Assembly: GCF_947500995.1 (NCBI RefSeq)
Contig: NZ_CANMUA010000009.1
Coordinates: 1-64,000, forward strand
DNA from: an uncultured Serinicoccus sp.
Lineage (GTDB): Bacteria > Actinomycetota > Actinomycetes > Actinomycetales > Dermatophilaceae
Reading direction: 5' to 3'
Length of the DNA: 64,000 nucleotides
The notes under the pieces are model-generated. The model saw only the letters and a list, made by a program, of their open reading frames with translations, searched no databases and was not told the origin of the DNA. Position 1 is the stretch's first letter; each line of letters opens with the position of its first letter. A program made the position numbers and the translations under genes. This document shows positions 1 through 64,000 of this stretch, in pieces.

Positions 1-250
1 CCGCGTCCTCGTCCGGCACACACGCCGGAGACGACGACCTCAGCTACCGCGCTACACCACTATGCGGGACTCAACTGTCTACAGACGGAGGCCATCGACT
101 CAGCCGTAACGCGGTGCGCATTTGCCTCCTGTTCCACAGCTGCCTCGAAGGGGCCACGGATCATCAGCGGCGATGCTGACTGACCCGGATCGCTCACTCG
201 TGGGTTTCCTGGTCCTAGGCGTCACGATGCTGGCCCTCTACCCTTGACAC
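1..250. other. Intergenic, no gene seen
   Basis: No reading frame with actinobacterial codon bias is present on either strand. The sequence is less GC-rich than most of the window. A TTGACA-like hexamer lies only a few bases before the ATG at 251, too close to be that gene's -35 box. Confidence 0.5.
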
Positions 251-571
251 ATGAGCACCGTCACGTCCGAGAGCACCGCCCTCCGTGCGGTGGTCGTTGC
301 TCATCGTGACGCTCTTGAGCAGATCCTCGAGCGCTACGGTGCGACCAATCCAAGATTGTTCGGCTCGGTAGCCAGAGGCGACGCGACGGCGGACAGCGAC
401 GTCGACCTTCTCGTGGATCTGCTGCCGGACATAGGGAACCCCCTCCTGCGCGTGGCGGGCATGGGTGAGGAACTCAGCGACGTCTTCGGCCGCCGCGTCG
501 ATGTGGTGACGCCGACCCTTCTGCGCGCTGAGGTGTCGAGTACTGCGCTCAGCGATGCGGTGCCGGTGTGA
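251..571 (+). CDS. mntA: MNT-domain nucleotidyltransferase, probable antitoxin of a HEPN/MNT pair
   Basis: A 106-residue minimal nucleotidyltransferase. The signature G-S-x-x-R-G at residues 38-43 is followed by S49-D50-x-D52, the Pol-beta-type metal site, so the active site looks intact. MntA-type enzymes neutralise a partner HEPN RNase by adding AMP to a tyrosine next to its active site. The stop overlaps the GTG start of the HEPN gene (GTGA, 568-571), so the pair is translationally coupled. The role follows from family knowledge plus the neighbour. A solitary nucleotidyltransferase of other function is unlikely given the coupling. Confidence 0.88.
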   Translation: MSTVTSESTALRAVVVAHRDALEQILERYGATNPRLFGSVARGDATADSDVDLLVDLLPDIGNPLLRVAGMGEELSDVFGRRVDVVTPTLLRAEVSSTALSDAVPV

Positions 572-888
572 CGCGATCCGAGCAGGAACGCTTCGCCGAC
601 ATCCTGCATGCGATCGAACGATGCCAGGGCTACACCCAGCATCTTGCGTCCGGCGAGCTCCAGGGGATGGCCTATGACGCGGTGCTGCGCAACTTGGCCT
701 TGATCGGGGAGGCGGTGCGGGTACTTCCTAGCGAGACGCGCGATCGGGCGCCGGAGGTCCCATGGGGAGCAACCGCGGGACTGCGCAACGTCGTCGTGCA
801 CGAGTACTTCCGTGTCGACGCCGAGTTGATCCTCGACATCGTCGACAACCAGCTCGGTCCCTTGGCCGATCGCCTCCGTCAGCTGTGA
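568..888 (+). CDS. hepT: HEPN-domain (DUF86/HepT-like) toxin
   Basis: A 106-residue, all-helical DUF86 protein. The HEPN catalytic motif R-x4-H-x-Y is visible as R73, H78 and Y80 (RNVVVHEY). In HepT toxins R and H cleave RNA and the tyrosine is the target of AMPylation by the partner MNT protein. It starts at GTG 568, overlapping the antitoxin stop by 4 bp, so antitoxin comes first. All three key residues are present, so the toxin is expected to be active. The cellular target (tRNA or mRNA) cannot be read from sequence. Confidence 0.88.
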   Translation: MTRSEQERFADILHAIERCQGYTQHLASGELQGMAYDAVLRNLALIGEAVRVLPSETRDRAPEVPWGATAGLRNVVVHEYFRVDAELILDIVDNQLGPLADRLRQL

Positions 889-1280
889 AGGACCTGTCTC
901 GTGGGGGAAGGTGCCGAATCCGCCGATCAAAACTGACACAGGGCTGACACGGGGGAGTGTCCGCGAGCATCCATGCTGGTCAGAGCGTTAGCGAGGAGTT
1001 TCCCGCCACCTCCACCCACGTGTCTCACGCTGTGCGGCTTGTCGCACCGCAGCCCTCAGAATCCGCACCAGGACGCGGATCTGGGGGTTTCGTGTTGGGG
1101 ACAGATGGCCGTGTCGAGACACGAAACGCCAGATTTCTGGCACACAGCTGTCACAGGCGTGGGGTTCGTTGTCAAACATCGGTCACTCAGCGGCGCTGTT
1201 CCGGTCGGCCACAGCGTGATTCTCGAGATTCTCATGGTGACTCCCAGGAGTGGGATATGCAGGAGGGTTCAGCGGGACAG
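889..1280. other. Intergenic, with inverted repeats and a possible insertion-sequence scar
   Basis: About 390 bp without a convincing gene. A perfect 9-bp inverted repeat GTTTCGTGT (1087-1095) / ACACGAAAC (1119-1127) encloses 23 nt, and CCAGA/TCTGG follows at 1129-1140. Near 905-950 a stretch with two CTGACAC copies (933 and 944) resembles insertion-sequence termini, but no transposase remnant is present. Open frames across the region are composition artefacts. Confidence 0.35.
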
Positions 1281-2021
1281 TCAGCGCCGGTGCACCACGA
1301 GTCCGAGCCAGGTGAACCAGACGATCATCCCGAGCCCGAAGACGGATGTCGCGAGCTCGGAGGCGATGGGGATGACGGTAGCCATCCCGACGGCAGCCAG
1401 ACCCAGCGCGAGCCCGCCCAGGCCCGCAGAGAGAGAGCGGGTCCGCAAGATCCCGAGTCCGACCACGGCCACCCAGAGGGCTCCGGCGACCTCGATGCCA
1501 CCGCCGAGGGCGTCCTGGACCACGCTCGTCGAGACCCAAGTGTTGAGGGCGAGGTCGGGGTGTTCGGCCCAGAGGCTCACGGCGGCGTCTTGGGCGACGA
1601 GGGCGACGCTCCCGCTGGCGACGAGCAGTCCAGACCAGATCATCCCGAGTGCCGTGGAGAACCGGCCGAGAGCCGGAGCCGCGGCCAGACGCTGACCGAC
1701 CCCGAGTGTGACCAGCGCCATCGCAACCCCACCCACGAGGTAGAGAACCATGTACCAGCCAGCCAGCTCGGCGTGGTGGGCGCGCAGAAAGCTGAGTGAG
1801 CCAGCGGGGTCCTCCACGGGTGAGGTGAAACCGCGAGGGACAAGGTAGGCGGCCATGACGAGGAAGCCCAGAACATAGCTGCCGGCGACGACCTGGGCGG
1901 CGATGCCGCCGTCGCGGACCAGGGCGGGTGACGTTCGGTGCGGTGCGGTGCCCGCGGGGGCCGAAGCGTGCCCGGCCGTGGTGGTGGTGTCGGATGCGGT
2001 GGGAGCGGTGTGTCGTTTCAT
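1281..2021 (-). CDS. Multi-pass membrane protein, DUF4386-like
   Basis: A 246-residue protein with a polar, Thr/Ala-rich N-terminus of about 45 residues followed by roughly six hydrophobic segments. The arrangement resembles DUF4386 membrane proteins, whose function is unknown. The start is the ATG at 2021, preceded by a GGATGGAAG-type ribosome site. An upstream in-frame ATG would extend it by 32 non-hydrophobic residues and lacks such a site. It is divergent from the sensor kinase at 2151, which makes it a plausible target of that two-component system (inference). The family assignment is tentative; that it is a membrane protein is clear. Confidence 0.7.
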   Translation of the reverse strand: MKRHTAPTASDTTTTAGHASAPAGTAPHRTSPALVRDGGIAAQVVAGSYVLGFLVMAAYLVPRGFTSPVEDPAGSLSFLRAHHAELAGWYMVLYLVGGVAMALVTLGVGQRLAAAPALGRFSTALGMIWSGLLVASGSVALVAQDAAVSLWAEHPDLALNTWVSTSVVQDALGGGIEVAGALWVAVVGLGILRTRSLSAGLGGLALGLAAVGMATVIPIASELATSVFGLGMIVWFTWLGLVVHRR

Positions 2022-2139
2022 GCTTCCATCCTCGAAGGCCGTACTCCGCAACACATCGGAGCTCGGGCCTCTACGCTCTCGTCCCTTCGGCCATCCCGAG
2101 GCGACCGAAAGTTCCATGCGGCCGGCGGCGTCTGCGGCT

Positions 2140-2145
2140 TAACCT
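2140..2145 (+). promoter_or_regulatory. -10 box TAACCT of the sensor kinase gene
   Basis: TAACCT ends 5 nt before the ATG at 2151, so transcription should begin at or next to the start codon, giving a leaderless mRNA. Confidence 0.5.
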
Positions 2146-2150
2146 GAGGT

Positions 2151-3326
2151 ATGGGCGGAGGTGCGCTGCGCGCGCTCTGGGAGGAACCGCGGGCTGGCGC
2201 TCCGGCGGGGACAACGTGGTGGGACCGTGCCCTGGTCGCCGGGCTGATCCCGGTGACGGCGCTCGAGGCCGGGCTCCGCGGTGACGTGGTCTGGCCGGTC
2301 TGGAACGCAGCCTGGGCTCTGGTCTGCGTCGCCACGCTCCTGTGGCGGCCCCGCCATCCTCTTGCGATGCTCGTCGTGGCCTATGCCGCCCAGACCGTCG
2401 CCGGCGTCGTTCCTGCGCTGGCTGGGGAGCCCTACAGCGTCCTTAACGTCACCGCCGTCGTGCTGCTGCTGGCCTACTCGTTGGGGCGCTGGGCCAGCGG
2501 TCGCGGTGTGGTCGTCGGCAGCTGCTACCTACTGGTGGTCCACCTGGCACGTGAGCCTCTCTACGACTCCAGCGGATCCTCGATGGCGCTCGGCGTCGGC
2601 GCGCTCATGTTGCCGGTTGCTCTCGGTGCACTCATGCGATTCTGGGCCAGGTCTCAGGTGCGAGCCCGCGAGGAGATCCGGGCCCGCGAGCGTGAACAGC
2701 TGGCCCGCGACCTCCACGACACGGTCGCCCACCATGTCTCCGGAATTCTGCTGCACGCCCGCGCCGCGAAGGTTCGCGCCCGGACCGACCCGGACGCCGC
2801 CGCCGAGGCCATCGATGGCGTGGAGAGAGCCGCTGCGCGGACCCTGGACGACATGCGCGCGATGGTGGCCGTGCTGCGCCACGACGAGGAGACAGGCATC
2901 GGGAGTCGGACCCCGACCCACGGGGTTGCCGACATACCGCGACTCGCTCGGGACCAGGATCCCGGCCCTCGGGTCGTCGTCAACACGTCGGGCGATCTCG
3001 ACCGGCTGCCGGCCCCTGTGGAGTCGGCACTGTTCCGCGCGGCCCAGGAAGCGGTGACGAACGCTGGGCGTCACGCCCAGGACCCCACGGTGGTGTCAGT
3101 CGACCTCACCAGGGAGGGACCCACGGTGCGGCTGCGGGTGCACGACGACGGACGACCGGCCACCACGCGCACGCGACGGGCCAGCCCGTCCTACGGTCTT
3201 GCCGGCATGCGGGAACGTCTGTCCCTCCTGGGGGGCGAGGTTAGCGCGGGCCCTGATCCGGGGGGTGGCTGGAGTGTCGTGGCGACGATCCCGCTCGTCA
3301 CGGCCGAGACCGAGGCACGGTCATGA
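2151..3326 (+). CDS. Two-component sensor histidine kinase (HisKA_3/NarL type)
   Basis: A 391-residue kinase. Residues about 25-165 hold four to five membrane segments with no large extracellular domain, as in intramembrane-sensing kinases. The HisKA_3 dimerisation/phosphoacceptor box has the phosphorylated histidine at about 189 (RDLHDTVAHH). The HATPase part has the N-box (AAQEAVTNAGRHA) and a G-box (YGLAGMRERL). The gene overlaps the response regulator by 4 bp (ATGA at 3323). The signal is unknown; small membrane kinases of this kind often respond to cell-envelope stress or membrane state, and the divergent membrane protein may be its target or partner. Confidence 0.93.
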   Translation: MGGGALRALWEEPRAGAPAGTTWWDRALVAGLIPVTALEAGLRGDVVWPVWNAAWALVCVATLLWRPRHPLAMLVVAYAAQTVAGVVPALAGEPYSVLNVTAVVLLLAYSLGRWASGRGVVVGSCYLLVVHLAREPLYDSSGSSMALGVGALMLPVALGALMRFWARSQVRAREEIRAREREQLARDLHDTVAHHVSGILLHARAAKVRARTDPDAAAEAIDGVERAAARTLDDMRAMVAVLRHDEETGIGSRTPTHGVADIPRLARDQDPGPRVVVNTSGDLDRLPAPVESALFRAAQEAVTNAGRHAQDPTVVSVDLTREGPTVRLRVHDDGRPATTRTRRASPSYGLAGMRERLSLLGGEVSAGPDPGGGWSVVATIPLVTAETEARS

Positions 3327-3997
3327 CGTCGCCCGTGCGGGTGCTGATCGCGGACGACCAGGACATGGTCCGCGTCGGCCTCGCCACCATCCTCGGCGCC
3401 GATCCGACGATCGACGTGGTCGGAGAGGCGCGTGACGGACTGGAGGCCGTGCAGCAGGTGCGGTCGCTGCGTCCTGACGTCTGCCTCTTCGACATCCGGA
3501 TGCCGAACCTCGACGGCATCGAGGCCACCCGACGGGTCGCCGGCCCTGAGGTCAGGGACCCCGTGCCCGTCATCGTCATCACCACCTTCGACCAGGACGA
3601 GTACGTCTACGACGCACTGCGGGCGGGCGCCCGCGGCTTCCTTCTCAAGGATGCCGATCCCGATCTCCTGGCTCGCGCCATCAGATCCGCCGCGACGGGC
3701 GAGGCCCTGATCGCGCCCGCCGTCACGGCTCGGCTTCTGGCGACCTTCGCCTCGTCCCGCGGCGAGCAGACGGCCGAGCCTGTCGATCCGCTGACCCCGC
3801 GAGAGGAGGCCGTCCTCGATCTCGTCGCCGCCGGCCGGACCAACGGCGAGATCGCCGAGGAGCTCTACCTCTCGCTCAGCACCGTCAAGACCCACATCGG
3901 CGCGCTCATGGCCAAGCTGTCTGCACGCAACCGCGTCGAGCTCGTGATCTGGGCCTACGAGAGCGGCCGCATCGACGCTCGCAGGCACCACGCCTGA
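3323..3997 (+). CDS. LuxR/NarL-family response regulator
   Basis: A 224-residue regulator with an N-terminal receiver (D11/D12 metal site, phospho-acceptor D57 in LFDIRMP, T87/T88 switch and K109 in GFLLKD) and a C-terminal LuxR helix-turn-helix at about 157-215 (LTPREEAVLDL, STVKTHI). It is coupled to its kinase by a 4-bp overlap. All phosphorelay residues are intact. Probable targets are its own operon and the divergent membrane gene at 1281-2021 (inference). The 158 bp between this gene and the TetR gene holds nothing recognisable. Confidence 0.94.
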   Translation: MTSPVRVLIADDQDMVRVGLATILGADPTIDVVGEARDGLEAVQQVRSLRPDVCLFDIRMPNLDGIEATRRVAGPEVRDPVPVIVITTFDQDEYVYDALRAGARGFLLKDADPDLLARAIRSAATGEALIAPAVTARLLATFASSRGEQTAEPVDPLTPREEAVLDLVAAGRTNGEIAEELYLSLSTVKTHIGALMAKLSARNRVELVIWAYESGRIDARRHHA

Positions 3998-4155
3998 GCC
4001 ACAACAGCACCACGAGTGCGTCAGAAGACCGCCACACGGCAGTGCTCAGCCCACGCCCGACCACGACATCCACGTGAGGCGAGGTGCTCCTGTCCGCGCC
4101 ATGCAGCTCAACGCTCGACGGGGGCTGGTTCGCGGCTCGGCGACGACCCCGGCGA

Positions 4156-4824
4156 TCACGGGACACGAGCCTCGAGCGCGTCGAGGACGAGGTCGAGGCC
4201 GAACTCGAACTCGGCGCGGAAGTCGTAGCCGGGTTGCATCACATGTCGGGCGGTGAACTCGGCGAGGTGCGGGTAGGCGCCGTCGGGCAACGGTGTGATC
4301 AGGGCATGCGCGAGGTCGGCCATCTCGGCGCCTCCGGTGGCGGGCAGGCTTGCCTCCTGAAGGGCGAATCCGTAGACGTAGCTGTCCAGCAGGGCGTAGG
4401 CGTGGCCCGTCATGTCGAGTGACAACCCCCCTCGGCGCAGGCACCCGAGCACGGCGTCATGGTGGCCGAGGGTCTCGGGGAGGGCGTTGGAGCGGGACTC
4501 CATGAGGGGCACGGCCCAGGGGTGGCGACTGAGCACCTCCCGGGCTGACATGCAGCGGTGGCGCATGGCCGGCTTCCAGTCCAGATCGGCGGGCGGCCGG
4601 TCGATCTCGGCGAAGACGCGGTCGACCATCCCGTCGAGGATGGCTTCCTTGTTGGGCAGGTGGTGGTAGATCGTCATCGGCCTGGTCTCCAGGGCGTCTG
4701 CCAGCCGGCGGATGGTCAGGGAGTCGACCCCGATCCGGTCTGCGAGGGAGATGGCGCCGTCCAGCACCCGGTCGCGGGTGAGCCGCTGCTTGGTCGAGCC
4801 CACCGAGGTGTCAGCCGGTGTCAC
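4156..4824 (-). CDS. TetR-family transcriptional regulator (TetR_C class)
   Basis: A 222-residue repressor. The N-terminal helix-turn-helix spans residues about 12-58 (LTIRRLADAL, then MTIYHHLPNKEAI) and the C-terminal part has the long helical ligand domain of tetracyclin-repressor-like proteins. The start is GTG 4824, with a GGAGG 8 nt upstream; the frame stays open further upstream but without coding character. It is divergent from an NAD(P)-dependent oxidoreductase, and the shared spacer carries GTAC palindromes, so it probably represses itself and the oxidoreductase. The inducer is unknown, possibly an electrophile or quinone handled by the neighbour. Confidence 0.92.
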   Translation of the reverse strand: MTPADTSVGSTKQRLTRDRVLDGAISLADRIGVDSLTIRRLADALETRPMTIYHHLPNKEAILDGMVDRVFAEIDRPPADLDWKPAMRHRCMSAREVLSRHPWAVPLMESRSNALPETLGHHDAVLGCLRRGGLSLDMTGHAYALLDSYVYGFALQEASLPATGGAEMADLAHALITPLPDGAYPHLAEFTARHVMQPGYDFRAEFEFGLDLVLDALEARVP

Positions 4825-4856
4825 CGGGGCTGCCTCCGATCTGTTGCTTGCGGTCA

Positions 4857-4902
4857 GTACTAAGTACGAGTATCGTACACACCACAATTTGGTACAAAGT
4901 AC
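4857..4902. promoter_or_regulatory. Palindromic operator cluster between TetR regulator and oxidoreductase
   Basis: Three GTAC-based dyads lie side by side: GTAC-TAA-GTAC (4857-4867), the 15-bp palindrome GTACGA-GTA-TCGTAC (4864-4878) and GTAC-AAA-GTAC (4892-4902). They are AT-rich islands in the spacer shared by the two divergent genes, as expected for a TetR dimer operator covering both promoters. Confidence 0.75.
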
Positions 4903-4965
4903 GACCGGGAGACGATGATGCAGACGCACCACGAGCAGACGACCGACGGGATGGGAGTGACCACG

Positions 4966-5943
4966 ATGCGAGCGGTCACCCAACGGGCCTACGGATCGAG
5001 CGACGTGCTCCAGGTCGGCAGGGTGGACCGGCCCGCGATCGCCGCTGACGAGGTGCTGATCAAGGTCGCCGCGGCCGGGCTCGACCGGGGCGTGTGGCAC
5101 CTCATGACCGGCAGGCCATACCTGATCCGGATCATGGGTTACGGCTTCAGCAAGCCCAAAGGCCTGGTGCCGGGCATGGACGTCGCCGGTCGTGTGGCGG
5201 CAGTCGGTGACGACGTCACCCGGTTCTCCGTCGGCGACGAGGTGTTCGGTATCGGCACCGGTACCTTCGCCGAGTTCGCCGCGGCCAAGGAGTCCAAGCT
5301 CGTCCTCAAACCCGACACCGTCAGCGATGAGGAGGCTGCCGCGTCGGCGATCTCGGGGATCACTGCCCTGCAGGCGCTGACCACGGTCGGCCGGCTCGAA
5401 GGTGGCCAGAACGTCCTGATCATCGGCGCCTCCGGCGGGGTCGGGTCCTTCGCCGTGCAGATCGCCAAGGCGCTCGGGGCCACGGTCACCGGCGTCGCCA
5501 GCACCAGCAAGCTCGACGTCGTCCGGACCCTCGGCGCTGACGACGTCATCGACTACACCTGCCAGCACATCGACGATGGCGAACGCCGGTACGACCTCAT
5601 CATCGACACCGGAGGTCGCAACCCGCTCTCCCGCCTCCGGAGAGCACTTACCGCTACGGGCACGCTCGTCATCGTCGGTGGGGAGGGCGGTGACCGTCTC
5701 ACCGGCGGCATCGGACGCCAGCTGGGTGCGGCCCTGCTGTCGCTGTTCGTGCGGCAACGGCTCACGTTCTTCGTCAGCAGCGAGTCGCGCGAGGACATCG
5801 AGCGCCTCGCTGAGTACCTGGCGAACGGCGCCGTCACCGCCGCGATCGGCCAGCAGTTCACTCTCGAGGAGGTGCCCGGAGCCATCGCGGCGATGGAGGC
5901 CGGCACGCTCACCACCAAGGCTGTCATCACGGTCCACTCGTGA
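4966..5943 (+). CDS. NAD(P)-dependent alcohol dehydrogenase / quinone oxidoreductase (MDR superfamily)
   Basis: A 325-residue zinc-independent medium-chain dehydrogenase/reductase. The N-terminal GroES-like half carries the family pattern PGMDVAGRV and the C-terminal Rossmann half carries GASGGVGSFAVQIAK for NAD(P)H binding. Zinc-ligand cysteines are absent, which points to quinone oxidoreductase or enone reductase activity. The start at ATG 4966 is preferred because MDR proteins begin directly with the M-R-A-V-T-x-x-x-Y-G strand and a GGGAG lies 9 nt upstream; ATG 4915 or 4918 would add 17 or 16 residues and also has a ribosome site. Likely regulated by the divergent TetR protein. Confidence 0.9.
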   Translation: MRAVTQRAYGSSDVLQVGRVDRPAIAADEVLIKVAAAGLDRGVWHLMTGRPYLIRIMGYGFSKPKGLVPGMDVAGRVAAVGDDVTRFSVGDEVFGIGTGTFAEFAAAKESKLVLKPDTVSDEEAAASAISGITALQALTTVGRLEGGQNVLIIGASGGVGSFAVQIAKALGATVTGVASTSKLDVVRTLGADDVIDYTCQHIDDGERRYDLIIDTGGRNPLSRLRRALTATGTLVIVGGEGGDRLTGGIGRQLGAALLSLFVRQRLTFFVSSESREDIERLAEYLANGAVTAAIGQQFTLEEVPGAIAAMEAGTLTTKAVITVHS

Positions 5944-6060
5944 CGCGGAGCACCGGCAGCCTCGATTTGTCAGGGCCCCGTCCATGGCGTAGCGACCTTC
6001 CCCCGAGGACGCCACTGAACCACCGCGATCCCCGATGACGAACAGAGGAGACACGAGATC

Positions 6061-7548
6061 ATGTGGCGCTTTCCCGCCGTGGTTGCCCTGGCCGCCGTGG
6101 CCGTCGTCCCATCAGGTGTGTCGTCTGCCGCACCCGAGTCTGCCGCGGTCGAGGACGTCATCGATCGCCAGATGTCGGCGTCGGGGGTCCCAGGCGTGGC
6201 CTACGCCGTCGTCGCCGAGGGCGAGATCACCTCGCTCGGCGCGCGTGGAGTGCTCAGGCGTGGGAGCGACGCGCCGGTCACACCGGACACCCCGTTCGTC
6301 TCCGGGTCGATCTCCAAGAGCTTCACGGCCCTGGCCGTGATGCAGCTGGTCGAGGCAGACGACATCGACCTGGACGCCGAGGTCTCGCGGTACCTCAGCG
6401 ACTTCTCCGACCGACCGGCCGGCGCCGTCACGATCCGGCAGCTGCTCAGCCACACGAGCGGCTTCTCCACCGTGCAGGGAAACACGTCGCGGGTGCGGGC
6501 TACGGGTGGCGCCGACGACCTCGCCCGCCAGGTGGACACGCTGACGGAGGAGACCCCGGCGTATGAAGCGGGTGAGCGTTGGGAGTACTCCAACACCAAC
6601 TACCAGATCCTGGGTCGCGTCATCGAGGTGGTGAGTGGTCAGGAGTACCAGCGCTATGTGGCGGCCAACATCCTGGAGCCGGTCGGCATGGACCACAGCT
6701 TCGTCGCCGACGGCCAGGTCCACGTCTCCATGGCGACCGGGCACCGACCGTGGTTCGGGACCAAGAGACCCCTGCCCGCGAACACCACCGACCGGGTGAC
6801 GGCGCCCCAGGGCGGCATCGTCGCCAGCGCAACAGACCTGGGCAGCTACCTGCAGATGATGATGAACGGCCAGGACGACGTGCTCAGCGCCCAAGGCAAA
6901 GCGCAGATGATGCGACCGGCCGGCCCGGCATCGCCGTTCTACGGTCTCGGCTGGTTCATCGACCCGGCCATCCAGACGGTATGGCACTCGGGATCGACCC
7001 CCGGTGTAGAGACCCTCGCGACGATGGTCCCCACTGAGAACAAGGCGGTCGTGGTGCTGGTCAACGGCGGCAGTGGACTGGGATTCGGGGAGTCTGCTCC
7101 GCTGCTCGACGGCATCACGACCACGGCGCTGGGCCTGGACGACGACGCACACGGCTCCCAGGTCTGGCAGAAGGCCTTCTTCGTCTCCCTCGTGGCCCTC
7201 CCTGCCGTGTACCTGCTCAGCATGGTCTGGGCCTGGCGGCACCGCAGGGCGATCCGCGCCAAGTCCACGGCCGGCATCTCCGGCCGCTTCAGCCTGTGGT
7301 TCCCACTCCTCACCACACTGCTGGCGGCGTGGGCCATCTTCGCTCTCGTGCCGACCGTAGGAGGCGCGCCGATCCGCACCATACTGCTCTTCTCCCCAGA
7401 CTTCGGCGCGGCGCTCATCGCCACCGCGGTGACCGGCGTCGCGTGGGCAGCCTTCAGGCTCGCGGTGGCCTACACGGGCGATCAACGCCCATCCCGTCGA
7501 CACCTGCCTGATGAAGCCTCGCCCATCGCGTCTCGCGACAGATGGTGA
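6061..7548 (+). CDS. Serine hydrolase, class C beta-lactamase/PBP4*-like, with C-terminal membrane segments
   Basis: A 495-residue secreted enzyme. After a signal-like N-terminus (about 1-24) comes a beta-lactamase-fold domain with the nucleophile motif S-x-x-K (SISK), the Y-x-N motif (YSNTN) and an H-S-G third motif (WHSGS). The last 130 residues contain about three hydrophobic helices that would anchor it in the membrane with the catalytic domain outside. Homologues include D-amino-acid amidases, esterases and PBP-like peptidases; the substrate cannot be read from sequence. A GAGGAG site lies 10 nt before the ATG. It appears monocistronic. Confidence 0.88.
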   Translation: MWRFPAVVALAAVAVVPSGVSSAAPESAAVEDVIDRQMSASGVPGVAYAVVAEGEITSLGARGVLRRGSDAPVTPDTPFVSGSISKSFTALAVMQLVEADDIDLDAEVSRYLSDFSDRPAGAVTIRQLLSHTSGFSTVQGNTSRVRATGGADDLARQVDTLTEETPAYEAGERWEYSNTNYQILGRVIEVVSGQEYQRYVAANILEPVGMDHSFVADGQVHVSMATGHRPWFGTKRPLPANTTDRVTAPQGGIVASATDLGSYLQMMMNGQDDVLSAQGKAQMMRPAGPASPFYGLGWFIDPAIQTVWHSGSTPGVETLATMVPTENKAVVVLVNGGSGLGFGESAPLLDGITTTALGLDDDAHGSQVWQKAFFVSLVALPAVYLLSMVWAWRHRRAIRAKSTAGISGRFSLWFPLLTTLLAAWAIFALVPTVGGAPIRTILLFSPDFGAALIATAVTGVAWAAFRLAVAYTGDQRPSRRHLPDEASPIASRDRW

Positions 7549-7601
7549 CGCGGAACTGGGGGCTCTGTGCTGCATCCCAGGGCCTGCGCAGGCGGCGGGC
7601 C

Positions 7602-7640
7602 GTGTGCGCCTGTGGCCCTGAAGGGGCCATGACTGCGCAC
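7602..7640. repeat. Intergenic hairpin repeat, copy 1
   Basis: Nested dyad: outer arms GTGCGC/GCGCAC and inner arms TGGCCC/GGGCCA. A near-identical hairpin lies at 15931-15969. It sits in the 166-bp gap between the serine hydrolase and arsC, which point toward each other, so it may also work as a terminator. Confidence 0.6.
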
Positions 7641-7714
7641 GACGGGCCGCCGGGATAGCCGGTCTCTGCTCCCGAAACGGCCGTGTCGTCTCACCCGACA
7701 GGACGACGACGGCC

Positions 7715-8149
7715 TCAGACGGACGTCCCCTCACCGCTGACCTCGACCTCCAAGGAGATGAGCAGGTCGACGACCCGTTGGCGGATGGCGTCCCGGATGG
7801 GGCGCACGGCCTCGACGCCCTGGCCCGCCGGGTCGTCCAGCGGCCAGTCCTCGTAGCGCTTGCCGGGGTAGATGGGGCAGGCGTCGCCGCAGCCCATCGT
7901 GATGACGACGTCGGAGAGCTGCACGGACTCGGTGGTGAGGACCGTGGGACGGGCGTGGCTGATGTCGATGCCGACCTCGCGCATGGCCTCGACCGCGGCG
8001 GGGTTGACGGACCCGGCCGGCGCGGACCCGGCGGACCTCACCTCGACAGCATCGCCGGCGAGGTGGGTCAGCCACGCCTGCGCCATCTGGGAGCGTCCGG
8101 CGTTGTGCACGCAGACGAAGAGGACAGAGGGTCGGGGACTGCTGCTCAT
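7715..8149 (-). CDS. arsC: Arsenate reductase, low-molecular-weight phosphatase fold
   Basis: A 144-residue ArsC. The P-loop C-x5-R is at C13-R19 (CVHNAGRS), and the downstream MGCGDACPIYPG region supplies the cysteines typical of actinobacterial and thioredoxin-linked ArsC. It reduces arsenate to arsenite, which Acr3 then exports. It is last in the ars operon, 30 bp after the second arsC, and has no fused helical domain, unlike its paralogue. In actinobacteria such enzymes may use thioredoxin or mycothiol/mycoredoxin; the sequence alone does not decide. Confidence 0.93.
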   Translation of the reverse strand: MSSSPRPSVLFVCVHNAGRSQMAQAWLTHLAGDAVEVRSAGSAPAGSVNPAAVEAMREVGIDISHARPTVLTTESVQLSDVVITMGCGDACPIYPGKRYEDWPLDDPAGQGVEAVRPIRDAIRQRVVDLLISLEVEVSGEGTSV

Positions 8150-8179
8150 CGGTGCTCCTCGGGGGGCGGTGTCGGCGGG

Positions 8180-8794
8180 TCAGTCGAGGACTTCACGCAG
8201 GAGGGTGGTGACCCGGGCCTGGAGGTCGTCGCGGATGTCGCGCACGGTGGCGAGGTCGGCGCCCTCGGGATCCGGGACGGTCCAGTCCTCGTAGCGGCGC
8301 CCCGGGTAGATCGGGCAGGCGTCGCCGCAGCCCATGTTGACGATGACGTCGGCCGCGCGGGTCACGGAGTCGGTCAGCGGCTTGGGGTATGCCTCGGTCA
8401 GCGAGATGCCTCGTTCGGCCAGGGCCTCGACGACCAGGGGGTTGATCTCCCGGGAGGGTCGTGAGCCGGCCGAGCGCACGTGCACCCGCCCGCCGGACAG
8501 GTGCTCGGCCAGGGCGGCGGCCATCTGTGAGCGTCCGGCGTTGTGCACGCACACGAAGAGCAGCTCGGGGACCTTCTTGGTGATGCGACCCTCGGCCTGG
8601 GCCGCAGCGCTGAGCCGCTCGCGGGCGTCCTTGGCGACGAGCACCGGGAGGAAGGTGTGGATGGTGGAGACGGCGTCGAGCCGTTGCCAGGCCTCCTCGA
8701 CGGCGAGCTGGACCGACTCACGGGGGAAGATCCCCTCGTAGGTGTAGGTCAGGTCGTCGACGATGGCGGTGTAGGCCGGCACAGATGTGGTCAT
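8180..8794 (-). CDS. arsC: Arsenate reductase with N-terminal three-helix-bundle domain
   Basis: A 204-residue protein with two parts. Residues 1-75 form a helical domain like the three-helix-bundle dimerisation domain found ahead of some actinobacterial ArsC proteins; residues 76-204 are an LMW-phosphatase-type ArsC with C82-x5-R88 and the MGCGDACPIYPGRRYEDW segment. The start ATG 8794 overlaps the acr3 stop (ATGA) and has an AGGAAAG site. The catalytic half is similar to, but clearly diverged from, the 7715-8149 enzyme, so the two are paralogues rather than a recent duplication. The helical domain may control dimerisation or partner choice (inference). Confidence 0.92.
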   Translation of the reverse strand: MTTSVPAYTAIVDDLTYTYEGIFPRESVQLAVEEAWQRLDAVSTIHTFLPVLVAKDARERLSAAAQAEGRITKKVPELLFVCVHNAGRSQMAAALAEHLSGGRVHVRSAGSRPSREINPLVVEALAERGISLTEAYPKPLTDSVTRAADVIVNMGCGDACPIYPGRRYEDWTVPDPEGADLATVRDIRDDLQARVTTLLREVLD

Positions 8795-9882
8795 GGTCTT
8801 TCCTGGGTAGGGATCGGATCCCTGGCCCCGGATCGGCGGCGCAGGGCCAGTGATACGTAGACGAGGGCCACGAGCACAGGGACCTCGATGAGGGGGCCGA
8901 CGACACCGGCCAGCGCCTGGCCGGACGTCACTCCGAACGTGGCGATGGCGACGGCGATGGCGAGCTCGAAGTTGTTGCCCGCGGCGGTGAACGCCAGGGT
9001 GGTGGTGCGCTCGTAGCCCAGCCCGAGTGCGACTCCGAGGGCGTAGCCGCCGCCCCACATGATGGTGAAGTAGGCCAGGAGGGGGAGGGCGATCCGGGCG
9101 ACGTCCAGGGGCTGGCTGGTGATGCGCTCGCCCTGCAGCGCGAAGAGCAGCACGATGGTGAACAGCAGCCCGAGCAGGGCGAAGGGGGAGATGCGGGGCA
9201 GGAAGGTGTTCTCGTACCACTCCCGGCCCTTCGTCCGCTCGCCCAGGGTGCGGGAGAGGTAGCCGGCCAGCAGCGGGACCCCGAGGAAGACCAGCACGGA
9301 GACGGCGATCTGGGTGAAGGAGGCCTCCAGGGCGGTCTGCTCGAGGCCGAGCCAGCCGGGTAGGACGGTCAGGTAGAACCACCCGAGCCCGGCGAACGCG
9401 ATGATCTGGAAGAGCGAGTTGAGCGCGACGAGCAGGGCGGCGGCCTCACGGTCCCCGCAGGCGAGGTCGTTCCAGATGATGACCATGGCGATGCACCGGG
9501 CGAGGCCGACGATGATGAGGCCGGTGCGGTACTCGGGCAGGTCGGGCAGGAGCAGCCACGCGAGGGCGAACATCAGCGCGGGGCCGAGGACCCAGTTGAG
9601 GACCAGCGAGCCCGCCAGCAGCCGGCGGTCGGAGGTCACGGCGCCGAGACGGTCGTAGCGGACCTTGGCCAGCGGGGGGTACATCATCACCAGCAGCCCG
9701 ATGGCGATGGGCAGCGAGATGCCGTGCAGCTGCACGGCGTCGAGGGCAGCGCCCAGGCCGGGGACCGTGCGACCGAGGGCGAGACCCAGGATCATCGCGA
9801 GCCCGATCCAGGCGGGCAGGTAGCGGTCGAGGGGGGAGAGCCTGCCGGCCACCTGCTCCGGCGCGTGCTGGACCGTCGTCAC
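8791..9882 (-). CDS. acr3: Arsenite efflux transporter, ACR3 family
   Basis: A 363-residue membrane carrier with about ten transmembrane segments. The conserved ACR3 stretch around residues 135-155 (ARCIAMVIIWNDLACGD) contains the cysteine needed for arsenite binding in this family. It exports As(III) with proton exchange. The start is GTG 9882, overlapping the arsI stop (GTGA); its own stop overlaps arsC (ATGA). The tight overlaps make arsI, acr3 and arsC one translation-coupled operon. It is often named arsB, but ACR3 is a different family from E. coli ArsB. Confidence 0.95.
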   Translation of the reverse strand: MTTVQHAPEQVAGRLSPLDRYLPAWIGLAMILGLALGRTVPGLGAALDAVQLHGISLPIAIGLLVMMYPPLAKVRYDRLGAVTSDRRLLAGSLVLNWVLGPALMFALAWLLLPDLPEYRTGLIIVGLARCIAMVIIWNDLACGDREAAALLVALNSLFQIIAFAGLGWFYLTVLPGWLGLEQTALEASFTQIAVSVLVFLGVPLLAGYLSRTLGERTKGREWYENTFLPRISPFALLGLLFTIVLLFALQGERITSQPLDVARIALPLLAYFTIMWGGGYALGVALGLGYERTTTLAFTAAGNNFELAIAVAIATFGVTSGQALAGVVGPLIEVPVLVALVYVSLALRRRSGARDPIPTQERP

Positions 9883-10346
9883 TCGTGGGCACCTGCGGGT
9901 GTGCAGCACGCCGGGGTGGACTCCAGGACCGGGATGGAGGCCGTGGCCGGCCGGGCGTCCTGGGGGTTCTCGTCCTTGACGACGTAGACCTCCCACGGCG
10001 CCCCGGCCGGGTCGTGCACCCACACCTTGTCCTGCAGGGCGTAGCAGCAGGTCGTGTCGGTCTCGTCGAAGGTGGCCAGTCCGCTGTCGGTCAGGCGGGC
10101 GCGAGCCCCGGCCACCTCCTCGACGCTGTCGACCTCGACGCCGAGGTGGTTCAGGGCGCCCTTCGCGCCGGTGCCGCGGGTGGCACCGTCGGTCTGGATG
10201 AGCACGAGCTTGAGCGGGGGTTCGCTGATCGCGAAGTTCGCGTAGCCCGGGCGGCGCTTGTGCGGGCCGACGCCGAAGAGGGTGGAGTAGAAGTCGACGG
10301 ACGCGTCGAGGTCCACGACGTCGAGAGCGAGCTGGACGCGGCTCAT
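9879..10346 (-). CDS. arsI: ArsI/CadI-family glyoxalase-fold dioxygenase (C-As lyase)
   Basis: A 155-residue VOC/glyoxalase-fold protein. The vicinal cysteine pair in TTCCYALQDKVWV, which binds trivalent methylarsenite or aromatic arsenicals in ArsI, is present, as are histidine and glutamate metal-ligand positions (LNHLG, PWEVYVV). A further C-C pair lies near the C-terminus (TPACCTP). ArsI splits the carbon-arsenic bond using Fe(II) and oxygen. Mycobacterial CadI is the same family and is induced by cadmium. It is the first gene of the operon, divergent from arsR, with an AGGAAGG site before ATG 10346. Confidence 0.88.
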   Translation of the reverse strand: MSRVQLALDVVDLDASVDFYSTLFGVGPHKRRPGYANFAISEPPLKLVLIQTDGATRGTGAKGALNHLGVEVDSVEEVAGARARLTDSGLATFDETDTTCCYALQDKVWVHDPAGAPWEVYVVKDENPQDARPATASIPVLESTPACCTPAGAHE

Positions 10347-10366
10347 GGGATCCCTTCCTGACGAAG

Positions 10367-10422
10367 ATATCGATGTATGTCGATACACAGACCCTGACAC
10401 CACACATCGATGTATGTCAATA
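10367..10422. promoter_or_regulatory. Duplicated ArsR operator
   Basis: The 17-mer ATCGATGTATGTC(G/A)ATA occurs twice as a direct repeat, at 10369-10385 and 10406-10422, differing at one base, 37 bp apart. It is AT-rich in a GC-rich region and fills the spacer between arsI and arsR. Such AT-rich dyads are typical ArsR/SmtB targets, so each copy probably covers one of the divergent promoters. Confidence 0.78.
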
Positions 10423-10432
10423 TGGCCGGGTG

Positions 10433-10792
10433 ATGAACGCACCAGCACCCGACGGACGTGCCCAGCTCGCCCAGGCGGTGGACCGCTGCTGCGCCACCGA
10501 GGGCAGCTCGCCGATGACGCGTGACGACGCCGTGCTCGTGGCCCGCCTGCTCAAGGCCGTGGCGGACCCGGTCCGTCTGCAGATCCTCGGCATCGTGCGC
10601 TGCTCGCCCGGCCAGGAGATCTGCGCGTGCGACCTGCCCACCCCGCTCGGCCTCAGTCAGCCCACCGTGAGCCACCACCTCAAGGTGCTGGTCGAGGCGG
10701 GCCTGCTCACCCGCGATCGGCGTGGCCAGTGGGCGTGGTTCGCCCTCGTGCCGGACCGGCTGGCGCTCGCCCGACGCGCGCTCGAGGTCTAG
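10433..10792 (+). CDS. arsR: ArsR-family arsenic-responsive repressor
   Basis: A 119-residue winged-helix repressor. The recognition helix lies near LSQPTVSHHLKVL, and the candidate As(III) ligands are the C-C pair at residues 16-17 and the C-x-C in EICACDLP. This cysteine layout differs from the E. coli CVCDLC arrangement and fits actinobacterial ArsR types with an N-terminal cysteine pair. The start is ATG 10433; an upstream frame would run through the operator. Divergent from the ars operon, it should repress both directions until arsenite binds. Confidence 0.92.
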   Translation: MNAPAPDGRAQLAQAVDRCCATEGSSPMTRDDAVLVARLLKAVADPVRLQILGIVRCSPGQEICACDLPTPLGLSQPTVSHHLKVLVEAGLLTRDRRGQWAWFALVPDRLALARRALEV

Positions 10793-10909
10793 CCGGCCAC
10801 CTCCTCGTCCGCCTGCCGGGTGCGGTGCGGACGGGACGGGGACGAGGCCGGTCGTGCCTGCCGGGCGGGCCCGCGTCCCGGGGTGTCCGCGGGTTCAGAC
10901 ACTGACCCG

Positions 10910-12577
10910 ATGAACTCCGCCCGGTCGAGCAGCCCGCGGCCCTCGGCCACGGTGGGTCGGGTCCTCGACGACCTGGGCAGCACCTTCCTGCGCCCGCTCG
11001 TCCTCGGGAGCCCGGGCCGCGCCGTGGAGGGTGTGGTGATCCACGACCCGCTCGACGACCAGCACGGCCCGGCCTCGCCGGTCGTCCTCGGTGTCGGGGT
11101 GAGCGGCGCGGACCAGGTCGCGGAGCTGGCGGACCGCGCCGGGGCCAGGGGAGCCTCCCTGCTGATCGTGCGGGAGCCGGTCGAGGCGGGTGCCGCTCTG
11201 ACCGCGATCTGCCAGCAGCACGGGATGACCGTGGCCGGACTTACCCGTGGTGCCTCGTGGGCGCAGCTCACCGCCATGCTGCGCTCGCTGCTGGCCGAGG
11301 GCGACGTCGGCGGCGCCGACGACGAGACGATGGGAGGCCTGCCCTCGGGCGACCTCTTCGGGCTGGCCAACGCGATCGGCAGCCTCGTCGACGCACCGGT
11401 GACCATCGAGGACCGCAGCTCGCGCGTGCTGGCCTTCTCCGGACGCCAGGACGAGGCCGACCCCTCGCGCATCGAGACGATCCTCGAACGGCAGGTGCCC
11501 GAACGCTACGCCCGGCTCCTGGACGACCAGGGGTTCTTCTCCCTCCTGTATGCCGCGGACCGGCCGATCAGCATCCGGCTCCAGGTCGAGGACGCCGTCC
11601 GCAAGCTCCGGGTCGCGATGGCCGTCCGGGCCGGGACCGAGGTGCTGGGGTCGATCTGGGTCGCGGTCGACGAGGAGCTCGACGAGGAACGCGCCGCTGC
11701 GCTGACGGAGTCGGCCAAGCTGGTGGCGCTGCACCTGCTGCGCATCCGTGCGGGCGCCGACGCCTCGCGACGGCTGCGGGCCGACCTGCTGGGCACCGCC
11801 CTCGAGGGAGGGGCCCGGGCGCGGCACGCCGTGAGCCGCCTGGGCCTGGCCGGCGTCACCGTGGCCGTCCTGGCGATGCAGGTCGGAGAGCCTTCCGGCG
11901 GGTCGGCCGCGGGGAGGGAGGACCTCGGGGCGCTCGGCCAGGACGCCGTGGAGAGGGAGCGGCGCAGCGACGCCCTGGCCCTGCACCTGACGTCGGTCCA
12001 CCCCAAGGCGGCGACGGCCCTGCTCGGCGAGGTCACCTACGCGCTGATCCCGGTCACCGACGGTCTGGCGTCCGCGGAGCGCATCGCCCGGGACTTCGTC
12101 GCCCGCACGGGGCCGGGGCTCTCCTCACGGGTGGGCATCGGTCCGCTGGCCACCGACGTCGACGGGCTGGCGGCGGCCCGGCGTGGTGCCGACCGTGCCC
12201 TCCGGGTCCTCATGGAGGGCCGCTCCGGCTCGGTCGACGGCTCGGGCGGAGCCGTGGCTGCCTACCGCGAGGTGCAGATCCAGTCCTTCCTGCTGGAGCT
12301 GCGCGACCGCCTGCTCTCCGACGACGAGCAGCCGAGCGGGCCCGTCTCCCACCTGGTCGAGCACGACCGGACGCAGCAGACCTCGTTCGTGGAGACCCTG
12401 CGGGCCTGGCTCGACGCGCACGGTGACGTGGCGGCCGCCGCCGGTGCGCTGCACATCCATCCCAACACCCTGCGGTACCGGCTGCGGCGCATCGAGAGCA
12501 TCAGCGCGATCGACCTGGCAGACCCCGAGGCCCGCTTCGCCGCCAACCTGCAGCTCCGGCTCCTGCCCCCGTCCTGA
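10910..12577 (+). CDS. PucR-family transcriptional regulator
   Basis: A 555-residue regulator. The C-terminal PucR helix-turn-helix (about residues 495-550: GDVAAAAGALHIHPNTLRYRLRRI) is clear; the middle resembles a GGDEF-like CdaR domain with a GAF-like segment before it, and the N-terminal 130 residues match the PurC-like ligand domain. Such proteins control purine, gamma-aminobutyrate or amino-acid use. It is convergent with the racemase/acyltransferase/peptidase operon at 12587-15757, a plausible target (inference). The start at ATG 10910 lacks a good ribosome site; GTG 10883 is an alternative. Confidence 0.88.
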   Translation: MNSARSSSPRPSATVGRVLDDLGSTFLRPLVLGSPGRAVEGVVIHDPLDDQHGPASPVVLGVGVSGADQVAELADRAGARGASLLIVREPVEAGAALTAICQQHGMTVAGLTRGASWAQLTAMLRSLLAEGDVGGADDETMGGLPSGDLFGLANAIGSLVDAPVTIEDRSSRVLAFSGRQDEADPSRIETILERQVPERYARLLDDQGFFSLLYAADRPISIRLQVEDAVRKLRVAMAVRAGTEVLGSIWVAVDEELDEERAAALTESAKLVALHLLRIRAGADASRRLRADLLGTALEGGARARHAVSRLGLAGVTVAVLAMQVGEPSGGSAAGREDLGALGQDAVERERRSDALALHLTSVHPKAATALLGEVTYALIPVTDGLASAERIARDFVARTGPGLSSRVGIGPLATDVDGLAAARRGADRALRVLMEGRSGSVDGSGGAVAAYREVQIQSFLLELRDRLLSDDEQPSGPVSHLVEHDRTQQTSFVETLRAWLDAHGDVAAAAGALHIHPNTLRYRLRRIESISAIDLADPEARFAANLQLRLLPPS

Positions 12578-12586
12578 GGGTGGAGC

Positions 12587-13708
12587 TCAGGGGGCGAGAT
12601 CCAGCGTGGCGGTGCTGAACCGCTCCAGCGCGTCCGGCCGCACCTCGACGCCGAAGCCCGGCCCGGTCGGCACGTCCACCTCACCGTCGCGCATGACGAT
12701 CGGCTCCGTGACGTCCTCGGTGTAGAAGCGGTCCGAGCCGGAGATGTCCCCGGGCAGCACGAAGCCCGGCAGCGCCGCGAGCGCCGCGTTGGCCGCCCGG
12801 CCCACCCCGGTCTCGAGCATCCCCCCGCACCACACGGGTATGCCGTGCGCGCGCGCCAGGTCGTGGATGCGACGCGCCTCGAGGTAGCCCCCCACCCGTC
12901 CCGGCTTGATGTTGATGACGGAGGTCGCGCCGAGGGCGATGGCGTCCGCCGCCGCCTCGGCCGAGACGATGGACTCGTCCAGGCAGACGGGCGTGCGCAC
13001 CTGACGCGCGAGCTCGGCGTGCTGCCGCAGGTCGGCCTCCCCGAGCGGCTGCTCGATGAGCAGCAGGTCGGCGTCGTCGAGACGGCGGAGCAGGCCGACG
13101 TCCGCCAGGGTGTAGGCCGCGTTGGCGTCCACCTGGAAGAGCAGGTCGTCACCGAACGCCTTCCGGACCGCCCGGACCGGCACCAGGTCGCTGCCCGGCT
13201 GGATCTTCAGCTTGATCCGGGCATACCCCTGGTCCAGGAAGTCGCCCACGACGCGGACGGTCTCCTCGGCCGAGGGCTGGATGCCGACCGAGACGCCGCT
13301 GGGCACCCTCGTCCGGACCGCCCCGAGGTAGTCGGCGAAGGACAGGTCGTGGGCGCGCAGCTGGGCGTCGAGCACCGCCATCTCCAGGGCGGCCTTGGCC
13401 ATCGGGTGTCCGACGACGTGCCGCAGGTGCCAGCCGACGGTCTCGGCGGTGAGGTCCTCGACCGCAAAGAGCGCGGGCGCCAGCCAGCGGCGGGTGACCT
13501 CGACCGCACCGGAGAGGTGCTCGGCGGAGTAGAGGGGAGCCTCCATCGCCACGCACTCTCCCCAGCCGGTCACCTCGCGACCGTCGGCGGTGGAGACCCG
13601 GGCCTCCACCAGGTAGCAGCTGCGCGAGGTGGTCGTGGCGAAGGAGGTCGTGAAGGGGGAGCGCAACGGCATCTCGATGAGGTGCAGGCGCAGGCTGGTG
13701 AGCCTCAT
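12587..13708 (-). CDS. Enolase-superfamily N-succinylamino-acid racemase / o-succinylbenzoate synthase
   Basis: A 373-residue muconate-lactonising subgroup enzyme. The catalytic set is complete: K166-x-K168 (IKLKIQP), metal ligands D194 (QVDAN), E219 (LIEQP) and D244 (CLDES), and the second-face lysine K268 (INIKPGRVGG). By sequence type it is the MenC2/NSAR group, whose members make o-succinylbenzoate or racemise N-succinylamino acids. No other men gene is nearby, while the gene overlaps (ATGA) a COG3375-like acyltransferase that follows an M20 peptidase, which favours racemase as the real role. It is the last gene of the operon and convergent with pucR. Confidence 0.88.
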   Translation of the reverse strand: MRLTSLRLHLIEMPLRSPFTTSFATTTSRSCYLVEARVSTADGREVTGWGECVAMEAPLYSAEHLSGAVEVTRRWLAPALFAVEDLTAETVGWHLRHVVGHPMAKAALEMAVLDAQLRAHDLSFADYLGAVRTRVPSGVSVGIQPSAEETVRVVGDFLDQGYARIKLKIQPGSDLVPVRAVRKAFGDDLLFQVDANAAYTLADVGLLRRLDDADLLLIEQPLGEADLRQHAELARQVRTPVCLDESIVSAEAAADAIALGATSVINIKPGRVGGYLEARRIHDLARAHGIPVWCGGMLETGVGRAANAALAALPGFVLPGDISGSDRFYTEDVTEPIVMRDGEVDVPTGPGFGVEVRPDALERFSTATLDLAP

Positions 13709-14550
13709 GGTTCCCTCCGCAGGATGTAGTGCCGGTCGTCGTCGAAGTCGTGCACCTGCCAGCCCTGCGCCAGCAGGCTCCCCAGGGCGAGCCGGGTCTG
13801 CTGCCGCCACCGCAGAGCCAGGTCCGGGTCGCCTCGGCGCAGCCCCTCGATGTCCCGGGGGATGCCGACCAGCACGTCGGTGGTGCCCGGCGGGACGTCG
13901 AGCGCGAGCCCACCCGGCTCGTCGTCCTGGTTCGACAGGGCCACGTGGGCGGTGGTCGAGGACGTGGGGCCGGCGGGGGTCCGGGCGTGGTCGGCAGGGG
14001 TCCCGGTCGGCAGGTCCCACCGGACGACCATCCGGTCCGAGGCCTGCCCCGCGTTGACCGTGTCCCGCATCGGTCCGTAGAACTCCTCGTGGTACTGGCG
14101 CGGGAAGGCGCCCAGCACGCGGATGTTGAAGTGCGCGTTGCGGGACACCAGGGGGTCGAAGGTCCACGCCATCGTCGCGATCCCACGGTCGAGGCACCAG
14201 CGACGCTGGTGCTCCTTGATGGCGCGGCCGATGCCGTGGCCGCTCGCCTCCGGACGCACGCCCACGATGTGGGAGTGGAAGGGCTGACCGGGTGGCCCGC
14301 AGAAGCCGACAGCAGCCCCGACGGGCCGGCCGTCGAGGCTGGCCAGCAGGACGTAGTTCTGGCTGTGGATGAGGGCCACCATCATGTGCCGGTCCAGGAT
14401 GGTGCCGTCCTGGACCGCCCAGATGCGGTCGAAGAGCCGTGCGACCTCGAGACAGTCCTCGGGGCGGGTGACCAGCGTGAGTGCCAGGTCGCCCGCGGGC
14501 CGGCGCCGGTCGACCGAGGGCGGAGGCACCGTGGGGTGGGGGCCGGCCAT
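13705..14550 (-). CDS. GNAT acyltransferase (COG3375-like), probable amino-acid N-succinyltransferase
   Basis: A 281-residue GNAT protein. The acyl-CoA loop resembles R/Q-x-x-G-x-G/A in VRPEASGHGIGRAIK, and the segment TMAWTFDPLVSRNAHFNIRVLG is typical of the COG3375 group often found beside N-succinylamino-acid racemases. In Geobacillus such a neighbour succinylates D-amino acids. It sits between the M20 peptidase (1-bp gap) and the racemase (4-bp overlap), so the three are co-translated. The substrate is inferred from context; generic N-acetyltransferase remains possible. Confidence 0.8.
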   Translation of the reverse strand: MAGPHPTVPPPSVDRRRPAGDLALTLVTRPEDCLEVARLFDRIWAVQDGTILDRHMMVALIHSQNYVLLASLDGRPVGAAVGFCGPPGQPFHSHIVGVRPEASGHGIGRAIKEHQRRWCLDRGIATMAWTFDPLVSRNAHFNIRVLGAFPRQYHEEFYGPMRDTVNAGQASDRMVVRWDLPTGTPADHARTPAGPTSSTTAHVALSNQDDEPGGLALDVPPGTTDVLVGIPRDIEGLRRGDPDLALRWRQQTRLALGSLLAQGWQVHDFDDDRHYILRREP

Positions 14551-14551
14551 C

Positions 14552-15757
14552 TCAGTCCGCCTCCGGTCCGGGTGCCGCGGCGGCCCCGCCCGGGACGGGC
14601 GCCGCGTCGCGCAGCTGCCCGACGAGCCTGGCCAGGACCGCGGTCCGGGGCGCGATCTGGTCGACGAGCACGTGCTCGTGCTCGGCGTGGGCTCCCCCAC
14701 CGACCGCTCCCAGGCCGTCCAGGGTCGGGATCCCGGCAGCCGCGGTGAAGTTGCCGTCGGAGGCGCCGCCGACGGCGACTGCGTCAGGGACGGACAGCCC
14801 CAGCGAGGTGCAGACGTCGGCATACCTGCGCCAGAGGTCGTCGCTGTGGTGCCGCTCCATGGGGTAGCGGTTGATCTCCCCGACGGTGCGCACCTGCGCA
14901 CCCTCCTGGCGGGCTCGCAGGGCGTGCAGCCCGGTGTGCACGCGGTCCAGCTCGGCGGCCGACCCTGCGCGCACGTCGATGTCGAGGGTGGCCGCGGCGG
15001 GCACCGTGTTGGTGGTGGTCCCTCCCGCGAAGGTGGTGGGGGTGACGGTGGTGCCCTGCTCCGGGTCCGCCAGCTCGAGGATGCCGGGCAGCTGCGCCGC
15101 GAGCTCGAGCAGGGCGCTGACGCCGCGCTTCGGGTCCAGCCCCGCGTGCGCGGCCACCCCCTGCAGCTCGAGGCGGTAGCGGCTGGCGCCCTTGCGGGCC
15201 ACCTTGACGGCCCCGCCGTCGGCGGAGGCCTCCAGGACGAGGACGCCGGCCGCCCCCTGCGCGGTCTGCAGGATGAGCTCCCGCGAGTGCGCGGAGCCGA
15301 CCTCCTCGTCACCGGTGACCAGCAGGGTGACACCGTCCAGGGCCTGCGGCCCGGATCTCTCCTGGAGCAGCGCGCAGGCGTGCACCGCCATCACCAGACC
15401 GGTCAGCATGTCGAAGGTCCCCGGGCCGCGCACGACCCCGTCCTGGTGCGACCAGGGGATCCGCTCCAGGGTGCCGACAGGCCACACGGTGTCCTGGTGG
15501 CACAGCAGCAGGACCCGCGTCGGACCACCGAGGCGCAGCAGGAGGTGCGTGACCCCGTGCTCGACGACCGTCTCCGGGCGGCGACCGAGCCGCTCCTCGA
15601 CGACGTCGGCCACCACGGCGGCGCCCCGGGCCACGGCAGCGAGGTCCGCGGACGGCGACTCCACCTCCACGAGCCGGCGCAGGTCCGCCAGGAGGTCCGG
15701 CACCAGCGCGTCGGCTGCGGCCAGCAGCGGTCGGGAGGAGTCGGGTGCGGTGTTCAC
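14552..15757 (-). CDS. M20-family metallopeptidase, probable N-acyl/N-succinyl-amino-acid deacylase
   Basis: A 401-residue M20 amidohydrolase of the carboxypeptidase G2/ArgE type. Metal and catalytic residues are visible: H87-x-D89 (CHQDT), D116 (GPGTFDM), E151-E152 (TGDEEVGS), later the dimerisation-domain GVAAHAG and the C-terminal histidine region GGAHAEHEHV. It would remove the acyl group from the L-isomer at the end of the D-to-L route made by its two partners. It is first in the operon; GTG 15757 gives the best N-terminus. A role as a plain dipeptidase or glutamate carboxypeptidase cannot be excluded. Confidence 0.87.
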   Translation of the reverse strand: MNTAPDSSRPLLAAADALVPDLLADLRRLVEVESPSADLAAVARGAAVVADVVEERLGRRPETVVEHGVTHLLLRLGGPTRVLLLCHQDTVWPVGTLERIPWSHQDGVVRGPGTFDMLTGLVMAVHACALLQERSGPQALDGVTLLVTGDEEVGSAHSRELILQTAQGAAGVLVLEASADGGAVKVARKGASRYRLELQGVAAHAGLDPKRGVSALLELAAQLPGILELADPEQGTTVTPTTFAGGTTTNTVPAAATLDIDVRAGSAAELDRVHTGLHALRARQEGAQVRTVGEINRYPMERHHSDDLWRRYADVCTSLGLSVPDAVAVGGASDGNFTAAAGIPTLDGLGAVGGGAHAEHEHVLVDQIAPRTAVLARLVGQLRDAAPVPGGAAAAPGPEAD

Positions 15758-15930
15758 ACTGCGCCACGCTAGAGCGGCGAGCGCCGCGGGTTCAATGGGC
15801 GATACGACCAAAACCTCGGACAATCTTCGGCGGATCCGACGATGCCGAGGTCCGGGCCGGGTTGCCATCATGAACGGGGCCGCCAGTGCGGGCGGGACGC
15901 TGACCCTGGCCGAGGGCTGAGCGGCGACGT

Positions 15931-15969
15931 GTGTGCGCCGGTGGCCCTGTGAGGGCCACGACCGCGCAC
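15931..15969. repeat. Intergenic hairpin repeat, copy 2
   Basis: Nested dyad with outer arms GTGCGC/GCGCAC and perfect inner arms GTGGCCCT/AGGGCCAC around a 3-nt loop. Same family as 7602-7640. It lies in the 300-bp gap 15758-16057 between the SHOCT gene and the peptidase operon, both on the minus strand; nothing else in that gap is recognisable apart from a probable promoter area near 15790-15840. Confidence 0.62.
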
Positions 15970-16057
15970 GGCATCCATCGGTGGGGTGTTCAGGACGATT
16001 CGGCCGGGGCCAGGGCCACCTTCCGGCGCAGGGACCGCGGCAGGACACCCGCCCTCG

Positions 16058-16399
16058 TCAGGACAGCAGCTTGGCCTTCGCGGCCGCGAACTCCGCGTCG
16101 GTGAGCACGCCGGCCTGCTGGAGGGCGGCGAGCTTCTGGAGCTCGCCGATGAGGTCGGTCGGCTGAGCAGGTGGGGGAGGCGCGGGCGCGGCGTACTGGG
16201 TCGCCGCAGCCTGGGCTGCCGCCTCCATCTGCGCCCGCTGCTGGTAGTCGGCGTACTCCTGCTGCTGAGCGGCCTGCTGCGCCCGCGCCTGCTGGTTGCG
16301 GGCCATGCCACCGCTCACGGCCTGGGCGGTGCCGGCGACCACGGCGGTGCGGGCAGCGAGACCGATGAGGCCGGGACGACCGACTCGACGGATGGGCAT
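16058..16399 (-). CDS. SHOCT-domain protein
   Basis: A 113-residue protein. A hydrophobic/basic N-terminus (about 1-35) leads to a Gln/Ala-rich, probably coiled segment (36-70), a proline run, then a SHOCT domain at about 82-113 (LIGELQKLAALQQAGVLTDAEF). SHOCT domains are short C-terminal modules of unknown function, thought to mediate oligomerisation. A GGAGAG site precedes ATG 16399. It lies 9 bp downstream of the DUF6325 gene, so it is the tail of the DUF1269/HerA/DUF6325 cluster. Confidence 0.85.
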   Translation of the reverse strand: MPIRRVGRPGLIGLAARTAVVAGTAQAVSGGMARNQQARAQQAAQQQEYADYQQRAQMEAAAQAAATQYAAPAPPPPAQPTDLIGELQKLAALQQAGVLTDAEFAAAKAKLLS

Positions 16400-16408
16400 G
16401 TGGCTCTC

Positions 16409-16837
16409 CTACTCCTGTGCGGCTGCGTCGAGCAGCTCGTTGACGACCGGAGCGGGGATCCGCTCGGTGCGCAGCACGGACCCGCCCGCCGCGGCGAGCC
16501 GCTCCGCCAGCGTCCGGGCGTAGACGAGCTCGAAGGCGACCACCAGCCCGGAGGTCCCGGGGTCCAGCGAGGCCGCGAGCTCCTCGATGTCCTCGTCGCC
16601 GGTCAGACCGGTCTCGACCGGCTCCAGGTCACCGAGCCCCCAGTCCTGCGACCCCTCGCCGGGCTCCTGCGTCGTGAGCTCGCCGCTCTCGGACCGGGAG
16701 ACCACGACGACGTCCAGGAGCCGGAGCAGGCCGCTGTCGACGAGCTCGCGGAGCCCCCCCACGGACTGAGGGTCTGGCTCACCGGTGCCGAACCCCACGA
16801 GGTGCAGCTCGACGGGACCATAGCTGAACCGACTCAT
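16409..16837 (-). CDS. DUF6325-like protein
   Basis: A 142-residue acidic protein beginning with the SYGPVELHLVGFG strand typical of DUF6325; no catalytic motif is visible. These proteins are often found beside SHOCT proteins in actinobacteria. Two predicted alpha/beta halves (VDSGLLRLLDVVVVSR and the later SGLVVAFELVYARTLA) recall the DUF1269 fold of its upstream neighbour, so it could be a soluble partner of that membrane protein (inference). The ATG at 16837 overlaps the stop of the HerA-like gene. Confidence 0.75.
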   Translation of the reverse strand: MSRFSYGPVELHLVGFGTGEPDPQSVGGLRELVDSGLLRLLDVVVVSRSESGELTTQEPGEGSQDWGLGDLEPVETGLTGDEDIEELAASLDPGTSGLVVAFELVYARTLAERLAAAGGSVLRTERIPAPVVNELLDAAAQE

Positions 16838-18297
16838 GACACCGTTCCTTCGTCCGTGAGGGGGTGATGCGACTGAGACCTCGACCTTACCGCCGGGTCC
16901 TCCCGCAGGGGTACGGACACGTCGGAGCCGCCCTGCTCGGTCACCCGGTCCCGCATCCGCACGAGGCTCGGCCGGGGGACGAAGGTGCCGGCGACGAGCG
17001 CCTCGCCCAGCCGGAACTGCGCGGCCCGCCGCAGCATGTCCTCCGGCACGTGTCCGAAGATGCTCGCCAGCTGCTCGAGGTCCGAGCGCGAGGTCATCCG
17101 CATGAGGGTCAGGTTGTCGCACTGGGTGACGATCCCGGGGTGCACCTTGGACGGTCGTTGCGTGGAGACCAGCAGCCAGAGGCCGTACTTGCGGCCCTCC
17201 GCCGCGATCTGCACCAGCCGGTCACGCACCGCGACGCCCAGCGGCGTGTCGGCCTGCGGCGGGCACAGGTTGTGGGCCTCGTCGACGACGATGAGCAGCG
17301 GGCGCCGTTGCGAGCGTCGCTGCCAGAGGTGGTCCAGCACGCCCAGGGCCACCGCGAGCTGCTCCTCCTGCTCGTCGTAGCCGCCGAGGTCGAGCACGGT
17401 CGCCGCCGGACGGCGGTCGAGGACGTCCGTGGCCGAGGTGGTGTGGTCCGACCAGACGGTGCGCCAGTCCAGCAGCCCGAGGTTCTCCAGGCGCTGGGCC
17501 AGCATCACCGCCTCGGGCGTGCCCGCCTCGCGCAGGGTGGGGAGGACGTCGACGAGGTTGCGCTCCTCGAACGACGCCGCGAGCTGCAGGAGCGCGTTGT
17601 ACTCCACCCGGTCGATGATGGGGTCCAGGCGCAGCACCGCGGCCTTGGCCCGGGCGCTGAGGTCGGTGAACCGGATCCGCAGCGGGTGCTCGTCGCTGTC
17701 GGGGCGCAGGACCTGGACGTCCCGGTCGGCGAGCTCGCGCGACTCCGCCGGGTCGGCCGTGGGCACCGTGGTGTGCAGGTGCACGAAGTCGCTGTTGGGG
17801 TCGAGGACCAGGACGGGCAGATCGGTGGCCGCGAGGATGCGCTCGAGCACGACGCCGAGCGCGTAGGTCTTGCCCGATCCGCTCTGCCCGCACCAGAAGG
17901 TGTGCCGGTTCAGCTTGCGGGAGATGAGGCCGAGGGGGACCTCGGGCATCGACTGCAGCCTCCCCACGTGCAGCCGGCGGTCCGACCCGGAGACGACCGC
18001 CGCGACCTCCTCGTCGGAGGCCGGAGACACCTCGACGGGGGTGGGCACCGGCGCCGGAGGAGGGCCGTCGACGGACACCAGGGTCCCGGAGGCCACGTGC
18101 TCGCGCCGGTCGAGGGCCTGCAACCGCTCGACCTGGCCGAGCAGCGTCGAGCCGCCGCTCTCCAGGTGCAGGAAGTCACCGACCCGTGGTGGGGTCCAGG
18201 ACCCCCGGACCCGGAAGGAGCGGCCGTCCGGGGAGTCGAGGTATGTCGAGGCCCCCCCGGCGGACGTCTCGTCGGGGGGGCTCGAGGTCGTGCTCAT
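16834..18297 (-). CDS. HerA-like ATPase (DUF87 family)
   Basis: A 487-residue ATPase of the HerA/FtsK superfamily. An N-terminal beta-barrel-like segment (about 18-60) precedes a P-loop domain with Walker A GQSGSGKT (137-144), Walker B LLIVVDEAHN (around 345) and a sensor STQRPSKVHPGI. HerA proteins form hexameric rings that move DNA, and related ones drive NurA-type repair or phage-defence complexes with nuclease or NADase partners. No nuclease is adjacent here; instead the neighbours are DUF1269, DUF6325 and SHOCT proteins. Its stop overlaps DUF6325 (ATGA), and its first 122 bp overlap the DUF1269 gene in another frame. Confidence 0.88.
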   Translation of the reverse strand: MSTTSSPPDETSAGGASTYLDSPDGRSFRVRGSWTPPRVGDFLHLESGGSTLLGQVERLQALDRREHVASGTLVSVDGPPPAPVPTPVEVSPASDEEVAAVVSGSDRRLHVGRLQSMPEVPLGLISRKLNRHTFWCGQSGSGKTYALGVVLERILAATDLPVLVLDPNSDFVHLHTTVPTADPAESRELADRDVQVLRPDSDEHPLRIRFTDLSARAKAAVLRLDPIIDRVEYNALLQLAASFEERNLVDVLPTLREAGTPEAVMLAQRLENLGLLDWRTVWSDHTTSATDVLDRRPAATVLDLGGYDEQEEQLAVALGVLDHLWQRRSQRRPLLIVVDEAHNLCPPQADTPLGVAVRDRLVQIAAEGRKYGLWLLVSTQRPSKVHPGIVTQCDNLTLMRMTSRSDLEQLASIFGHVPEDMLRRAAQFRLGEALVAGTFVPRPSLVRMRDRVTEQGGSDVSVPLREDPAVRSRSQSHHPLTDEGTVS

Positions 18298-18844
18298 GTC
18301 GATGATCTGTCTCCGGGGGAGCCAGGCTCAGCTGCTCGCCGCTGTCGGCCGCGGACTCCTCCGAGTCGAACAGGTCGCGCACGGCGGCCTCGTCCTCGAC
18401 GCTGAGGTTGGTGGCGATGAGCTCGCCCTGGTGGTCACCCAGCTCCTCGGCGATCCGGTCGCGCACGCCGTCGCTGGACATGAGGAACAGGGCCGACGTG
18501 CCGGGGGTGACCTTCTCGCGCACGGTGTTGATGAACTCGTCGCTGATGCCGAAGTCCCGCATCGACCCGGAGAGCGCGCCCATGGCGGCGCCGAACGCCA
18601 TACCGAAGAGCGGCACGAAGAAGATGATGCCGAAGAGCAGACCCCAGAACGCGCCACCCGACGCCCCCGCTCCGGTGGGGGAGAAGGCCTGCTGGGTCTT
18701 CGGCTTCTTCTTGTCCTCCGGCCAGGAGACCACGACGGCGTCGTGGACCTTGATGAGCTGCTTCTTCTGCAGCTCGATCACCTGGGCGCGGATCTGCTCT
18801 GCACGCTGCGGGTCGTTGAACTTCCACACGGTCAGGGTCGCCAT
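18176..18844 (-). CDS. DUF1269 membrane protein
   Basis: A 222-residue protein. The start ATG 18844 gives the family N-terminus (MATLTVWKF) and has a GAAGAGGAAG site; an ATG two codons upstream is less likely. A glycine/alanine-rich membrane hairpin lies at about 65-95 (FWGLLFGIIFFVPLFG, FGAAMGALSG), followed by VTPGTSALFLM, both DUF1269 hallmarks. Function is unknown; glycine-zipper-like hairpins suggest a membrane-stress role. The usual family end is near residue 165-180, but this frame runs on about 40 residues into the HerA-like gene with a low-complexity Arg/Pro/Gly tail. Confidence 0.85.
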   Translation of the reverse strand: MATLTVWKFNDPQRAEQIRAQVIELQKKQLIKVHDAVVVSWPEDKKKPKTQQAFSPTGAGASGGAFWGLLFGIIFFVPLFGMAFGAAMGALSGSMRDFGISDEFINTVREKVTPGTSALFLMSSDGVRDRIAEELGDHQGELIATNLSVEDEAAVRDLFDSEESAADSGEQLSLAPPETDHRHEHDLEPPRRDVRRGGLDIPRLPGRPLLPGPGVLDPTTGR

Positions 18845-19007
18845 GAACAACTTCCTCTTCTCACCAGCGGGTCTGCCCGAGTGGCACCCCCGTCCGTGCG
18901 CTGAGCGGCACCGAGCGGACGTCCCGTCCAGAGATGAGGGGGTGAATTCTCACCACGCCCTCCGAGGGCCCGGGACGACGCCCGCCGGCGCCCGGGCGGT
19001 CAGCCGG

Positions 19008-19391
19008 TCAGGACTGCTGGGACGCCTGCTCCTGCTCGGCCTCGGCGAGCTTGGCGCGCACCTCGTCCATGTCGAGCTCGCGCACCTGGTCGACGACCGA
19101 CTCGAGGTCGCGCGCCGGGAGCGCACCGGCCTGGCGGAAGACGAGCACGCCCTCCTTGAAGGCCATGATCGTGGGGATCGAGCTGATGCCCGCTCCCTGC
19201 GCGAGCGCCTGCTGGTCCTCGGTGTCGACCTTGCCGAAGACGACGTCGTCGTACTTCTCGGAGGCCTTCTCGTAGTTCGGGGCGAACATCTTGCACGGGC
19301 CGCACCACTCGGCCCACCAGTCGACCAGCACGATGTCGTTGCCGGTGACGGTCTGCTCGAAGGTGTCTGCGGTCAGGTCTACGGTGCTCAT
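19008..19391 (-). CDS. trxA: Thioredoxin
   Basis: A 127-residue thioredoxin with the active site WCGPC and the cis-proline segment SIPTIMAF. It starts at ATG 19391. The C-terminal 20 residues form an extra charged, helical extension (Glu/Ala/Gln-rich) beyond the usual 105-110-residue fold. It is a general disulphide reductase, transcribed alone and divergent from the ABC substrate-binding gene. No thioredoxin reductase is adjacent. It could support one of the ArsC enzymes, but nothing here shows this. Confidence 0.94.
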   Translation of the reverse strand: MSTVDLTADTFEQTVTGNDIVLVDWWAEWCGPCKMFAPNYEKASEKYDDVVFGKVDTEDQQALAQGAGISSIPTIMAFKEGVLVFRQAGALPARDLESVVDQVRELDMDEVRAKLAEAEQEQASQQS

Positions 19392-19444
19392 GGGCGTTCC
19401 AACACGGGCACCGCTCGCCTTCTTCCATGCCCCCAACCTCCTGC

Positions 19445-19450
19445 TACCGT
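19445..19450 (+). promoter_or_regulatory. -10 box TACCGT of the ABC substrate-binding gene
   Basis: TACCGT ends 6 nt before ATG 19457, which predicts a leaderless transcript for the importer operon. Confidence 0.45.
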
Positions 19451-19456
19451 CGCGAC

Positions 19457-21067
19457 ATGCGAACGCTTCGCAACAGGTATGCCGCCCCTCTCTCCTCCGC
19501 CGTCGTCGCCGGCCTGCTGCTCGCGGGCTGCACCGACCCGACCACGACCCCGTCCGGGGACGACGAGGGAGCCGCCGCCACGTCCTCCGGCGCGACCGAG
19601 GTCGTCGTCGCGACGGGCGGGGAGCCGGACAGCTTCAACCCGGTCCTGGGCTACGCGCGGTGGGGCGACGGCAAGATCGTGGAGGGGCTCGTCCGGCTCG
19701 GCGCCGACCTCGAGCCCGAGCCGGTCCTGGCGCAGGAGCTGCCCGAGGTCTCGGCGAACGGCCTCACCTACACCGTCACCCTCCGGGACGGCGTGACCTT
19801 CCACGACGGGCAGGAGCTCACGGCGCAGGACGTGGTCGCGACCTACGAGGCGGCCCTGGACCCGGAGAACGGGTCCCCCGTGGCCGCGGACCTCACCGCC
19901 CTGGAGTCGGTCGAGGCCGTGGACGAGCGCACCGTCCGCTTCACCCTGGCGCACCCCCAGTCCGCGTTCGTCACCACCACCACCCTCGGCATCCTCCCGG
20001 CGGGCCAGGTGGACGCGACCTCGCCGGAGGACGTCGTCGGCACCGGCCCCTACCAGGTCGACGGCTACCGGGCGGGCGAGCGCCTGGCGCTCACCGCCAA
20101 CCCCGACTACTGGGGCGAGCAGCCCGAGGTCACCAGGGCCACCTTCCTGTTCGTCGACGACGACGCGGCCCGCGCCGCCCGGCTGGCCTCCGGCGAGGTC
20201 GACGCCGCGCTGCTGCCGGCGCAGGCGCTGGGGCGCTTCGAGGACGACGGGGCCTACGACGTGGTGCGGCGGGACACGGCCGACTTCCGCGCGCTGGTGA
20301 TGCCCGAGGAGGGCGAGGTGACCGGCGACCCGGCCATCCGCGCGGCCCTGCACCAGGGCCTGGACCGGCAGGCGCTGGTCGACGGCGCCCTGGCCGGCGC
20401 CGGGCGCCCGGCCTACGGGCCGATCCCGCCCGAGGCCCCCGAGTACTCGGACGTGGTCGAGGTCGAGGTGGACCCGGGCGCCGCGCAGCAGGGCCTCGAG
20501 GAGGCCGGCTGGGTCGAGGGCGCCGACGGGGTCCGCGAGAAGGACGGGCAGCGCGCCGCCTTCACCCTGATGTACCCGGCGGGGGACACCCTGCGCCAGA
20601 ACGTCGCCCTCGACGTGCAGGCCCAGGCCGCCGAGCTCGGCATCGAGGTCGAGCCGGAGGGCCTGAGCTGGGAGGCGATCGAGCCGCGGATGGCCAGCGA
20701 CGCTCTCGTCTACGGCAGCGGCAACCCCTATAACGCCGACCTGTCGACCTACCCCCTCTTCCACTCCAGCCGCGCCTTCCAGGGCTTCGACAACCCCGGA
20801 GGCTACGACTCCGCCGAGATGGACGCGGCCCTCGAGGCGGGCCGGGCCGCGCAGGAGGAGTCCGAGCGGGTGGAGGCCTACGCCACGGTGCAGGAGCAGC
20901 TCGCGCAGGACCTGCCGTGGGTGTTCCTGGCCTACGTCGAGCACGACTACGTCATCGAGTCGGACACCTGGGAAGGGTATGACGTGCCCCTCGTCGAGCC
21001 GCACGAGCACGGTCTGCAGGGTGGACCCTGGTGGAACCTCCCGTCGTGGACGATCGCGGGCGGGTGA
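19457..21067 (+). CDS. ABC transporter substrate-binding lipoprotein (peptide/nickel class, SBP_bac_5)
   Basis: A 536-residue family 5 binding protein. The signal peptide ends in a lipobox LLLAGC, so the mature protein is anchored to the outer face of the membrane by its cysteine. Family 5 features include the early DSFNPVLGYARWGDGKIVEGL and TYTVTLRDGVTFHDG motifs and NPDYWG. The class binds di-/oligopeptides, nickel complexes or opines, and the ligand cannot be chosen from sequence. ATG 19457 is the only start giving a proper signal peptide. It is first in an operon with two permeases and one fused ATPase. Confidence 0.93.
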   Translation: MRTLRNRYAAPLSSAVVAGLLLAGCTDPTTTPSGDDEGAAATSSGATEVVVATGGEPDSFNPVLGYARWGDGKIVEGLVRLGADLEPEPVLAQELPEVSANGLTYTVTLRDGVTFHDGQELTAQDVVATYEAALDPENGSPVAADLTALESVEAVDERTVRFTLAHPQSAFVTTTTLGILPAGQVDATSPEDVVGTGPYQVDGYRAGERLALTANPDYWGEQPEVTRATFLFVDDDAARAARLASGEVDAALLPAQALGRFEDDGAYDVVRRDTADFRALVMPEEGEVTGDPAIRAALHQGLDRQALVDGALAGAGRPAYGPIPPEAPEYSDVVEVEVDPGAAQQGLEEAGWVEGADGVREKDGQRAAFTLMYPAGDTLRQNVALDVQAQAAELGIEVEPEGLSWEAIEPRMASDALVYGSGNPYNADLSTYPLFHSSRAFQGFDNPGGYDSAEMDAALEAGRAAQEESERVEAYATVQEQLAQDLPWVFLAYVEHDYVIESDTWEGYDVPLVEPHEHGLQGGPWWNLPSWTIAGG

Positions 21068-22068
21068 GGCTGCGGGAACGGCTCCACCCGGCCCGCTCGC
21101 CGCTGACCGGACTCGTCGTCGGCCGGCTGCTGCTGCTGCCCGTCCTGGTGGCCGCCGTCACCCTCGTGATGTTCGCCCTGGCCCAGCGCACCCCCTTCGA
21201 CCCCGTCCTGGCCTCGCTGGGGGAGCGTGCCCTGACGATGGACGGCCCGACCCTCGAGGCGATGCGAGCCCGGGTGGGCGACACCGGTGCCGTGCAGCAG
21301 TGGGCCGCGTGGTGGGGCAACGCCCTGCAGGGGGACCTCGGCGCGTCCTCCAGCCAGCGCGCACCCGTGGCCACGGTCATCGCGCAGCGGCTTCCCTGGA
21401 CGCTGGGCCTGATGTCGGCGGCGCTGGTGCTGGCCGTGCTCGGGGGCGTGCTGGTCGGCGGGCTGGCCGGCACCCGGCCCGGCTCCTGGGCCGACCGGCT
21501 GGCGGGCGGCGGGCTGCTCTCCCTGCAGGCGGCGCCCCCCTTCTGGCTCGGTCTGGTCGCCGTGTGGGTCTCCGCGGTGTGGCTCGGGTGGCTGCCGACC
21601 GGCGGCGCGACGTCGCCGGGCTCCGGGGCGGTGCGGCCCCTCGACGTGCTCAGCCACGCCGTGCTGCCGGTGCTCGTCCTGGCCCTGTCCCAGCTGCCGT
21701 GGTTCGGCCTGGTCGTCCGCGACGCCACCCGTGACGCCCTGGCCGGGGTGCCGGTGCGCGCGGGCTGGGCGCGCGGCATAGCGACGTCGCGGCTGCTGCG
21801 CCAGCACGCCGTCCGGCCCGCCCTGCTGCCCCTCGTGACGGTCCTGGGCGTGCGGGTCCCCGAGCTCATCACCGGGGCGGTCCTCGTCGAGACCGTCTTC
21901 TCCTGGCCCGGGGTCGCGAGCGCGACCGTGGACTCCGCGCTGCGCCTCGACTTCCCGCTGCTCGCCGCCCTCACCGTCCTCACGACCGTGCTGGTGGTGC
22001 TCGGCAACCTCGCCGCGGACGTCGCCTACCGCGTCGTCGACCCCAGGGTGGGCCAGCGTGACGGCTGA
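21064..22068 (+). CDS. ABC transporter permease, DppB/NikB type
   Basis: A 334-residue inner-membrane subunit with about six membrane segments and the cytoplasmic EAA-like loop near VRDATRDALAGVPVRAGWARG that docks on the ATPase. The ETVFSWPGVA motif is typical of DppB-type permeases. GTG 21064 overlaps the binding-protein stop (GTGA) and is preferred over GTG 21031, which would start inside the upstream gene by 36 bp. Confidence 0.92.
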   Translation: MRLRERLHPARSPLTGLVVGRLLLLPVLVAAVTLVMFALAQRTPFDPVLASLGERALTMDGPTLEAMRARVGDTGAVQQWAAWWGNALQGDLGASSSQRAPVATVIAQRLPWTLGLMSAALVLAVLGGVLVGGLAGTRPGSWADRLAGGGLLSLQAAPPFWLGLVAVWVSAVWLGWLPTGGATSPGSGAVRPLDVLSHAVLPVLVLALSQLPWFGLVVRDATRDALAGVPVRAGWARGIATSRLLRQHAVRPALLPLVTVLGVRVPELITGAVLVETVFSWPGVASATVDSALRLDFPLLAALTVLTTVLVVLGNLAADVAYRVVDPRVGQRDG

Positions 22069-22936
22069 GGGGTGGCGCGAGGTCGCCGGCGCCCGGTCCC
22101 GGCCGTGGGCCGGCACCCGACGGGTCGTGCGGCGGGCCGGATCCGGGCCCTGGTGGATCGCCCTCGGCGGCCTGGTGGTCCTCGTCCTGCTGCTGGGTGC
22201 GGGAGCGGCCGACCAGCGGGCGGACTTCTCGCAGGCCTTCCTGCCGCCCTCGGCCGAGCATCCCTTCGGGACCGACCAGGCGGGCCGCGACCTGCTCACC
22301 CGCAGCCTGGCGGGTGCCCGGGTGTCGCTGCTGGTCGGGCTGGTGGCGGCCCTCGTCTCCAGCGTCGTCGGGGTGGTCGTGGGAGGGCTGGCCGGCTCGC
22401 TGGCCTCCCGTGGTCGCGGGGTCGTCGACGGCGCGCTCATGCGGCTGGTCGACGCGGTCAACGCGCTGCCGCACCTCGTACTGGGCATCGTCATCGTGGC
22501 CCTGCTCGGGCCCTCCCTGGGCAGCGTGATCCTCAGCGTGGCCCTCACGCACTGGACGACCACCGCGCGGCTGGTGCGGGCCGAGCTGCTCGCCCTGCAG
22601 GGCGCCGGCTTCGTGGAGGCCGCCGTCGGGGCGGGCGCCGGGCGGTGGTGGGTGCTCTCGCGGCACCTGCTGGCCCACGTCCTGGGCCGGGTGGTCCTGG
22701 CGACCGTGCTCATGGTGCCGCACGCGATCATGCACGAGTCGGCCCTGAGCTTCCTCGGGCTCGGGCTGCCCGACGACCAGGCCTCGCTCGGCACCATCAT
22801 CGAGCAGTCGCGGACGGCCGTCCTCGCGGGGCACTGGTGGCCGGCCGTGCTGCCCGGCCTGCTGCTCGTGGCGCTGAGCCTGGCCGTCTTCGCGCTCGGC
22901 GAACGGCTGCGGCCGGCCTCCCGGGGACGCTCGTGA
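22058..22936 (+). CDS. ABC transporter permease, DppC/NikC type
   Basis: A 292-residue second permease. One N-terminal membrane helix is followed by the DppC pattern HPFGTDQAGRDLLTRSLAGAR, a further five helices, and the ATPase-contact loop around AGFVEAAVGAGAG. HESALSFLGLG is also characteristic. GTG 22058 overlaps the DppB-type gene by 11 bp. It pairs with the previous subunit to form the channel. Confidence 0.93.
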   Translation: MTAEGWREVAGARSRPWAGTRRVVRRAGSGPWWIALGGLVVLVLLLGAGAADQRADFSQAFLPPSAEHPFGTDQAGRDLLTRSLAGARVSLLVGLVAALVSSVVGVVVGGLAGSLASRGRGVVDGALMRLVDAVNALPHLVLGIVIVALLGPSLGSVILSVALTHWTTTARLVRAELLALQGAGFVEAAVGAGAGRWWVLSRHLLAHVLGRVVLATVLMVPHAIMHESALSFLGLGLPDDQASLGTIIEQSRTAVLAGHWWPAVLPGLLLVALSLAVFALGERLRPASRGRS

Positions 22937-24564
22937 GCGGCCAGGGGTATGCCGAGGGCCGGGACCTCGGCCCGCCCGCCTCGCGGACGGCCGGCCCGGG
23001 CGGCCCGCCCGAGGGGGGGCCGACCGGCGGGCTGCGGGTGAGCGGACTGGGGGTGGCTCTGCCCGACGGTCGGGGTGGGCACCAGACGGTGCTGGAGCTG
23101 GTGGACCTCCGGGTGCCGCGCGGTCGCCTCGTCGTGCTCCTCGGGCCCAGCGGAGCGGGCAAGTCGACGCTGCTGGCCGCCCTGCTGGGCCTGCTGCCGA
23201 CCGGCTCCCTGGTGCGCGGGCACGGATGGTGGGAGGCGGACGGGGCCGAACCGGTCGACCTCGTCGACCCCGGTGCAGCGGCGCGCGAGCGGCTGCGGGG
23301 CCGGGTGGCGGCGTGGCTGCCGCAGGCCCCGGTGGGTGCCATGACCCCGGTGCTCACCGTCGGCCACCACCTCACCGAGAAGGCCCGGGTCCACGTCCCG
23401 GCCTCGCGGGTCCCGGCCGTGGTGGGGGAGGTGATGCGCCGGCACGACGTCGACCCCGCCTGGCGCCGTCGGCTGCCCTCCCAGCTCTCCGGCGGGCAGG
23501 CGCAGCGCGTGTCCAACGCCCTGGCCCTGCTCGGGGACCCGGGACTGGTGCTGGCCGACGAGCCCACGACCGGCCTGGACCGGCCCCGGGCCCGCGCCGC
23601 GGCGGACGGGCTGGCGGCCCTGGCCCACGACGAGGGGCGGGCCGTGCTCGTCGTGACCCACGACCTGCGGCTGGCGGAGGAGGCCGCTGACGCGGTCATC
23701 GAGCTCGACGGGGGGCGCTCCCGCGGCGCGGACGTGCCGGTCGGTGAGGTGATCGCCCGGGCCCGCGGCGCCAGCCACCGCATGGCCCCGCACGCCACGA
23801 CGGGTCAGCGGCTGCAGGCCGCCGCGGTCCGACCGCCGGCCGCCGCCGCCCAACGGCCGGACACCACCCCTGCTGGCCCGGGGCTGCAGGCCTCCGCCGA
23901 GGACCCCGGCACCGGGGAGGGCCCCGGCCTCGGGGCCGTCGACCTCACCCTGCGGCGAGGGCGGGGCACGCTGGTGCGCAGCGGCGTGACGCTGCAGGTC
24001 CGACCGGACCGCACGACCGGCCTCATGGCACCCTCCGGCGCCGGCAAGACGACGCTGCTGCGCACGCTGGCGCTCCTGCACCGGCCCTCCGAGGGTCAGG
24101 TCCGCCTGGACGGGCGCCCGGTCCGCGGCACCGGGTATGCCGTGCCCGCCGCCGTGCGCCGCCGCATCGCCTTCGTGCCGCAGGACCCGCGGCAGGGTGT
24201 CGACCCCCGGTGGACCCTCGGGCGGAGCCTGCTCGAGCCCTCCCGGCTGGTGGGGCGGACCGGTGACGACACGGAGGTCGCCCGGATGCTGGACCGGGTG
24301 GGCCTGGCCCCCGAGCTCGCGAGCCGCCGGCCGGACGAGGTGTCCGGGGGACAGCTCCAACGGGCCGTGCTCGCCCGGGCCCTGGCGCTGGACGCCGACT
24401 ACCTCCTGCTGGACGAGCCGACCTCCATGGTCGACGCGGCCACCGCCCGGGCGGTCGTCCGGGCCGTGCACGAGCACCAGCACGCGACCGGGTGCGGGGT
24501 GCTGGTCGCCTCGCACGACGAGGAGCTCCTGCGCACCTGGTGCGACGTCGTCGTCGAGTGGTGA
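22933..24564 (+). CDS. Fused double ATPase of the peptide/nickel ABC importer (DppD-DppF type)
   Basis: A 543-residue protein with two nucleotide-binding domains in one chain. Domain 1: Walker A GPSGAGKST, signature LSGGQAQR, Walker B LVLADEPTTGLD, H-loop VTHD. Domain 2: Walker A APSGAGKTT, signature VSGGQLQR, Walker B YLLLDEPTSMVD, H-loop ASHD. A roughly 55-residue Ala/Pro-rich linker joins them around 285-335. The canonical system uses two separate ATPases, so this is a fusion. GTG 22933 overlaps the permease stop (GTGA). Both sites look catalytically complete. Confidence 0.93.
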   Translation: MSGQGYAEGRDLGPPASRTAGPGGPPEGGPTGGLRVSGLGVALPDGRGGHQTVLELVDLRVPRGRLVVLLGPSGAGKSTLLAALLGLLPTGSLVRGHGWWEADGAEPVDLVDPGAAARERLRGRVAAWLPQAPVGAMTPVLTVGHHLTEKARVHVPASRVPAVVGEVMRRHDVDPAWRRRLPSQLSGGQAQRVSNALALLGDPGLVLADEPTTGLDRPRARAAADGLAALAHDEGRAVLVVTHDLRLAEEAADAVIELDGGRSRGADVPVGEVIARARGASHRMAPHATTGQRLQAAAVRPPAAAAQRPDTTPAGPGLQASAEDPGTGEGPGLGAVDLTLRRGRGTLVRSGVTLQVRPDRTTGLMAPSGAGKTTLLRTLALLHRPSEGQVRLDGRPVRGTGYAVPAAVRRRIAFVPQDPRQGVDPRWTLGRSLLEPSRLVGRTGDDTEVARMLDRVGLAPELASRRPDEVSGGQLQRAVLARALALDADYLLLDEPTSMVDAATARAVVRAVHEHQHATGCGVLVASHDEELLRTWCDVVVEW

Positions 24565-24655
24565 GCAGGAGCCGTCCCCCGGCGTCCGGCGGGCCGCGGC
24601 GCGCCGGGAGCGGGCTGCATACTCCTCGCGGGTGAGGACGCGCCACAATGGGGCC

Positions 24656-26071
24656 ATGAGCCCTGTCCCGTCCGTGTCGAACTCCATCACCGTCCGCCTC
24701 GAGCTGCCGGCCCGCGTCACCGCCGTCTCCGAGATCACCACCGCGGTCGCGCACGTTGGCGGCATGGTGACCGCGGTCGACATCAGCGACTCGGGCACCG
24801 AGCGGCTGCAGGCCGACCTCACCATCGCGACCTACGGCACGGACCACGCCGCCGAGGTCGTCGAGGCCATCAGCGAGGTCGACGGGGTGGAGATCGGGCG
24901 GGTCAGCGACCGCACCTTCCTGGCTCACCTGGGCGGCAAGCTGGAGGTGAAGTCCAAGCTGCCGATCCGCAACCGCGACGACCTGTCCCTGGTCTACACC
25001 CCGGGTGTGGCCAAGATCTGCCAGGCCATCGCCGAGAACCCCGAGGACGCCCGCAGCCTCACCATCAAGCGCAACACCGTCGCCGTCGTCACCGACGGCT
25101 CGGCCGTCCTGGGGCTGGGCGACATCGGGCCGCTCGCGGCGATGCCGGTCATGGAGGGCAAGGCCGCGCTCTTCAAGCGGTTCGCGGACATCGACGCGTT
25201 CCCCATCTGCCTCGACGCCCACGACAGCGACGAGATCGTCCGCGTCGTCAAGGCGATCGCGCCCGGCTTCGCCGGCATCAACCTCGAGGACATCTCCGCC
25301 CCCCGCTGCTTCGAGATCGAGGCGCGGCTGCGCCGGGAGCTGGACATCCCGGTCTTCCACGACGACCAGCACGGCACCGCGATCGTCGCGCTGGCCGCCC
25401 TGAAGAACTCCTTGCGGGTGGTCGACAAGGAGCTCGGGTCGGTCAAGATCGTCATGTCCGGCGCGGGTGCGGCCGGGTCGGCGATCATCCGCCTGCTGCT
25501 GCAGGCCGGGGCCACCGACGTGCTGGTCGCCGATGTCGACGGGGTCATCCACCCGCGGCGGCCCGACGTCATGCGCGGCGACAACGGCAACCTCGCCTGG
25601 ATCGCCAGCCAGACCAACCGCGGCCTGGAGACCGGCACCCTCAAGGAGGCCCTCGTCGGGGCGGACGTGTTCATCGGGGTCTCCGCGGGCAACATCCTGA
25701 CGGGCGAGGACATCGCCCGGATGAACGACGACGCGGTCGTCTTCGCGATGGCCAACCCGGTGCCCGAGGTCGACCCCGTCGAGGCGGGCCAGCACGCCAC
25801 CGTCGTCGCCACGGGGCGCAGCGACTTCGCCAACCAGATCAACAACGTGCTGGTCTTCCCGGGGGTCTTCCGCGGGCTGCTCGACGCCGCGAGCGACCAC
25901 ATCGACGACGAGATGCTCCTGGCCGCGGCCTCGGCGCTGGCCGACGTGGTCACCGCCGACGAGCTCAACCCCACCTACATCATCCCGAGCGTCTTCAACC
26001 CCAAGGCGACCAAGGCGGTCGCCCAGGCGGTCGAGCAGGCCGCGCGGGCGCGGCGCGAGGCGACGAGCTGA
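24656..26071 (+). CDS. NAD-dependent malic enzyme with N-terminal ACT domain
   Basis: A 471-residue enzyme that oxidatively decarboxylates malate to pyruvate. Residues about 10-80 form an ACT-like regulatory domain, often found in actinobacterial and Gram-positive short malic enzymes. The catalytic part shows SLVYTPGVA, lysine in VMEGKAALFK, metal-binding FHDDQHGTA and the Rossmann GAGAAGSAI. The start at ATG 24656 gives the full ACT domain. It lies 91 bp after the ABC operon and probably has its own promoter (CACAAT near 24645). Whether it prefers NAD or NADP cannot be fixed here. Confidence 0.94.
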   Translation: MSPVPSVSNSITVRLELPARVTAVSEITTAVAHVGGMVTAVDISDSGTERLQADLTIATYGTDHAAEVVEAISEVDGVEIGRVSDRTFLAHLGGKLEVKSKLPIRNRDDLSLVYTPGVAKICQAIAENPEDARSLTIKRNTVAVVTDGSAVLGLGDIGPLAAMPVMEGKAALFKRFADIDAFPICLDAHDSDEIVRVVKAIAPGFAGINLEDISAPRCFEIEARLRRELDIPVFHDDQHGTAIVALAALKNSLRVVDKELGSVKIVMSGAGAAGSAIIRLLLQAGATDVLVADVDGVIHPRRPDVMRGDNGNLAWIASQTNRGLETGTLKEALVGADVFIGVSAGNILTGEDIARMNDDAVVFAMANPVPEVDPVEAGQHATVVATGRSDFANQINNVLVFPGVFRGLLDAASDHIDDEMLLAAASALADVVTADELNPTYIIPSVFNPKATKAVAQAVEQAARARREATS

Positions 26072-26115
26072 CGGTCGGCCCGCGGGGTCCGCACCGGACG
26101 CCCGGCCTGGACCTC

Positions 26116-26493
26116 GTGGTGGTGCTCGGGTGGTTCGCGCTGCTCGTCTCGCTCCTCGTCCAGGCCTACGGGCTCTACGCCCCGCAGGCGCCCGGGCCCG
26201 CCGGCGTCCCCGGTCTGGACAAGGTCGGCCACCTCCTCGCCTTCGCCGTCCCCGCAGCCCTGGCCTGGTGGCTGCGGGCGCGCTGGCTGGTGCCCGTCCT
26301 CGTGCTCCACGCCCTCGTGAGCGAGCCCCTGCAGCAGCTGCTCGCACCGGGCCGGCAGGCCGACCTGCTGGACGCCGTCGCGGACCTCCTGGGCGTGGCG
26401 CTCGGTGTCTGGGTCGCCGCGACGACCAGGCGTCGGTGGGGTCATGATGGGGACATGGGCGAAACCTCGACGCCGACGAGGCGGCAGTCGTGA
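26116..26493 (+). CDS. VanZ-like membrane protein
   Basis: A 125-residue protein with three to four hydrophobic segments and the VanZ-like signature GLDKVGHLLAFA followed by SEPLQQLLAPGRQADLLDAVAD, as in short VanZ proteins. Function is unknown; the VanZ family is named for a teicoplanin-resistance accessory protein. The start GTG 26116 is uncertain, since several GTG codons are tandem there. It ends with a GTGA overlap with yqgE. Confidence 0.8.
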   Translation: MVVLGWFALLVSLLVQAYGLYAPQAPGPAGVPGLDKVGHLLAFAVPAALAWWLRARWLVPVLVLHALVSEPLQQLLAPGRQADLLDAVADLLGVALGVWVAATTRRRWGHDGDMGETSTPTRRQS

Positions 26494-27068
26494 GCCCGCC
26501 GCGCCAGGAGCGGGGCGAGGTCACCGGCCAGCTGCTCGTGGCGACCCCGCTGACCGGAGAGCCTTTCGCCGGGTCCGTCGTGCTCGTCCTGCACCACGAC
26601 GAGGACGGCGCCCACGGGCTCGTCCTCAACCAGCCGATGGAGGCCGGCGTCGACGCGGTGCTGCCGGAGTGGCAGCCCTTCGTCACCGACCCGGGGGTGC
26701 TCTTCCGCGGCGGCCCGGTGGGTCGTGACACGGCCATGGGCCTGGTGAGCGTGCCGGGGCACCTGCCGGAGGACCCGCCCCTGGGCACCCAGCTGCTCTT
26801 CGGCGGGATCGGGCTGGTCGACCTGGACGCCCCGGCGCCGCTGGTGGTGCCGGAGCTCGGTGCCTTCCGGATCTTCGTGGGCTACAGCGGCTGGTCCGCC
26901 GGCCAGCTCGACTCCGAGATCCGGCACGGCGCGTGGGAGGTCGTGCCCCGCGAGCCGCGCGACGCCTTCCGCGAGGACACCACCGGCCTCTGGCGGGAGG
27001 TGCTGCTGCGCCAGCGCTCGGCGGCCTCCTTCCTCACCACGTGGACCGAGCACCCCGAGCGCAACTGA
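26490..27068 (+). CDS. YqgE/AlgH family protein (UPF0301)
   Basis: A 192-residue protein with the family start GQLLVATPLTG, the GLVLNQP motif, the FRGGPV motif and the IFVGYSGWSAGQLDSEI segment. YqgE has a known alpha/beta fold but no settled biochemical role; AlgH affects gene regulation in Pseudomonas. GTG 26490 overlaps the VanZ-like stop by 4 bp. No regulatory site is evident. Confidence 0.92.
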   Translation: MSPPRQERGEVTGQLLVATPLTGEPFAGSVVLVLHHDEDGAHGLVLNQPMEAGVDAVLPEWQPFVTDPGVLFRGGPVGRDTAMGLVSVPGHLPEDPPLGTQLLFGGIGLVDLDAPAPLVVPELGAFRIFVGYSGWSAGQLDSEIRHGAWEVVPREPRDAFREDTTGLWREVLLRQRSAASFLTTWTEHPERN

Positions 27069-27071
27069 CCG

Positions 27072-27133
27072 GGCGTCGCCGGCGGTCGGCCGCGCGCCGG
27101 CGGGGTGTCACCGGTGTCCGGCTCGGCGACGCC
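27072..27133. terminator. Inverted repeat between convergent yqgE and DUF3039 genes
   Basis: Perfect 10-bp arms GGCGTCGCCG (27072-27081) and CGGCGACGCC (27124-27133), with further dyads between them. It lies in the 86-bp gap of a convergent pair. No T-run follows, as is usual for high-GC actinobacterial terminators. Confidence 0.4.
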
Positions 27134-27154
27134 ACGACGTCGACCGTGGGTGGC

Positions 27155-27493
27155 TCAGCCCTCGCCGCCGGACCCCCCACCGGACCCGCCACCGTCCTGC
27201 GGCTCGCGCAGCCCTTCGTAGATCTCCTTGCACTGCGGGCACACCGGGAAGCGCTGCGGGTCACGCCCCGGCACCCAGATCTTGCCGCAGAGGGCGATCA
27301 CGGGGTCGCCGCTGAGGGCCGACTCCATGATCTTCTCCTTGCGGACGTAGTGCGAGAAGCGCTCGTGGTCGCCCGGCTCGGAGAGGTCGGGCTGGACCCG
27401 GGTGTCCTCGCGCTCCAGCACGGCGGTCTGCGTCGCCGGCTGGGTCGGCGCCTCGGGCGCGTCGAGGGGCTGGTCGGACATGCGGACGCTCAT
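27155..27493 (-). CDS. DUF3039 protein
   Basis: A 112-residue protein with the actinobacterial DUF3039 core (DHERFSHYVRKEKIMESAL), then ALCGK and PVCPQCKEIYE, giving C-x(n)-C-x2-C residues that look like a zinc site. The C-terminus is a Gly/Ser run. It is divergent from the helicase at 27626, a pairing I recall as common in this phylum. Function is unknown; the zinc-ribbon-like part and context suggest nucleic-acid work (inference). An alternative start is ATG 27481. Confidence 0.85.
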   Translation of the reverse strand: MSVRMSDQPLDAPEAPTQPATQTAVLEREDTRVQPDLSEPGDHERFSHYVRKEKIMESALSGDPVIALCGKIWVPGRDPQRFPVCPQCKEIYEGLREPQDGGGSGGGSGGEG

Positions 27494-27611
27494 GCGCCCC
27501 AGTCTAGGCGCGCCCCGGTATGCCCGCCCGCGGGCGTGAGGGACGGCATACCACGGGGTGCGGCGCCCCCAGGGGAGCGGGAGGCCCGGTGAGTCGGATC
27601 CGGAAACGACC

Positions 27612-27617
27612 TATCCT
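27612..27617 (+). promoter_or_regulatory. -10 box TATCCT of the helicase gene
   Basis: TATCCT ends 8 nt before ATG 27626, which suggests a leaderless or near-leaderless mRNA. Confidence 0.5.
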
Positions 27618-27625
27618 GCGAGTCG

Positions 27626-29374
27626 ATGTCCACTTCAGCCGCCTCCCACCTGCCCCCCGCCTATCCCGAGCGTGCCGCCTGGGGCACGGCGGGCAAGCTG
27701 CGTGCCTGGCAGGCGGACGCGCTGCAGACCTACCTCGCCGAGCGCCCCCGTGACTTCCTCGCGGTGGCGACGCCCGGGGCGGGCAAGACCACCTTCGCGC
27801 TGCGCGTCGCGACCGAGCTGCTGGACCGTGGCGAGGTGCAGCGCATCACGGTCGTGGCGCCCACCGAGCACCTCAAGACCCAGTGGGCCGAGGCGGCCGC
27901 CAAGGTGGGCATCCGCATCGACCCGCGCTTCGCCAACGCGCAGGGGCGGCACAGCCAGGACTTCGACGGCGTCGCGGTGACGTATGCCGGTGTCGCCAGC
28001 AAGCCGCTGCTGCACCGGGCCCGGACCGAGGCGGCGCGCACGCTGGTGATCCTCGACGAGGTGCACCACGGCGGCGACGCGCTGTCCTGGGGGGAGGCCG
28101 TGCGCGACGCCTTCGAGCCGGCGACCCGTCGGCTGGCGCTGACCGGCACGCCGTTCCGGTCCGACACCGCGGCCATCCCGTTCGTGCGCTACGAGATGGA
28201 CGCCGAGGGGATCCTGCGGTCGTCGGCGGACTACACCTACGGCTACGCCGAGGCCCTGCGCGACGGCGTCGTGCGGCCCGTCCTGTTCCTGTCCTACGGC
28301 GGCACGATGCGCTGGCGGACCAAGGTGGGCGACGAGCTGGAGGCGCGGCTGGGGGAGCCGTTGACGCAGGACGTCACCAAGCAGGCCTGGCGCACCGCGC
28401 TGGACCCGGCCGGCGACTGGGTGCCGGCGGTGCTGCGGGCGGCGGACAGGCGGTTGACCGAGGTGCGCCGGCACGTCGAGGACGCCGGCGGTCTCGTCAT
28501 CGCCTCCGACCAGCGCTCGGCGCGGGCCTACGCCAAGCAGCTGCGCGAGATCACCGGGGAGGCGGCGACGGTCGTGCTGTCCGACGACGTCGGGGCCTCG
28601 GCCCGGATCGAGGAGTTCGCCGCCGGGGACTCGCGCTGGATGGTCGCCGTCCGGATGGTGTCCGAGGGGGTGGACGTGCCGCGGCTGGCGGTGGGGGTCT
28701 ACGCCACCTCGACGTCGACACCCCTGTTCTTCGCGCAGGCGGTGGGCCGCTTCGTGCGGGCCCGGCGCCGTGGCGAGACCGCCTCGGTCTTCCTGCCCAA
28801 CGTGCCGCTGCTCCTGGGGCACGCCGGCTCGATGGAGCTGGAGCGCGACCACGCGCTCAACCGCAAGGACGGCGGGGAGGACCAGCTGTGGTCGGAGGAG
28901 GACGGTCTGCTCGAGCAGGCGCAGGCCGCCGAGGGGGCGGCGGACGACCTCGCCGGCAGCTACGAGGCGATCGGGTCGGACGCGGAGTTCGACCACGTGC
29001 TCTTCGACGCCGAGCAGTTCGGCCTGGGTGGGGTGCCCGGGTCGGAGGACGAGGACGACTACCTCGGCCTGCCCGGGCTCCTGGAGCCGGACCAGGTCGC
29101 GACCCTGCTGCGCGAACGGCAGAAGAAGCAGGTCGGGCGCGACGGTGGCCAGGCGCGGGCCCAGGCCGTGTCCGCCCACCGAGCCCTCGCCGAGCACCGC
29201 AAGGAGCTCAACAAGCTGGTCTCCGCCTACGCCCAGAAGAAGGGCCAGCCGCACGCCGTCGTGCACGCCGAGCTGCGCCGCGCCTGCGGCGGCCCCGAGC
29301 TCGCGACCGCCACGTCCGAGCAGGTCCGCGACCGCATCGAGTCGATCCGGCGGTGGTTCGTGGGCCGCCGCTGA
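27626..29374 (+). CDS. DEAD/DEAH-box (superfamily 2) helicase
   Basis: A 582-residue SF2 helicase related to the XPB/RadD/UvrB-like group. Motifs: Q/Ia region KLRAWQADAL, motif I ATPGAGKTT (about 47-55), motif II LDEVHH (about 147-152), motif III LTGTPFR, motif V EGVDVPRL and motif VI QAVGRFVRARR. The C-terminal 130 residues are charged and lack a known nuclease. Probably a DNA-repair or nucleic-acid-remodelling enzyme. It is divergent from DUF3039 and followed by a tandem 22-bp repeat array right after the stop codon. Confidence 0.92.
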   Translation: MSTSAASHLPPAYPERAAWGTAGKLRAWQADALQTYLAERPRDFLAVATPGAGKTTFALRVATELLDRGEVQRITVVAPTEHLKTQWAEAAAKVGIRIDPRFANAQGRHSQDFDGVAVTYAGVASKPLLHRARTEAARTLVILDEVHHGGDALSWGEAVRDAFEPATRRLALTGTPFRSDTAAIPFVRYEMDAEGILRSSADYTYGYAEALRDGVVRPVLFLSYGGTMRWRTKVGDELEARLGEPLTQDVTKQAWRTALDPAGDWVPAVLRAADRRLTEVRRHVEDAGGLVIASDQRSARAYAKQLREITGEAATVVLSDDVGASARIEEFAAGDSRWMVAVRMVSEGVDVPRLAVGVYATSTSTPLFFAQAVGRFVRARRRGETASVFLPNVPLLLGHAGSMELERDHALNRKDGGEDQLWSEEDGLLEQAQAAEGAADDLAGSYEAIGSDAEFDHVLFDAEQFGLGGVPGSEDEDDYLGLPGLLEPDQVATLLRERQKKQVGRDGGQARAQAVSAHRALAEHRKELNKLVSAYAQKKGQPHAVVHAELRRACGGPELATATSEQVRDRIESIRRWFVGRR

Positions 29375-29384
29375 CGCCATACCC

Positions 29385-29450
29385 GCACCGGACGCGCGGT
29401 CAGCACGCACCGGACGCGTGGTCAGGACGCACCGAACGCGTGGTCAGACC
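29385..29450. repeat. 22-bp tandem repeat array, three units
   Basis: Three consecutive 22-bp units start at 29385, 29407 and 29429. Each has the form GCACCG(G/A)ACGCG(C/T)GGTCAG plus three variable bases. They begin 10 bp after the helicase stop. The reverse complement matches the units of the array at 45376-45485. Confidence 0.8.
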
Positions 29451-29454
29451 GTGA

Positions 29455-29553
29455 CCTGTGCACGCCACATCCGCCACAAGAGTACCTGTGCACGGATCTG
29501 CAGCCGGTGCGGAGGTTCTACGGCATGCACAGGCGGCACCTGGCGTGCACAGG
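29455..29553. repeat. TGTGCA-type intergenic element, copy 1
   Basis: CCTGTGCA at 29455 and 29485 is answered by TGCACAGG at 29526 and 29546, a nested inverted arrangement. The core between 29489 and 29533 (GTGCACGGAT through GGTTCTACGGCATGCACAGG) recurs at 30697 and 32323. It is downstream of the helicase and downstream of the AbiEi-like gene; nothing else is recognisable between 29554 and 29659. Confidence 0.75.
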
Positions 29554-29659
29554 CCGGGCTGATCGAGCCCAGGCGCTGCGTAGCCGGTCGTGACCCGACG
29601 GCTCATGATGACCGGCACGCCGGGCCGGAAAGGCCGTCGTCTGAGGCTGCGAGGGTGGC

Positions 29660-30616
29660 TCAGGCCGGGGTCGCGCGCCGAGCGAGCCCACGGGCCATGG
29701 CCGCCCGGATCTTGGCGACGACGCGCTCGGGGTGGGCCAGCTCGTCCCAGGTGATGCGCACCACCTCGTAGCCGAGTGTCCGGAGACGGTCCTCGCGCCA
29801 CTTCTCGGCCATCAGGTCGCGGGAGGAGCCGTACTTGAGCGCCCCGTCGAACTCGACCACCGTCCACGCCTCCCGCAGCAGGAAGTCGACGAAGCCGACC
29901 AGCTCGCCGTGCTCGTCGCAGATCATCGCCTGGAGCTCCGGGACCGGCAGCCCGGCTTCGAGCATGATCCAGCGGGCCCGGGTCTCACCGGCCGACCCGC
30001 TCAGACCGGTGGCGTGCTCGACCACCGTGCGGACGGCGGGGGCACCGTGCCCGAAGGACCCTTCCCGGCCCGCCTGACGCAGCCGCTCGATGGTCGTCGC
30101 CTTCTGCCGCAGCGCGATGTCCGCGCTGACCAGCCCGGCCACCAGCCCCATGGACCCGGCCACCTGCAGACAGGCCAGGGCGGGGTCGACGACGGGCGGC
30201 TCCCGGCTCGCCGGGTCGTCCGGGAAGATCACCCACGTCGGGCTGACCGGTGGGTGGATGTGCACGACACCGTCGCTACGCCCCCGCTGGGCGTCGGTCC
30301 GCGTGAGATGCACCCTGTCGTCGACCCCGAAGGTCCCGATCTGGCAGACCTCGAGCCCGCTCTGGTGGCTCAGGGCGTACGGGCGGCCGGGTCCGCAGAG
30401 CTTCGTCGCGACCGCTCGCGCCCGGAGCTCGTGCAGCTGCCACGGAGCCGCCCCACGCCATACCTCGCCCGACACGAAGCAGTCCCTGCGGATCCGCACC
30501 AGGACGCCTCTGGCGATGAGTCTGCGGATCTGGGTACGGGTGAGGCCGAGGGCCCGCAGGTCGTCACCGCTGGCGACGTGGTGCTGGGCGGACAGGCGGG
30601 CCTGGAGGTGCTCCAT
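29660..30616 (-). CDS. AbiEi-like winged helix fused to DUF559/Vsr-like endonuclease domain
   Basis: A 318-residue protein. The N-terminal 60 residues form a winged helix like AbiEi antitoxins (VASGDDLRALGLTRTQIRRLIARGVL). The middle resembles the AbiEi C-terminal family. The last 110 residues look like a DUF559/very-short-patch-repair-type PD-(D/E)xK nuclease fold: GFVDFLL, then WTVVEFDGALKYG, EKWREDRLRTLGYEVVRITWDEL. No AbiEii nucleotidyltransferase toxin is adjacent, so this is a solitary protein common in actinobacteria. It is flanked on both sides by the TGTGCA-type element. Function unproven. Confidence 0.8.
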   Translation of the reverse strand: MEHLQARLSAQHHVASGDDLRALGLTRTQIRRLIARGVLVRIRRDCFVSGEVWRGAAPWQLHELRARAVATKLCGPGRPYALSHQSGLEVCQIGTFGVDDRVHLTRTDAQRGRSDGVVHIHPPVSPTWVIFPDDPASREPPVVDPALACLQVAGSMGLVAGLVSADIALRQKATTIERLRQAGREGSFGHGAPAVRTVVEHATGLSGSAGETRARWIMLEAGLPVPELQAMICDEHGELVGFVDFLLREAWTVVEFDGALKYGSSRDLMAEKWREDRLRTLGYEVVRITWDELAHPERVVAKIRAAMARGLARRATPA

Positions 30617-30696
30617 GGCGACCCACTGTGGCCGATGCCGGTGTCGCGGACGGGCCGTTGTCCACAGGTGGCGGGGTGTGGAAAGACCGTGGCGAG

Positions 30697-30828
30697 CCTG
30701 TGCACGGATATGTACATGGTGCACAGGTTCTACCGCCTGCACAGGCTGCATCAGCGTGTACAGGTGGGGGTGGGGCGCCTGTGACGTGCTCAGGTATGCC
30801 GGGGGCGCGGCCGCGGGAGGTGCACAGG
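30697..30828. repeat. TGTGCA-type intergenic element, copy 2
   Basis: CCTGTGCA at 30697 is answered by TGCACAGG at 30720, 30738 and 30821 and by the variant TGTACAGG at 30757. It shares GTGCACGGAT, AGGTTCTAC and GGTGGGGGTGGGGCGC with copy 3. It fills most of the 308-bp gap 30617-30924 between the divergent AbiEi-like and P450 genes, and carries two GGTATGCC octamers (near 30793 and 30828). Confidence 0.75.
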
Positions 30829-30910
30829 TATGCCGGGTGGCGCGACCGGGGGAGGTGCACAACTATGCCGGGAGGTGCGGCAGGTGATGAGACGTCGCCT
30901 CGACGAGCGG

Positions 30911-30916
30911 TAGCGT
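30911..30916 (+). promoter_or_regulatory. -10 box TAGCGT of the P450 gene
   Basis: TAGCGT ends 8 nt before ATG 30925; this places transcription start close to the start codon. Confidence 0.4.
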
Positions 30917-30924
30917 GCGGAGGC

Positions 30925-32244
30925 ATGCGCACCCGACAGCCGGAGCGCGGGGGACTGCCGCCGGGCCCGCGGACCCCGGCGCTGCTCCAGACGATCCAGG
31001 CGTTCACCGATCGGCAGGGCACCTTCGAGCGGCACCGCTCCCGGTACGGCGACCCCTTCACCGTCCGCATGCTGCCCGGCCCGCAGCACCTCGTGCTCTT
31101 CAGCGACCCCGAGGCGATCAAGGAGATCTTCGCCGGCGACCCGGTCGAGCTGAGCGGGGCCCAGGGCAACGAGATGCTGCGCGCCGCGATGGGCGACCGC
31201 TCGGTCATGCTCAACGACGGCGACGCGCACCGAGCCATCCGGCGCTACCTCATGCCGGCCTTCTCCCCGGCAGCGGTGCGCGCATACCGTCCGGTCGTGG
31301 AGCGCGCGGCCACGGACGAGGTCGACACCTGGGTCCCCGGCTCCTCGGTCGTCGCCCTGGAGCGGATGAGCCGGGTGACGCTGGCGGTGATGATGCAGGT
31401 CGTCCTCGGCGCCAGCGACCCGGACCGGCTGGCCGCGCTGCGCCCGCGGGTGCTGCGGCTGGTCGAGGTGGACCCGGTCGTGGTCGGGGGCTGGCTCTAC
31501 CCGCGGCTGCGCGCGCTGCCGCCGTGGCGCGGGCACGCCCGCAACCTCGCGGCGATCGACGAGCTCATCCGCGCCGAGGTGCACCAGCGCCGGACCGGCC
31601 ACGCGTCCGAGACCCCGGACCTGCTCGACCAGCTGCTCGCCGTCGGCGCCGACACCGACGACCGGGAGCCGCTGACCACGCAGGAGATCCGTGACCAGGT
31701 CGTGACCCTGCTGCTCGCCGGCTACGAGACCACGGCCTCGACCCTGGTCTGGACGCTGCACGAGCTCGGCCGGGACGAGCAGGCCCGCGCCCGCGCCCGC
31801 CGGGCCGCCCAGGAGGGTGACGAGGAGCACCTGGAGGCCTGCGTCAAGGAGGCGATGCGGCTGCACCCGATCATCGACTACGTCGCCCGCACCCTGCGCA
31901 GCGACCAGCGGATCGGCGGCGTCGACCTGCCCGCCGGCGCGACCGCCGCCCCGGCGATCCTGCTCGCGCACCACGACCCCGACGCCTTCCCGGAGCCGGG
32001 CACGTTCCGACCCGAGCGCTTCCTCGGCGAGGGTCCCGCCGCGCACACCTACCTCCCGTTCGGCGGAGGAGTCCGCCGGTGCATCGGCGCCCCCTTCGCG
32101 CTCATGGAGGGCGTGGTCGTGCTGCGCGAGGTCCTGACCCGCGTCGACGTCGTCGCCGATGCCCCGGCGCGCACCCGGCTGCGCAACATCACCAACGTCC
32201 CGGCCGACGGCGCCCCGCTGCGGGTACGTCCTCTGCACGTTTGA
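30925..32244 (+). CDS. Cytochrome P450
   Basis: A 439-residue soluble P450. The I-helix oxygen-binding motif is LLAGYETTAS, the K-helix E-x-x-R is CVKEAMRLHP, the PERF-like motif is FRPERFLG, and the heme loop is FGGGVRRCIGA with the axial cysteine. The N-terminus (PPGPRTPALLQTIQAF) has the proline-rich hinge but no membrane anchor. It is a monooxygenase needing a ferredoxin partner, and none is encoded nearby. The substrate is unknown. Both flanks carry the TGTGCA-type element, so it stands as an isolated unit. Confidence 0.95.
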   Translation: MRTRQPERGGLPPGPRTPALLQTIQAFTDRQGTFERHRSRYGDPFTVRMLPGPQHLVLFSDPEAIKEIFAGDPVELSGAQGNEMLRAAMGDRSVMLNDGDAHRAIRRYLMPAFSPAAVRAYRPVVERAATDEVDTWVPGSSVVALERMSRVTLAVMMQVVLGASDPDRLAALRPRVLRLVEVDPVVVGGWLYPRLRALPPWRGHARNLAAIDELIRAEVHQRRTGHASETPDLLDQLLAVGADTDDREPLTTQEIRDQVVTLLLAGYETTASTLVWTLHELGRDEQARARARRAAQEGDEEHLEACVKEAMRLHPIIDYVARTLRSDQRIGGVDLPAGATAAPAILLAHHDPDAFPEPGTFRPERFLGEGPAAHTYLPFGGGVRRCIGAPFALMEGVVVLREVLTRVDVVADAPARTRLRNITNVPADGAPLRVRPLHV

Positions 32245-32322
32245 CCGCCACCCCTGCTCCAGCCGAACGGTGCGCCCTGGGCCAGAGGTATGGCGGTGGG
32301 GTGCAGGGACCACCGCGGCTGG

Positions 32323-32420
32323 TCTGTGCACGGATGTGCAGCCGGTACGCAGGTTCTACGGCATGCACAGGCTGCACGACCGTGCACAGGTGGGGGTGGG
32401 GCGCGGGTGGCGTGCACAGG
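32323..32420. repeat. TGTGCA-type intergenic element, copy 3
   Basis: TCTGTGCA at 32323 is answered by TGCACAGG at 32364, 32383 and 32413. The core from GTGCACGGAT to ATGCACAGGC is nearly identical to copy 1, and the following GGTGGGGGTGGGGCGC matches copy 2. It lies in the 286-bp gap between the P450 and RDD genes; nothing else in that gap is recognisable except the promoter near 32518. Confidence 0.75.
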
Positions 32421-32517
32421 TATGGCCCGCCGGCACGGCTGGTCGATGGCCCAGACCGTCGCACGCCCGTCGCAGGGCCGGCGGGGCAGCGGTGCCGGAG
32501 CAGGTCGCCCGCGCGGA

Positions 32518-32523
32518 TAGTCT
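32518..32523 (+). promoter_or_regulatory. -10 box TAGTCT of the RDD-protein gene
   Basis: TAGTCT ends 7 nt before ATG 32531, consistent with a leaderless mRNA. Confidence 0.5.
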
Positions 32524-32530
32524 GACCACC

Positions 32531-33502
32531 ATGAGTCAGCAGGCAGGGTGGTACGACGACCCCGAGGACGAGCAGAACCTCCGCTACTGGGACGGCGTGC
32601 AGTGGACCCACCACACGGCACCCAAGCAGAAGCCCGACCTCGCCCAGTCGGGCCAGCAGTGGCAGGCGCCGGAGTCGGGTGAGGCCGGGCAGGCAGGCCA
32701 GGGCCAGCAGGGCCAGGGTGGCTACGGCCAGGGTCAGCAGGGCTGGGGCCAGCAGGGCCAGGGTGGCTACGGCCAGGGTCAGCAGGGGTGGGGACAGCAG
32801 GGCCAGGGTGGCTACGGCCAGGGTCAGCAGGGGTGGGGACAGCAGGGCCAGGGCGGCTACGGCCAGGGTCAGCAGGGCTGGGGCCAGCAGCCCAACCCCT
32901 ACGCCGGGCAGACCGGGCAGAACCCCTACCAGGGCCAGTGGCAGGGTGGGCCGGTGCCGGGCGGCTACCAGCCGCAGCCGGGGCCGACGACCCCGGACGG
33001 CCAGCCGCTCGCCGGGTGGTGGCACCGCGTCGGCGCCCGCCTGCTCGACGGGCTCCTCGCGCTCGTCGTCAGCACCGTCCTCGTCGTGGCCACCATGAGC
33101 CCCGAGGTGCGCGGCGCCATGGAGGACTACGTCATGGACCCCGACCCCACGGGCGCCATGCCGGTGGTCCTCGAGGACTGGATCCTCCAGCTCGGGCTCG
33201 TCACCGCGGTCCTCGGTCTGGCCTACGAGATCCTCATGGTCAAGTTCTTCGGCGGCACGGTGGGCAAGCTCATCACCGGCCTGCGCGTCCGGCTGCGCGA
33301 CGAGCCGGGGCTGCCCAGCTGGCGCGCGGTGCTGCTCCGCTCGGCGGTCTACCAGGGCCCGAACCTGCTGGGCAGCCTGTCACCCGCCCTCAGCTTCCTC
33401 GGCCTGTTCACCATCATCAACGTCCTCTGGCCGCTGTGGGACGCGAACAACCAGGCGCTGCACGACAAGGCGGCCGGCACCAACGTCGTCAAGAGGCGCT
33501 GA
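32531..33502 (+). CDS. RDD-family membrane protein with DUF2510 and Gly/Gln tandem repeats
   Basis: A 323-residue protein. Residues 5-33 are a DUF2510 module (AGWYDDPEDEQNLRYWDG). Residues about 50-135 are Gly/Gln/Tyr/Trp low-complexity sequence with four 15-residue repeats (GQGGYGQGQQGWGQQ). Residues about 160-320 are an RDD domain with three membrane segments (WWHRVGARLLDGLLAL, GGTVGKLITGLRV). RDD proteins are membrane proteins of mostly unknown function, some linked to transport. The aromatic Gly/Gln-rich cytoplasmic part could self-associate (inference). Confidence 0.9.
   Translation: MSQQAGWYDDPEDEQNLRYWDGVQWTHHTAPKQKPDLAQSGQQWQAPESGEAGQAGQGQQGQGGYGQGQQGWGQQGQGGYGQGQQGWGQQGQGGYGQGQQGWGQQGQGGYGQGQQGWGQQPNPYAGQTGQNPYQGQWQGGPVPGGYQPQPGPTTPDGQPLAGWWHRVGARLLDGLLALVVSTVLVVATMSPEVRGAMEDYVMDPDPTGAMPVVLEDWILQLGLVTAVLGLAYEILMVKFFGGTVGKLITGLRVRLRDEPGLPSWRAVLLRSAVYQGPNLLGSLSPALSFLGLFTIINVLWPLWDANNQALHDKAAGTNVVKRR
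32711..32890 (+). repeat. Coding tandem repeat, four 45-bp units
   Basis: Units start at 32711, 32756, 32801 and 32846 and are nearly identical, including at synonymous positions (only a few GGC/GGG, CC/AC and GGT/GGC changes). Each encodes 15 residues of the Gly/Gln-rich region. The near-identity indicates recent expansion or homogenisation by slippage or recombination. Confidence 0.93.
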
Positions 33503-33522
33503 GCACCGTCCCCGGCGGGTGC

Positions 33523-33551
33523 CGCCCGGCCGGCGCGAGGTGGGCCGGGCG
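33523..33551. terminator. Inverted repeat after the RDD-protein gene
   Basis: Perfect 9-bp arms CGCCCGGCC (33523-33531) and GGCCGGGCG (33543-33551) with an 11-nt loop, 20 bp after the stop codon. No T-run follows. Confidence 0.45.
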
Positions 33552-33592
33552 CCCCCGCGCGGGTGTCGCCGGGAGGTGGCACGATCGGGGGT

Positions 33593-34204
33593 ATGAGCCG
33601 AGGCCTGATCATCGTCGACGTCCAGCACGACTTCTGCGAGGGCGGCTCGCTGCCGGTCACCGGGGGGATCGCCGTCGCCGAGGGCGTGAGCGCCTACACG
33701 CTCGCCCACGCCCAGGAGTACGCGACGATCGTCGCCACCGCCGACTGGCACGTGGACCCCGGTGACCACTGGGCCACCGACGGCGAGCCCGATTTCGTCA
33801 CCTCCTGGCCGGTGCACTGCGAGGTCGGCACCGAGGGGGCCGACTTCCGGCCCGAGCTCGCCCCCGCGCTGGAGCACGTGCAGGCGGTGTTCCGCAAGGG
33901 GGAGCACGAGGCGGCCTACTCCGGGTTCGAGGGACGCACCGAGGTCCACGGCCGCCGGCTCGGCCTGGCCGACTGGCTGCGCGAGCGGGGGATCACGACC
34001 GTCGACGTCTGCGGCATCGCCACCGACCACTGCGTGCGGGCGACCGCGCTGGACGCGCGTCGCGAGGGGCTGGAGACGCACCTGCTGCTCGACCTGTGCG
34101 CCGGCGTCGCCCCCAGGACGACGGACGCCGCGCTGCGGGAGATGCGCGACGCGGGCGTCGTCGTGACGCACGACACCGCGGCGGGCGGACCCGGGCAGAC
34201 CTGA
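33593..34204 (+). CDS. pncA: Nicotinamidase
   Basis: A 203-residue cysteine hydrolase of the isochorismatase fold. The catalytic triad is visible: D in VDVQHDF (about residue 8-12), K in FRKGEH and C in ATDHCVRA, with the metal-site residues in DWHVDPGDHW. It converts nicotinamide to nicotinate for NAD salvage. It is convergent with pncB, which uses its product. ATG 33593 is the start; GGGAGG lies further upstream than ideal. Confidence 0.95.
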   Translation: MSRGLIIVDVQHDFCEGGSLPVTGGIAVAEGVSAYTLAHAQEYATIVATADWHVDPGDHWATDGEPDFVTSWPVHCEVGTEGADFRPELAPALEHVQAVFRKGEHEAAYSGFEGRTEVHGRRLGLADWLRERGITTVDVCGIATDHCVRATALDARREGLETHLLLDLCAGVAPRTTDAALREMRDAGVVVTHDTAAGGPGQT

Positions 34205-34220
34205 GCCCGACCGCCGGCCC

Positions 34221-35522
34221 TCAGCTCCAGTCGTCGAGGTAGGTCGTCGCCAGCGCCGGGTCACCCAGGGAGAGCCGCAGCGCCCGCTGCGGCAGCTCGG
34301 CGCGAGCCCGCTCGTGGTGCTCCCGGGCGGCGGCCACGTCGGTGCGGGCGACGACCTCCCCGCGCTCGACGAGCGGCACCAAGAGGGGGCGGTCGTCGCC
34401 GTCGTCCTGCGGCTTCTCGTTGATCCCGATGATCTCCTCGGTGGCCTCGCCGCTGCTGGACCGACGGCGCAGGGCGTACTTGCGCCCGCCCACGCTCGCC
34501 TTGTCCTTGCTCGCCTTGGCCACCCCCTCCATCCGGCCGGCGCCGCTCTCCCGGCTCACCAGCTTGTAGACCATCCCCGCGGCCGGGTGGCCCGAGCCGG
34601 TCACCACCTTGGTGCCCACGCCGTAGGCGTCGACGGGAGCGGCCTGCAGCGCGGCGATGGCGTGCTCGTCGAGGTCGGAGGTCACGACGATGCGGGTGTC
34701 CGGCGCCCCGAGCCGGTCGAGCTGGCTGCGGACCTCGAAGGCCTGGCTCACGAGGTCGCCGGAGTCCAGCCGCACCCCGCCGAGCTCGCTCCCGGCCAGC
34801 TCGACCGCCAGCTCGACCGCGCCGGTCACGTCGTACGTGTCGACGAGGAGGGTGGTGGACAGCCCCAGGCTGGCGAGCTGGTTGGCGAAGGCCTGGCGCT
34901 CGTCGTCGTGCAGCAGGGTGTAGGAGTGGGCGGCCGTCCCCATGGTCGGGATGCCGTACCGCCGCCCCGCCTCGAGGTTGGAGGTCGAGGAGAACCCCGC
35001 GAGGTATGCCGCCCGCGCCGCCGCCACCGCCGACCCCTCGTGCGTGCGCCGGCTGCCCATCTCGATGCACGGGCGGCCGTGCGCGACGGCGGTCATCCGG
35101 GACGCCGCGGACGCCACGGCCGAGTCGTGGTTGAGGACCGACAGGAAGAGCGTCTCCAGCACCACCCCCTCGGCGAAGCCCGACTCGACCACGAGCAGGG
35201 GGGAGCCGGGGAAGTAGACCTCGCCCTCGGCATACCCCCAGATGTCGCCGCGGAACCGGAAGTCGGCCAGCCAGTCCAGGGTGCGCCGGTCCACGACCTC
35301 CCGGTCGGCGAGGAAGGCGATCTCCTCCTCCCCGAAGCGGAAGTCGCGCAGCGCCTCCAGGGCGCGCCCGGTGCCGGCCACGACGCCGTAGCGCCGCCCC
35401 TCGGGCAGCCGGCGGGCGAACGCCTCGAAGACGCAGCGCCGCTCGGCGTGACCGCTGGCGAGCGCGGCCTGGATCATCGTCAGCTCGTAGTGGTCGGTCA
35501 GCAGGGCGGTGCTCGGGCTCAC
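34221..35522 (-). CDS. pncB: Nicotinate phosphoribosyltransferase
   Basis: A 433-residue type II phosphoribosyltransferase. The N-terminal LTDHYELTMIQAAL motif and RLDSGDL and VTSDLDEHAI segments match the NAPRTase family. It joins nicotinate and PRPP to nicotinate mononucleotide. GTG 35522 is the start, 22 bp from the divergent clpS start. Together with pncA it forms a complete nicotinamide-to-NaMN salvage step on opposite strands. Confidence 0.95.
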   Translation of the reverse strand: MSPSTALLTDHYELTMIQAALASGHAERRCVFEAFARRLPEGRRYGVVAGTGRALEALRDFRFGEEEIAFLADREVVDRRTLDWLADFRFRGDIWGYAEGEVYFPGSPLLVVESGFAEGVVLETLFLSVLNHDSAVASAASRMTAVAHGRPCIEMGSRRTHEGSAVAAARAAYLAGFSSTSNLEAGRRYGIPTMGTAAHSYTLLHDDERQAFANQLASLGLSTTLLVDTYDVTGAVELAVELAGSELGGVRLDSGDLVSQAFEVRSQLDRLGAPDTRIVVTSDLDEHAIAALQAAPVDAYGVGTKVVTGSGHPAAGMVYKLVSRESGAGRMEGVAKASKDKASVGGRKYALRRRSSSGEATEEIIGINEKPQDDGDDRPLLVPLVERGEVVARTDVAAAREHHERARAELPQRALRLSLGDPALATTYLDDWS

Positions 35523-35532
35523 CCCCGCACCC

Positions 35533-35538
35533 TATGGT
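35533..35538 (+). promoter_or_regulatory. -10 box TATGGT of clpS
   Basis: TATGGT ends 6 nt before GTG 35545, suggesting a leaderless clpS transcript. Confidence 0.4.
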
Positions 35539-35544
35539 GGGGGC

Positions 35545-35877
35545 GTGCCGATCGACACCCCCAGCCCACCGGCGCCGCCGGCCGACCCGCAGACCACCCC
35601 GCAGGAGCAGGGCGGGGTGGCCGTCCTGGACCGCCCGGAGTCGGACCGCCCGTGGGTCACCCTGGTGTGGAACGACCCGGTCAACCTCATGAGCTACGTC
35701 ACCTGGGTCTTCCAGACGCACTTCGGCTACACCCGCAGCAAGGCCGAGAAGCTCATGATGGACGTGCACACCGTGGGCCGCGCGGTCGTCTCCACCGGCA
35801 CGCGGGAGAAGATGGAGGCCGACACCGAGGCCATGCACGGCTACGGCCTGTGGGCCACCTTCCAGAAGGACGACTGA
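35545..35877 (+). CDS. clpS: ATP-dependent Clp protease adaptor ClpS
   Basis: A 110-residue adaptor. A flexible Pro/Gln-rich N-terminus (about 1-32) precedes the ClpS core: LVWNDPVNLMSYVTWVFQ, with the asparagine-aspartate pair that binds the alpha-amino group of N-end-rule substrates, and later MMDVHTVGRAVV. It delivers such substrates to ClpC/ClpA. GTG 35545 keeps the usual length. Three bp separate it from the DUF2017 gene. Confidence 0.95.
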   Translation: MPIDTPSPPAPPADPQTTPQEQGGVAVLDRPESDRPWVTLVWNDPVNLMSYVTWVFQTHFGYTRSKAEKLMMDVHTVGRAVVSTGTREKMEADTEAMHGYGLWATFQKDD

Positions 35878-35880
35878 GGT

Positions 35881-36465
35881 ATGGCGCGCGCGTTCCGGCG
35901 CAGGGGCGAGCGGCTCGTCGCCTCCTTCGACGCCGACGAGATCGCCGTCGTCGTGCACGTCCTGCGGCTGACCCGGGACTTCGTGGCCCCGGAGCGCCCG
36001 GAGACCGGCGACCCCTTCCTCGACCTGGTCGCGGGCCTGGGGGACGAGGTCGACCCCACCGAGCCCAGCGACCCGGCGTTGCGCCGCCTGCTGCCCCCGG
36101 CCTCCCGCGACGACGACGAGCAGGCGGCCGAGTTCCGCCGCCTCACCGAGCACGGGCTGCGCCAGCGCAAGGCGGGCACCCTCGCCACGGCCATCGCGGC
36201 CCTGGAGGAGGCGACCCCGCCCCGGCTGGAGCTCGACCTCGACCAGGGGAGGGCGCTGGCGATCGCGCTCACCGACGCCCGGCTCATCCTCGGGGAGCGG
36301 CTCGGGCTGCGCACCGACGAGGACTCCGAGCGCCTGCACGAGGAGCTCGAGGCGGCCCTGTCGGGGGAGACCGACCTGGATCCCGCACTGGCGCAGAAGA
36401 TGGCCTACTACGACTTCCTCTCCTGGATGCAGGAGTCGGTGACGACCGCGCTCATGGGGCGCTGA
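35881..36465 (+). CDS. DUF2017 protein
   Basis: A 194-residue protein of unknown function that often follows clpS in actinobacteria. It begins AFRRRGERLVASFDADEI and ends with KMAYYDFLSWMQESVTTAL, both family-like. It is mostly helical and acidic, without catalytic motifs. The conserved pairing suggests a link to Clp-dependent proteolysis (inference only). Confidence 0.88.
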   Translation: MARAFRRRGERLVASFDADEIAVVVHVLRLTRDFVAPERPETGDPFLDLVAGLGDEVDPTEPSDPALRRLLPPASRDDDEQAAEFRRLTEHGLRQRKAGTLATAIAALEEATPPRLELDLDQGRALAIALTDARLILGERLGLRTDEDSERLHEELEAALSGETDLDPALAQKMAYYDFLSWMQESVTTALMGR

Positions 36466-36527
36466 GGCATACCCCGGACGGGTGTGCGGCGGCTGCCCGA
36501 CCGGCGTCCACCGGGTCCCGCGCGAAG

Positions 36528-36533
36528 TAGGCT
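36528..36533 (+). promoter_or_regulatory. -10 box TAGGCT of gltX
   Basis: TAGGCT ends 10 nt before ATG 36544. Confidence 0.45.
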
Positions 36534-36543
36534 GGCGCCCATC

Positions 36544-38097
36544 ATGACGACGCACTCCGCCCCTGTCTCCGCCACCGAGCACGACGACGTCACCGGCCCG
36601 GACGTCCGCGTGCGCTTCTGCCCCAGCCCCACCGGGACGCCGCACGTCGGCCTCGCGCGCACCGCGCTCTTCAACTGGGCCTACGCCCGTCACCACGGCG
36701 GCACGCTCGTCTTCCGGATCGAGGACACCGACGCCAGCCGCGACTCGCAGGAGTCGATGCAGCAGATCGTCGACGCGCTGGAGTGGCTGGGGCTGGACTA
36801 CGACGAGGGCCCGGGCGTCGGCGGCCCCTACGGCCCCTACCGGCAGAGCGAGCGCGCCGACCTGCACGCCGACGTGGCGCGCCGGCTGCTCGAGGCGGGT
36901 CTGGCCTACGAGTCGTTCAGCATGCCCGAGGAGGTCGAGGCCCGGCACCGGGCGGCGGGGCGCGACCCCAAGCTCGGCTACGACAACCACGACCGCGACC
37001 TCAGCGAGGAGCAGCGGCAGGCCTACCGGGACGAGGGCCGCGAGCCGGTCCTGCGGCTGCGCATGCCCGACGAGGACCTGACCTTCACCGACCTGGTCCG
37101 TGGCGAGGTGACCTTCGGTGCCGGGTCGGTGCCCGACTTCGTCATCGTGCGGGGCAACGGACAGCCGCTCTACACCCTCGTCAACCCGGTCGACGACGCC
37201 CTGATGCGGATCACCCACGTCATCCGTGGTGAGGACCTGCTGTCCTCGACGCCGCGGCAGATCGCGCTCTACCGGGCCCTCATCGAGATCGGTGTGGCGC
37301 AGCGGGTCCCGACCTTCGCGCACCTCCCGCTCGTCCTGGGGGAGGGCAGCAAGAAGCTGTCCAAGCGGGACCCGCAGTCCGACCTCTTCCTCCACCGCGA
37401 GCGGGGCTTCGTCCGGGAGGGGATGATCAACTACCTCGCCCTGCTCGGCTGGTCGATCGGCCCGGACCGCGACATCTTCGACCCCGAGCACCTCGTGCAG
37501 GCCTTCGACGTCGCCGACGTCAACCCCAACCCGGCGCGCTGGGACCAGAAGAAGGCCGAGTCCATCAACGGCGACCACCTGCGGCGGCTGTCGCTGCCGG
37601 AGTTCACCTCCCGGCTGCTGCCCGTCCTGCGCGAGGCCGGTGTCCTGGGGGAGCAGAGCGGCATGGGCGAGGTGGCGCGGCTGGAGGCGGTCGCCGACCT
37701 CATCCGGACCCGCATCCAGGTGCTCTCCGAGGCCGTCCCCATGGTCCGCCCGTTCTACGTCCGTGGCGCGGACCTGGAGATCGCCGAGGACGCCCGCGGA
37801 CAGCTCAAGGACGACGCACCCGCCGTGCTGGATGCGGCCGTGGCGGCGCTGGAGCCGATCTCCGGCGCGGGCCCGGAGCCGCTCGGCGGCGGCGTGGAGT
37901 GGACCCACGACCGGATCGAGGCCGCGCTCCGCGAGGCGCTGGTGGACGGGCTGGGCCTCAAGCCCCGCTTCGCCTTCGGGCCGTTGCGGACCGCCGTCTC
38001 GGGCCAGCGGATCAGCCCGCCGCTGTTCGAGTCGATGGAGATCCTCGGCCGGGAGGAGACCCTGGACCGGCTGCGACGGCTGCGGGCCTCGCTCTGA
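36544..38097 (+). CDS. gltX: Glutamyl-tRNA synthetase
   Basis: A 517-residue class I synthetase. The HIGH-type motif is in [12 protein letters not shown] and the KMSKS-type motif is KKLSKRD. The C-terminal anticodon-binding helical domain is complete. In actinobacteria this enzyme usually also charges tRNA-Gln with glutamate for the GatCAB route; here a tRNA-Gln and a tRNA-Glu lie directly downstream. ATG 36544 is the start; the N-terminal 15 residues are an unconserved tail. Confidence 0.96.
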
Positions 38098-38196
38098 GGC
38101 GGGACGCCGGGACCGTCCGGGGATTTGGGTCGAGGAGCGGGTCACGGTAGAGTGGTTCCTCGGTTCGCCGCCCCGTACGGGGGCGGAGATACCCCT

Positions 38197-38268
38197 TGGG
38201 GTATGGTGTAATTGGCAACACGGCTGATTCTGGTTCAGTTGTTCTAGGTTCGAGTCCTGGTACCCCAG
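38197..38268 (+). tRNA. tRNA-Gln (anticodon CTG)
   Basis: Acceptor arms TGGGGTA (38197-38203) and TACCCCA (38261-38267) pair perfectly, with discriminator G at 38268. The anticodon loop TTCTGGT gives CTG, reading CAG. The T-arm GGTTCGAGTCC is normal. No encoded CCA. Confidence 0.95.
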
Positions 38269-38353
38269 CGCGACATCGAGACGCCGCTCTCGATTTCGTG
38301 GAGGTCCACCCGGTCGGGTAGGCTCTCCGCTCGGCGCAGTCAGCGTCGGACAC

Positions 38354-38426
38354 GGCCCCGTTGTGTAGCGGCCTAGCACGCCGCCCTCTCAAGGCGGTAG
38401 CGCGGGTTCGAATCCCGTCGGGGCTA
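38354..38426 (+). tRNA. tRNA-Glu (anticodon CTC)
   Basis: Acceptor GGCCCCG (38354-38360) pairs with CGGGGCT (38419-38425), with a G-U first pair; discriminator A. Anticodon stem CCGCC/GGCGG with loop CTCTCAA gives CTC, reading GAG. T-arm GCGGGTTCGAATCCCGT is normal. No encoded CCA. Confidence 0.95.
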
Positions 38427-38435
38427 CCCGTGTCG

Positions 38436-38469
38436 AACGGCCCTCATCGCAGCTGCGGTGGGGGCCGTT
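38436..38469 (+). terminator. Terminator hairpin after tRNA-Glu
   Basis: Arms AACGGCCC (38436-38443) and GGGCCGTT (38462-38469) with further inner pairing CGCA/TGCG; it begins 10 nt after the tRNA. Confidence 0.65.
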
Positions 38470-38564
38470 CCTCGTGTCGGGGGGCGTCGTCGCGGTAGCG
38501 TGGGCAGGGCGTGGCGCGGTCGCCTGACCTGCGGTCACGCCCGGCACGGCGGAGAGGGTGCGGC

Positions 38565-39296
38565 ATGAACAAGGCAGACCTGATCGAGGCGCTCGCGCCA
38601 CGGCTGGGCGGCCGGGCGGCCGCCACCGCGGCGGTGGAGGCGCTGGTCGACGTGGTGCTGCGCGAGGTCGCCTCCGGGGGGTCGGTGGCGATCACCGGCT
38701 TCGGCACCTTCGAGCGCGTGCAGCGAGCCCCGCGGACGGGCCGCAACCCGCGCACCGGGGACCGCGTGCCCATCGCGCGCACCACGACGCCGCGGTTCCG
38801 CCCGGGGAGCTACTTCAAGGACGTCGTCGCCGACCCCGCGGGGCTGCCCGCGGAGGGGTCTGCGGGGGTCCGCGGCGCCGTGGTCGACGGCGCGGCGAGC
38901 CGTTCGGGGGCGCCGCCCAGCGTGCGCCGCTCGGCGGGTGCGGACGCCCGTGGCCGGCGGGCGGCCCCCGCCTCGCGGGAGGGGCGGGCATCCCGGCGGG
39001 CCGCGTCGGGAACCCCCTCGAGCGTGCGCAAGGAGGCGCCCAGCGACACCGCGCCGGTCGAGTCCGAGACCGGTCCGTCGGCGCCGGGGGGCGCCGGGCT
39101 GGTCTTCGCCGGGGGTGAGGACATCACCGCCGGCATGATCTCGGCCAAGAAGGCGCAGCTGGCCCGGGTGAAGAACGACCAGGTCATCGCCGAGTCCGCG
39201 AAGCCGTCCTCGAAGAAGAAGAAGGGCAAGGGCGGCAAGGGGAAGAAGAAGGGGCAGGACGGCAAGAGCAAGGGGAAGGGCAGGAGCGCGGGCTGA
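38565..39296 (+). CDS. HU-family nucleoid protein with long Lys-rich C-terminal tail
   Basis: A 243-residue protein. Residues 1-90 are a complete HU fold (MNKADLIEALA, then GFGTFERVQRAPRTGRNPRTG and the DNA-arm region). Residues about 95-195 are a Ser/Arg/Ala/Gly-rich disordered linker, and the tail from about 215 is almost only Lys, Gly and Ser. Mycobacterial HupB and Streptomyces HupS also carry basic tails; here the layout is HU, long spacer, Lys tail, and the tail lacks PAKK repeats. A role in DNA compaction is expected. GGAGAGGG precedes ATG 38565. Confidence 0.93.
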   Translation: MNKADLIEALAPRLGGRAAATAAVEALVDVVLREVASGGSVAITGFGTFERVQRAPRTGRNPRTGDRVPIARTTTPRFRPGSYFKDVVADPAGLPAEGSAGVRGAVVDGAASRSGAPPSVRRSAGADARGRRAAPASREGRASRRAASGTPSSVRKEAPSDTAPVESETGPSAPGGAGLVFAGGEDITAGMISAKKAQLARVKNDQVIAESAKPSSKKKKGKGGKGKKKGQDGKSKGKGRSAG

Positions 39297-39325
39297 GCCG
39301 CCGGTGGGGGGAGGGCCGAGCGCCG

Positions 39326-39562
39326 TCAGCTGATGGTCTCGCCCTCGCCGATGCCGACGATCCACACGCGGGAGACGGTGGCGCCCGCGGTCTCGGGGTC
39401 CACGCCGTCGTCGACCTCGATGCTCACCCGCTGCCCGACCCGCAGGTGACGCAGGCCGCTCCCCTCGACGGCGGCGGCGGGGAAGGGCAGGACGCGGCCG
39501 GTGTCGAGGAGCACCTCACCCGTGCGGGCGTCCAGGTCGTAGGTGTGCACGCTGGCCTGCAT
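39326..39562 (-). CDS. Small conserved hypothetical protein
   Basis: A 78-residue protein rich in beta strands: MQASVHTYD, LLDTGRVLPFP, LRHLRVGQRVSIEV, VSRVWIVGIG. It looks like a small OB- or SH3-like barrel. I recognise no named family. It lies 10 bp downstream of cofC on the same strand, so it is likely cotranscribed with it. Function unknown. Confidence 0.7.
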   Translation of the reverse strand: MQASVHTYDLDARTGEVLLDTGRVLPFPAAAVEGSGLRHLRVGQRVSIEVDDGVDPETAGATVSRVWIVGIGEGETIS

Positions 39563-39572
39563 GTCGCCCACT

Positions 39573-40262
39573 CTAGGCCGAGGGCGGCGGGGGAGCGGCC
39601 GCCGCGAGGGCGGCGGACGTCCGCGGCCCGAGGCCCAGGCGGACGGCGTCACCCAGGTCCGCGGTGGTGTCGACGTCGCGGCGCAGCCGGGGGAGGTCCA
39701 GGGCCAGGCGCGCGGCGGTCGCGGCGTGCCGGTCCGCGCTGCCCGCGCCGAACCGCGGCGAGAGGTCCGCGTCGACCGCGGTGAGCAGCACGGTGCCCGA
39801 GCCGTCGGCGTCGGGCACGACCGCGCGCGGGTGGCGCGCGCAGGCCTCCAGCGCCGCCACCAGGTCCGCGGGCCGCAGGCACGGCAGGTCACCGAGGAGG
39901 ACGCCCAGACCGTGCGGGCCCGTCCGCTCCGCGCCCGGAACCTCACCGCCGGGCGCTGCGGCGACCACGAGGCCGGCACGGATCGCGGCGTTCAGCCCGC
40001 CGCCGGGGTCCTCGACGACCCGGGCGCCGAGCGCGGCCGCCCGCGCCGCGCCGGCCGGGTCGGAGGTGACGACGACGACGTCGCCCGGGGGGAGGGCACG
40101 GCATACCGCCTCCAGCGTGTCCGCAGCGATGGCGCGGGCCAGCGCGACCCGGCCGACACCCTCGGGCGCCACCAGGCGGGTCTTGGCGCGCTCCGCCCGC
40201 TGGAGCGGGACCACGAGCCGCCACCGGGTCGCGGGAGGGGGGACGCGGGGGGTCGGGGTCAC
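39573..40262 (-). CDS. cofC: 2-phospho-L-lactate (or PEP) guanylyltransferase, F420 biosynthesis
   Basis: A 229-residue nucleotidyltransferase (CofC/FbiD). The N-terminal WRLVVPLQRAERAKTRLV segment is the nucleotide-binding start, the AIAADTLEAV helix follows, and GVLLGDLPCLRPADL carries the metal-binding aspartate. Actinobacterial FbiD uses phosphoenolpyruvate, so that is the likelier substrate here. It makes the activated phosphonucleoside for coenzyme F420. The other F420 genes are not in the window. Confidence 0.92.
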   Translation of the reverse strand: MTPTPRVPPPATRWRLVVPLQRAERAKTRLVAPEGVGRVALARAIAADTLEAVCRALPPGDVVVVTSDPAGAARAAALGARVVEDPGGGLNAAIRAGLVVAAAPGGEVPGAERTGPHGLGVLLGDLPCLRPADLVAALEACARHPRAVVPDADGSGTVLLTAVDADLSPRFGAGSADRHAATAARLALDLPRLRRDVDTTADLGDAVRLGLGPRTSAALAAAAPPPPSA

Positions 40263-40299
40263 CGGTGCATCCTCGCGACCGCCCGGCCCGGATGCAAAG

Positions 40300-41034
40300 A
40301 TGACCGTCGTGAGACGCCAGCCCAGCCACCACGACCTGCCCTGGTCCTACCACGCCGTCATCACCACCGTGCGGCCGCTGCTGCAGGTCGCGACCCGTCG
40401 GGACTGGGCCGGCGGCGAGCACCTCCCGGCCGAGGGCGGCTTCATCGTGGCCGGCAACCACTACTCCGAGGTGGACCCGATCACGCTGGCCCACTACCTC
40501 GTCGACCACGGGCACCCGCCCTTCTACCTGGCCAAGTCCTCGCTCTTCGAGGTGCCGCTGCTCGGCCGCGCCCTCACCCACCTCGAGCAGGTGCCGGTCT
40601 ACCGCGCGAGCTCGCGGGCCCGGGACGCGCTCGTCGCCGCCCGCGAGGCGCTCCAGGACGGCCGCTGCATCGTCATCATGCCGGAGGGCACGCTGACGCG
40701 GGACCCGGACCTGTGGCCGATGCGTGCCAAGCCGGGGGTCGGCCGCCTGGCCCTCACCTCGGGGGCTCCCGTCGTGCCGGTCGCGCAGTGGGGAGCCCAG
40801 CGGATCCTCGGGCGCTACGCCCGGCGGCCGGGCAACCTCCTGGCCCGCCCCGTGCAGCAGGTGCTCGCCGGGCCGCCGGTGGACCTCTCCGACCTGCAGG
40901 ACCGCCCGGAGGACCCGCGGGCGCACACCGAGGCCACCACCCGCATCATGGCGGCGGTCACCGCGCAGCTGGCGACGCTGCGGGGCGAGGAGCCGCCGGC
41001 GCGCCCGCACGAGCACCGGGAGGAGGGCCGGTGA
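40300..41034 (+). CDS. plsC: 1-acyl-glycerol-3-phosphate acyltransferase-like protein
   Basis: A 244-residue PlsC-type acyltransferase. The catalytic H-x4-D is NHYSEVD and the substrate-binding motif is MPEGTLTRDP. It would acylate lysophosphatidate in phospholipid synthesis. GTGA overlap with gpsA (41031) places two consecutive glycerolipid enzymes in one operon. Start ATG 40300, or GTG 40309. Other acyl acceptors are possible. Confidence 0.9.
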   Translation: MTVVRRQPSHHDLPWSYHAVITTVRPLLQVATRRDWAGGEHLPAEGGFIVAGNHYSEVDPITLAHYLVDHGHPPFYLAKSSLFEVPLLGRALTHLEQVPVYRASSRARDALVAAREALQDGRCIVIMPEGTLTRDPDLWPMRAKPGVGRLALTSGAPVVPVAQWGAQRILGRYARRPGNLLARPVQQVLAGPPVDLSDLQDRPEDPRAHTEATTRIMAAVTAQLATLRGEEPPARPHEHREEGR

Positions 41035-42032
41035 CCCGGGCCGCCATCTTCGGCGCCGGGAGCTGGGGGACGGCCTTCGCGCAGGTCCTCGCGGACGCCG
41101 GAGCCGAGCGGGTGACCCTCTGGGCGCGCCGCCCGGAGGTGGCCCGACAGGTGCGCGAGGAGCACCGCAACCCCGACTACCTGCCGGACGTCGAGCTCGG
41201 GTCCGTCGTGACGGCCACCGCCGACCCGCGCGAGGCCGCGGAGGGGGCCGACCTCGTCGTGCTCGCGGTGCCCAGCCAGAGCCTGCAGGACAACCTCGAC
41301 GGCTGGGGCGCCCACCTGCCGGCCGGGGCCCCCGTGGTGTCGCTCATGAAGGGCATCGAGCTCGGCACCGGGCGCCGGATGAGCGAGGTCATCGTGGCCA
41401 GCGGCATCGAGGAGCACCGCGTCGTGGTCGTCACCGGCCCCAACCTCAGCCGGGAGATCGCCGCCCGCCAGCCGGCGGCCAGCGTCGTCGCCGGGACCGA
41501 CCACGCGACGGCCGACCGGGTCGCGGCCGCCGTGATGACGCCCTACTTCCGGCCCTACACCCAGACCGACGTCGTGGGTGCCGAGCTCGGGGGCGCGGTG
41601 AAGAACGTCATCGCCCTCGCCGTCGGCATGGCGGAAGGGCTCGGCTACGGCGACAACACCAAGTCCAGCCTCATCACCCGGGGCCTGGCCGAGACCGCCC
41701 GCCTGGGGCAGGCGCTCGGCGCGGACCCGGCGACCCTCATGGGGCTGGCCGGGGTCGGCGACCTCATCGCGACGTGCATGTCGCCGCTGTCGCGCAACCA
41801 CCGGGTGGGCGTGGCCCTCGGGCAGGGCCGCACGGTCGCCGAGATCCTCGCCGTCCCGCACCAGACGGCCGAGGGCGTGAAGTCCTGCCGCAGCGTCGTC
41901 GAGCTCGGCGCCCGGCACGGGGTGGAGATGCCGATCTGCCAGGGCGTCAGCGCCGTGGTGGACGGGTCGGTCACCCCGGAGCGGCTGACCGGTGAGCTCA
42001 TGACCCGGGCCCGCAAGCACGAGCGTCACTGA
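41031..42032 (+). CDS. gpsA: Glycerol-3-phosphate dehydrogenase [NAD(P)+]
   Basis: A 333-residue enzyme that reduces dihydroxyacetone phosphate to glycerol-3-phosphate. The N-terminal GAGSWGTAFA binds NAD(P)H; VTGPNLSREIA, the lysine in GAVKNVIALA and GLAGVGDLIATC are family motifs. GTG 41031 overlaps plsC by 4 bp. Product and neighbour together supply phospholipid head precursors. Confidence 0.96.
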   Translation: MTRAAIFGAGSWGTAFAQVLADAGAERVTLWARRPEVARQVREEHRNPDYLPDVELGSVVTATADPREAAEGADLVVLAVPSQSLQDNLDGWGAHLPAGAPVVSLMKGIELGTGRRMSEVIVASGIEEHRVVVVTGPNLSREIAARQPAASVVAGTDHATADRVAAAVMTPYFRPYTQTDVVGAELGGAVKNVIALAVGMAEGLGYGDNTKSSLITRGLAETARLGQALGADPATLMGLAGVGDLIATCMSPLSRNHRVGVALGQGRTVAEILAVPHQTAEGVKSCRSVVELGARHGVEMPICQGVSAVVDGSVTPERLTGELMTRARKHERH

Positions 42033-42073
42033 GCGGCGTGCGCGTCCTGCGCGGGCGCCCGTACCACCTTGGT

Positions 42074-42079
42074 TAGGCT
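42074..42079 (+). promoter_or_regulatory. -10 box TAGGCT of ddl
   Basis: TAGGCT ends 8 nt before ATG 42088, suggesting a leaderless ddl transcript. Confidence 0.5.
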
Positions 42080-42087
42080 CGGCGGCG

Positions 42088-43221
<1,134 letters not shown>

Positions 43222-43223
43222 GC

Positions 43224-43703
43224 TCAGCCATCGGCCGAGGAGCACTCCCCGAGGGTCTGCGGCACCGCCTCGGCGGCCTCGCCGAAGGGAGGCAGCAGCA
43301 GGGGGTGGCTGTCGTAGTCCGCCGGGACCAGCACCTCCAGCGCCGGCTCGCGCCCGTAGGTCGTGAACATCGTGCCGCCGTCGTCGAGCTGGGTGGCCAC
43401 CCAGTCGACGCCGTTGACGTCGATGCACGGGTCGGTGGTCGGCCCGGGCGGCGGCTTGCCGCAGCGCGCGACGATGGGCGGGTCCCCCCAGGCCGCCACC
43501 CCCTCGGACTGCACGGCCGTGACCCGCGCCTCGTACGGCCCGATCGTGCTGGGCCAGTGGCGCGCCACCTCCTGGCACGGCGCGGAGTCGGCGGCGTCGA
43601 AGGGCACCGCCCGCACCGCCTCGTCGCCGCACCCGCCCAGCAGGAGCGCCACGACGATGGCGGTGGCGGGCAGGAGGCCCCTCAGAGCTCGACGACCGTG
43701 CAC
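43224..43703 (-). CDS. DUF3515 lipoprotein
   Basis: A 159-residue secreted lipoprotein. A basic N-terminus and hydrophobic stretch end in LLLGGC, the lipobox. Mature protein has cysteines in APCQEV, ARCGK, DPCID and GECSS, so disulphides are likely. DUF3515 is actinobacterial and of unknown function, often between ddl and thiL. GTG 43703 lies 22 bp inside the upstream Lrp-type gene. Confidence 0.85.
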   Translation of the reverse strand: MHGRRALRGLLPATAIVVALLLGGCGDEAVRAVPFDAADSAPCQEVARHWPSTIGPYEARVTAVQSEGVAAWGDPPIVARCGKPPPGPTTDPCIDVNGVDWVATQLDDGGTMFTTYGREPALEVLVPADYDSHPLLLPPFGEAAEAVPQTLGECSSADG

Positions 43704-43915
43704 GTCGTCGTGCGGGTGATGTCGGGGACCTCGAGGACGCGGGCGATCACCCCGCGGCCGAGCTCGGCGACCGTGGGCGCCTGCACGACGGCGATGACGT
43801 CGTAGGGCCCGGCGACGTCCTCGGCGCTCACCACCCCCGCGAGGCCCCGGAGGGTGCGGGTGACCTGCGCGGACGCCCCGACCTGGGTCTGGACGAGCAT
43901 GTATGCCTTGACCAC
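43682..43915 (-). CDS. Stand-alone Lrp/AsnC ligand-binding (RAM) domain protein
   Basis: A 77-residue protein consisting only of the RAM fold of Lrp regulators (AYMLVQTQVG, GPYDVIAVVQA, ITRTTTCTVVEL), with no helix-turn-helix. Such stand-alone RAM proteins bind amino acids or modify regulators. GTG 43915 has an AGGAGGAA site. It is first in a two-gene unit with DUF3515 and divergent from thiL. Confidence 0.9.
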   Translation of the reverse strand: MVKAYMLVQTQVGASAQVTRTLRGLAGVVSAEDVAGPYDVIAVVQAPTVAELGRGVIARVLEVPDITRTTTCTVVEL

Positions 43916-43950
43916 GGCTTCCTCCTGATCCGGCTCGGTGGGTGGGAGGC

Positions 43951-43956
43951 TACCGT
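43951..43956 (+). promoter_or_regulatory. -10 box TACCGT of thiL
   Basis: TACCGT ends 6 nt before GTG 43963. Confidence 0.4.
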
Positions 43957-43962
43957 GCGGGG

Positions 43963-44985
43963 GTGGACGCGAGCGAGGACGGTGGACGGGCGGGTCCCGG
44001 TGGCGGCGCGAGGACCGGGCCGGTGCTCGGGGAGGTGGGGGAGCGGGGCGTCCTCGCCGAGGTCTTCGCCGCCCTCGCCGACCAGCCGGCCGACGGCGTG
44101 CTCGTAGGTCCGGGCGACGACACGGCATACCTGCGGGCGCGGCGGGGAGCGGTGCTCGCGACCACGGACACCATGGTGCTCGGTCAGGACTGGCGCGACG
44201 ACTGGTCGACACCGCAGGACGTGGGGGTCAAGGCCACCACCCAGAACCTCGCCGACATCGCCTCGATGGGGGGAGCGGGCACCGGTCTGCTCGTCACCCT
44301 CGCGGCGCACCCGCGGCTGCCCCTGGCCTGGGCGCGCGGCCTCGCGGAGGGTCTGGCGTGGGCGTCGCGACGCAGCGGCGTCCCGGTCGTCGGGGGCGAC
44401 CTCAGCGCGGCGCCGGCCGGCGTGGTGATGCTCGGCGTCACCGCGCTGGGCGAGCTGCCGGACGGGGTGGAGCACCCGGTCCTGCGCGACGGCGCCCGTC
44501 CGGGCGACGTGCTCGCCGTCTCCGGGCCGCTGGGCCGCTCGGGGGCCGGGCTCGCGCAGCTGCTCGACGGGCGCGCCGAGGGGCCGTGGGTGGACTACCA
44601 CCGGCGCCCCTGGACCGACCTGGGGCAGGGACCGCGGGCCGCGCTCGCGGGGGCGTCGTCGATGATCGACGTGTCTGACGGGCTGGTCCGCGACGCCGAC
44701 CGGGTGGCCCGCGCCAGCGACGTGCGGATCGACCTGCGGCCCGGGGCGGTGGACGTCCTCGCCGCCGGCCTCGACGGGGTGCCCGCCGAGGCCGCCCGCC
44801 GGGCGGTGCTCGGGGGCGGGGAGGAGCACGTGCTGCTCGCCACCTTCGCCCCCGACGCCGTGCCGTCCGGGTGGGTGCCCCTCGGTGACGTGGAAGCGTG
44901 CGGCCGGGGCGAGGCTGCCGGGGTGTGGCTCGGTCCGGACCGCCTCGACCCGGCCCGAGGGGGCTGGGACCACTACGGCGGGTGA
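43963..44985 (+). CDS. thiL: Thiamine-monophosphate kinase
   Basis: A 340-residue AIR-synthase-fold kinase that makes thiamine diphosphate. Motifs: VGPGDDTAYL, the DWSTPQDVGVKATTQNLADIASMG region with metal aspartates, VVGGDLSAA and MIDVSDGLVRDADR. GTG 43963 is the start. A strong hairpin follows at 45006. Divergent from the RAM-domain gene. Confidence 0.95.
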   Translation: MDASEDGGRAGPGGGARTGPVLGEVGERGVLAEVFAALADQPADGVLVGPGDDTAYLRARRGAVLATTDTMVLGQDWRDDWSTPQDVGVKATTQNLADIASMGGAGTGLLVTLAAHPRLPLAWARGLAEGLAWASRRSGVPVVGGDLSAAPAGVVMLGVTALGELPDGVEHPVLRDGARPGDVLAVSGPLGRSGAGLAQLLDGRAEGPWVDYHRRPWTDLGQGPRAALAGASSMIDVSDGLVRDADRVARASDVRIDLRPGAVDVLAAGLDGVPAEAARRAVLGGGEEHVLLATFAPDAVPSGWVPLGDVEACGRGEAAGVWLGPDRLDPARGGWDHYGG

Positions 44986-45005
44986 GGGGGGCGACGGGAA
45001 CGACG

Positions 45006-45039
45006 GAGCCGACGGCACCCTGGAGGGTGCCGCCGGCTC
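45006..45039. terminator. Bidirectional terminator between thiL and rpmB
   Basis: A 34-nt dyad: GAGCCG-A-CGGCACCCT against AGGGTGCCG-C-CGGCTC, with one mismatch and a minimal loop. It lies between convergent genes, 20 bp after thiL. Confidence 0.8.
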
Positions 45040-45061
45040 ACGAGCCTGCCGAGAGGAAAGG

Positions 45062-45247
45062 TCAGCGGGTGACCTTGCCCGCCTTCAGGCAGGAGGTGCA
45101 GACGTTGAGTCGCTTCGAGGTGCCGCCGATGGTGGTGCGCACGCGCTGGATGTTGGGGTTCCAACGGCGCTTCGTGCGGCGGTGCGAGTGCGAGATGCTG
45201 TGACCGAAGCTCGGTCCCTTGGCGCAGACGTCGCAAGTGGCAGCCAC
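45062..45247 (-). CDS. rpmB: 50S ribosomal protein L28
   Basis: A 61-residue L28 with [12 protein letters not shown], the [15 protein letters not shown] basic stretch and CTSCLKAGK. The two CxxC pairs suggest the zinc-binding form. It lies alone, divergent from the DAK2/YloV gene across the 277-bp spacer that contains the 22-bp array. Confidence 0.96.
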
Positions 45248-45375
45248 GGTGTTCTCCTGAAGGTCGTCCGGTGAGAGGTCGAAGGCCCGCGGCGTCGAGG
45301 CGCGCAGGCAACCGGAACAGCGTACCGGACGGCGCTCGCGGCGCCCAAATCCCGGCGTAGGTGCGTCGGTCGACG

Positions 45376-45485
45376 CTGCGCACGCGTTCGGAGGGCGCTG
45401 AGCGGACGTCCTGTGCGGGCTGAGCGCGCGTCCGGACGGCGCTGAGCGGACGTCCTGTGCGGCCTGAGCACGCGTCCTGTGCGGG
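45376..45485. repeat. 22-bp tandem repeat array, five units
   Basis: Five consecutive 22-bp units start at 45376, 45398, 45420, 45442 and 45464. The pattern is CTGAGCGGACGTCCTGTGCGG plus one base, with variants. The reverse complement equals the family of the 29385-29450 array. It lies between divergent rpmB and yloV, just before the yloV promoter. Confidence 0.82.
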
Positions 45486-45512
45486 GCTGCGGGGGTCGTC
45501 GGGGGCGGGCAC

Positions 45513-45518
45513 TAGGTT
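45513..45518 (+). promoter_or_regulatory. -10 box TAGGTT of the DAK2/YloV gene
   Basis: TAGGTT ends 6 nt before GTG 45525. Confidence 0.45.
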
Positions 45519-45524
45519 GGGGGC

Positions 45525-47207
45525 GTGCCCGGACCAGCCCTCGACCTCGCGACCGCCCGCCGGTGGGCGATGACGGCGCGGCTGTCCCTGGCCGCGGCGC
45601 GCGAGCAGATCGACGCGCTCAACGTCTTCCCGGTGGCCGACGGCGACACCGGCACCAACATGTTCCTCACCCTCGACGGGGCCCTGGAGCACGTCCGGGT
45701 GCAGGTCGAGCTCGGTGAGGACACCGGGGGGCTGCGGGACGGGCTGCACCTCATCGCCCGCGGGATGCTGCTGGCCGCCCGGGGCAACTCGGGGGTCATC
45801 CTGGCCCAGCTCGCCCGGGGGCTGGCGGACGCCGTCGGCCCCGACGTCGAGGCGGTCGGCCCCGAGGAGGTCGCCGCGGCCTTCGAGCAGGCGGCACGCA
45901 GCGCCTGGGACGCCTTGGCGACACCGGTGGAGGGGACCATCCTCACCGTCGCCAGGGCTGCCGCCCAGGGTGCGCGAGGGGCGGTGCAGGCGGGGGAGGG
46001 CGACGTCGCCGAGGTGGTCGCGGCCGCCCTGGGCGCGGCCCAGGACGCGCTCGCCCGCACCCCCGAGCAGCTCGCCGAGCTGCGCGACGCCGGGGTCGTG
46101 GACGCCGGTGGGGCCGGGCTGGTGCTGGTCGTGGAGGCGCTGCACAGCGTGCTTCTCGACCTGCCGGCCGGCTCCGACGGCGAGGTCCCCGGCTGGTGGT
46201 CGACCGGCACCGGGCCGCCCGCTCGCGTGGGGTCGGAGGAGGCCGGCGGGACCGTCGAGGTCATGTTCCTGCTGACCGGCAGCGACCCGGAGCGCGCCGC
46301 GCGGCTGCGCGCCCACCTCACGCACGTGGGCGACTCCGTGGCCGTGGCCGGCGGGCCGCACGACTACCAGGTGCACGTCCACCTCGACGACCCCTCGGCC
46401 GCGCTCGAGGCCGGGGGACTGGCCGGTGTCGTGAGCGACGTCCGGCACACCTCCCTCAGCGGCGACGCGGCGGCCCACGGCGCGGGGGGCGACCCTCACT
46501 GCGGGGGCCCCTCCGGCGGCGGCTCGGCCGGCCTGCCCACCGGCCTCCAGGTGGTCAGCTGCGTGCTCGGTGACGGCGTGGCCGAGCTCATGGCGTCGGC
46601 CGGCGCGGTCCTCGTGCCCAGCGGGCCGCGGCGTCGCGCGTCGGCCGGCCAGCTCCTCGCCGCCATCCGGGCCTGCGAGTCCGAGGGGTTGCTGGTGCTC
46701 CCCAACGACGAGGACATGGTCATGGTGGCGCGGGCCGCGGCCGCGGAGGCGCGGCGCGAGGGTCTGGTGGTCGAGGTGGTGCCCACCCGCTCGCTGCCCG
46801 AGGGGCTGGCCGCCCTGGCCGTCCTGGACCCGGACGGGCGCCTCGAGGGTGCCGCGCGCGCGATGCGGGAGGCCGCCGGCGGGGTGCACGGCGGCGCGCT
46901 GACCCGGGCCGACCGCGGCGCCGAGACCCCCGTCGGTCCGTGCCGGCCCGGCCAGTGGCTCGGGATCGTCGACCACGCCATCGTCGCCGTCGAGGACGCC
47001 CTGGCGCCGGCCGCCGAGGCGGTGCTCGACACCCTCTGGCACCCCGGGGTCGAGCTGGTCACCGTGCTGCTCGGCGAGGGGGGCGACGCGCAGGTGCGTG
47101 CCGAGGTCGAGCGGCAGCTGACCGGGCGGACGGCCGGCACCGAGGCCGAGCTCTCCGTCCTGGACGGGGGGCAGCCGACCTACGCCGTGCTGATCGGGGT
47201 CGAGTGA
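45525..47207 (+). CDS. DAK2/DegV-type protein (YloV/FakA-like)
   Basis: A 560-residue protein. The N-terminal DAK2 ATP-binding domain shows NVFPVADGDTGTNM and ARGNSGVILAQLARG, as in fatty acid kinase FakA. The C-terminal half has the DegV-like/YloV regions. FakA phosphorylates FakB-bound fatty acids for phospholipid synthesis. It overlaps recG by 1 bp, the usual actinobacterial order. A histidine/glycine-rich insert lies around 320-340. Substrate not proven. Confidence 0.9.
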   Translation: MPGPALDLATARRWAMTARLSLAAAREQIDALNVFPVADGDTGTNMFLTLDGALEHVRVQVELGEDTGGLRDGLHLIARGMLLAARGNSGVILAQLARGLADAVGPDVEAVGPEEVAAAFEQAARSAWDALATPVEGTILTVARAAAQGARGAVQAGEGDVAEVVAAALGAAQDALARTPEQLAELRDAGVVDAGGAGLVLVVEALHSVLLDLPAGSDGEVPGWWSTGTGPPARVGSEEAGGTVEVMFLLTGSDPERAARLRAHLTHVGDSVAVAGGPHDYQVHVHLDDPSAALEAGGLAGVVSDVRHTSLSGDAAAHGAGGDPHCGGPSGGGSAGLPTGLQVVSCVLGDGVAELMASAGAVLVPSGPRRRASAGQLLAAIRACESEGLLVLPNDEDMVMVARAAAAEARREGLVVEVVPTRSLPEGLAALAVLDPDGRLEGAARAMREAAGGVHGGALTRADRGAETPVGPCRPGQWLGIVDHAIVAVEDALAPAAEAVLDTLWHPGVELVTVLLGEGGDAQVRAEVERQLTGRTAGTEAELSVLDGGQPTYAVLIGVE

Positions 47208-49501
47208 TGGCGCAGCGGCACCTGCGCGCCGTGGCGGACGGCGACCTCAACCCCCTGGACATCGGCCTGCGCGACGTCGTCGGGACCAGCGCCCGGATCC
47301 TCGAGCGGGCGCGCGGCATCCGCACCGTGGGGCAGCTGCTCGACTGGCTGCCCCGGACCTACCTCGACCCCACCCGCCCCACCGCCTTCCGCGACCTGCC
47401 GCACGGGGAGGACGTCGTCGTGGTGGGGACGGTCCGGGCCGCGACGACGCACCAGATGCGCAACCGCCGGGGCCGCAGGCTCGTCGTGGAGGTCGCCGAC
47501 GACGCCGGCGGCACGATCGAGCTGACCTTCTTCAAGCCCTTCGGCCACCAGGAACGACTGCGGCCCGGGGTGCGGGTGGTGTGCTCGGGCCAGGTCGGGG
47601 TGTGGCGCGAGACCCTCCAGCTCACCCACCCGGACTACGCCACCCTGGGTGAGGACGGCGAGGGCGGCGCGCAGTGGCTGCTGGACGGGCTGGTCCCGGT
47701 CTACACGGCCACCAAGGGCCTGTCGCCGATCGTCCACGGCCAGTGCCTCGAGCTGGTCCTGCACCACGTGGAGCAGCTGCGCGACCCCGTCCCGGAGGAG
47801 GTGCGCCGGGAGGTGGGGCTTCCGGGGCTGCTCGAGGCCTACCGCCTGGTGCACCGGCCGCGCACCGAGGCCGAGCACCGCCACGGCCGCTGGCGGCTGA
47901 AGTTCACCGAGGCGTTTACGGTGCAGGCCCAGCTCGCCCGGGTCCGCCGCTCCGCCGAGGCCGTGCCCGCCAGCCCCCGCGTCCCGGCCGTGGACGGCCT
48001 CGGGACCCGGCTGCGGCACCGGCTCCCCTTCGAGCTCACCGAGGGGCAGGAGACCGTGCTGGCCGAGCTCCTCGACGACCTGGCCCGGACGGTCCCGATG
48101 CACCGCCTGCTCCAGGGCGAGGTCGGCTCCGGCAAGACGGTCCTCGCCCTGCTCGCCATGCTGGCCGTCGTCGACTCGGGCGGGCAGGCGGCGCTGCTGG
48201 CGCCCACCGAGGTCCTCGCGGCCCAGCACCACCGGTCCATGTCCCAGATGCTCGGCCCGATCGCCGAGGCCGGGCTCCTGGGGGGTCTGGCCGAGGGCAC
48301 CCGGATCAGCCTGCTCACCGGCAGCCAGTCGACCGCGGAACGCCGCACGTCGCTGCTCGCGGCGGCCTCGGGGGAGGCCGGCATCGTCATCGGCACCCAC
48401 GCGCTCATCCAGGAGCACGTGCAGTTCGCCGACCTGGCCATGGTGGTCGTCGACGAGCAGCACCGCTTCGGCGTGGAGCAGCGTGACGCGTTGCGCGCCA
48501 AGGCGCCCGGAGGCACCGCCCCGCACGTCCTCGTCATGACCGCGACCCCGATACCGCGGACCGTGGCGATGACCGTCTACGGCGACATGGAGATCTCCAC
48601 GCTGCGCGAGCTGCCCGGCGGCCGCCGCCCCATCCACACCTTCGTCGTCGACGGCCAGCGCCCCGACTGGGTGCGCCGCACGTGGGAGCGGGTCGCCGAG
48701 GAGGTCCGCGGAGGCGGGCAGGTCTATGTCGTGTGCCCGCGGATCGGCGACGTCGACGACCCGGACCTGCCCGGCACGGGAGGGGCTGGGCCCGGGCTCC
48801 CCACGGGTGCCGGGTCGGGAGGCGCCACCGGAGACGACGGCGCCGACCTGCTCGGGGCGCCGGACGTGCCGGGGGCGGTCCCGCCCGCCCTCCACGGCGT
48901 GCACCAGGTGGCGCGCTGCCTCCGGGGGCTGGCCGCGACGAGCGACCTGACCATCGAGATCCTGCACGGCCGCATGCCCGCCGAGGAGAAGGACGCCGTC
49001 ATGGTGGCCTTCGCGGCGGGGCGCGTCGACGTGGTCGTCTCCACCACCGTCATCGAGGTGGGCGTGGACGTCCCCGACGCGACCACCATGGTGCTGCTGG
49101 ACGCCGACCGGTTCGGCATCTCCCAGCTGCACCAGCTGCGGGGACGGGTGGGCCGGGGCGGCCGGCCGGGGCTGGCGCTGCTGCTCACCCAGGGGGAGGG
49201 GGTCGACCCGGCCGCCGTGGAGCGGCTGGAGCGGGTGGCGGCGACCACCGACGGTTTCGAGCTGGCCCGGCTGGACCTGGAGAGCCGCCGCGAGGGCGAC
49301 GTGCTCGGGGCCAGCCAGAGCGGGGGGCGCAGCGGGCTGCGCTTCCTGCGCCTGGCCCGGGACGAGGACCTCATCGTCCAGGCGCACGAGGCCGCGTGGC
49401 GCACGGTCGAGGCCGACCCCGAGCTGGAACGGCACCCCGAGCTCCTCGAGGCCCTCACCCGGCTCGACGCCGCCCGGGCGGCCTTCCTGGAGCGGGGGTG
49501 A
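47207..49501 (+). CDS. recG: ATP-dependent DNA helicase RecG
   Basis: A 764-residue helicase that regresses stalled forks. The N-terminal wedge/OB domain (about 1-240) is followed by helicase motifs I GEVGSGKTVLAL, II VVDEQHRFG, III TATPIPRT, V EVGVDVPDAT and VI QLRGRVGRGG. A Gly/Pro/Asp-rich insert of about 35 residues lies at roughly 518-560 (near 48770-48880), between the helicase motifs. Start ATG 47207 overlaps yloV's stop by one base. Confidence 0.95.
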   Translation: MAQRHLRAVADGDLNPLDIGLRDVVGTSARILERARGIRTVGQLLDWLPRTYLDPTRPTAFRDLPHGEDVVVVGTVRAATTHQMRNRRGRRLVVEVADDAGGTIELTFFKPFGHQERLRPGVRVVCSGQVGVWRETLQLTHPDYATLGEDGEGGAQWLLDGLVPVYTATKGLSPIVHGQCLELVLHHVEQLRDPVPEEVRREVGLPGLLEAYRLVHRPRTEAEHRHGRWRLKFTEAFTVQAQLARVRRSAEAVPASPRVPAVDGLGTRLRHRLPFELTEGQETVLAELLDDLARTVPMHRLLQGEVGSGKTVLALLAMLAVVDSGGQAALLAPTEVLAAQHHRSMSQMLGPIAEAGLLGGLAEGTRISLLTGSQSTAERRTSLLAAASGEAGIVIGTHALIQEHVQFADLAMVVVDEQHRFGVEQRDALRAKAPGGTAPHVLVMTATPIPRTVAMTVYGDMEISTLRELPGGRRPIHTFVVDGQRPDWVRRTWERVAEEVRGGGQVYVVCPRIGDVDDPDLPGTGGAGPGLPTGAGSGGATGDDGADLLGAPDVPGAVPPALHGVHQVARCLRGLAATSDLTIEILHGRMPAEEKDAVMVAFAAGRVDVVVSTTVIEVGVDVPDATTMVLLDADRFGISQLHQLRGRVGRGGRPGLALLLTQGEGVDPAAVERLERVAATTDGFELARLDLESRREGDVLGASQSGGRSGLRFLRLARDEDLIVQAHEAAWRTVEADPELERHPELLEALTRLDAARAAFLERG

Positions 49502-49505
49502 GCCG

Positions 49506-50075
49506 ATGACCCGCATCATCGCCGGGACCGCCGGTGGGCGCAGCCTGCACACCCCGCGAGGCGCGCTCACCCGGCCCACCACCGACCGGGTGCGCGAGGC
49601 GGTGTTCTCCCGCATCGAGGCGCTGCTCGACCTCCAGGGCTGCGCGGTGCTCGACCTCTTCGCCGGGTCGGGTGCCCTCGGGCTCGAGGCGGTCTCCCGC
49701 GGCGGGGGTCGCCTCCTGGCGGTGGAACGCCACCGGGCGACCGCCCGGCTCGTCGAGCGCAACGCGGCCGAGCTGGGGCTCGCGGGGGTCGAGGTGCGGA
49801 CGGCCCCCGTGGCCCAGGTGCTGAGGGCCGGGCCGCAGGGCGAGGTCTTCCACCTGGCGCTGCTGGACCCGCCGTACGACCTGGGGGAGGCCGAGCTCGG
49901 CGAGGTGCTGGCCGCGCTCGTCCCCTGGCTGGACCCGGACGGGCTCGTGGTCCTGGAGCGCAGCGCCCGTTCCCCGCAGCCGGACTGGCCCCCCGGGCTG
50001 GCCCACCTCGACACCCGCCGCTACGGCGAGACCGCCGTGCACCTCGCGGAGCCCGCCACCCCGGCGAGCGCCTGA
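49506..50075 (+). CDS. rsmD: 16S rRNA (guanine966-N2)-methyltransferase
   Basis: A 189-residue Rossmann methyltransferase. SAM-binding motif DLFAGSGALGLEA and catalytic LLDPPYD are present, and the N-terminus TRIIAGTAGGR is the family start. It modifies G966 of 16S rRNA. It is 4 bp after recG. A hemerythrin gene separates it from coaD, which otherwise follows directly in many genomes. Confidence 0.94.
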   Translation: MTRIIAGTAGGRSLHTPRGALTRPTTDRVREAVFSRIEALLDLQGCAVLDLFAGSGALGLEAVSRGGGRLLAVERHRATARLVERNAAELGLAGVEVRTAPVAQVLRAGPQGEVFHLALLDPPYDLGEAELGEVLAALVPWLDPDGLVVLERSARSPQPDWPPGLAHLDTRRYGETAVHLAEPATPASA

Positions 50076-50100
50076 GCCGGCCGTTTGCCAGGATCGGCCC

Positions 50101-50643
50101 ATGACCTCATACACGATCCCCCGACCCGTCTCCGGTGACGTCGTCGACCTCTTCCTGGCCGACCACCGCCTCTTCGAGGAGCTCATGCGCGACCTGCGCG
50201 ACAGCAGCTCGGACCGTGAGTCCGCCCGCCAGGCCTTCGCCGCGGTCCTCGTCGCGCACGGCGAGGCCGAGGAGGAGAAGGTCTACCCCCGGCTGCGTCG
50301 CAAGGAGGCGATCGACGAGCACGAGGCCGAGCACGGCGAGGAGGAGCACGCCGAGATCAACCGCGCGCTGCTCGACCTGCTCGAGTGCGCCGGCACCGAC
50401 ACCCAGAAGTTCGCAGACGCGGTCGAGGCGATGAACGAGGTGCTGCAGCACCACCTGACCGAGGAGGAGCTGACCATCCTCAACCCGGCCCGCGAGGAGG
50501 TCTCCGAGCAGGACCGCGCGGACCTGGGGGCGGCCTTCCTGGAGGTCCGGGGGCGCCACCTCGACCAGGGGGTCGGCATCGACCAGGTGCGCGCGCTGGT
50601 CGAGCAGGCCGAGAAGGACGGGCTGCTCGACGACGAGGACTGA
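50101..50643 (+). CDS. Hemerythrin-like domain protein
   Basis: A 180-residue four-helix protein. Ligand-type residues for a di-iron site occur as H in FLADHRLFE, H-x3-E in VAHGEAEEE, H-x4-E-x-E type in EHEAEHGEEEH and LQHHLTEEE. It may bind O2, NO or iron. C-terminal 40 residues are acidic. It stands between rsmD and coaD as an insertion in an otherwise conserved order. Specific function unknown. Confidence 0.88.
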   Translation: MTSYTIPRPVSGDVVDLFLADHRLFEELMRDLRDSSSDRESARQAFAAVLVAHGEAEEEKVYPRLRRKEAIDEHEAEHGEEEHAEINRALLDLLECAGTDTQKFADAVEAMNEVLQHHLTEEELTILNPAREEVSEQDRADLGAAFLEVRGRHLDQGVGIDQVRALVEQAEKDGLLDDED

Positions 50644-50669
50644 GCCGCGGTCGTGGGACGCGCCGACAG

Positions 50670-50675
50670 TAGGCT
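50670..50675 (+). promoter_or_regulatory. -10 box TAGGCT of coaD
   Basis: TAGGCT ends 6 nt before ATG 50682, consistent with a leaderless mRNA. Confidence 0.5.
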
Positions 50676-50681
50676 CCGGGC

Positions 50682-51164
50682 ATGACGACCCGACGCTGCG
50701 TGTGCCCCGGATCCTTCGACCCGGTGACCCTCGGTCACGTCGACGTCGTCGTGCGGGCCGCCGCGCTCTTCGACGAGGTGCTCGTCGCGGTGATGCACAA
50801 CCCGGCCAAGCAGGGCACGTTCCCGGTCGAGCAGCGGCTGGAGCTCGTCCGGCAGTCGTTGCCGCAGGACATCTCCGCCACGGTCCGGGTGGAGGCGTAT
50901 GCCGAGCGTCTGCTCGTCGACGTGTGCCAAGAGGTGGGCGCCCAGGCCGTGGTCAAGGGGCTGCGCGGCGGCACGGACTTCACCTACGAGCTGCCGATGG
51001 CCCTGATGAACCGCCACCTCACCGGGGTGGAGACCGTCTTCCTGCCCGGGGACCCGGCCCTGGAGCACGTCTCCAGCTCCCTGGTCAAGGAGGTCCACCG
51101 GCTCGGGGGCGACGTCTCCGCCCTGGTCCCGGCGCCGGTCCTGCACGCGCTGCGGCAGATTTGA
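50682..51164 (+). CDS. coaD: Phosphopantetheine adenylyltransferase
   Basis: A 160-residue adenylyltransferase of coenzyme A synthesis. The T/H-x-G-H signature is in CPGSFDPVTLGHVDVV, and GLRGGTDFTYE and the C-terminal VSSSLVKEV region match the family. Own promoter at 50670. The promoter of the next operon overlaps its stop codon. Confidence 0.96.
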   Translation: MTTRRCVCPGSFDPVTLGHVDVVVRAAALFDEVLVAVMHNPAKQGTFPVEQRLELVRQSLPQDISATVRVEAYAERLLVDVCQEVGAQAVVKGLRGGTDFTYELPMALMNRHLTGVETVFLPGDPALEHVSSSLVKEVHRLGGDVSALVPAPVLHALRQI

Positions 51165-51190
51165 GCCCGGACCACCCGCTCCGGTAGTCT
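51161..51190 (+). promoter_or_regulatory. Promoter of the yceD-rpmF-rnc-mutM operon
   Basis: -35 TTGAGC at 51161-51166 and -10 TAGTCT at 51185-51190, spacer 18 bp. The 5' leader of about 85 nt before ATG 51282 contrasts with the leaderless pattern elsewhere. Confidence 0.6.
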
Positions 51191-51281
51191 GAGCAGTCGG
51201 TTTGTGTCCTTCCTGCCTCCGTGCCACGGATCAGGGCCGAACCCCGATCAGCAGGTCAGACACACGTGAGGGACTTTCAGC

Positions 51282-51884
51282 ATGGCTGCCCAGCAGACGG
51301 AACGCGACTGGGTGTTCGACACCCGGGAGCTGGTCCGCCGGCCCGGCACGATGCGGGAGGTCTCTCGTGAGGTGACCACGACGGAGCCCCTGGGCACCGA
51401 CGTCATCGCGATCCCCGCCGGTACGCCGGTCCAGGTGGATCTGCGGTTGGAGTCGGTGGTCGAGGGGATCCTGGCGACGGGGGAGGCCCAGGCCGTGGCG
51501 GTCGGGGAGTGCGTGCGCTGCCTGGACGAGATCGTCGAGCACCTCGACGTCCCCTTCCAGGAGCTGTACGCCTACCCGGACCGGGCGTCGCACCACCAGC
51601 AGGTGGCGGGTCGACCCGGGAGCGAGAAGGACGCGAGCGCCGACGAGGACGAGCAGCGGACTCTCGACGGCGACCTGATGGACCTCGAAGAGGTCGTCCG
51701 GGACGCCGTGGTGACCTCACTGCCCTTCCAACCGGTGTGCCGGGACGACTGTCCGGGACTGTGCTCCGAGTGCGGGGCACGCCTGGCCGACGACCCGGAG
51801 CACGAGCACGACGTGATCGACCCCCGGTGGTCGGCGCTGGCCGCGATGGCCAGCCCGGCCGACGACGACGAGAAGAGGACCTGA
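51282..51884 (+). CDS. yceD: YceD/DUF177 protein
   Basis: A 200-residue protein with the DUF177 core. Cysteine pairs in GECVRCLDE and CRDDCPGLCSECG resemble a zinc site. YceD proteins are coupled to rpmF and are thought to act in 23S rRNA maturation. It is 1 bp before rpmF, so coexpression with L32 is expected. An acidic insert lies between the two cysteine regions. Confidence 0.93.
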   Translation: MAAQQTERDWVFDTRELVRRPGTMREVSREVTTTEPLGTDVIAIPAGTPVQVDLRLESVVEGILATGEAQAVAVGECVRCLDEIVEHLDVPFQELYAYPDRASHHQQVAGRPGSEKDASADEDEQRTLDGDLMDLEEVVRDAVVTSLPFQPVCRDDCPGLCSECGARLADDPEHEHDVIDPRWSALAAMASPADDDEKRT

Positions 51885-51885
51885 C

Positions 51886-52080
51886 GTGGCCGTTCCCAAG
51901 CGGAAGATGTCCCGTTCCAACACCCGGCACCGCCGCTCGCAGTGGAAGGCCGCCCCGATCGCGCTGACCACCTGCCCGCAGTGCCAGGCCGTGGCGACCC
52001 CGCACCAGGCGTGCCCGTCCTGCGGCTCCTACGGCGGTCGGCACTACGCCGCCGCCGAGCGCACCGAGCACCAGGCCTGA
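51886..52080 (+). CDS. rpmF: 50S ribosomal protein L32
   Basis: A 64-residue L32 with [17 protein letters not shown] and the zinc-ribbon pairs CPQC and CPSCG. Zn-type L32. GTG start 51886, one base after yceD, followed 14 bp later by rnc. Confidence 0.97.
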
Positions 52081-52093
52081 CGCGGACCGCGGT

Positions 52094-52846
52094 ATGCGCC
52101 CCGTCGCCGAGCTCAACGACTACCTCGCCGAGGTCGTCGGTGAGCGGTGCGACGAGGCGCTGCTGCTGCGTGCCCTGACGCACCGGTCGTTCTCCTACGA
52201 GCACGACGGTCAGCCGCACAACGAGCGGCTGGAGTTCCTCGGTGACTCCGTGCTGGGGGTCGTGGTCACCGACACGCTCTACCGCACGCACCCGGACCTG
52301 TCCGAGGGCCAGCTGGCCAAGCTGCGCGCCGCGGTCGTCAACTCACGCGCCCTCGCCGAGGTCGCGCGCACCATCGACCTCGGCCAGTTCGTGCTGCTCG
52401 GCAAGGGCGAGGAGGCGACCGGCGGCCGCGACAAGGACTCCATCCTCGCGGACACGACCGAGGCCGTCATCGGCTGCCTCTACGTCTCCCTCGGCCTGAG
52501 CTGGGCGGACGCGTTCATCCACCACGTCCTCGACCCGGTGATGGCGCGCAGCGCCGACCTGGGCGCCGGGCTGGACTGGAAGACCAGCCTGCAGGAGGTC
52601 GCCTCGGCGGCCGAGCTCGGGCCGCCCGAGTACGTCCTGGACGCCGAGGGGCCCGACCACGACAAGACCTTCACGGCCCGGGTGGTCGTCGGTGGTGAGG
52701 TCGTCGGCACCGGGGTGGGCCGGTCCAAGAAGCTCGCCGAGCAGCAGGCCGCCGAGCGCGGGTGGCGGCTGCTGACCGACCGGGCCGCCGCGATGGTCGC
52801 GACCGCCCCGGACGTGGACCCGGCGCTCGACACCCGGACGGACTGA
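52094..52846 (+). CDS. rnc: Ribonuclease III
   Basis: A 250-residue endonuclease with the signature [12 protein letters not shown] (catalytic E/D), the second D-x2-E in DTTEAVIG, and a C-terminal double-stranded-RNA-binding domain (about 160-235, ending [13 protein letters not shown]). It processes rRNA precursors and duplex RNA. Operon with rpmF upstream and mutM downstream. Confidence 0.96.
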
Positions 52847-52853
52847 GCCTCCC

Positions 52854-53768
52854 GTGCCCGAGCTGCCCGAGGTCGAGGTCGTCCGTCGAGGGCTCGCCGA
52901 GCACGTCGTCGGCCGCCGGATCCGCACCGCCCACCTGCTCGGCCAGCGGGTCGCCCGGCGGCACGAGGGCGGGCCGGCCGACCTGTCGGCACGGGTGTCC
53001 CGCGCCAAGGTCCTCGCGGCCGACCGGCGCGGCAAGTACCTCTGGCTGGTCCTGGACCCCCCCGACGACGACCCGCACGCCCTCGTCATGCACCTCGGGA
53101 TGAGCGGCCAGCTGCTCGTGGAGCCGGCGGACGCGCCGCGGGAGAAGCACCTGCACGCCACCCTCGACTTCGACGACGACGGCCCGCAGCTGCGCTTCGT
53201 CGACCAGCGCACCTTCGGCGGCCTGGCCCTCACCCCGCTCCTGCCCGACGTCCACCGCCGGGCCGTCGGGCCCGGGTCAGGGCCGGCGCACGGGCACGGC
53301 ATACCGCAGCCGGTCGCCCACATCGCCCCCGACCCGCTCGAGGACGCCTTCGACCGGCCGACCGTCATCCGGACGATGAAGTCCAAGAACGTCGCGGTGA
53401 AGAGGCTGCTGCTGGACCAGGGCGTCGTCAGCGGCATCGGCAACATCTACGCCGACGAGGCGCTCTGGCGCGCCGGGGTGCACGGCCGACGCCCCGCCTC
53501 GGCACTGACCCGCCCCGCGATCGGTCGCCTCCTGGACCACGCGGCCGAGGTCATGCGCGAGGCGCTGGGCCAGGGCGGCACCAGCTTCGACGCGCTCTAC
53601 GTCAACGTCAACGGCGCCAGCGGCTACTTCGACCGCTCGCTGGACGCCTACGGCCAGACCGGCCGCCCGTGCGCACGCTGCGGTACCGCCATCCGGCGCG
53701 AGGAGTTCATGAACCGCAGCTCGCACTACTGCCCGCGGTGCCAGACCGTGCCGCGGGCCCGCACCTGA
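52854..53768 (+). CDS. mutM: Formamidopyrimidine-DNA glycosylase
   Basis: A 304-residue Fpg/Nei glycosylase. The catalytic N-terminal [13 protein letters not shown] (Pro1 after Met removal) and Glu2 are present, with K in [13 protein letters not shown] and the C-terminal zinc finger CARCGT...CPRCQ. It removes 8-oxoguanine and ring-opened purines. A Gly/His/Pro-rich insert lies at about 140-155 ([11 protein letters not shown]). Confidence 0.95.
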
Positions 53769-53772
53769 GCCC

Positions 53773-54069
53773 TCACCGGTCCGACGGCGGGTCCCCGGGG
53801 TCCGTGGAGGGGGGAGCCGCCGGGCCCTCGGGAGTCTCGGGCGTCTCGTCGGACCGGCGACCCTCGACCTCCTCGCGGGCGAGGTTCTGCCGGCGCAGGC
53901 GCTCCTTGCCGGCGTCGGAGAAGACGCGTACGCCGCGCGCGACCAGGTCGGCCACGTGCACGGGGGTCCACCGGCGCAGCGGCAGCCGCTGCCACCGGGG
54001 CGTGGCCGTCTGACCGATCGCGGCGAGGAGCACGCAGGCGAGGAGGACGAAGAGGAGCAGCTGGGTCAT
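53773..54069 (-). CDS. Hypothetical membrane-anchored protein
   Basis: A 98-residue protein with one N-terminal hydrophobic helix (about 3-20), a basic middle (RWQRLPLRRWTPVHVADLVARG) and a Pro/Glu-rich disordered end. I recognise no family. Its stop is 4 bp from mutM's stop (convergent). It is 17 bp from the oxidoreductase gene upstream of it on the same strand, so it may be cotranscribed. Confidence 0.6.
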   Translation of the reverse strand: MTQLLLFVLLACVLLAAIGQTATPRWQRLPLRRWTPVHVADLVARGVRVFSDAGKERLRRQNLAREEVEGRRSDETPETPEGPAAPPSTDPGDPPSDR

Positions 54070-54086
54070 CGCGGTGCCATCCTGCC

Positions 54087-55121
54087 TCAGGTGTGCAGCG
54101 GGGCGCCTTCCTGGGGGTAGCGCACCCCCAGCTCGCGACGGGCGCTCTCCAGGATGGTCATGATGGCCACCGTGTCGGCGTGCGGGGCCAGCGGCGACTC
54201 CACCAGCCCCTCCCGCAGGCAGCGGTGCACCTCCTCGACCTGGTGCTCGTAGCCCCGCCGGTCACCGTCGACGGTCTCCTCCTCCTCGCCCCGGCGCAGG
54301 GTGAAGGAGGTGGGGTTGTTGATCGGGCCGTGCAGGGTGATCGACCCCTCCGTGCCCCGCAGGACCGTCTCGGTGGTGCCGTGGGACCGGGAGTCCGTCA
54401 TGACCTGGGCGACGGCGCCCTGCTCCGTCATCCACTGCAGGGCCACCAGGGCGTCGGCGCCCGTGGGGACCTTCGAGCCCAGGACGTGCAGGTGGGTCGG
54501 GTGCCCGACGAGCAGGTGCGCCAGGGTCACGGGGTAGATGCCCAGGTCCAGCAGGGCGCCCCCGCCGTTGTCGAGGTCGAAGAGGCGGTGGGTCTCGTCG
54601 TAGTCGAACGGCACGGGGAACGCGGCGTGGACGCTGCGGACGTCCCCGATGGCGCCCGAGTGCACCCGGTCCCGCACGTCGAGCACGATCGGCTGGAAGC
54701 GCATCCACATGGCCTCCACCGCGAGCACCCCCGCCTGCCGGGCGGCCTCGAAGACCTCCTCGGTGTCGGCGACCGTGAGCGTGGTCGGCTTCTCGACGAG
54801 GACGTGCTTGCCGGCGGCGATGCAGGCCAGGGCCTGCTCGTGGTGGAAGGGGTGGGTCGAGGAGATGTAGACGACGTCGACCTCGGGGTCCTGCAGGAGC
54901 TCGTCGTAGCCGCCGTAAGAGCGCGGGATGCCGAACTCCTGCGCGAAGGCCCGGGCGCGCTCGCCGTCGCGCGCGGCGACCGCGACCGCCTCGCCACCGT
55001 CGACGGCGGCGATCGCCGCGGCCAGCTCACGGGCGATCCCTCCCGCGGCGAGCAGGCCCCACCGGACGGGGCGGTTCGCGACGGGGGCGTAGGCGGGGCT
55101 GCTGGCGGGTGGCTGCTGCAT
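54087..55121 (-). CDS. Gfo/Idh/MocA-family oxidoreductase
   Basis: A 344-residue NAD(P)-dependent dehydrogenase. The N-terminal Rossmann part has WGLLAAGGIARELA and the family motif VLVEKPTTL (E-K-P), with the C-terminal alpha/beta domain around RFDYDETHRLFDLDNGGGALLDLGIYPV containing the catalytic H/D positions. It acts on a sugar-like or trans-dihydrodiol-like substrate. Divergent from acyP with a 23-bp spacer. The substrate is unknown. Confidence 0.93.
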   Translation of the reverse strand: MQQPPASSPAYAPVANRPVRWGLLAAGGIARELAAAIAAVDGGEAVAVAARDGERARAFAQEFGIPRSYGGYDELLQDPEVDVVYISSTHPFHHEQALACIAAGKHVLVEKPTTLTVADTEEVFEAARQAGVLAVEAMWMRFQPIVLDVRDRVHSGAIGDVRSVHAAFPVPFDYDETHRLFDLDNGGGALLDLGIYPVTLAHLLVGHPTHLHVLGSKVPTGADALVALQWMTEQGAVAQVMTDSRSHGTTETVLRGTEGSITLHGPINNPTSFTLRRGEEEETVDGDRRGYEHQVEEVHRCLREGLVESPLAPHADTVAIMTILESARRELGVRYPQEGAPLHT

Positions 55122-55131
55122 ACCCCCACCG

Positions 55132-55137
55132 TAGTCT
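55132..55137 (+). promoter_or_regulatory. -10 box TAGTCT of acyP
   Basis: TAGTCT ends 7 nt before GTG 55145, so the short gene probably has a leaderless mRNA. Confidence 0.5.
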
Positions 55138-55144
55138 CGGAGGT

Positions 55145-55426
55145 GTGGAGCGTGCGCTGATCTTCGTCCGCGGTCGGGTCCAGGGTGTCGGGTTCCGGTG
55201 GTGGACCCGCTCCCGGGCGCTCGAGCTGGGGCTCGTCGGCCACGCCCTGAACCTCCCCGACGGCCGGGTCGAGGTCAACGCCCAGGGCGAGCGGGCCGCC
55301 GTCGACGCGCTCGTCGAGCTGCTGCGCGAGGACCCCTCGACCCGCAGCCGTCCGGGCCGGGTCGACGGGGTGGTGGTCCAGCACCACGCGGCGCGCGAGG
55401 GGACGACGGGGTTCGTCGAGCGCTGA
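55145..55426 (+). CDS. acyP: Acylphosphatase
   Basis: A 93-residue acylphosphatase. The phosphate loop RGRVQGVGFRWW includes catalytic R18, and N36 in ALNLPDGRVEV completes the active site. It hydrolyses acyl phosphates such as acetyl phosphate. Its position before smc is common in actinobacteria. GTG 55145 is the start. Confidence 0.95.
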   Translation: MERALIFVRGRVQGVGFRWWTRSRALELGLVGHALNLPDGRVEVNAQGERAAVDALVELLREDPSTRSRPGRVDGVVVQHHAAREGTTGFVER

Positions 55427-55534
55427 CCCGCCGGTGGGCCGGGCGGACGGCCGCGCGGCGGCGCTGCGGCGGCATACCCGCCAGGTATGTTGGCGGACGA
55501 GCCGTCCCGGGAGCCGAGAGCGAAGAGCAGGTCG

Positions 55535-58500
55535 ATGTACGTCAAGAGCCTCACCCTCAAGGGCTTCAAGTCGTTCGCCTCGGCGACGACGATGCGGCTG
55601 GAGCCGGGCATCACGTGCATCGTCGGACCCAACGGGTCGGGCAAGTCCAACGTCGTCGACGCGCTCGCGTGGGTCATGGGGGAGCAGGGGGCCAAGAGCC
55701 TGCGCGGCGGCAAGATGGAGGACGTCATCTTCGCCGGGACCTCGGGACGCCAGCCGCTGGGACGCGCCGAGGTGTCGCTGACCATCGACAACACCGACGG
55801 CGCGCTGCCGATCGACTACACCGAGGTGACCATCACCCGGACGATGTTCCGCACCGGGGGCTCGGAGTACGCCATCAACGGCACCTCCTGCCGGCTCCTG
55901 GACGTGCAGGAGCTGCTCTCCGACTCCGGCATCGGGCGGGAGATGCACGTCATCGTCGGCCAGGGCCAGCTCGACCAGGTCCTCCGGGCCACCCCCGAGG
56001 AGCGGCGCGGCTTCATCGAGGAGGCGGCCGGGGTGCTCAAGCACCGCAAGCGCAAGGAGCGCGCGCTGCGCAAGCTGGAGACGATGGAGGGCAACCTCAC
56101 CCGCCTGGCCGACCTCACCTCCGAGATCCGTCGCCAGCTGGGCCCGCTGGGGCGACAGGCCGAGACCGCGCGACGGGCCGCGACCATCCAGGCCGAGGTC
56201 CGGGACGCCCGGCTGCGGATCCTCGCCGACGACCTCGTGCAGCTGACCAGCGCGCTCGAGCAGGAGATGGCCGACGAGCGGGCGCTCGTCGAGCGGCGCA
56301 CGGCGGTGCAGGAGGCGGCGCGGGCCGCCGACGCCCAGGTCGCCGGGCTCGAGCAGGAGCGCGCGGCCGCGGCCCCGGCGCTCACCGAGGTCCAGGACCG
56401 GTGGTACGCCCTGTCTTCGCTGCTGGAGCGCGTGCGCGCCCTGGGCGACCTCGCCGCCGAGCGGGTCCGGCTGCTCGGGGCGGAGGAGGAGGACCTGGCC
56501 GCCGAGGAGAGCGGCCGGTCGCGCCGTGGCCGGGACCCCGAGGAGCTGCGCGCCCAGGCCGCGCGGGTGCGCCAGGAGGAGGCGGACCTGCAGGCGAGGG
56601 TGGCCGAGCTGGCGCAGACGCTCGCCGACGCCGAGACCGCGCGCGCCGGGGCCGAGGACGCGCACGCCCAGGAGCAGGCGCGGCTGCAGCGGCTGGCCCG
56701 CGCCGCCGCCGACCGGCGCGAGGGTCTGGCCCGGCTCACCGGACAGGTCGCGGCGCGGCGCTCGCGGGTCGAGGCCGGGGAGGGTGAGATCGCCCGCTTG
56801 CAGCAGGTGGCCGTGGCCGTCGTCGAGCGGGCGGAGAAGGCCGAGCGAGACTTCGCGGCGCTGGAGGGCACCGTGCTCGACGTCGAGCACGGCGAGGAGG
56901 GGCTGGACGAGCACTACGAGCAGGCGGAGGAGCGCCGGGGCGAGGCCGAGGCGGAGGTCGAGCAGCTCACCGAGGAGGTGCGCGAGGCGCACGCCGAGCA
57001 GGCCCGCTGGCAGGCCCGCGTCGAGGCGCTGTCGATGAGCCTGCGGCGCACCGACGGCGCCAGCGCGCTGCTGGCGGCCGACGACGTGCAGGGGCTGCGG
57101 GGCACGGTGACCGACCAGCTCCAGGTGGAGGCGGGCCGCGAGGGCGCCGTGGCGGCCGCCCTCGGGTGGGCCGGTGAGGCGCTGGTCGTCGACGGTCTCG
57201 AGCCGGCCCGGGAGGCGCTGGCGTGGCTGCGCGAGGAGGACCAGGGACAGGCCGGTCTGCTCGTGCCCGAGCTCGTCGCGGGGGAGGCGGAGGACCGCTC
57301 GGGATGGCCGGACCTGCCGGGGTATGCCGTGTGGGCCGCCGACACGGTCCGCGCCCGGGACGGCGACGAGGCCCTGCTGCGCGCCGTCACCGGGCTGCTC
57401 GCCCGGGTGGCCCTCGTGCGGGACGCCGACGATGCCGCCCTGCTCGTGCGGGCCCTGCCCGGCGTCACGGTCGTGACCCCGGAGGGCGACGTCTACGGCC
57501 CCGGGTGGCTCCGCGGCGGATCCTCCGCGGCGCCCAGCCTGCTCGAGCTCACCTCGGCGCTGGAGGAGGCCCGGACCGGGGTGGCCGAGGCGGTGGCCCG
57601 CGCGGAGCGGGCGACCTTCGCGCTGGGCTCGGCCCGCGAGGACTTCGAGTCGGCACGGCGGGCGGCGGACCAGGCGCTCGACGCCCTGCACGACTCCGAC
57701 GCCCGGATGACGGCGGTCGCCGAGCAGCTCTCCCAGCTCGGGCAGACCATGCGCACCGCCCGCGCCGAGCACGAGCGCGCCACCACCGCGATCACCACCG
57801 CGGAGGAGTCCCTCGCGACCACCCGCCAGGAGCTCGCCGAGCTCGAGCAGCGGCTCGCGGACGCCGAGGAGCTCGCCACCCAGGAGGGCACCGACGACCC
57901 GGACACCACGCAGCGGGAACGCCTGGCCGAGGAGGCCGCCCGGGCCCGCAGCGCGGAGACCGAGGCCCGGCTCGCGCTGCGCACCCAGGAGGAGCGCGTC
58001 ACCGCGCTGGCCGGGCGCGCCGACAGCCTGGAGTCCGCGGCGGCCGGCGAGCTGGCCGCGCGCCGCCGCGCCGCCGAGCGCCGCGAGCGCCGCGCCCGGG
58101 AACGGGCGACGGCCCAGGCCGTGGGCGTGGGGGCGGCATACCTGCTGGAGCGCTGCACGGCCGTGCTCGAGGAGGCCACGGAGGAGCGGGAGCGGGTGCG
58201 GGCCGAGCAGGCCGAGCGCGACCAGGCGCTCGCGGCGGCCCGGCAGCGCGCCCGCGAGCTGGCCGACGACCTGCGCGACCTCACCGACTCCGTGCACGCC
58301 GACGAGATCGCCCGGGCCGAGCAGCGGCTGCGCATCGAGGCGCTTCAGACGCGCTCCGTGGAGGAGCTGGGGGTGCCCCCGGAGACGCTGGTGGAGGAGT
58401 ACGGCCCGCACCTGCCCGTGCCGCACATCCCCGGGCCGGACGACCCCGCGCCCGAGGACCCGGACGCCGAGGCGCCCGAGCCGCAGCCCTTCGTCCGTGA

Positions 58501-59197
58501 GGTGCAGGACAAGCGGCTGCGCCGCGCCGAGCGCCAGCTCGCGCAGCTCGGCCGGGTCAACCCCCTCGCGCTGGAGGAGTTCGCGGCGCTCGAGGAACGG
58601 CATACCTTCCTCACCGAGCAGGTGGAGGACCTACGGCGCTCCAAGGAGGACCTGCTGGAGATCGTCCGTTCGGTGGACGAGCGGGTCGAGCGGGTGTTCA
58701 CCGAGGCCTTCCACGACACGGCCGCGCAGTTCGAGCGGGTCTTCTCCCGGCTCTTCCCCGGCGGCGAGGGGCGCATCACCCTCACCGACCCCGAGCACAT
58801 GCTCACCACCGGCATCGAGGTGGAGGCCCGCCCCCCGGGCAAGAAGATCAAGCGGCTCTCGCTGCTGTCCGGCGGGGAGCGGTCGCTGACCGCCGTGGCG
58901 CTCCTCGTGGCGATCTTCAAGGCCCGCCCGAGCCCGTTCTACATCATGGACGAGGTCGAGGCGGCGCTCGACGACACCAACCTCGGTCGCCTCATCACGC
59001 TCTTCGAGGAGCTGCGCGACTCCAGCCAGCTCATCGTCATCACCCACCAGAAGCGGACGATGGAGATCGCCGACGCCCTCTACGGCGTCTCGATGCGCGG
59101 GGACGGCGTGACCACCGTCGTCAGCCAGCGCATCAAGGACGTCGCCGCCGACGGGGTCGAGCCCCCCGCGCGCTCGCCCGAGCCGGCCCCGGCATGA
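55535..59197 (+). CDS. smc: Chromosome segregation protein SMC
   Basis: A 1220-residue condensin ATPase. N-terminal Walker A GPNGSGKSN (about 32-40), long coiled coils with a central hinge (about 500-660), and C-terminal signature LSGGERSLTA with Walker B FYIMDEVEAALDD. It folds at the hinge and joins head domains with ScpA/ScpB. ATG 55535 gives the family start MYVKSLTLKGFKSF. It ends with an ATGA overlap with the next gene. No scpA/scpB here. Confidence 0.97.
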   Translation: MYVKSLTLKGFKSFASATTMRLEPGITCIVGPNGSGKSNVVDALAWVMGEQGAKSLRGGKMEDVIFAGTSGRQPLGRAEVSLTIDNTDGALPIDYTEVTITRTMFRTGGSEYAINGTSCRLLDVQELLSDSGIGREMHVIVGQGQLDQVLRATPEERRGFIEEAAGVLKHRKRKERALRKLETMEGNLTRLADLTSEIRRQLGPLGRQAETARRAATIQAEVRDARLRILADDLVQLTSALEQEMADERALVERRTAVQEAARAADAQVAGLEQERAAAAPALTEVQDRWYALSSLLERVRALGDLAAERVRLLGAEEEDLAAEESGRSRRGRDPEELRAQAARVRQEEADLQARVAELAQTLADAETARAGAEDAHAQEQARLQRLARAAADRREGLARLTGQVAARRSRVEAGEGEIARLQQVAVAVVERAEKAERDFAALEGTVLDVEHGEEGLDEHYEQAEERRGEAEAEVEQLTEEVREAHAEQARWQARVEALSMSLRRTDGASALLAADDVQGLRGTVTDQLQVEAGREGAVAAALGWAGEALVVDGLEPAREALAWLREEDQGQAGLLVPELVAGEAEDRSGWPDLPGYAVWAADTVRARDGDEALLRAVTGLLARVALVRDADDAALLVRALPGVTVVTPEGDVYGPGWLRGGSSAAPSLLELTSALEEARTGVAEAVARAERATFALGSAREDFESARRAADQALDALHDSDARMTAVAEQLSQLGQTMRTARAEHERATTAITTAEESLATTRQELAELEQRLADAEELATQEGTDDPDTTQRERLAEEAARARSAETEARLALRTQEERVTALAGRADSLESAAAGELAARRRAAERRERRARERATAQAVGVGAAYLLERCTAVLEEATEERERVRAEQAERDQALAAARQRARELADDLRDLTDSVHADEIARAEQRLRIEALQTRSVEELGVPPETLVEEYGPHLPVPHIPGPDDPAPEDPDAEAPEPQPFVREVQDKRLRRAERQLAQLGRVNPLALEEFAALEERHTFLTEQVEDLRRSKEDLLEIVRSVDERVERVFTEAFHDTAAQFERVFSRLFPGGEGRITLTDPEHMLTTGIEVEARPPGKKIKRLSLLSGGERSLTAVALLVAIFKARPSPFYIMDEVEAALDDTNLGRLITLFEELRDSSQLIVITHQKRTMEIADALYGVSMRGDGVTTVVSQRIKDVAADGVEPPARSPEPAPA

Positions 59198-59700
59198 CCG
59201 TCGTCTTCGGCGGGGCCGAGTTCCCCGCCTACGTCATCGACGACGAGACGCTGCGCGAGGAGCTGCTGGACGAGGAGGAGACCCGCGAGTGGGTCGAGGA
59301 GACCCCGCAGGACCCGCACGCCGTCGCGCTGCTGCGGATGCTCGGCGAGCTGGATGCCGCCCTCCTCTCGGGGCTGGACCGTCTGCACGAGCGGGAGCCG
59401 GGGACCTCGGCGTGGGCGACGGCCGCCGTCCGCCTGGCCCACGTGCACCACTGGCGCGGGGAGTTCGTCGAGGCGCACGAGCTGCTGGACGCGGCGCAGG
59501 AGGTCCTGGCCGACGACGACGCCAGGACCGCGCTCGTCCACCAGCACCGCGCCAAGGCGCTCTTCGACGAGGGCAGGTATGCGGAGGCGCACGAGGTCGC
59601 CGTGCGTGCCCTGCGGCTGCGGGAGCGTGCCGGGGACCCCGGGCTGGTGGCCTCGACGCGGCAGACGCTGGGGCGCATCGCCCGCGAGCTCCCGGCCTGA
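59194..59700 (+). CDS. Hypothetical TPR-like helical protein
   Basis: A 168-residue acidic protein. Residues about 85-165 look like two or three TPR-type helix pairs (RLAHVHHWRGEFVEAHELLD, HRAKALFDEGRYAEAHEVAV). It is translationally coupled to smc (ATGA). No named family is certain. The coupling hints at a role near SMC, or just shared expression. Confidence 0.7.
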   Translation: MTVVFGGAEFPAYVIDDETLREELLDEEETREWVEETPQDPHAVALLRMLGELDAALLSGLDRLHEREPGTSAWATAAVRLAHVHHWRGEFVEAHELLDAAQEVLADDDARTALVHQHRAKALFDEGRYAEAHEVAVRALRLRERAGDPGLVASTRQTLGRIARELPA

Positions 59701-59858
59701 GGGGGGCCGTCGGAGCGTCCCTCGGGGTCCTGCCGTGCCTGCGGTGCGGCCGGACCACGCGGCCGTCCCTGTGAGCCCGCTCACGATCGGCGCGACACGC
59801 GCGGGACACGCCGTGCGCGTGTTCGTCCCCGCGTGCCCGGGCGCGGCACACTGGCTCC

Positions 59859-60323
59859 ATGCTTGCACTTGTCCTGGCCATGCTGATGTGTGTCGCCCTG
59901 GGCGCGGGGGTCGTGGGGTACGTCATGATCGAGGCCCGACGCGAGGGGCGGGGCCAGTTCTGGACCCCTGAGGGGGAGGAGCTCATCGCGGGTGCCCGAC
60001 GCCGGGGCGAGCAGGTCCGCAGCCGGGGGGAGCAGCTCGGGCGGTCCGCGGCCGAGCGCACCCAGTCCATCCGCCAGCCGCGCCGCCAGCCGCAGGCCGG
60101 GGCGGACGACGCCACCGCCGGGGCGAGCGCCGCCGCGTCCGGTGCCCCCGCGGCCGGCAGCGGCCCGGCCGTCGCCGCGCCGGGTCAGGCCGCGCCGGGT
60201 CAGGCCGGCACCCGTGCGGGGTCCCCGGCCTCCGCCGGTGGCGAGGACGCCCACGCGCCGTCGGACGGCGAGGAGTCCCGGGCCGAGGACGTCCGTGCGG
60301 AGGAGTACCGCGCCGCCAGCTGA
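59859..60323 (+). CDS. Hypothetical membrane-anchored Ala/Gly-rich protein
   Basis: A 154-residue protein with one N-terminal transmembrane helix (about 3-22), a basic segment (GARRRGEQVRSRGEQLGR) and a long Ala/Gly/Pro-rich disordered tail ending acidic. I recognise no family. It lies 158 bp after the TPR-like gene and 44 bp before ftsY, so it could be a small membrane partner, but nothing shows this. Codon use is normal for the region. Confidence 0.55.
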   Translation: MLALVLAMLMCVALGAGVVGYVMIEARREGRGQFWTPEGEELIAGARRRGEQVRSRGEQLGRSAAERTQSIRQPRRQPQAGADDATAGASAAASGAPAAGSGPAVAAPGQAAPGQAGTRAGSPASAGGEDAHAPSDGEESRAEDVRAEEYRAAS

Positions 60324-60367
60324 GCCGACCGATCCCGTTCGGGGCGGGCCGGCGCCTCTGAGACACT

Positions 60368-61561
60368 GTGCCGGTGGGACCGATCAATGAGCTCTGGGAG
60401 ATCCTGACCCTCGTCACCGTCGTGGTGCTCGGGGGTCTCGCGCTGCTGGTCGCGCTGGTGCGCGGGCGTGGCGGTGACACCGCCACCCTGGACGGCGCGG
60501 GGCGCCAGGAGGGGGACGCCCCCGAGGGGGACGTCCTCGTCGAGGAGCCTCCCGCCCCGAGCGGCGAGGTCGAGAACCGTGGTGGCGGGGTCGCGGTCGA
60601 GGAGCCCGAGGCGCCGGCGCCCACCCTCGAGCGCCCCGACTCCGCGCGCGGCCGGCTCCAGCGGCTGCGGGCCCGCCTGGCCCGCTCCAACAGCGCCATC
60701 GGGCAGGCGCTGCTCTCGCTGCTCTCCCGCGGCGGGCTGGACGAGCAGGCGTGGGAGGACGTCGAGGACACCCTGCTGGCCTCGGACCTCGGGGTGGAGG
60801 CGACCCAGGAGCTCGTCGACTCCCTGCGCACCCGGGTCAAGGTGGAGGGCACCAATGACCCCCAGCAGGTGCGGCAGTGGCTCTACGACGACCTGCTGCG
60901 CCTCGTGGACCCGTCGCTGGACCGGCGCATCGCGGCGAGCCGCACGGGGGAGCACCCCGCGGTCATCCTCGTGGTGGGCGTCAACGGCACCGGCAAGACG
61001 ACGACGGTGGGCAAGCTCGGTCGGGTGCTCGTCGCCGAGGACAAGGACGTCCTCTTCGGTGCGGCGGACACCTTCCGAGCCGCGGCCGCCGACCAGCTGC
61101 AGACCTGGGGGGAGCGGGTGGGCGTGCCCACCGTGCGCTCGCACGCCGAGGGCGCCGATCCCGCCTCCGTGGCGTTCGACGCGGTGAAGGGCGGGGTCGA
61201 GGCGGAGGTGGACGTCGTCCTCGTCGACACCGCGGGCCGCCTCCACACCAAGCGGGGGCTCATGGACGAGCTCGGCAAGATCAAGAGGGTCGTGGAGAAG
61301 GTCGCCCCGGTGGGCGAGGTGCTGCTCGTCCTGGATGCGACGACCGGGCAGAACGGCATGCGGCAGGCCGAGGAGTTCGCCCGGGAGGTCGCGATCACGG
61401 GCATCGTCCTGACCAAGATGGACGGCACCGCCAAGGGCGGCATCGTCGTCAACGTGCAGCGCAAGCTCGGGGTCCCCGTCAAGCTCATCGGCCTGGGGGA
61501 GGGCCCGGACGACCTGGCGCCGTTCGACGCGGAGGCCTTCGTCGCGGCGATCGTCGGCTGA
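60368..61561 (+). CDS. ftsY: Signal recognition particle receptor FtsY
   Basis: A 397-residue SRP receptor GTPase. An N-terminal hydrophobic helix (about 10-31) anchors it, as is typical in actinobacteria, followed by a short acidic A domain. The NG domain has G1 GVNGTGKTTT (204-213), DTAGRLHTK and TKMDGTAKGG. It docks Ffh-ribosome complexes to the membrane. GTG 60368 or GTG 60374. Its stop lies in the first unit of an 8-bp repeat. Confidence 0.96.
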   Translation: MPVGPINELWEILTLVTVVVLGGLALLVALVRGRGGDTATLDGAGRQEGDAPEGDVLVEEPPAPSGEVENRGGGVAVEEPEAPAPTLERPDSARGRLQRLRARLARSNSAIGQALLSLLSRGGLDEQAWEDVEDTLLASDLGVEATQELVDSLRTRVKVEGTNDPQQVRQWLYDDLLRLVDPSLDRRIAASRTGEHPAVILVVGVNGTGKTTTVGKLGRVLVAEDKDVLFGAADTFRAAAADQLQTWGERVGVPTVRSHAEGADPASVAFDAVKGGVEAEVDVVLVDTAGRLHTKRGLMDELGKIKRVVEKVAPVGEVLLVLDATTGQNGMRQAEEFAREVAITGIVLTKMDGTAKGGIVVNVQRKLGVPVKLIGLGEGPDDLAPFDAEAFVAAIVG

Positions 61562-61603
61562 CCGGCTGACCGGCTGACCGGCTGACCGGCCGACCGGCTG
61601 ACC
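61556..61603. repeat. 8-bp tandem repeat at the ftsY stop, six units
   Basis: Six units of GGCTGACC (one GGCCGACC) from 61556 to 61603. The TGA stop of ftsY lies in unit 1, and TGA recurs in each unit, so a change in number would hardly affect the protein. Confidence 0.9.
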
Positions 61604-61623
61604 GCCGGCCACTCTTGGCCAGG

Positions 61624-61665
61624 ACCTGTTCCGGTGCCGTGCTGCATCACGGCGCCGGAACAGGT
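61624..61665. terminator. Strong hairpin between convergent ftsY and MpaB-like genes
   Basis: An 18-bp stem, ACCTGTTCCGG-T-GCCGTG against CACGGC-GCCGGAACAGGT, with one T/G mismatch and a 6-nt loop CTGCAT. It lies between convergent genes and probably ends both transcripts. Confidence 0.8.
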
Positions 61666-61670
61666 TCGCG

Positions 61671-62612
61671 CTACGAGTCGTGAACCGGGCCGGTCCGGTC
61701 CACCACGGCTGAGCTGGTCGGAGCGTTCCGGGGGTCCTCCGGGCTCGCCAGCGCCCATCCGACCGCGGCGGTGCCGAGCCGGCCCAGCGGGTCCAGGAGG
61801 GTCAGGGCGGCCGGCTCGAGCGGGCGCAGGGGGCCGGGCAGGTGCAGGTCGAGCAGGTCACGGGCATACCCCGGCAGCAGGGTGAGCGCCCCCGCGGCCA
61901 GCATCCAGAAGCCCGGTCGGGCGGTCCACGGGAGCGGCGGCTCGGCCAGCAGGAACCGGGCCACGTCCCGTGCCCCGTCGCTGGCCTCCAGCTCGGGGCG
62001 GTATGCCGTGAGCGCCTGCTCGAGCTCCTCGACCGACCGTGGTGGGTCGAGGACACCGAGCTGCCCGGCGGCCCACGAGGTCTGCGCCACGTAGGTGTCG
62101 GCCTCGGTCGCCGTCAGCGGCGTGCGGGCGTAGTGCTGGTGGGCGCGCAGGAAACTGTCGATCTCCGCGACGTGCACCCAGCGCAGCAGGTGGCTGTCGG
62201 TGGCGGCGTACGGGCGACCGTCGGCGGCGGTGCCGACGACGGTCCGGTGCACCCGGTTGATCCGGTCGAGGACCCGCTCTGCCGCGTCGACCGGGCCGTA
62301 GGTCGTCATCGCGATGAACTCGCTGGTGCGCTGCAGCCGCCCCCACGGGTCGCCGCGGTAGCCGGAGTGCTGACCGACCCCCGCCATGGCCAGCGGGTGC
62401 AACGACTGGAGGAGCAGCGCGCGGATGCCGCCGGCATACATCCCCCCGTGCCCGTGGACCCGGCAGATCGGGTCGTGGGGGGCGAAGCGGCGGGGCCCCG
62501 GGGCGAGCCAGACGGCCTGGGCCCGGCGCGGGGCGTCGGCCCCGGCGACCCGGTCCCGCAGCGCCAGCGACAGGCGGCGACGCGCGGCGGCGGTGAGGTC
62601 GGAGGGGGTCAC
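61671..62612 (-). CDS. MpaB-like oxygenase (DUF2236)
   Basis: A 313-residue DUF2236/MpaB family protein. The family core includes HGHGGMYAGGIRALLLQSLHPLAMAGV near residue 55-80 and FIAMTTYG; the two histidine-containing segments (HSLH-type and WVHVAEIDSF) are the expected heme/metal region. MpaB-type oxygenases cleave hydrocarbon chains or polymers; here the substrate is unknown. GTG 62612 is the start. It lies on the opposite strand between ftsY and ffh, which are more often close. Confidence 0.88.
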   Translation of the reverse strand: MTPSDLTAAARRRLSLALRDRVAGADAPRRAQAVWLAPGPRRFAPHDPICRVHGHGGMYAGGIRALLLQSLHPLAMAGVGQHSGYRGDPWGRLQRTSEFIAMTTYGPVDAAERVLDRINRVHRTVVGTAADGRPYAATDSHLLRWVHVAEIDSFLRAHQHYARTPLTATEADTYVAQTSWAAGQLGVLDPPRSVEELEQALTAYRPELEASDGARDVARFLLAEPPLPWTARPGFWMLAAGALTLLPGYARDLLDLHLPGPLRPLEPAALTLLDPLGRLGTAAVGWALASPEDPRNAPTSSAVVDRTGPVHDS

Positions 62613-62693
62613 GGGTCCAGTATGCGGACGCCCCGGGCCGGTGGCGCGGCGGCCGGCGGTGGACGGGCGACGCGGCGGCGGTGCACCGGCACG

Positions 62694-62699
62694 TATCCT
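62694..62699 (+). promoter_or_regulatory. -10 box TATCCT of ffh
   Basis: TATCCT ends 7 nt before GTG 62707; leaderless mRNA expected. Confidence 0.5.
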
Positions 62700-62706
62700 T
62701 GGGCGG

Positions 62707-64000
62707 GTGTTCACCAGCCTCTCCGACCGCCTGACGCAGACCTTCCGCAACCTCAAGCGCAAGGGCACCGTCACCGAGTCCGACCTCAACTCGACCATCC
62801 GCGACATCCGGATGGCGCTGCTGGACGCGGACGTCGCGCTGCCGGTGGTCAAGGAGTTCACCGGTCGGATCCGGGAGCGCGGGCTGGGCGCGGAGGTGCA
62901 CCAGGCGCTCAACCCGGCCCAGCAGATCGTCAAGATCGTCAACGAGGAGCTCGTCGCGATCCTCGGGGGGCAGACGCGCCGGCTCAACCTGGCCAAGAAC
63001 CCGCCGACCGTCATCATGCTGGCCGGTCTGCAGGGATCGGGCAAGACGACCTTCGCGGGCAAGCTGGGCAAGTGGCTGGCCGACCAGGGGCACACCCCCC
63101 TGCTCGTCGCCGCCGACCTGCAGCGACCCAACGCCGTCACCCAGCTGGAGGTGGTCGGTCAGCGTGCCGGTGTCCCGGTCTTCGCGCCCGAGCGCGGCAA
63201 CATCTTCGGCCACGACGCCGCGATGGACTCGGGGGAGGGGACCCGGTCCTTCGGTGACCCGGTCGACGTCGCCGTCGACGGTGTCGAGGAGGCGCGGCGC
63301 AGGAGCCACGACGTGGTCATCATCGACACCGCGGGCCGGCTCGCGGTCGACGTCGACCTCATGCGGCAGGCGCACGACATCCGGCTGGAGACCCGGGCCG
63401 ACGAGGTGCTCTTCGTCATCGACGCGATGATCGGTCAGGCGGCCGTGGAGACGGCCAAGGCCTTCGCCGACGGCGTCGGGATCACCGGCTCGGTGCTCTC
63501 CAAGCTGGACGGCGACGCGCGCGGTGGTGCTGCGCTCTCCGTGGCGACGGTGACCGGGCAGCCGATCCTCTTCGCGTCGACCGGTGAGGGCGTCAAGGAC
63601 ATCGAGCTGTTCCACCCCGACCGGATGGCCTCGCGCATCCTCGACATGGGTGACGTCCTGACCCTCATCGAGCAGGCCGAGCAGGCCTTCGACCAGGCGC
63701 AGGCGAAGGAGATGACCCGCAAGTTCCTCTCCGACGAGGACTTCACCTTCGACGACTTCCTCGAGCAGATGTCGGCCATCAAGCGGATGGGCTCGCTCAA
63801 GCAGATGCTGGGCATGATGCCGGGGATGCAGGGCATGAAGGCGCAGCTGGACTCCCTGGACGAGCGGGAGTTCGACCGGGTCGAGGCCATGGTCCGGTCC
63901 ATGACGCCGCTGGAGCGAGGTCACCCGAAGATCATCAACGGCTCGCGGCGCGCCAGGATCGCCCGGGGCTCCGGCGTGAGCGTCGGCGAGGTCAACCAGC
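62707..64000 (+). CDS. ffh: Signal recognition particle protein Ffh (partial, runs off the window)
   Basis: The first 431 codons of the SRP GTPase. NG domain: G1 LAGLQGSGKTT, DLQRPNAV, IDTAGRL, SKLDGDARGG. The M domain begins around residue 325 with methionine-rich helices (MGSLKQMLGMMPGMQGM) that bind 4.5S RNA and signal peptides. A segment of roughly 15-18 residues between APERGN and GDPVDVA (about 163-180) is longer than in many Ffh proteins. GTG 62707 is the start with -10 TATCCT just before it. The C-terminus lies beyond 64000. Confidence 0.96.
   Translation, partial: MFTSLSDRLTQTFRNLKRKGTVTESDLNSTIRDIRMALLDADVALPVVKEFTGRIRERGLGAEVHQALNPAQQIVKIVNEELVAILGGQTRRLNLAKNPPTVIMLAGLQGSGKTTFAGKLGKWLADQGHTPLLVAADLQRPNAVTQLEVVGQRAGVPVFAPERGNIFGHDAAMDSGEGTRSFGDPVDVAVDGVEEARRRSHDVVIIDTAGRLAVDVDLMRQAHDIRLETRADEVLFVIDAMIGQAAVETAKAFADGVGITGSVLSKLDGDARGGAALSVATVTGQPILFASTGEGVKDIELFHPDRMASRILDMGDVLTLIEQAEQAFDQAQAKEMTRKFLSDEDFTFDDFLEQMSAIKRMGSLKQMLGMMPGMQGMKAQLDSLDEREFDRVEAMVRSMTPLERGHPKIINGSRRARIARGSGVSVGEVNQ

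What the first reader, a model, noticed from the sequence alone, without database searches (positions are those of the whole stretch)
8386..64000. Over-represented octamer GGTATGCC/GGCATACC, written through rare codons
By eye I count about two dozen exact copies of GGTATGCC or GGCATACC from 8386 to the end (for example near 8386, 12836, 13221, 14820, 19478, 22947, 24136, 27518, 27546, 30793, 35004, 35230, 36467, 40102, 42218, 44125, 53299, 55471, 57322, 58136, 58600, 61863, 61999), about equally on both strands, in genes and gaps. Base composition near 72% GC predicts only about two. In genes it forces TAT, GCA or ATA codons that the surrounding genes avoid (GGC ATA CC in mutM, GCA TAC in smc, TAT GCC in ddl). 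This looks like a HIP1-like genome-wide motif: an architecture, restriction/methylation or repair-linked sequence. I know of no description of it in this group.
Basis: partly seen in the sequence, partly recalled or inferred. Interest (0 to 1): 0.8.

Follow-up and report, generated by a model that had tools for sequence, protein, structure and literature searches.

The report
Genome-wide orientation-read octamer in actinobacteria
An actinobacterium related to Serinicoccus carries about 1,400 copies of one short DNA word spread through its genome in both directions and held in place by evolution; many relatives share it or use variant spellings, and copies facing the same way avoid being close together, which points to a directional DNA-handling signal whose function is not yet known.

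Summary
The window holds 24 exact GGTATGCC/GGCATACC, 12 per strand, against 0.56 expected; the genome holds 1,415 against 8 reversed controls. The excess survives codon shuffling (160 in genes vs 13).

The core GTATGCCG is abundant in 30 of 31 genomes of the genus and in 21 of 40 other genera of the family, and is at background in 46 genomes of other families. Two low-copy genera instead carry GGATGCCG at about 3,800-3,900 copies.

Sites are held in place: 108 of 141 are identical in a relative at 84% identity, vs 32-37% of controls. Two 40-kb insertions, one shown to carry phage genes, hold few.

New: same-orientation sites avoid each other within ~1 kb, opposite ones do not (146 vs 255 expected; 290 vs 260); none of 405 control octamers does this. 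E. coli Chi, in a small sample, behaves likewise. I infer directional reading, most likely by the end-resecting enzyme AdnAB. Chi's strand polarity is absent, so it is not filed as Chi. Uptake sequence and methylation mark remain rivals; the mechanism is unproven.

The parts
8386..8393 (+). GGTATGCC site
12837..12844 (+). GGTATGCC site
13220..13227 (-). GGTATGCC site
14819..14826 (-). GGTATGCC site
19476..19483 (+). GGTATGCC site
22946..22953 (+). GGTATGCC site
24134..24141 (+). GGTATGCC site
27517..27524 (+). GGTATGCC site, left arm of an inverted pair; both arms lie between the genes called
27545..27552 (-). GGTATGCC site, right arm of the inverted pair
30793..30800 (+). GGTATGCC site, first of a same-orientation pair 34 bp apart (rare arrangement)
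30827..30834 (+).
35003..35010 (+). GGTATGCC site
35229..35236 (-). GGTATGCC site
36466..36473 (-). GGTATGCC site
40100..40107 (-). GGTATGCC site
42218..42225 (+). GGTATGCC site
44124..44131 (-). GGTATGCC site
53298..53305 (-). GGTATGCC site; exact in 17 of 20 scored genomes of the genus (window included)
55471..55478 (-). GGTATGCC site
57321..57328 (+). GGTATGCC site inside the smc gene (55487-59197; SMC_N and hinge domains); exact in 13 of 19 scored genomes
58135..58142 (-). GGTATGCC site inside smc; exact in 13 of 19 scored genomes
58599..58606 (-). GGTATGCC site inside smc
61863..61870 (-). GGTATGCC site
62000..62007 (+). GGTATGCC site; exact in 12 of 18 scored genomes

Best explanation
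The octamer is the commonest form of a genome-wide signal (G)GTATGCCG(T) that is read in one orientation along the DNA and is kept about every 1-4 kb on each strand independently. Shown: strong excess, both strands, positional maintenance, lineage variants around a shared core, scarcity in two large insertions (one with phage genes), and mutual exclusion of same-orientation copies within about 1 kb with no exclusion between opposite copies. Inferred: a second copy facing the same way within ~1 kb is useless, as expected if a motor tracks along one strand and responds to the first copy. The most likely reader is the end-resecting helicase-nuclease of actinobacteria, AdnAB, with the site working like Chi: it tells the enzyme that the DNA is self, stops degradation and starts recombination. 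AdnAB as reader is an inference from distribution; no binding or activity was tested.
For: Same-orientation pairs under 1 kb: G000 30 vs 73.6 expected, opposite 86 vs 74.5; G007 109 vs 170.5, opposite 192 vs 171.3 (sums of the bins; G007's region is syntenic with G000's, so not independent). Pooled over G000 and seven other genera: same 146 vs 254.8, opposite 290 vs 259.9. 0 of 405 control octamers of similar abundance reach the motif's ratio 0.41, and 2,000 shuffles of the orientation labels never reach it in either genome. E. coli Chi in 400 kb (76 sites): same-orientation pairs under 1 kb 3 vs 9.2, 2 of 147 control octamers as low. Sites maintained: 108 of 141 identical in G007 vs 31.6% of random and 36.7% of 371 composition-matched octamers; TAT, ATA, GCA kept 29/34, 17/20, 24/33 in the motif vs 40/79, 2/8, 42/268 outside. 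Sharp recognition in part of the family: one-mismatch neighbours of GTATGCCG at 0.85-0.89 of expectation in 5 of 8 samples while the exact word is about 14- to 49-fold over. G000 has two adjacent frames of 1,075 and 1,245 codons, each with UvrD helicase and PDDEXK_1 nuclease domains, the AdnAB arrangement (the name is from recall); PDDEXK_1 is matched in 44 of 44 genomes of the family examined. 17 of the 21 high-copy genera outside the genus have no RecC match, so RecBCD cannot be the common reader. Insertions in comEC: 4 and 2 GTATGCC in 40 kb each vs 20 and 18 in flanks of equal size.
Against: No strong strand polarity: 12/12 in the window, 99/82 in 400 kb, 139/117 in G007; known Chi is polarised on the leading strand (PMC8022716, passages). 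Genes of the 400 kb without alignment in the G007 stretch are not depleted (0.54 vs 0.51 sites per kb), against a core-genome bias. PDDEXK_1 proteins of AdnAB size also occur in genomes of other families of the order that lack GTATGCCG; they would need other words, which I did not establish. In G000 itself one-mismatch neighbours are mildly in excess (1.17), as in G007 (1.35) and G069 (1.30). The exclusion is weaker above 200 bp in G007 and weak in G033 (67 vs 83.6). AdnAB of the genus member without the word (G023) is no more diverged than its other proteins. From recall, mycobacterial AdnAB has no known Chi. The E. coli yardstick is small, and its opposite pairs (3 vs 4.7) are too few to compare.
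Confidence: 0.37

Rival explanations
1. DNA uptake sequence for natural transformation: an exposed receptor prefers DNA with the word, and biased uptake plus recombination makes it accumulate (molecular drive). Dialects around a conserved core would mirror Neisseriaceae DUS (recalled).
For: comEA-like and comEC genes adjacent in G000 (comEA named by eye from its C-terminal helix-hairpin-helix-like sequence); ComEC in 109 of 117 genomes; T2SSE-family ATPases, the family of Tad/Flp pilus motors, in 117 of 117; Flp/Tad pili serve competence in the actinobacterium M. luteus (PMC6370729, passages). Lineage variants, no strand bias, density of one per 1-3 kb, excess between genes, inverted pairs, scarcity in two insertions. 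G036, which has only one weak T2SSE match (1.8e-4), lacks GTATGCCG. One-mismatch forms mildly in excess in G000, G007 and G069.
Against: Uptake by USS does not depend on orientation and only one site per fragment counts (PMC1939737, passages), so exclusion should not depend on orientation; here it does. One-mismatch forms are not in excess in 5 of 8 samples, whereas some mismatched USS are over-represented (PMC1939737, passage). No PilM (type IVa pilus) match in G000. ComEC is found as well in 43 of 46 genomes of other families without the word. No uptake data.
Confidence: 0.28
2. Target of a conserved DNA methyltransferase (HIP1-like), perhaps marking one strand only because the site is asymmetric; the mark would be used in repair or replication timing and needs regular spacing on each strand.
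For: HIP1 word changes track methyltransferase changes in cyanobacteria (PMC4390886, passages). Sharp recognition such as GTATGNCG in G033 (37/34/16/15 for C/A/G/T) and nearly strict GTATGCCG elsewhere looks enzyme-like. An asymmetric one-strand mark would explain independent spacing on the two strands without polarity.
Against: No methyltransferase was searched for; no methylation calls; flanking preferences at the first G and last T are graded, unusual for a methyltransferase.
Confidence: 0.15
3. Binding site of a nucleoid-structuring protein that spaces the chromosome.
For: Genome-wide spread, CV of spacing 0.85-0.89 in G000 and G007, positional conservation.
Against: Exclusion depends on orientation, and inverted pairs are common at short distance; there is no obvious reason for an architectural protein to show this.
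Confidence: 0.07
4. By-product of codon, dipeptide or mutational bias without function.
For: Stretches that look recently acquired (two insertions, first 8.4 kb of the window) have few or none, as slow mutational accumulation would also give.
Against: Codon-preserving nulls, excess between genes, retention of otherwise unstable rare codons and orientation-dependent spacing.
Confidence: 0.03

Closest known systems
Chi sites (RecBCD/AddAB; E. coli GCTGGTGG)
   Same: Non-palindromic octamer, genome-wide excess, same-orientation exclusion under 1 kb also seen for E. coli Chi here in a small sample, variant words in related taxa (for Chi: PMC8022716, passages), scarce in two insertions.
   Different: No leading-strand polarity seen; same spelling in genera with and without RecC; no core-gene bias seen; denser (one per about 1-2.7 kb, against one per 5 kb for Chi, PMC8022716).
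DNA uptake sequences (Neisseria DUS, Pasteurellaceae USS)
   Same: Density, both strands, non-palindromic, lineage variants with a conserved core, inverted pairs, scarcity in inserted DNA.
   Different: Orientation-dependent spacing (not checked on USS/DUS genomes); no excess of mismatched forms in 5 of 8 samples; no competence data found for this family.
HIP1 (GCGATCGC) of cyanobacteria
   Same: Octamer-sized word, high copy number across a clade, with other words taking over in some lineages (PMC4390886, passages).
   Different: HIP1 is palindromic; a link to methyltransferases is reported there, untested here.
KOPS / FtsK orienting sequences
   Same: Short directional words (recalled).
   Different: KOPS are strongly skewed by replichore (recalled); here strands are near equal.

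Membership tests
Chi site | Statistical over-representation | tested here: met
Chi site | Polarised on the leading strand / consecutive sites on the same strand | tested here: not met
   12/12, 99/82, 139/117; neighbouring sites alternate, 354 same vs 632 opposite within 2.5 kb (includes redundant orthologous loci). The replication origin was not mapped.
Chi site | Enriched in core genome | tested here: inconclusive
   Two insertions depleted, but 48 genes unaligned to the G007 stretch hold 0.54 sites/kb vs 0.51 in 277 aligned genes
Chi site | Recognised by RecBCD (RecC) | tested here: not met
   17 of 21 high-copy genera outside the genus have no RecC match; within the genus RecC is matched in 30 of 31 genomes, so a role there is not excluded
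Chi site | Orientation-dependent action on a helicase-nuclease | not testable with these tools
   Only indirect: same-orientation exclusion
DNA uptake sequence | Over-represented, both strands, no strand bias | tested here: met
DNA uptake sequence | Preferential uptake by competent cells | not testable with these tools
DNA uptake sequence | Competence machinery present | tested here: met
   ComEC, T2SSE-family ATPases; type IVa PilM not matched in G000
DNA uptake sequence | Orientation-blind spacing expected from uptake drive | tested here: not met
   expectation from PMC1939737 (passages). Not verified on real USS/DUS genomes.
HIP1 | Palindrome | tested here: not met
   GGTATGCC is not its own reverse complement; extended consensus GGTATGCCGT
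HIP1 | Overlaps targets of conserved orphan methyltransferases | not tested
   No methylation data, no methyltransferase search
KOPS | Strong replichore skew | tested here: not met

The most novel reading that the evidence does not exclude
A previously undescribed class of directional genome signal: an asymmetric word that must occur every few kilobases on each strand independently, with no replichore polarity, whose spelling drifts across an actinobacterial family (and into a second family of the order). It would be either the first recombination signal read by AdnAB or a one-strand mark (for example asymmetric methylation) that tells old from new strand in bacteria that, from recall, lack MutS/MutL.
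Probability: 0.35. Interest if true: 0.92.

Novelty: new variant of a known kind. Interest (0 to 1): 0.78.

Why it matters
Chi, uptake sequences and HIP1 are among the few known genome-wide DNA words, and I found none established in actinobacteria in the searches listed. This one is strong, can be followed across dozens of sequenced species, exists in spellings that should co-vary with the reader protein, and has a spacing rule that narrows the mechanism to something that reads one strand in one direction. It makes two questions testable: whether actinobacterial AdnAB answers to a Chi-like signal, and whether any actinobacterium has DNA uptake sequences.

Tried and rejected
ComEC presence does not follow the motif; the apparent truncation of ComEC in G023 is a contig end (L105 is an 8,504-base contig). 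PilM and T2SSE counts do not follow it, except that G036 has only one weak T2SSE match and also lacks GTATGCCG. RecC does not follow it. G023, the one genus member without the word, was first thought a recent loss; over 7,145 aligned bases near smc it is only 78.6% identical, and its AdnAB-like proteins and a 263-residue part of RecC are not unusually diverged (differences -0.05 to -0.11 against -0.01 to -0.14 for nine window proteins), so it gives no natural experiment. G023 does show GTAGCGGC at 44 vs 11 in 118 kb with 1 same-orientation pair under 1 kb vs 5.1 and 8 opposite vs 5.5: a possible further spelling, too few to claim. Clustering into hairpins as terminators was considered: inverted pairs exist (27517/27545), and opposite pairs at 8-50 bp are 4 vs 3.2 in G000, 6 vs 7.3 in G007, 18 vs 7.8 in the six other genera. 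Words of G036 (GGAGNCGG), G054 (CGTACGYC), G067 (CGAAGGGGG), G040 and G070 are over-represented but do not show clear orientation-dependent exclusion, so I do not claim they are the same system; G056's GGATGCCG (24 vs 36.8 same, 36 vs 37.9 opposite) is the clearest variant. G031's GGATGCCG (1,336 copies) shows no exclusion (15 vs 10.7).

Literature: the paper search. The octamer strings hit 400 and 596 papers, of which 15 each were listed; the listed titles and abstract starts are unrelated to genome-wide motifs. Papers cited (PMC1939737, PMC7811141, PMC6370729, PMC4390886, PMC6452273, PMC8022716) were seen as passages only.
Full report
Observation. The window contains 24 exact GGTATGCC/GGCATACC, 12 per strand, all from 8386 onward, against 0.56 in dinucleotide-preserving shuffles. 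The genome in which the window lies (3,805,170 bases, 45 contigs) holds 752 + 663 copies against 4 + 4 for the reversed word. In 464 kb of it (window plus 400 kb of contig 1) there are 205 against 8.6 expected; the consensus extends to GGTATGCCGT (88 against 0.5), and all 103 TATGCCGT are GTATGCCGT. Synonymous shuffling within genes predicts 13.2 where 160 are seen; 92 of 157 TAT and 29 of 43 ATA codons of the sampled genes belong to the motif. The density between genes is about 2.3-fold higher (39 of 199 sites).

Who has it. By the smc protein (SMC_N and hinge domains) the nearest named genomes are Serinicoccus kebangsaanensis (89% identity) and Ornithinimicrobium pekingense (79%); equal contig lengths indicate that G027 and G001 are these two records. 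From recall this is the Dermatophilaceae of GTDB (Intrasporangiaceae and Ornithinimicrobiaceae of other schemes). Among 117 genomes, GGTATGCC is at 285-2,180 copies in 30 of 31 genomes of the genus, G023 (38) being the exception, and at 3-123 in the 46 genomes of other families of the order. The core GTATGCCG is at 394-1,901 in 30 of 31 of the genus; of 40 other genera of the family (one genome each) 21 have 939-4,724 copies, three are weak (196-293) and 16 are at background (7-111).

Spellings. In 60-kb samples GTATGCCG is nearly strict in G037, G062, G047 and G069, and in 24 kb of Terrabacter; G033 and Flexivirga accept any base at the sixth position (GTATGNCG: 37, 34, 16, 15 for C, A, G, T in G033); G007 relaxes the last position. 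G056, at background for GTATGCCG, has GGATGCCG at 3,949 copies (reversed control 289), G046, weak for GTATGCCG, 3,816 (control 392); outside the family G106 has 4,491 (159) and G090 1,548 (184); most of the 117 genomes have a few hundred. Thus at least part of the apparent absences is a change of spelling. Other low genomes show other enriched words, but these do not clearly follow the spacing rule below, and I leave them open.

Maintenance. In 326 kb aligned between G000 and G007 at 83.9% identity, 108 of 141 aligned sites are identical, against 31.6% of random octamers and 36.7% of 371 non-motif octamers of the same strong/weak pattern. Codons TAT, ATA and GCA are kept 29/34, 17/20 and 24/33 within the motif and 40/79, 2/8 and 42/268 outside. 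In the region around smc, compared with 20 further genomes of the genus, site 53298 is exact in 17 of 20 scored genomes and sites 57321 and 58135 in 13 of 19 each (window included), while other sites come and go. So single sites are held, with turnover.

Inserted DNA. In G002 and G018 comEC is split by about 40 kb of inserted DNA; in G002 two of seven frames searched match phage tail and tape-measure proteins; G018's insertion was not searched. They hold 4 and 2 GTATGCC against 20 and 18 in about 40 kb of flanks. The first 8.4 kb of the window (HepT-like protein, two-component system, TetR regulator, dehydrogenase, beta-lactamase-family hydrolase, low-molecular-weight phosphatase family) has none. 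But 48 genes of the 400 kb that do not align to the G007 stretch are not depleted (0.54 against 0.51 per kb), so a general core-genome bias is not shown.

The spacing rule. Pairs of sites in the same orientation are scarce below 1 kb: none at 50-200 bp in G000 against 11 expected, ratio 0.34-0.67 from 200 to 1,000 bp, about 1 beyond; pairs in opposite orientation are at 0.93-1.86 in all bins below 1 kb. G007 shows it strongly below 200 bp (0.12-0.14) and more weakly from 200 to 1,000 bp (0.64-0.90); the pool of six further genera shows 0.11-0.87. Pooled over G000 and seven other genera (G037, G062, G069, G047, G045, G033, G056): 146 same-orientation pairs under 1 kb against 254.8, 290 opposite against 259.9; G033 is weak (67 vs 83.6). 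Control octamers of similar abundance (405) average above 1 and none is as low as the motif; shuffling the orientation labels never reproduces it in 2,000 shuffles in either genome. No strong strand polarity goes with it: 99/82 in 400 kb, 139/117 in G007. As a yardstick, the 76 Chi sites in 400 kb of E. coli K-12 show 3 same-orientation pairs under 1 kb against 9.2, and 16 against 9.2 at 1-2 kb; opposite pairs are too few to judge (3 vs 4.7). Of 147 control octamers 2 are as low. These numbers are small.

Reading. Opposite orientations ignore each other and equal orientations exclude each other within about 1 kb. That is what one expects if something moves along the DNA, recognises the word in one direction only and needs just one per stretch. 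Haemophilus uptake does not depend on the orientation of the site (PMC1939737, passages), so a plain uptake drive should produce exclusion regardless of orientation; I could not test real USS or DUS genomes here. Mismatched forms, expected under graded uptake, are not in excess in 5 of 8 samples but are mildly so in G000, G007 and G069 (1.17-1.35). Polarity on the leading strand, used to define Chi (PMC8022716, passages), is missing, and 17 of 21 high-copy genera outside the genus have no RecC match, so this is not simply a RecBCD Chi. G000 has two adjacent frames of 1,075 and 1,245 codons, each with UvrD helicase and PDDEXK_1 nuclease domains, the first with the weaker helicase match, as in AdnAB (recalled), besides RecB and RecC. 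AdnAB was found only in Actinobacteria, where RecBCD seems not to serve homologous recombination (PMC6452273, passage). I therefore rank a Chi-like signal for AdnAB first (0.37), an uptake sequence second (0.28), a methylation mark third (0.15). The function itself remains untested.

Noticed in passing
G002:C1:1161212-1201313 (L106-L108) and G018:C46:68541-108976 (L110-L112): In two genomes of the genus the competence gene comEC is split by about 40 kb of inserted DNA; in G002 two of seven frames searched match phage tail and tape-measure proteins, so a prophage sits inside comEC (compare the comK prophage of Listeria, recalled). G018's insertion was not searched.
   Followed up: partly
G067:C1:1-80000 (L119-L122); Janibacter L006, L009: CGAAGGGGG/CCCCCTTCG is over-represented (36 vs 2.5 in 80 kb of G067; 12 vs about 1 in 47 kb of Janibacter), on both strands, without a clear spacing rule.
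   Followed up: partly
G036 sample L205-L214: GGAGCCGGT and GGAGGCGGT are each enriched about 9-fold (60 vs 6.6, 49 vs 5.7 in 180 kb) in a genome with only one weak T2SSE match; no orientation-dependent exclusion.
   Followed up: partly
G023 sample L185-L189, L105, L143: GTAGCGGC enriched about 4-fold (44 vs 11 in 118 kb) in the one genus member without GTATGCCG; same-orientation pairs 1 vs 5.1, opposite 8 vs 5.5: a possible further spelling.
   Followed up: partly
G070 L202-L204 and G053 L199-L201: Overlapping enriched words (e.g. around GTCTCGATAC and CAGTTCGACGGTCACGG) that look like families of longer interspersed repeats dominate the k-mer lists of these two samples.
   Followed up: no
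G040 L190-L192, L219-L221: Palindrome GGACGTCC counted 66 times over both strands against 9.9 in 120 kb.
   Followed up: no
window 1-8385: Motif-free stretch of lower GC (68%): HepT-like protein, histidine kinase and response regulator, TetR regulator, dehydrogenase, beta-lactamase-family (PF00144) hydrolase, low-molecular-weight phosphatase family.
   Followed up: partly
G000 L246 and other genomes: RecC matched in 61 of 117 genomes, patchily within the family, alongside AdnAB-like genes.
   Followed up: partly
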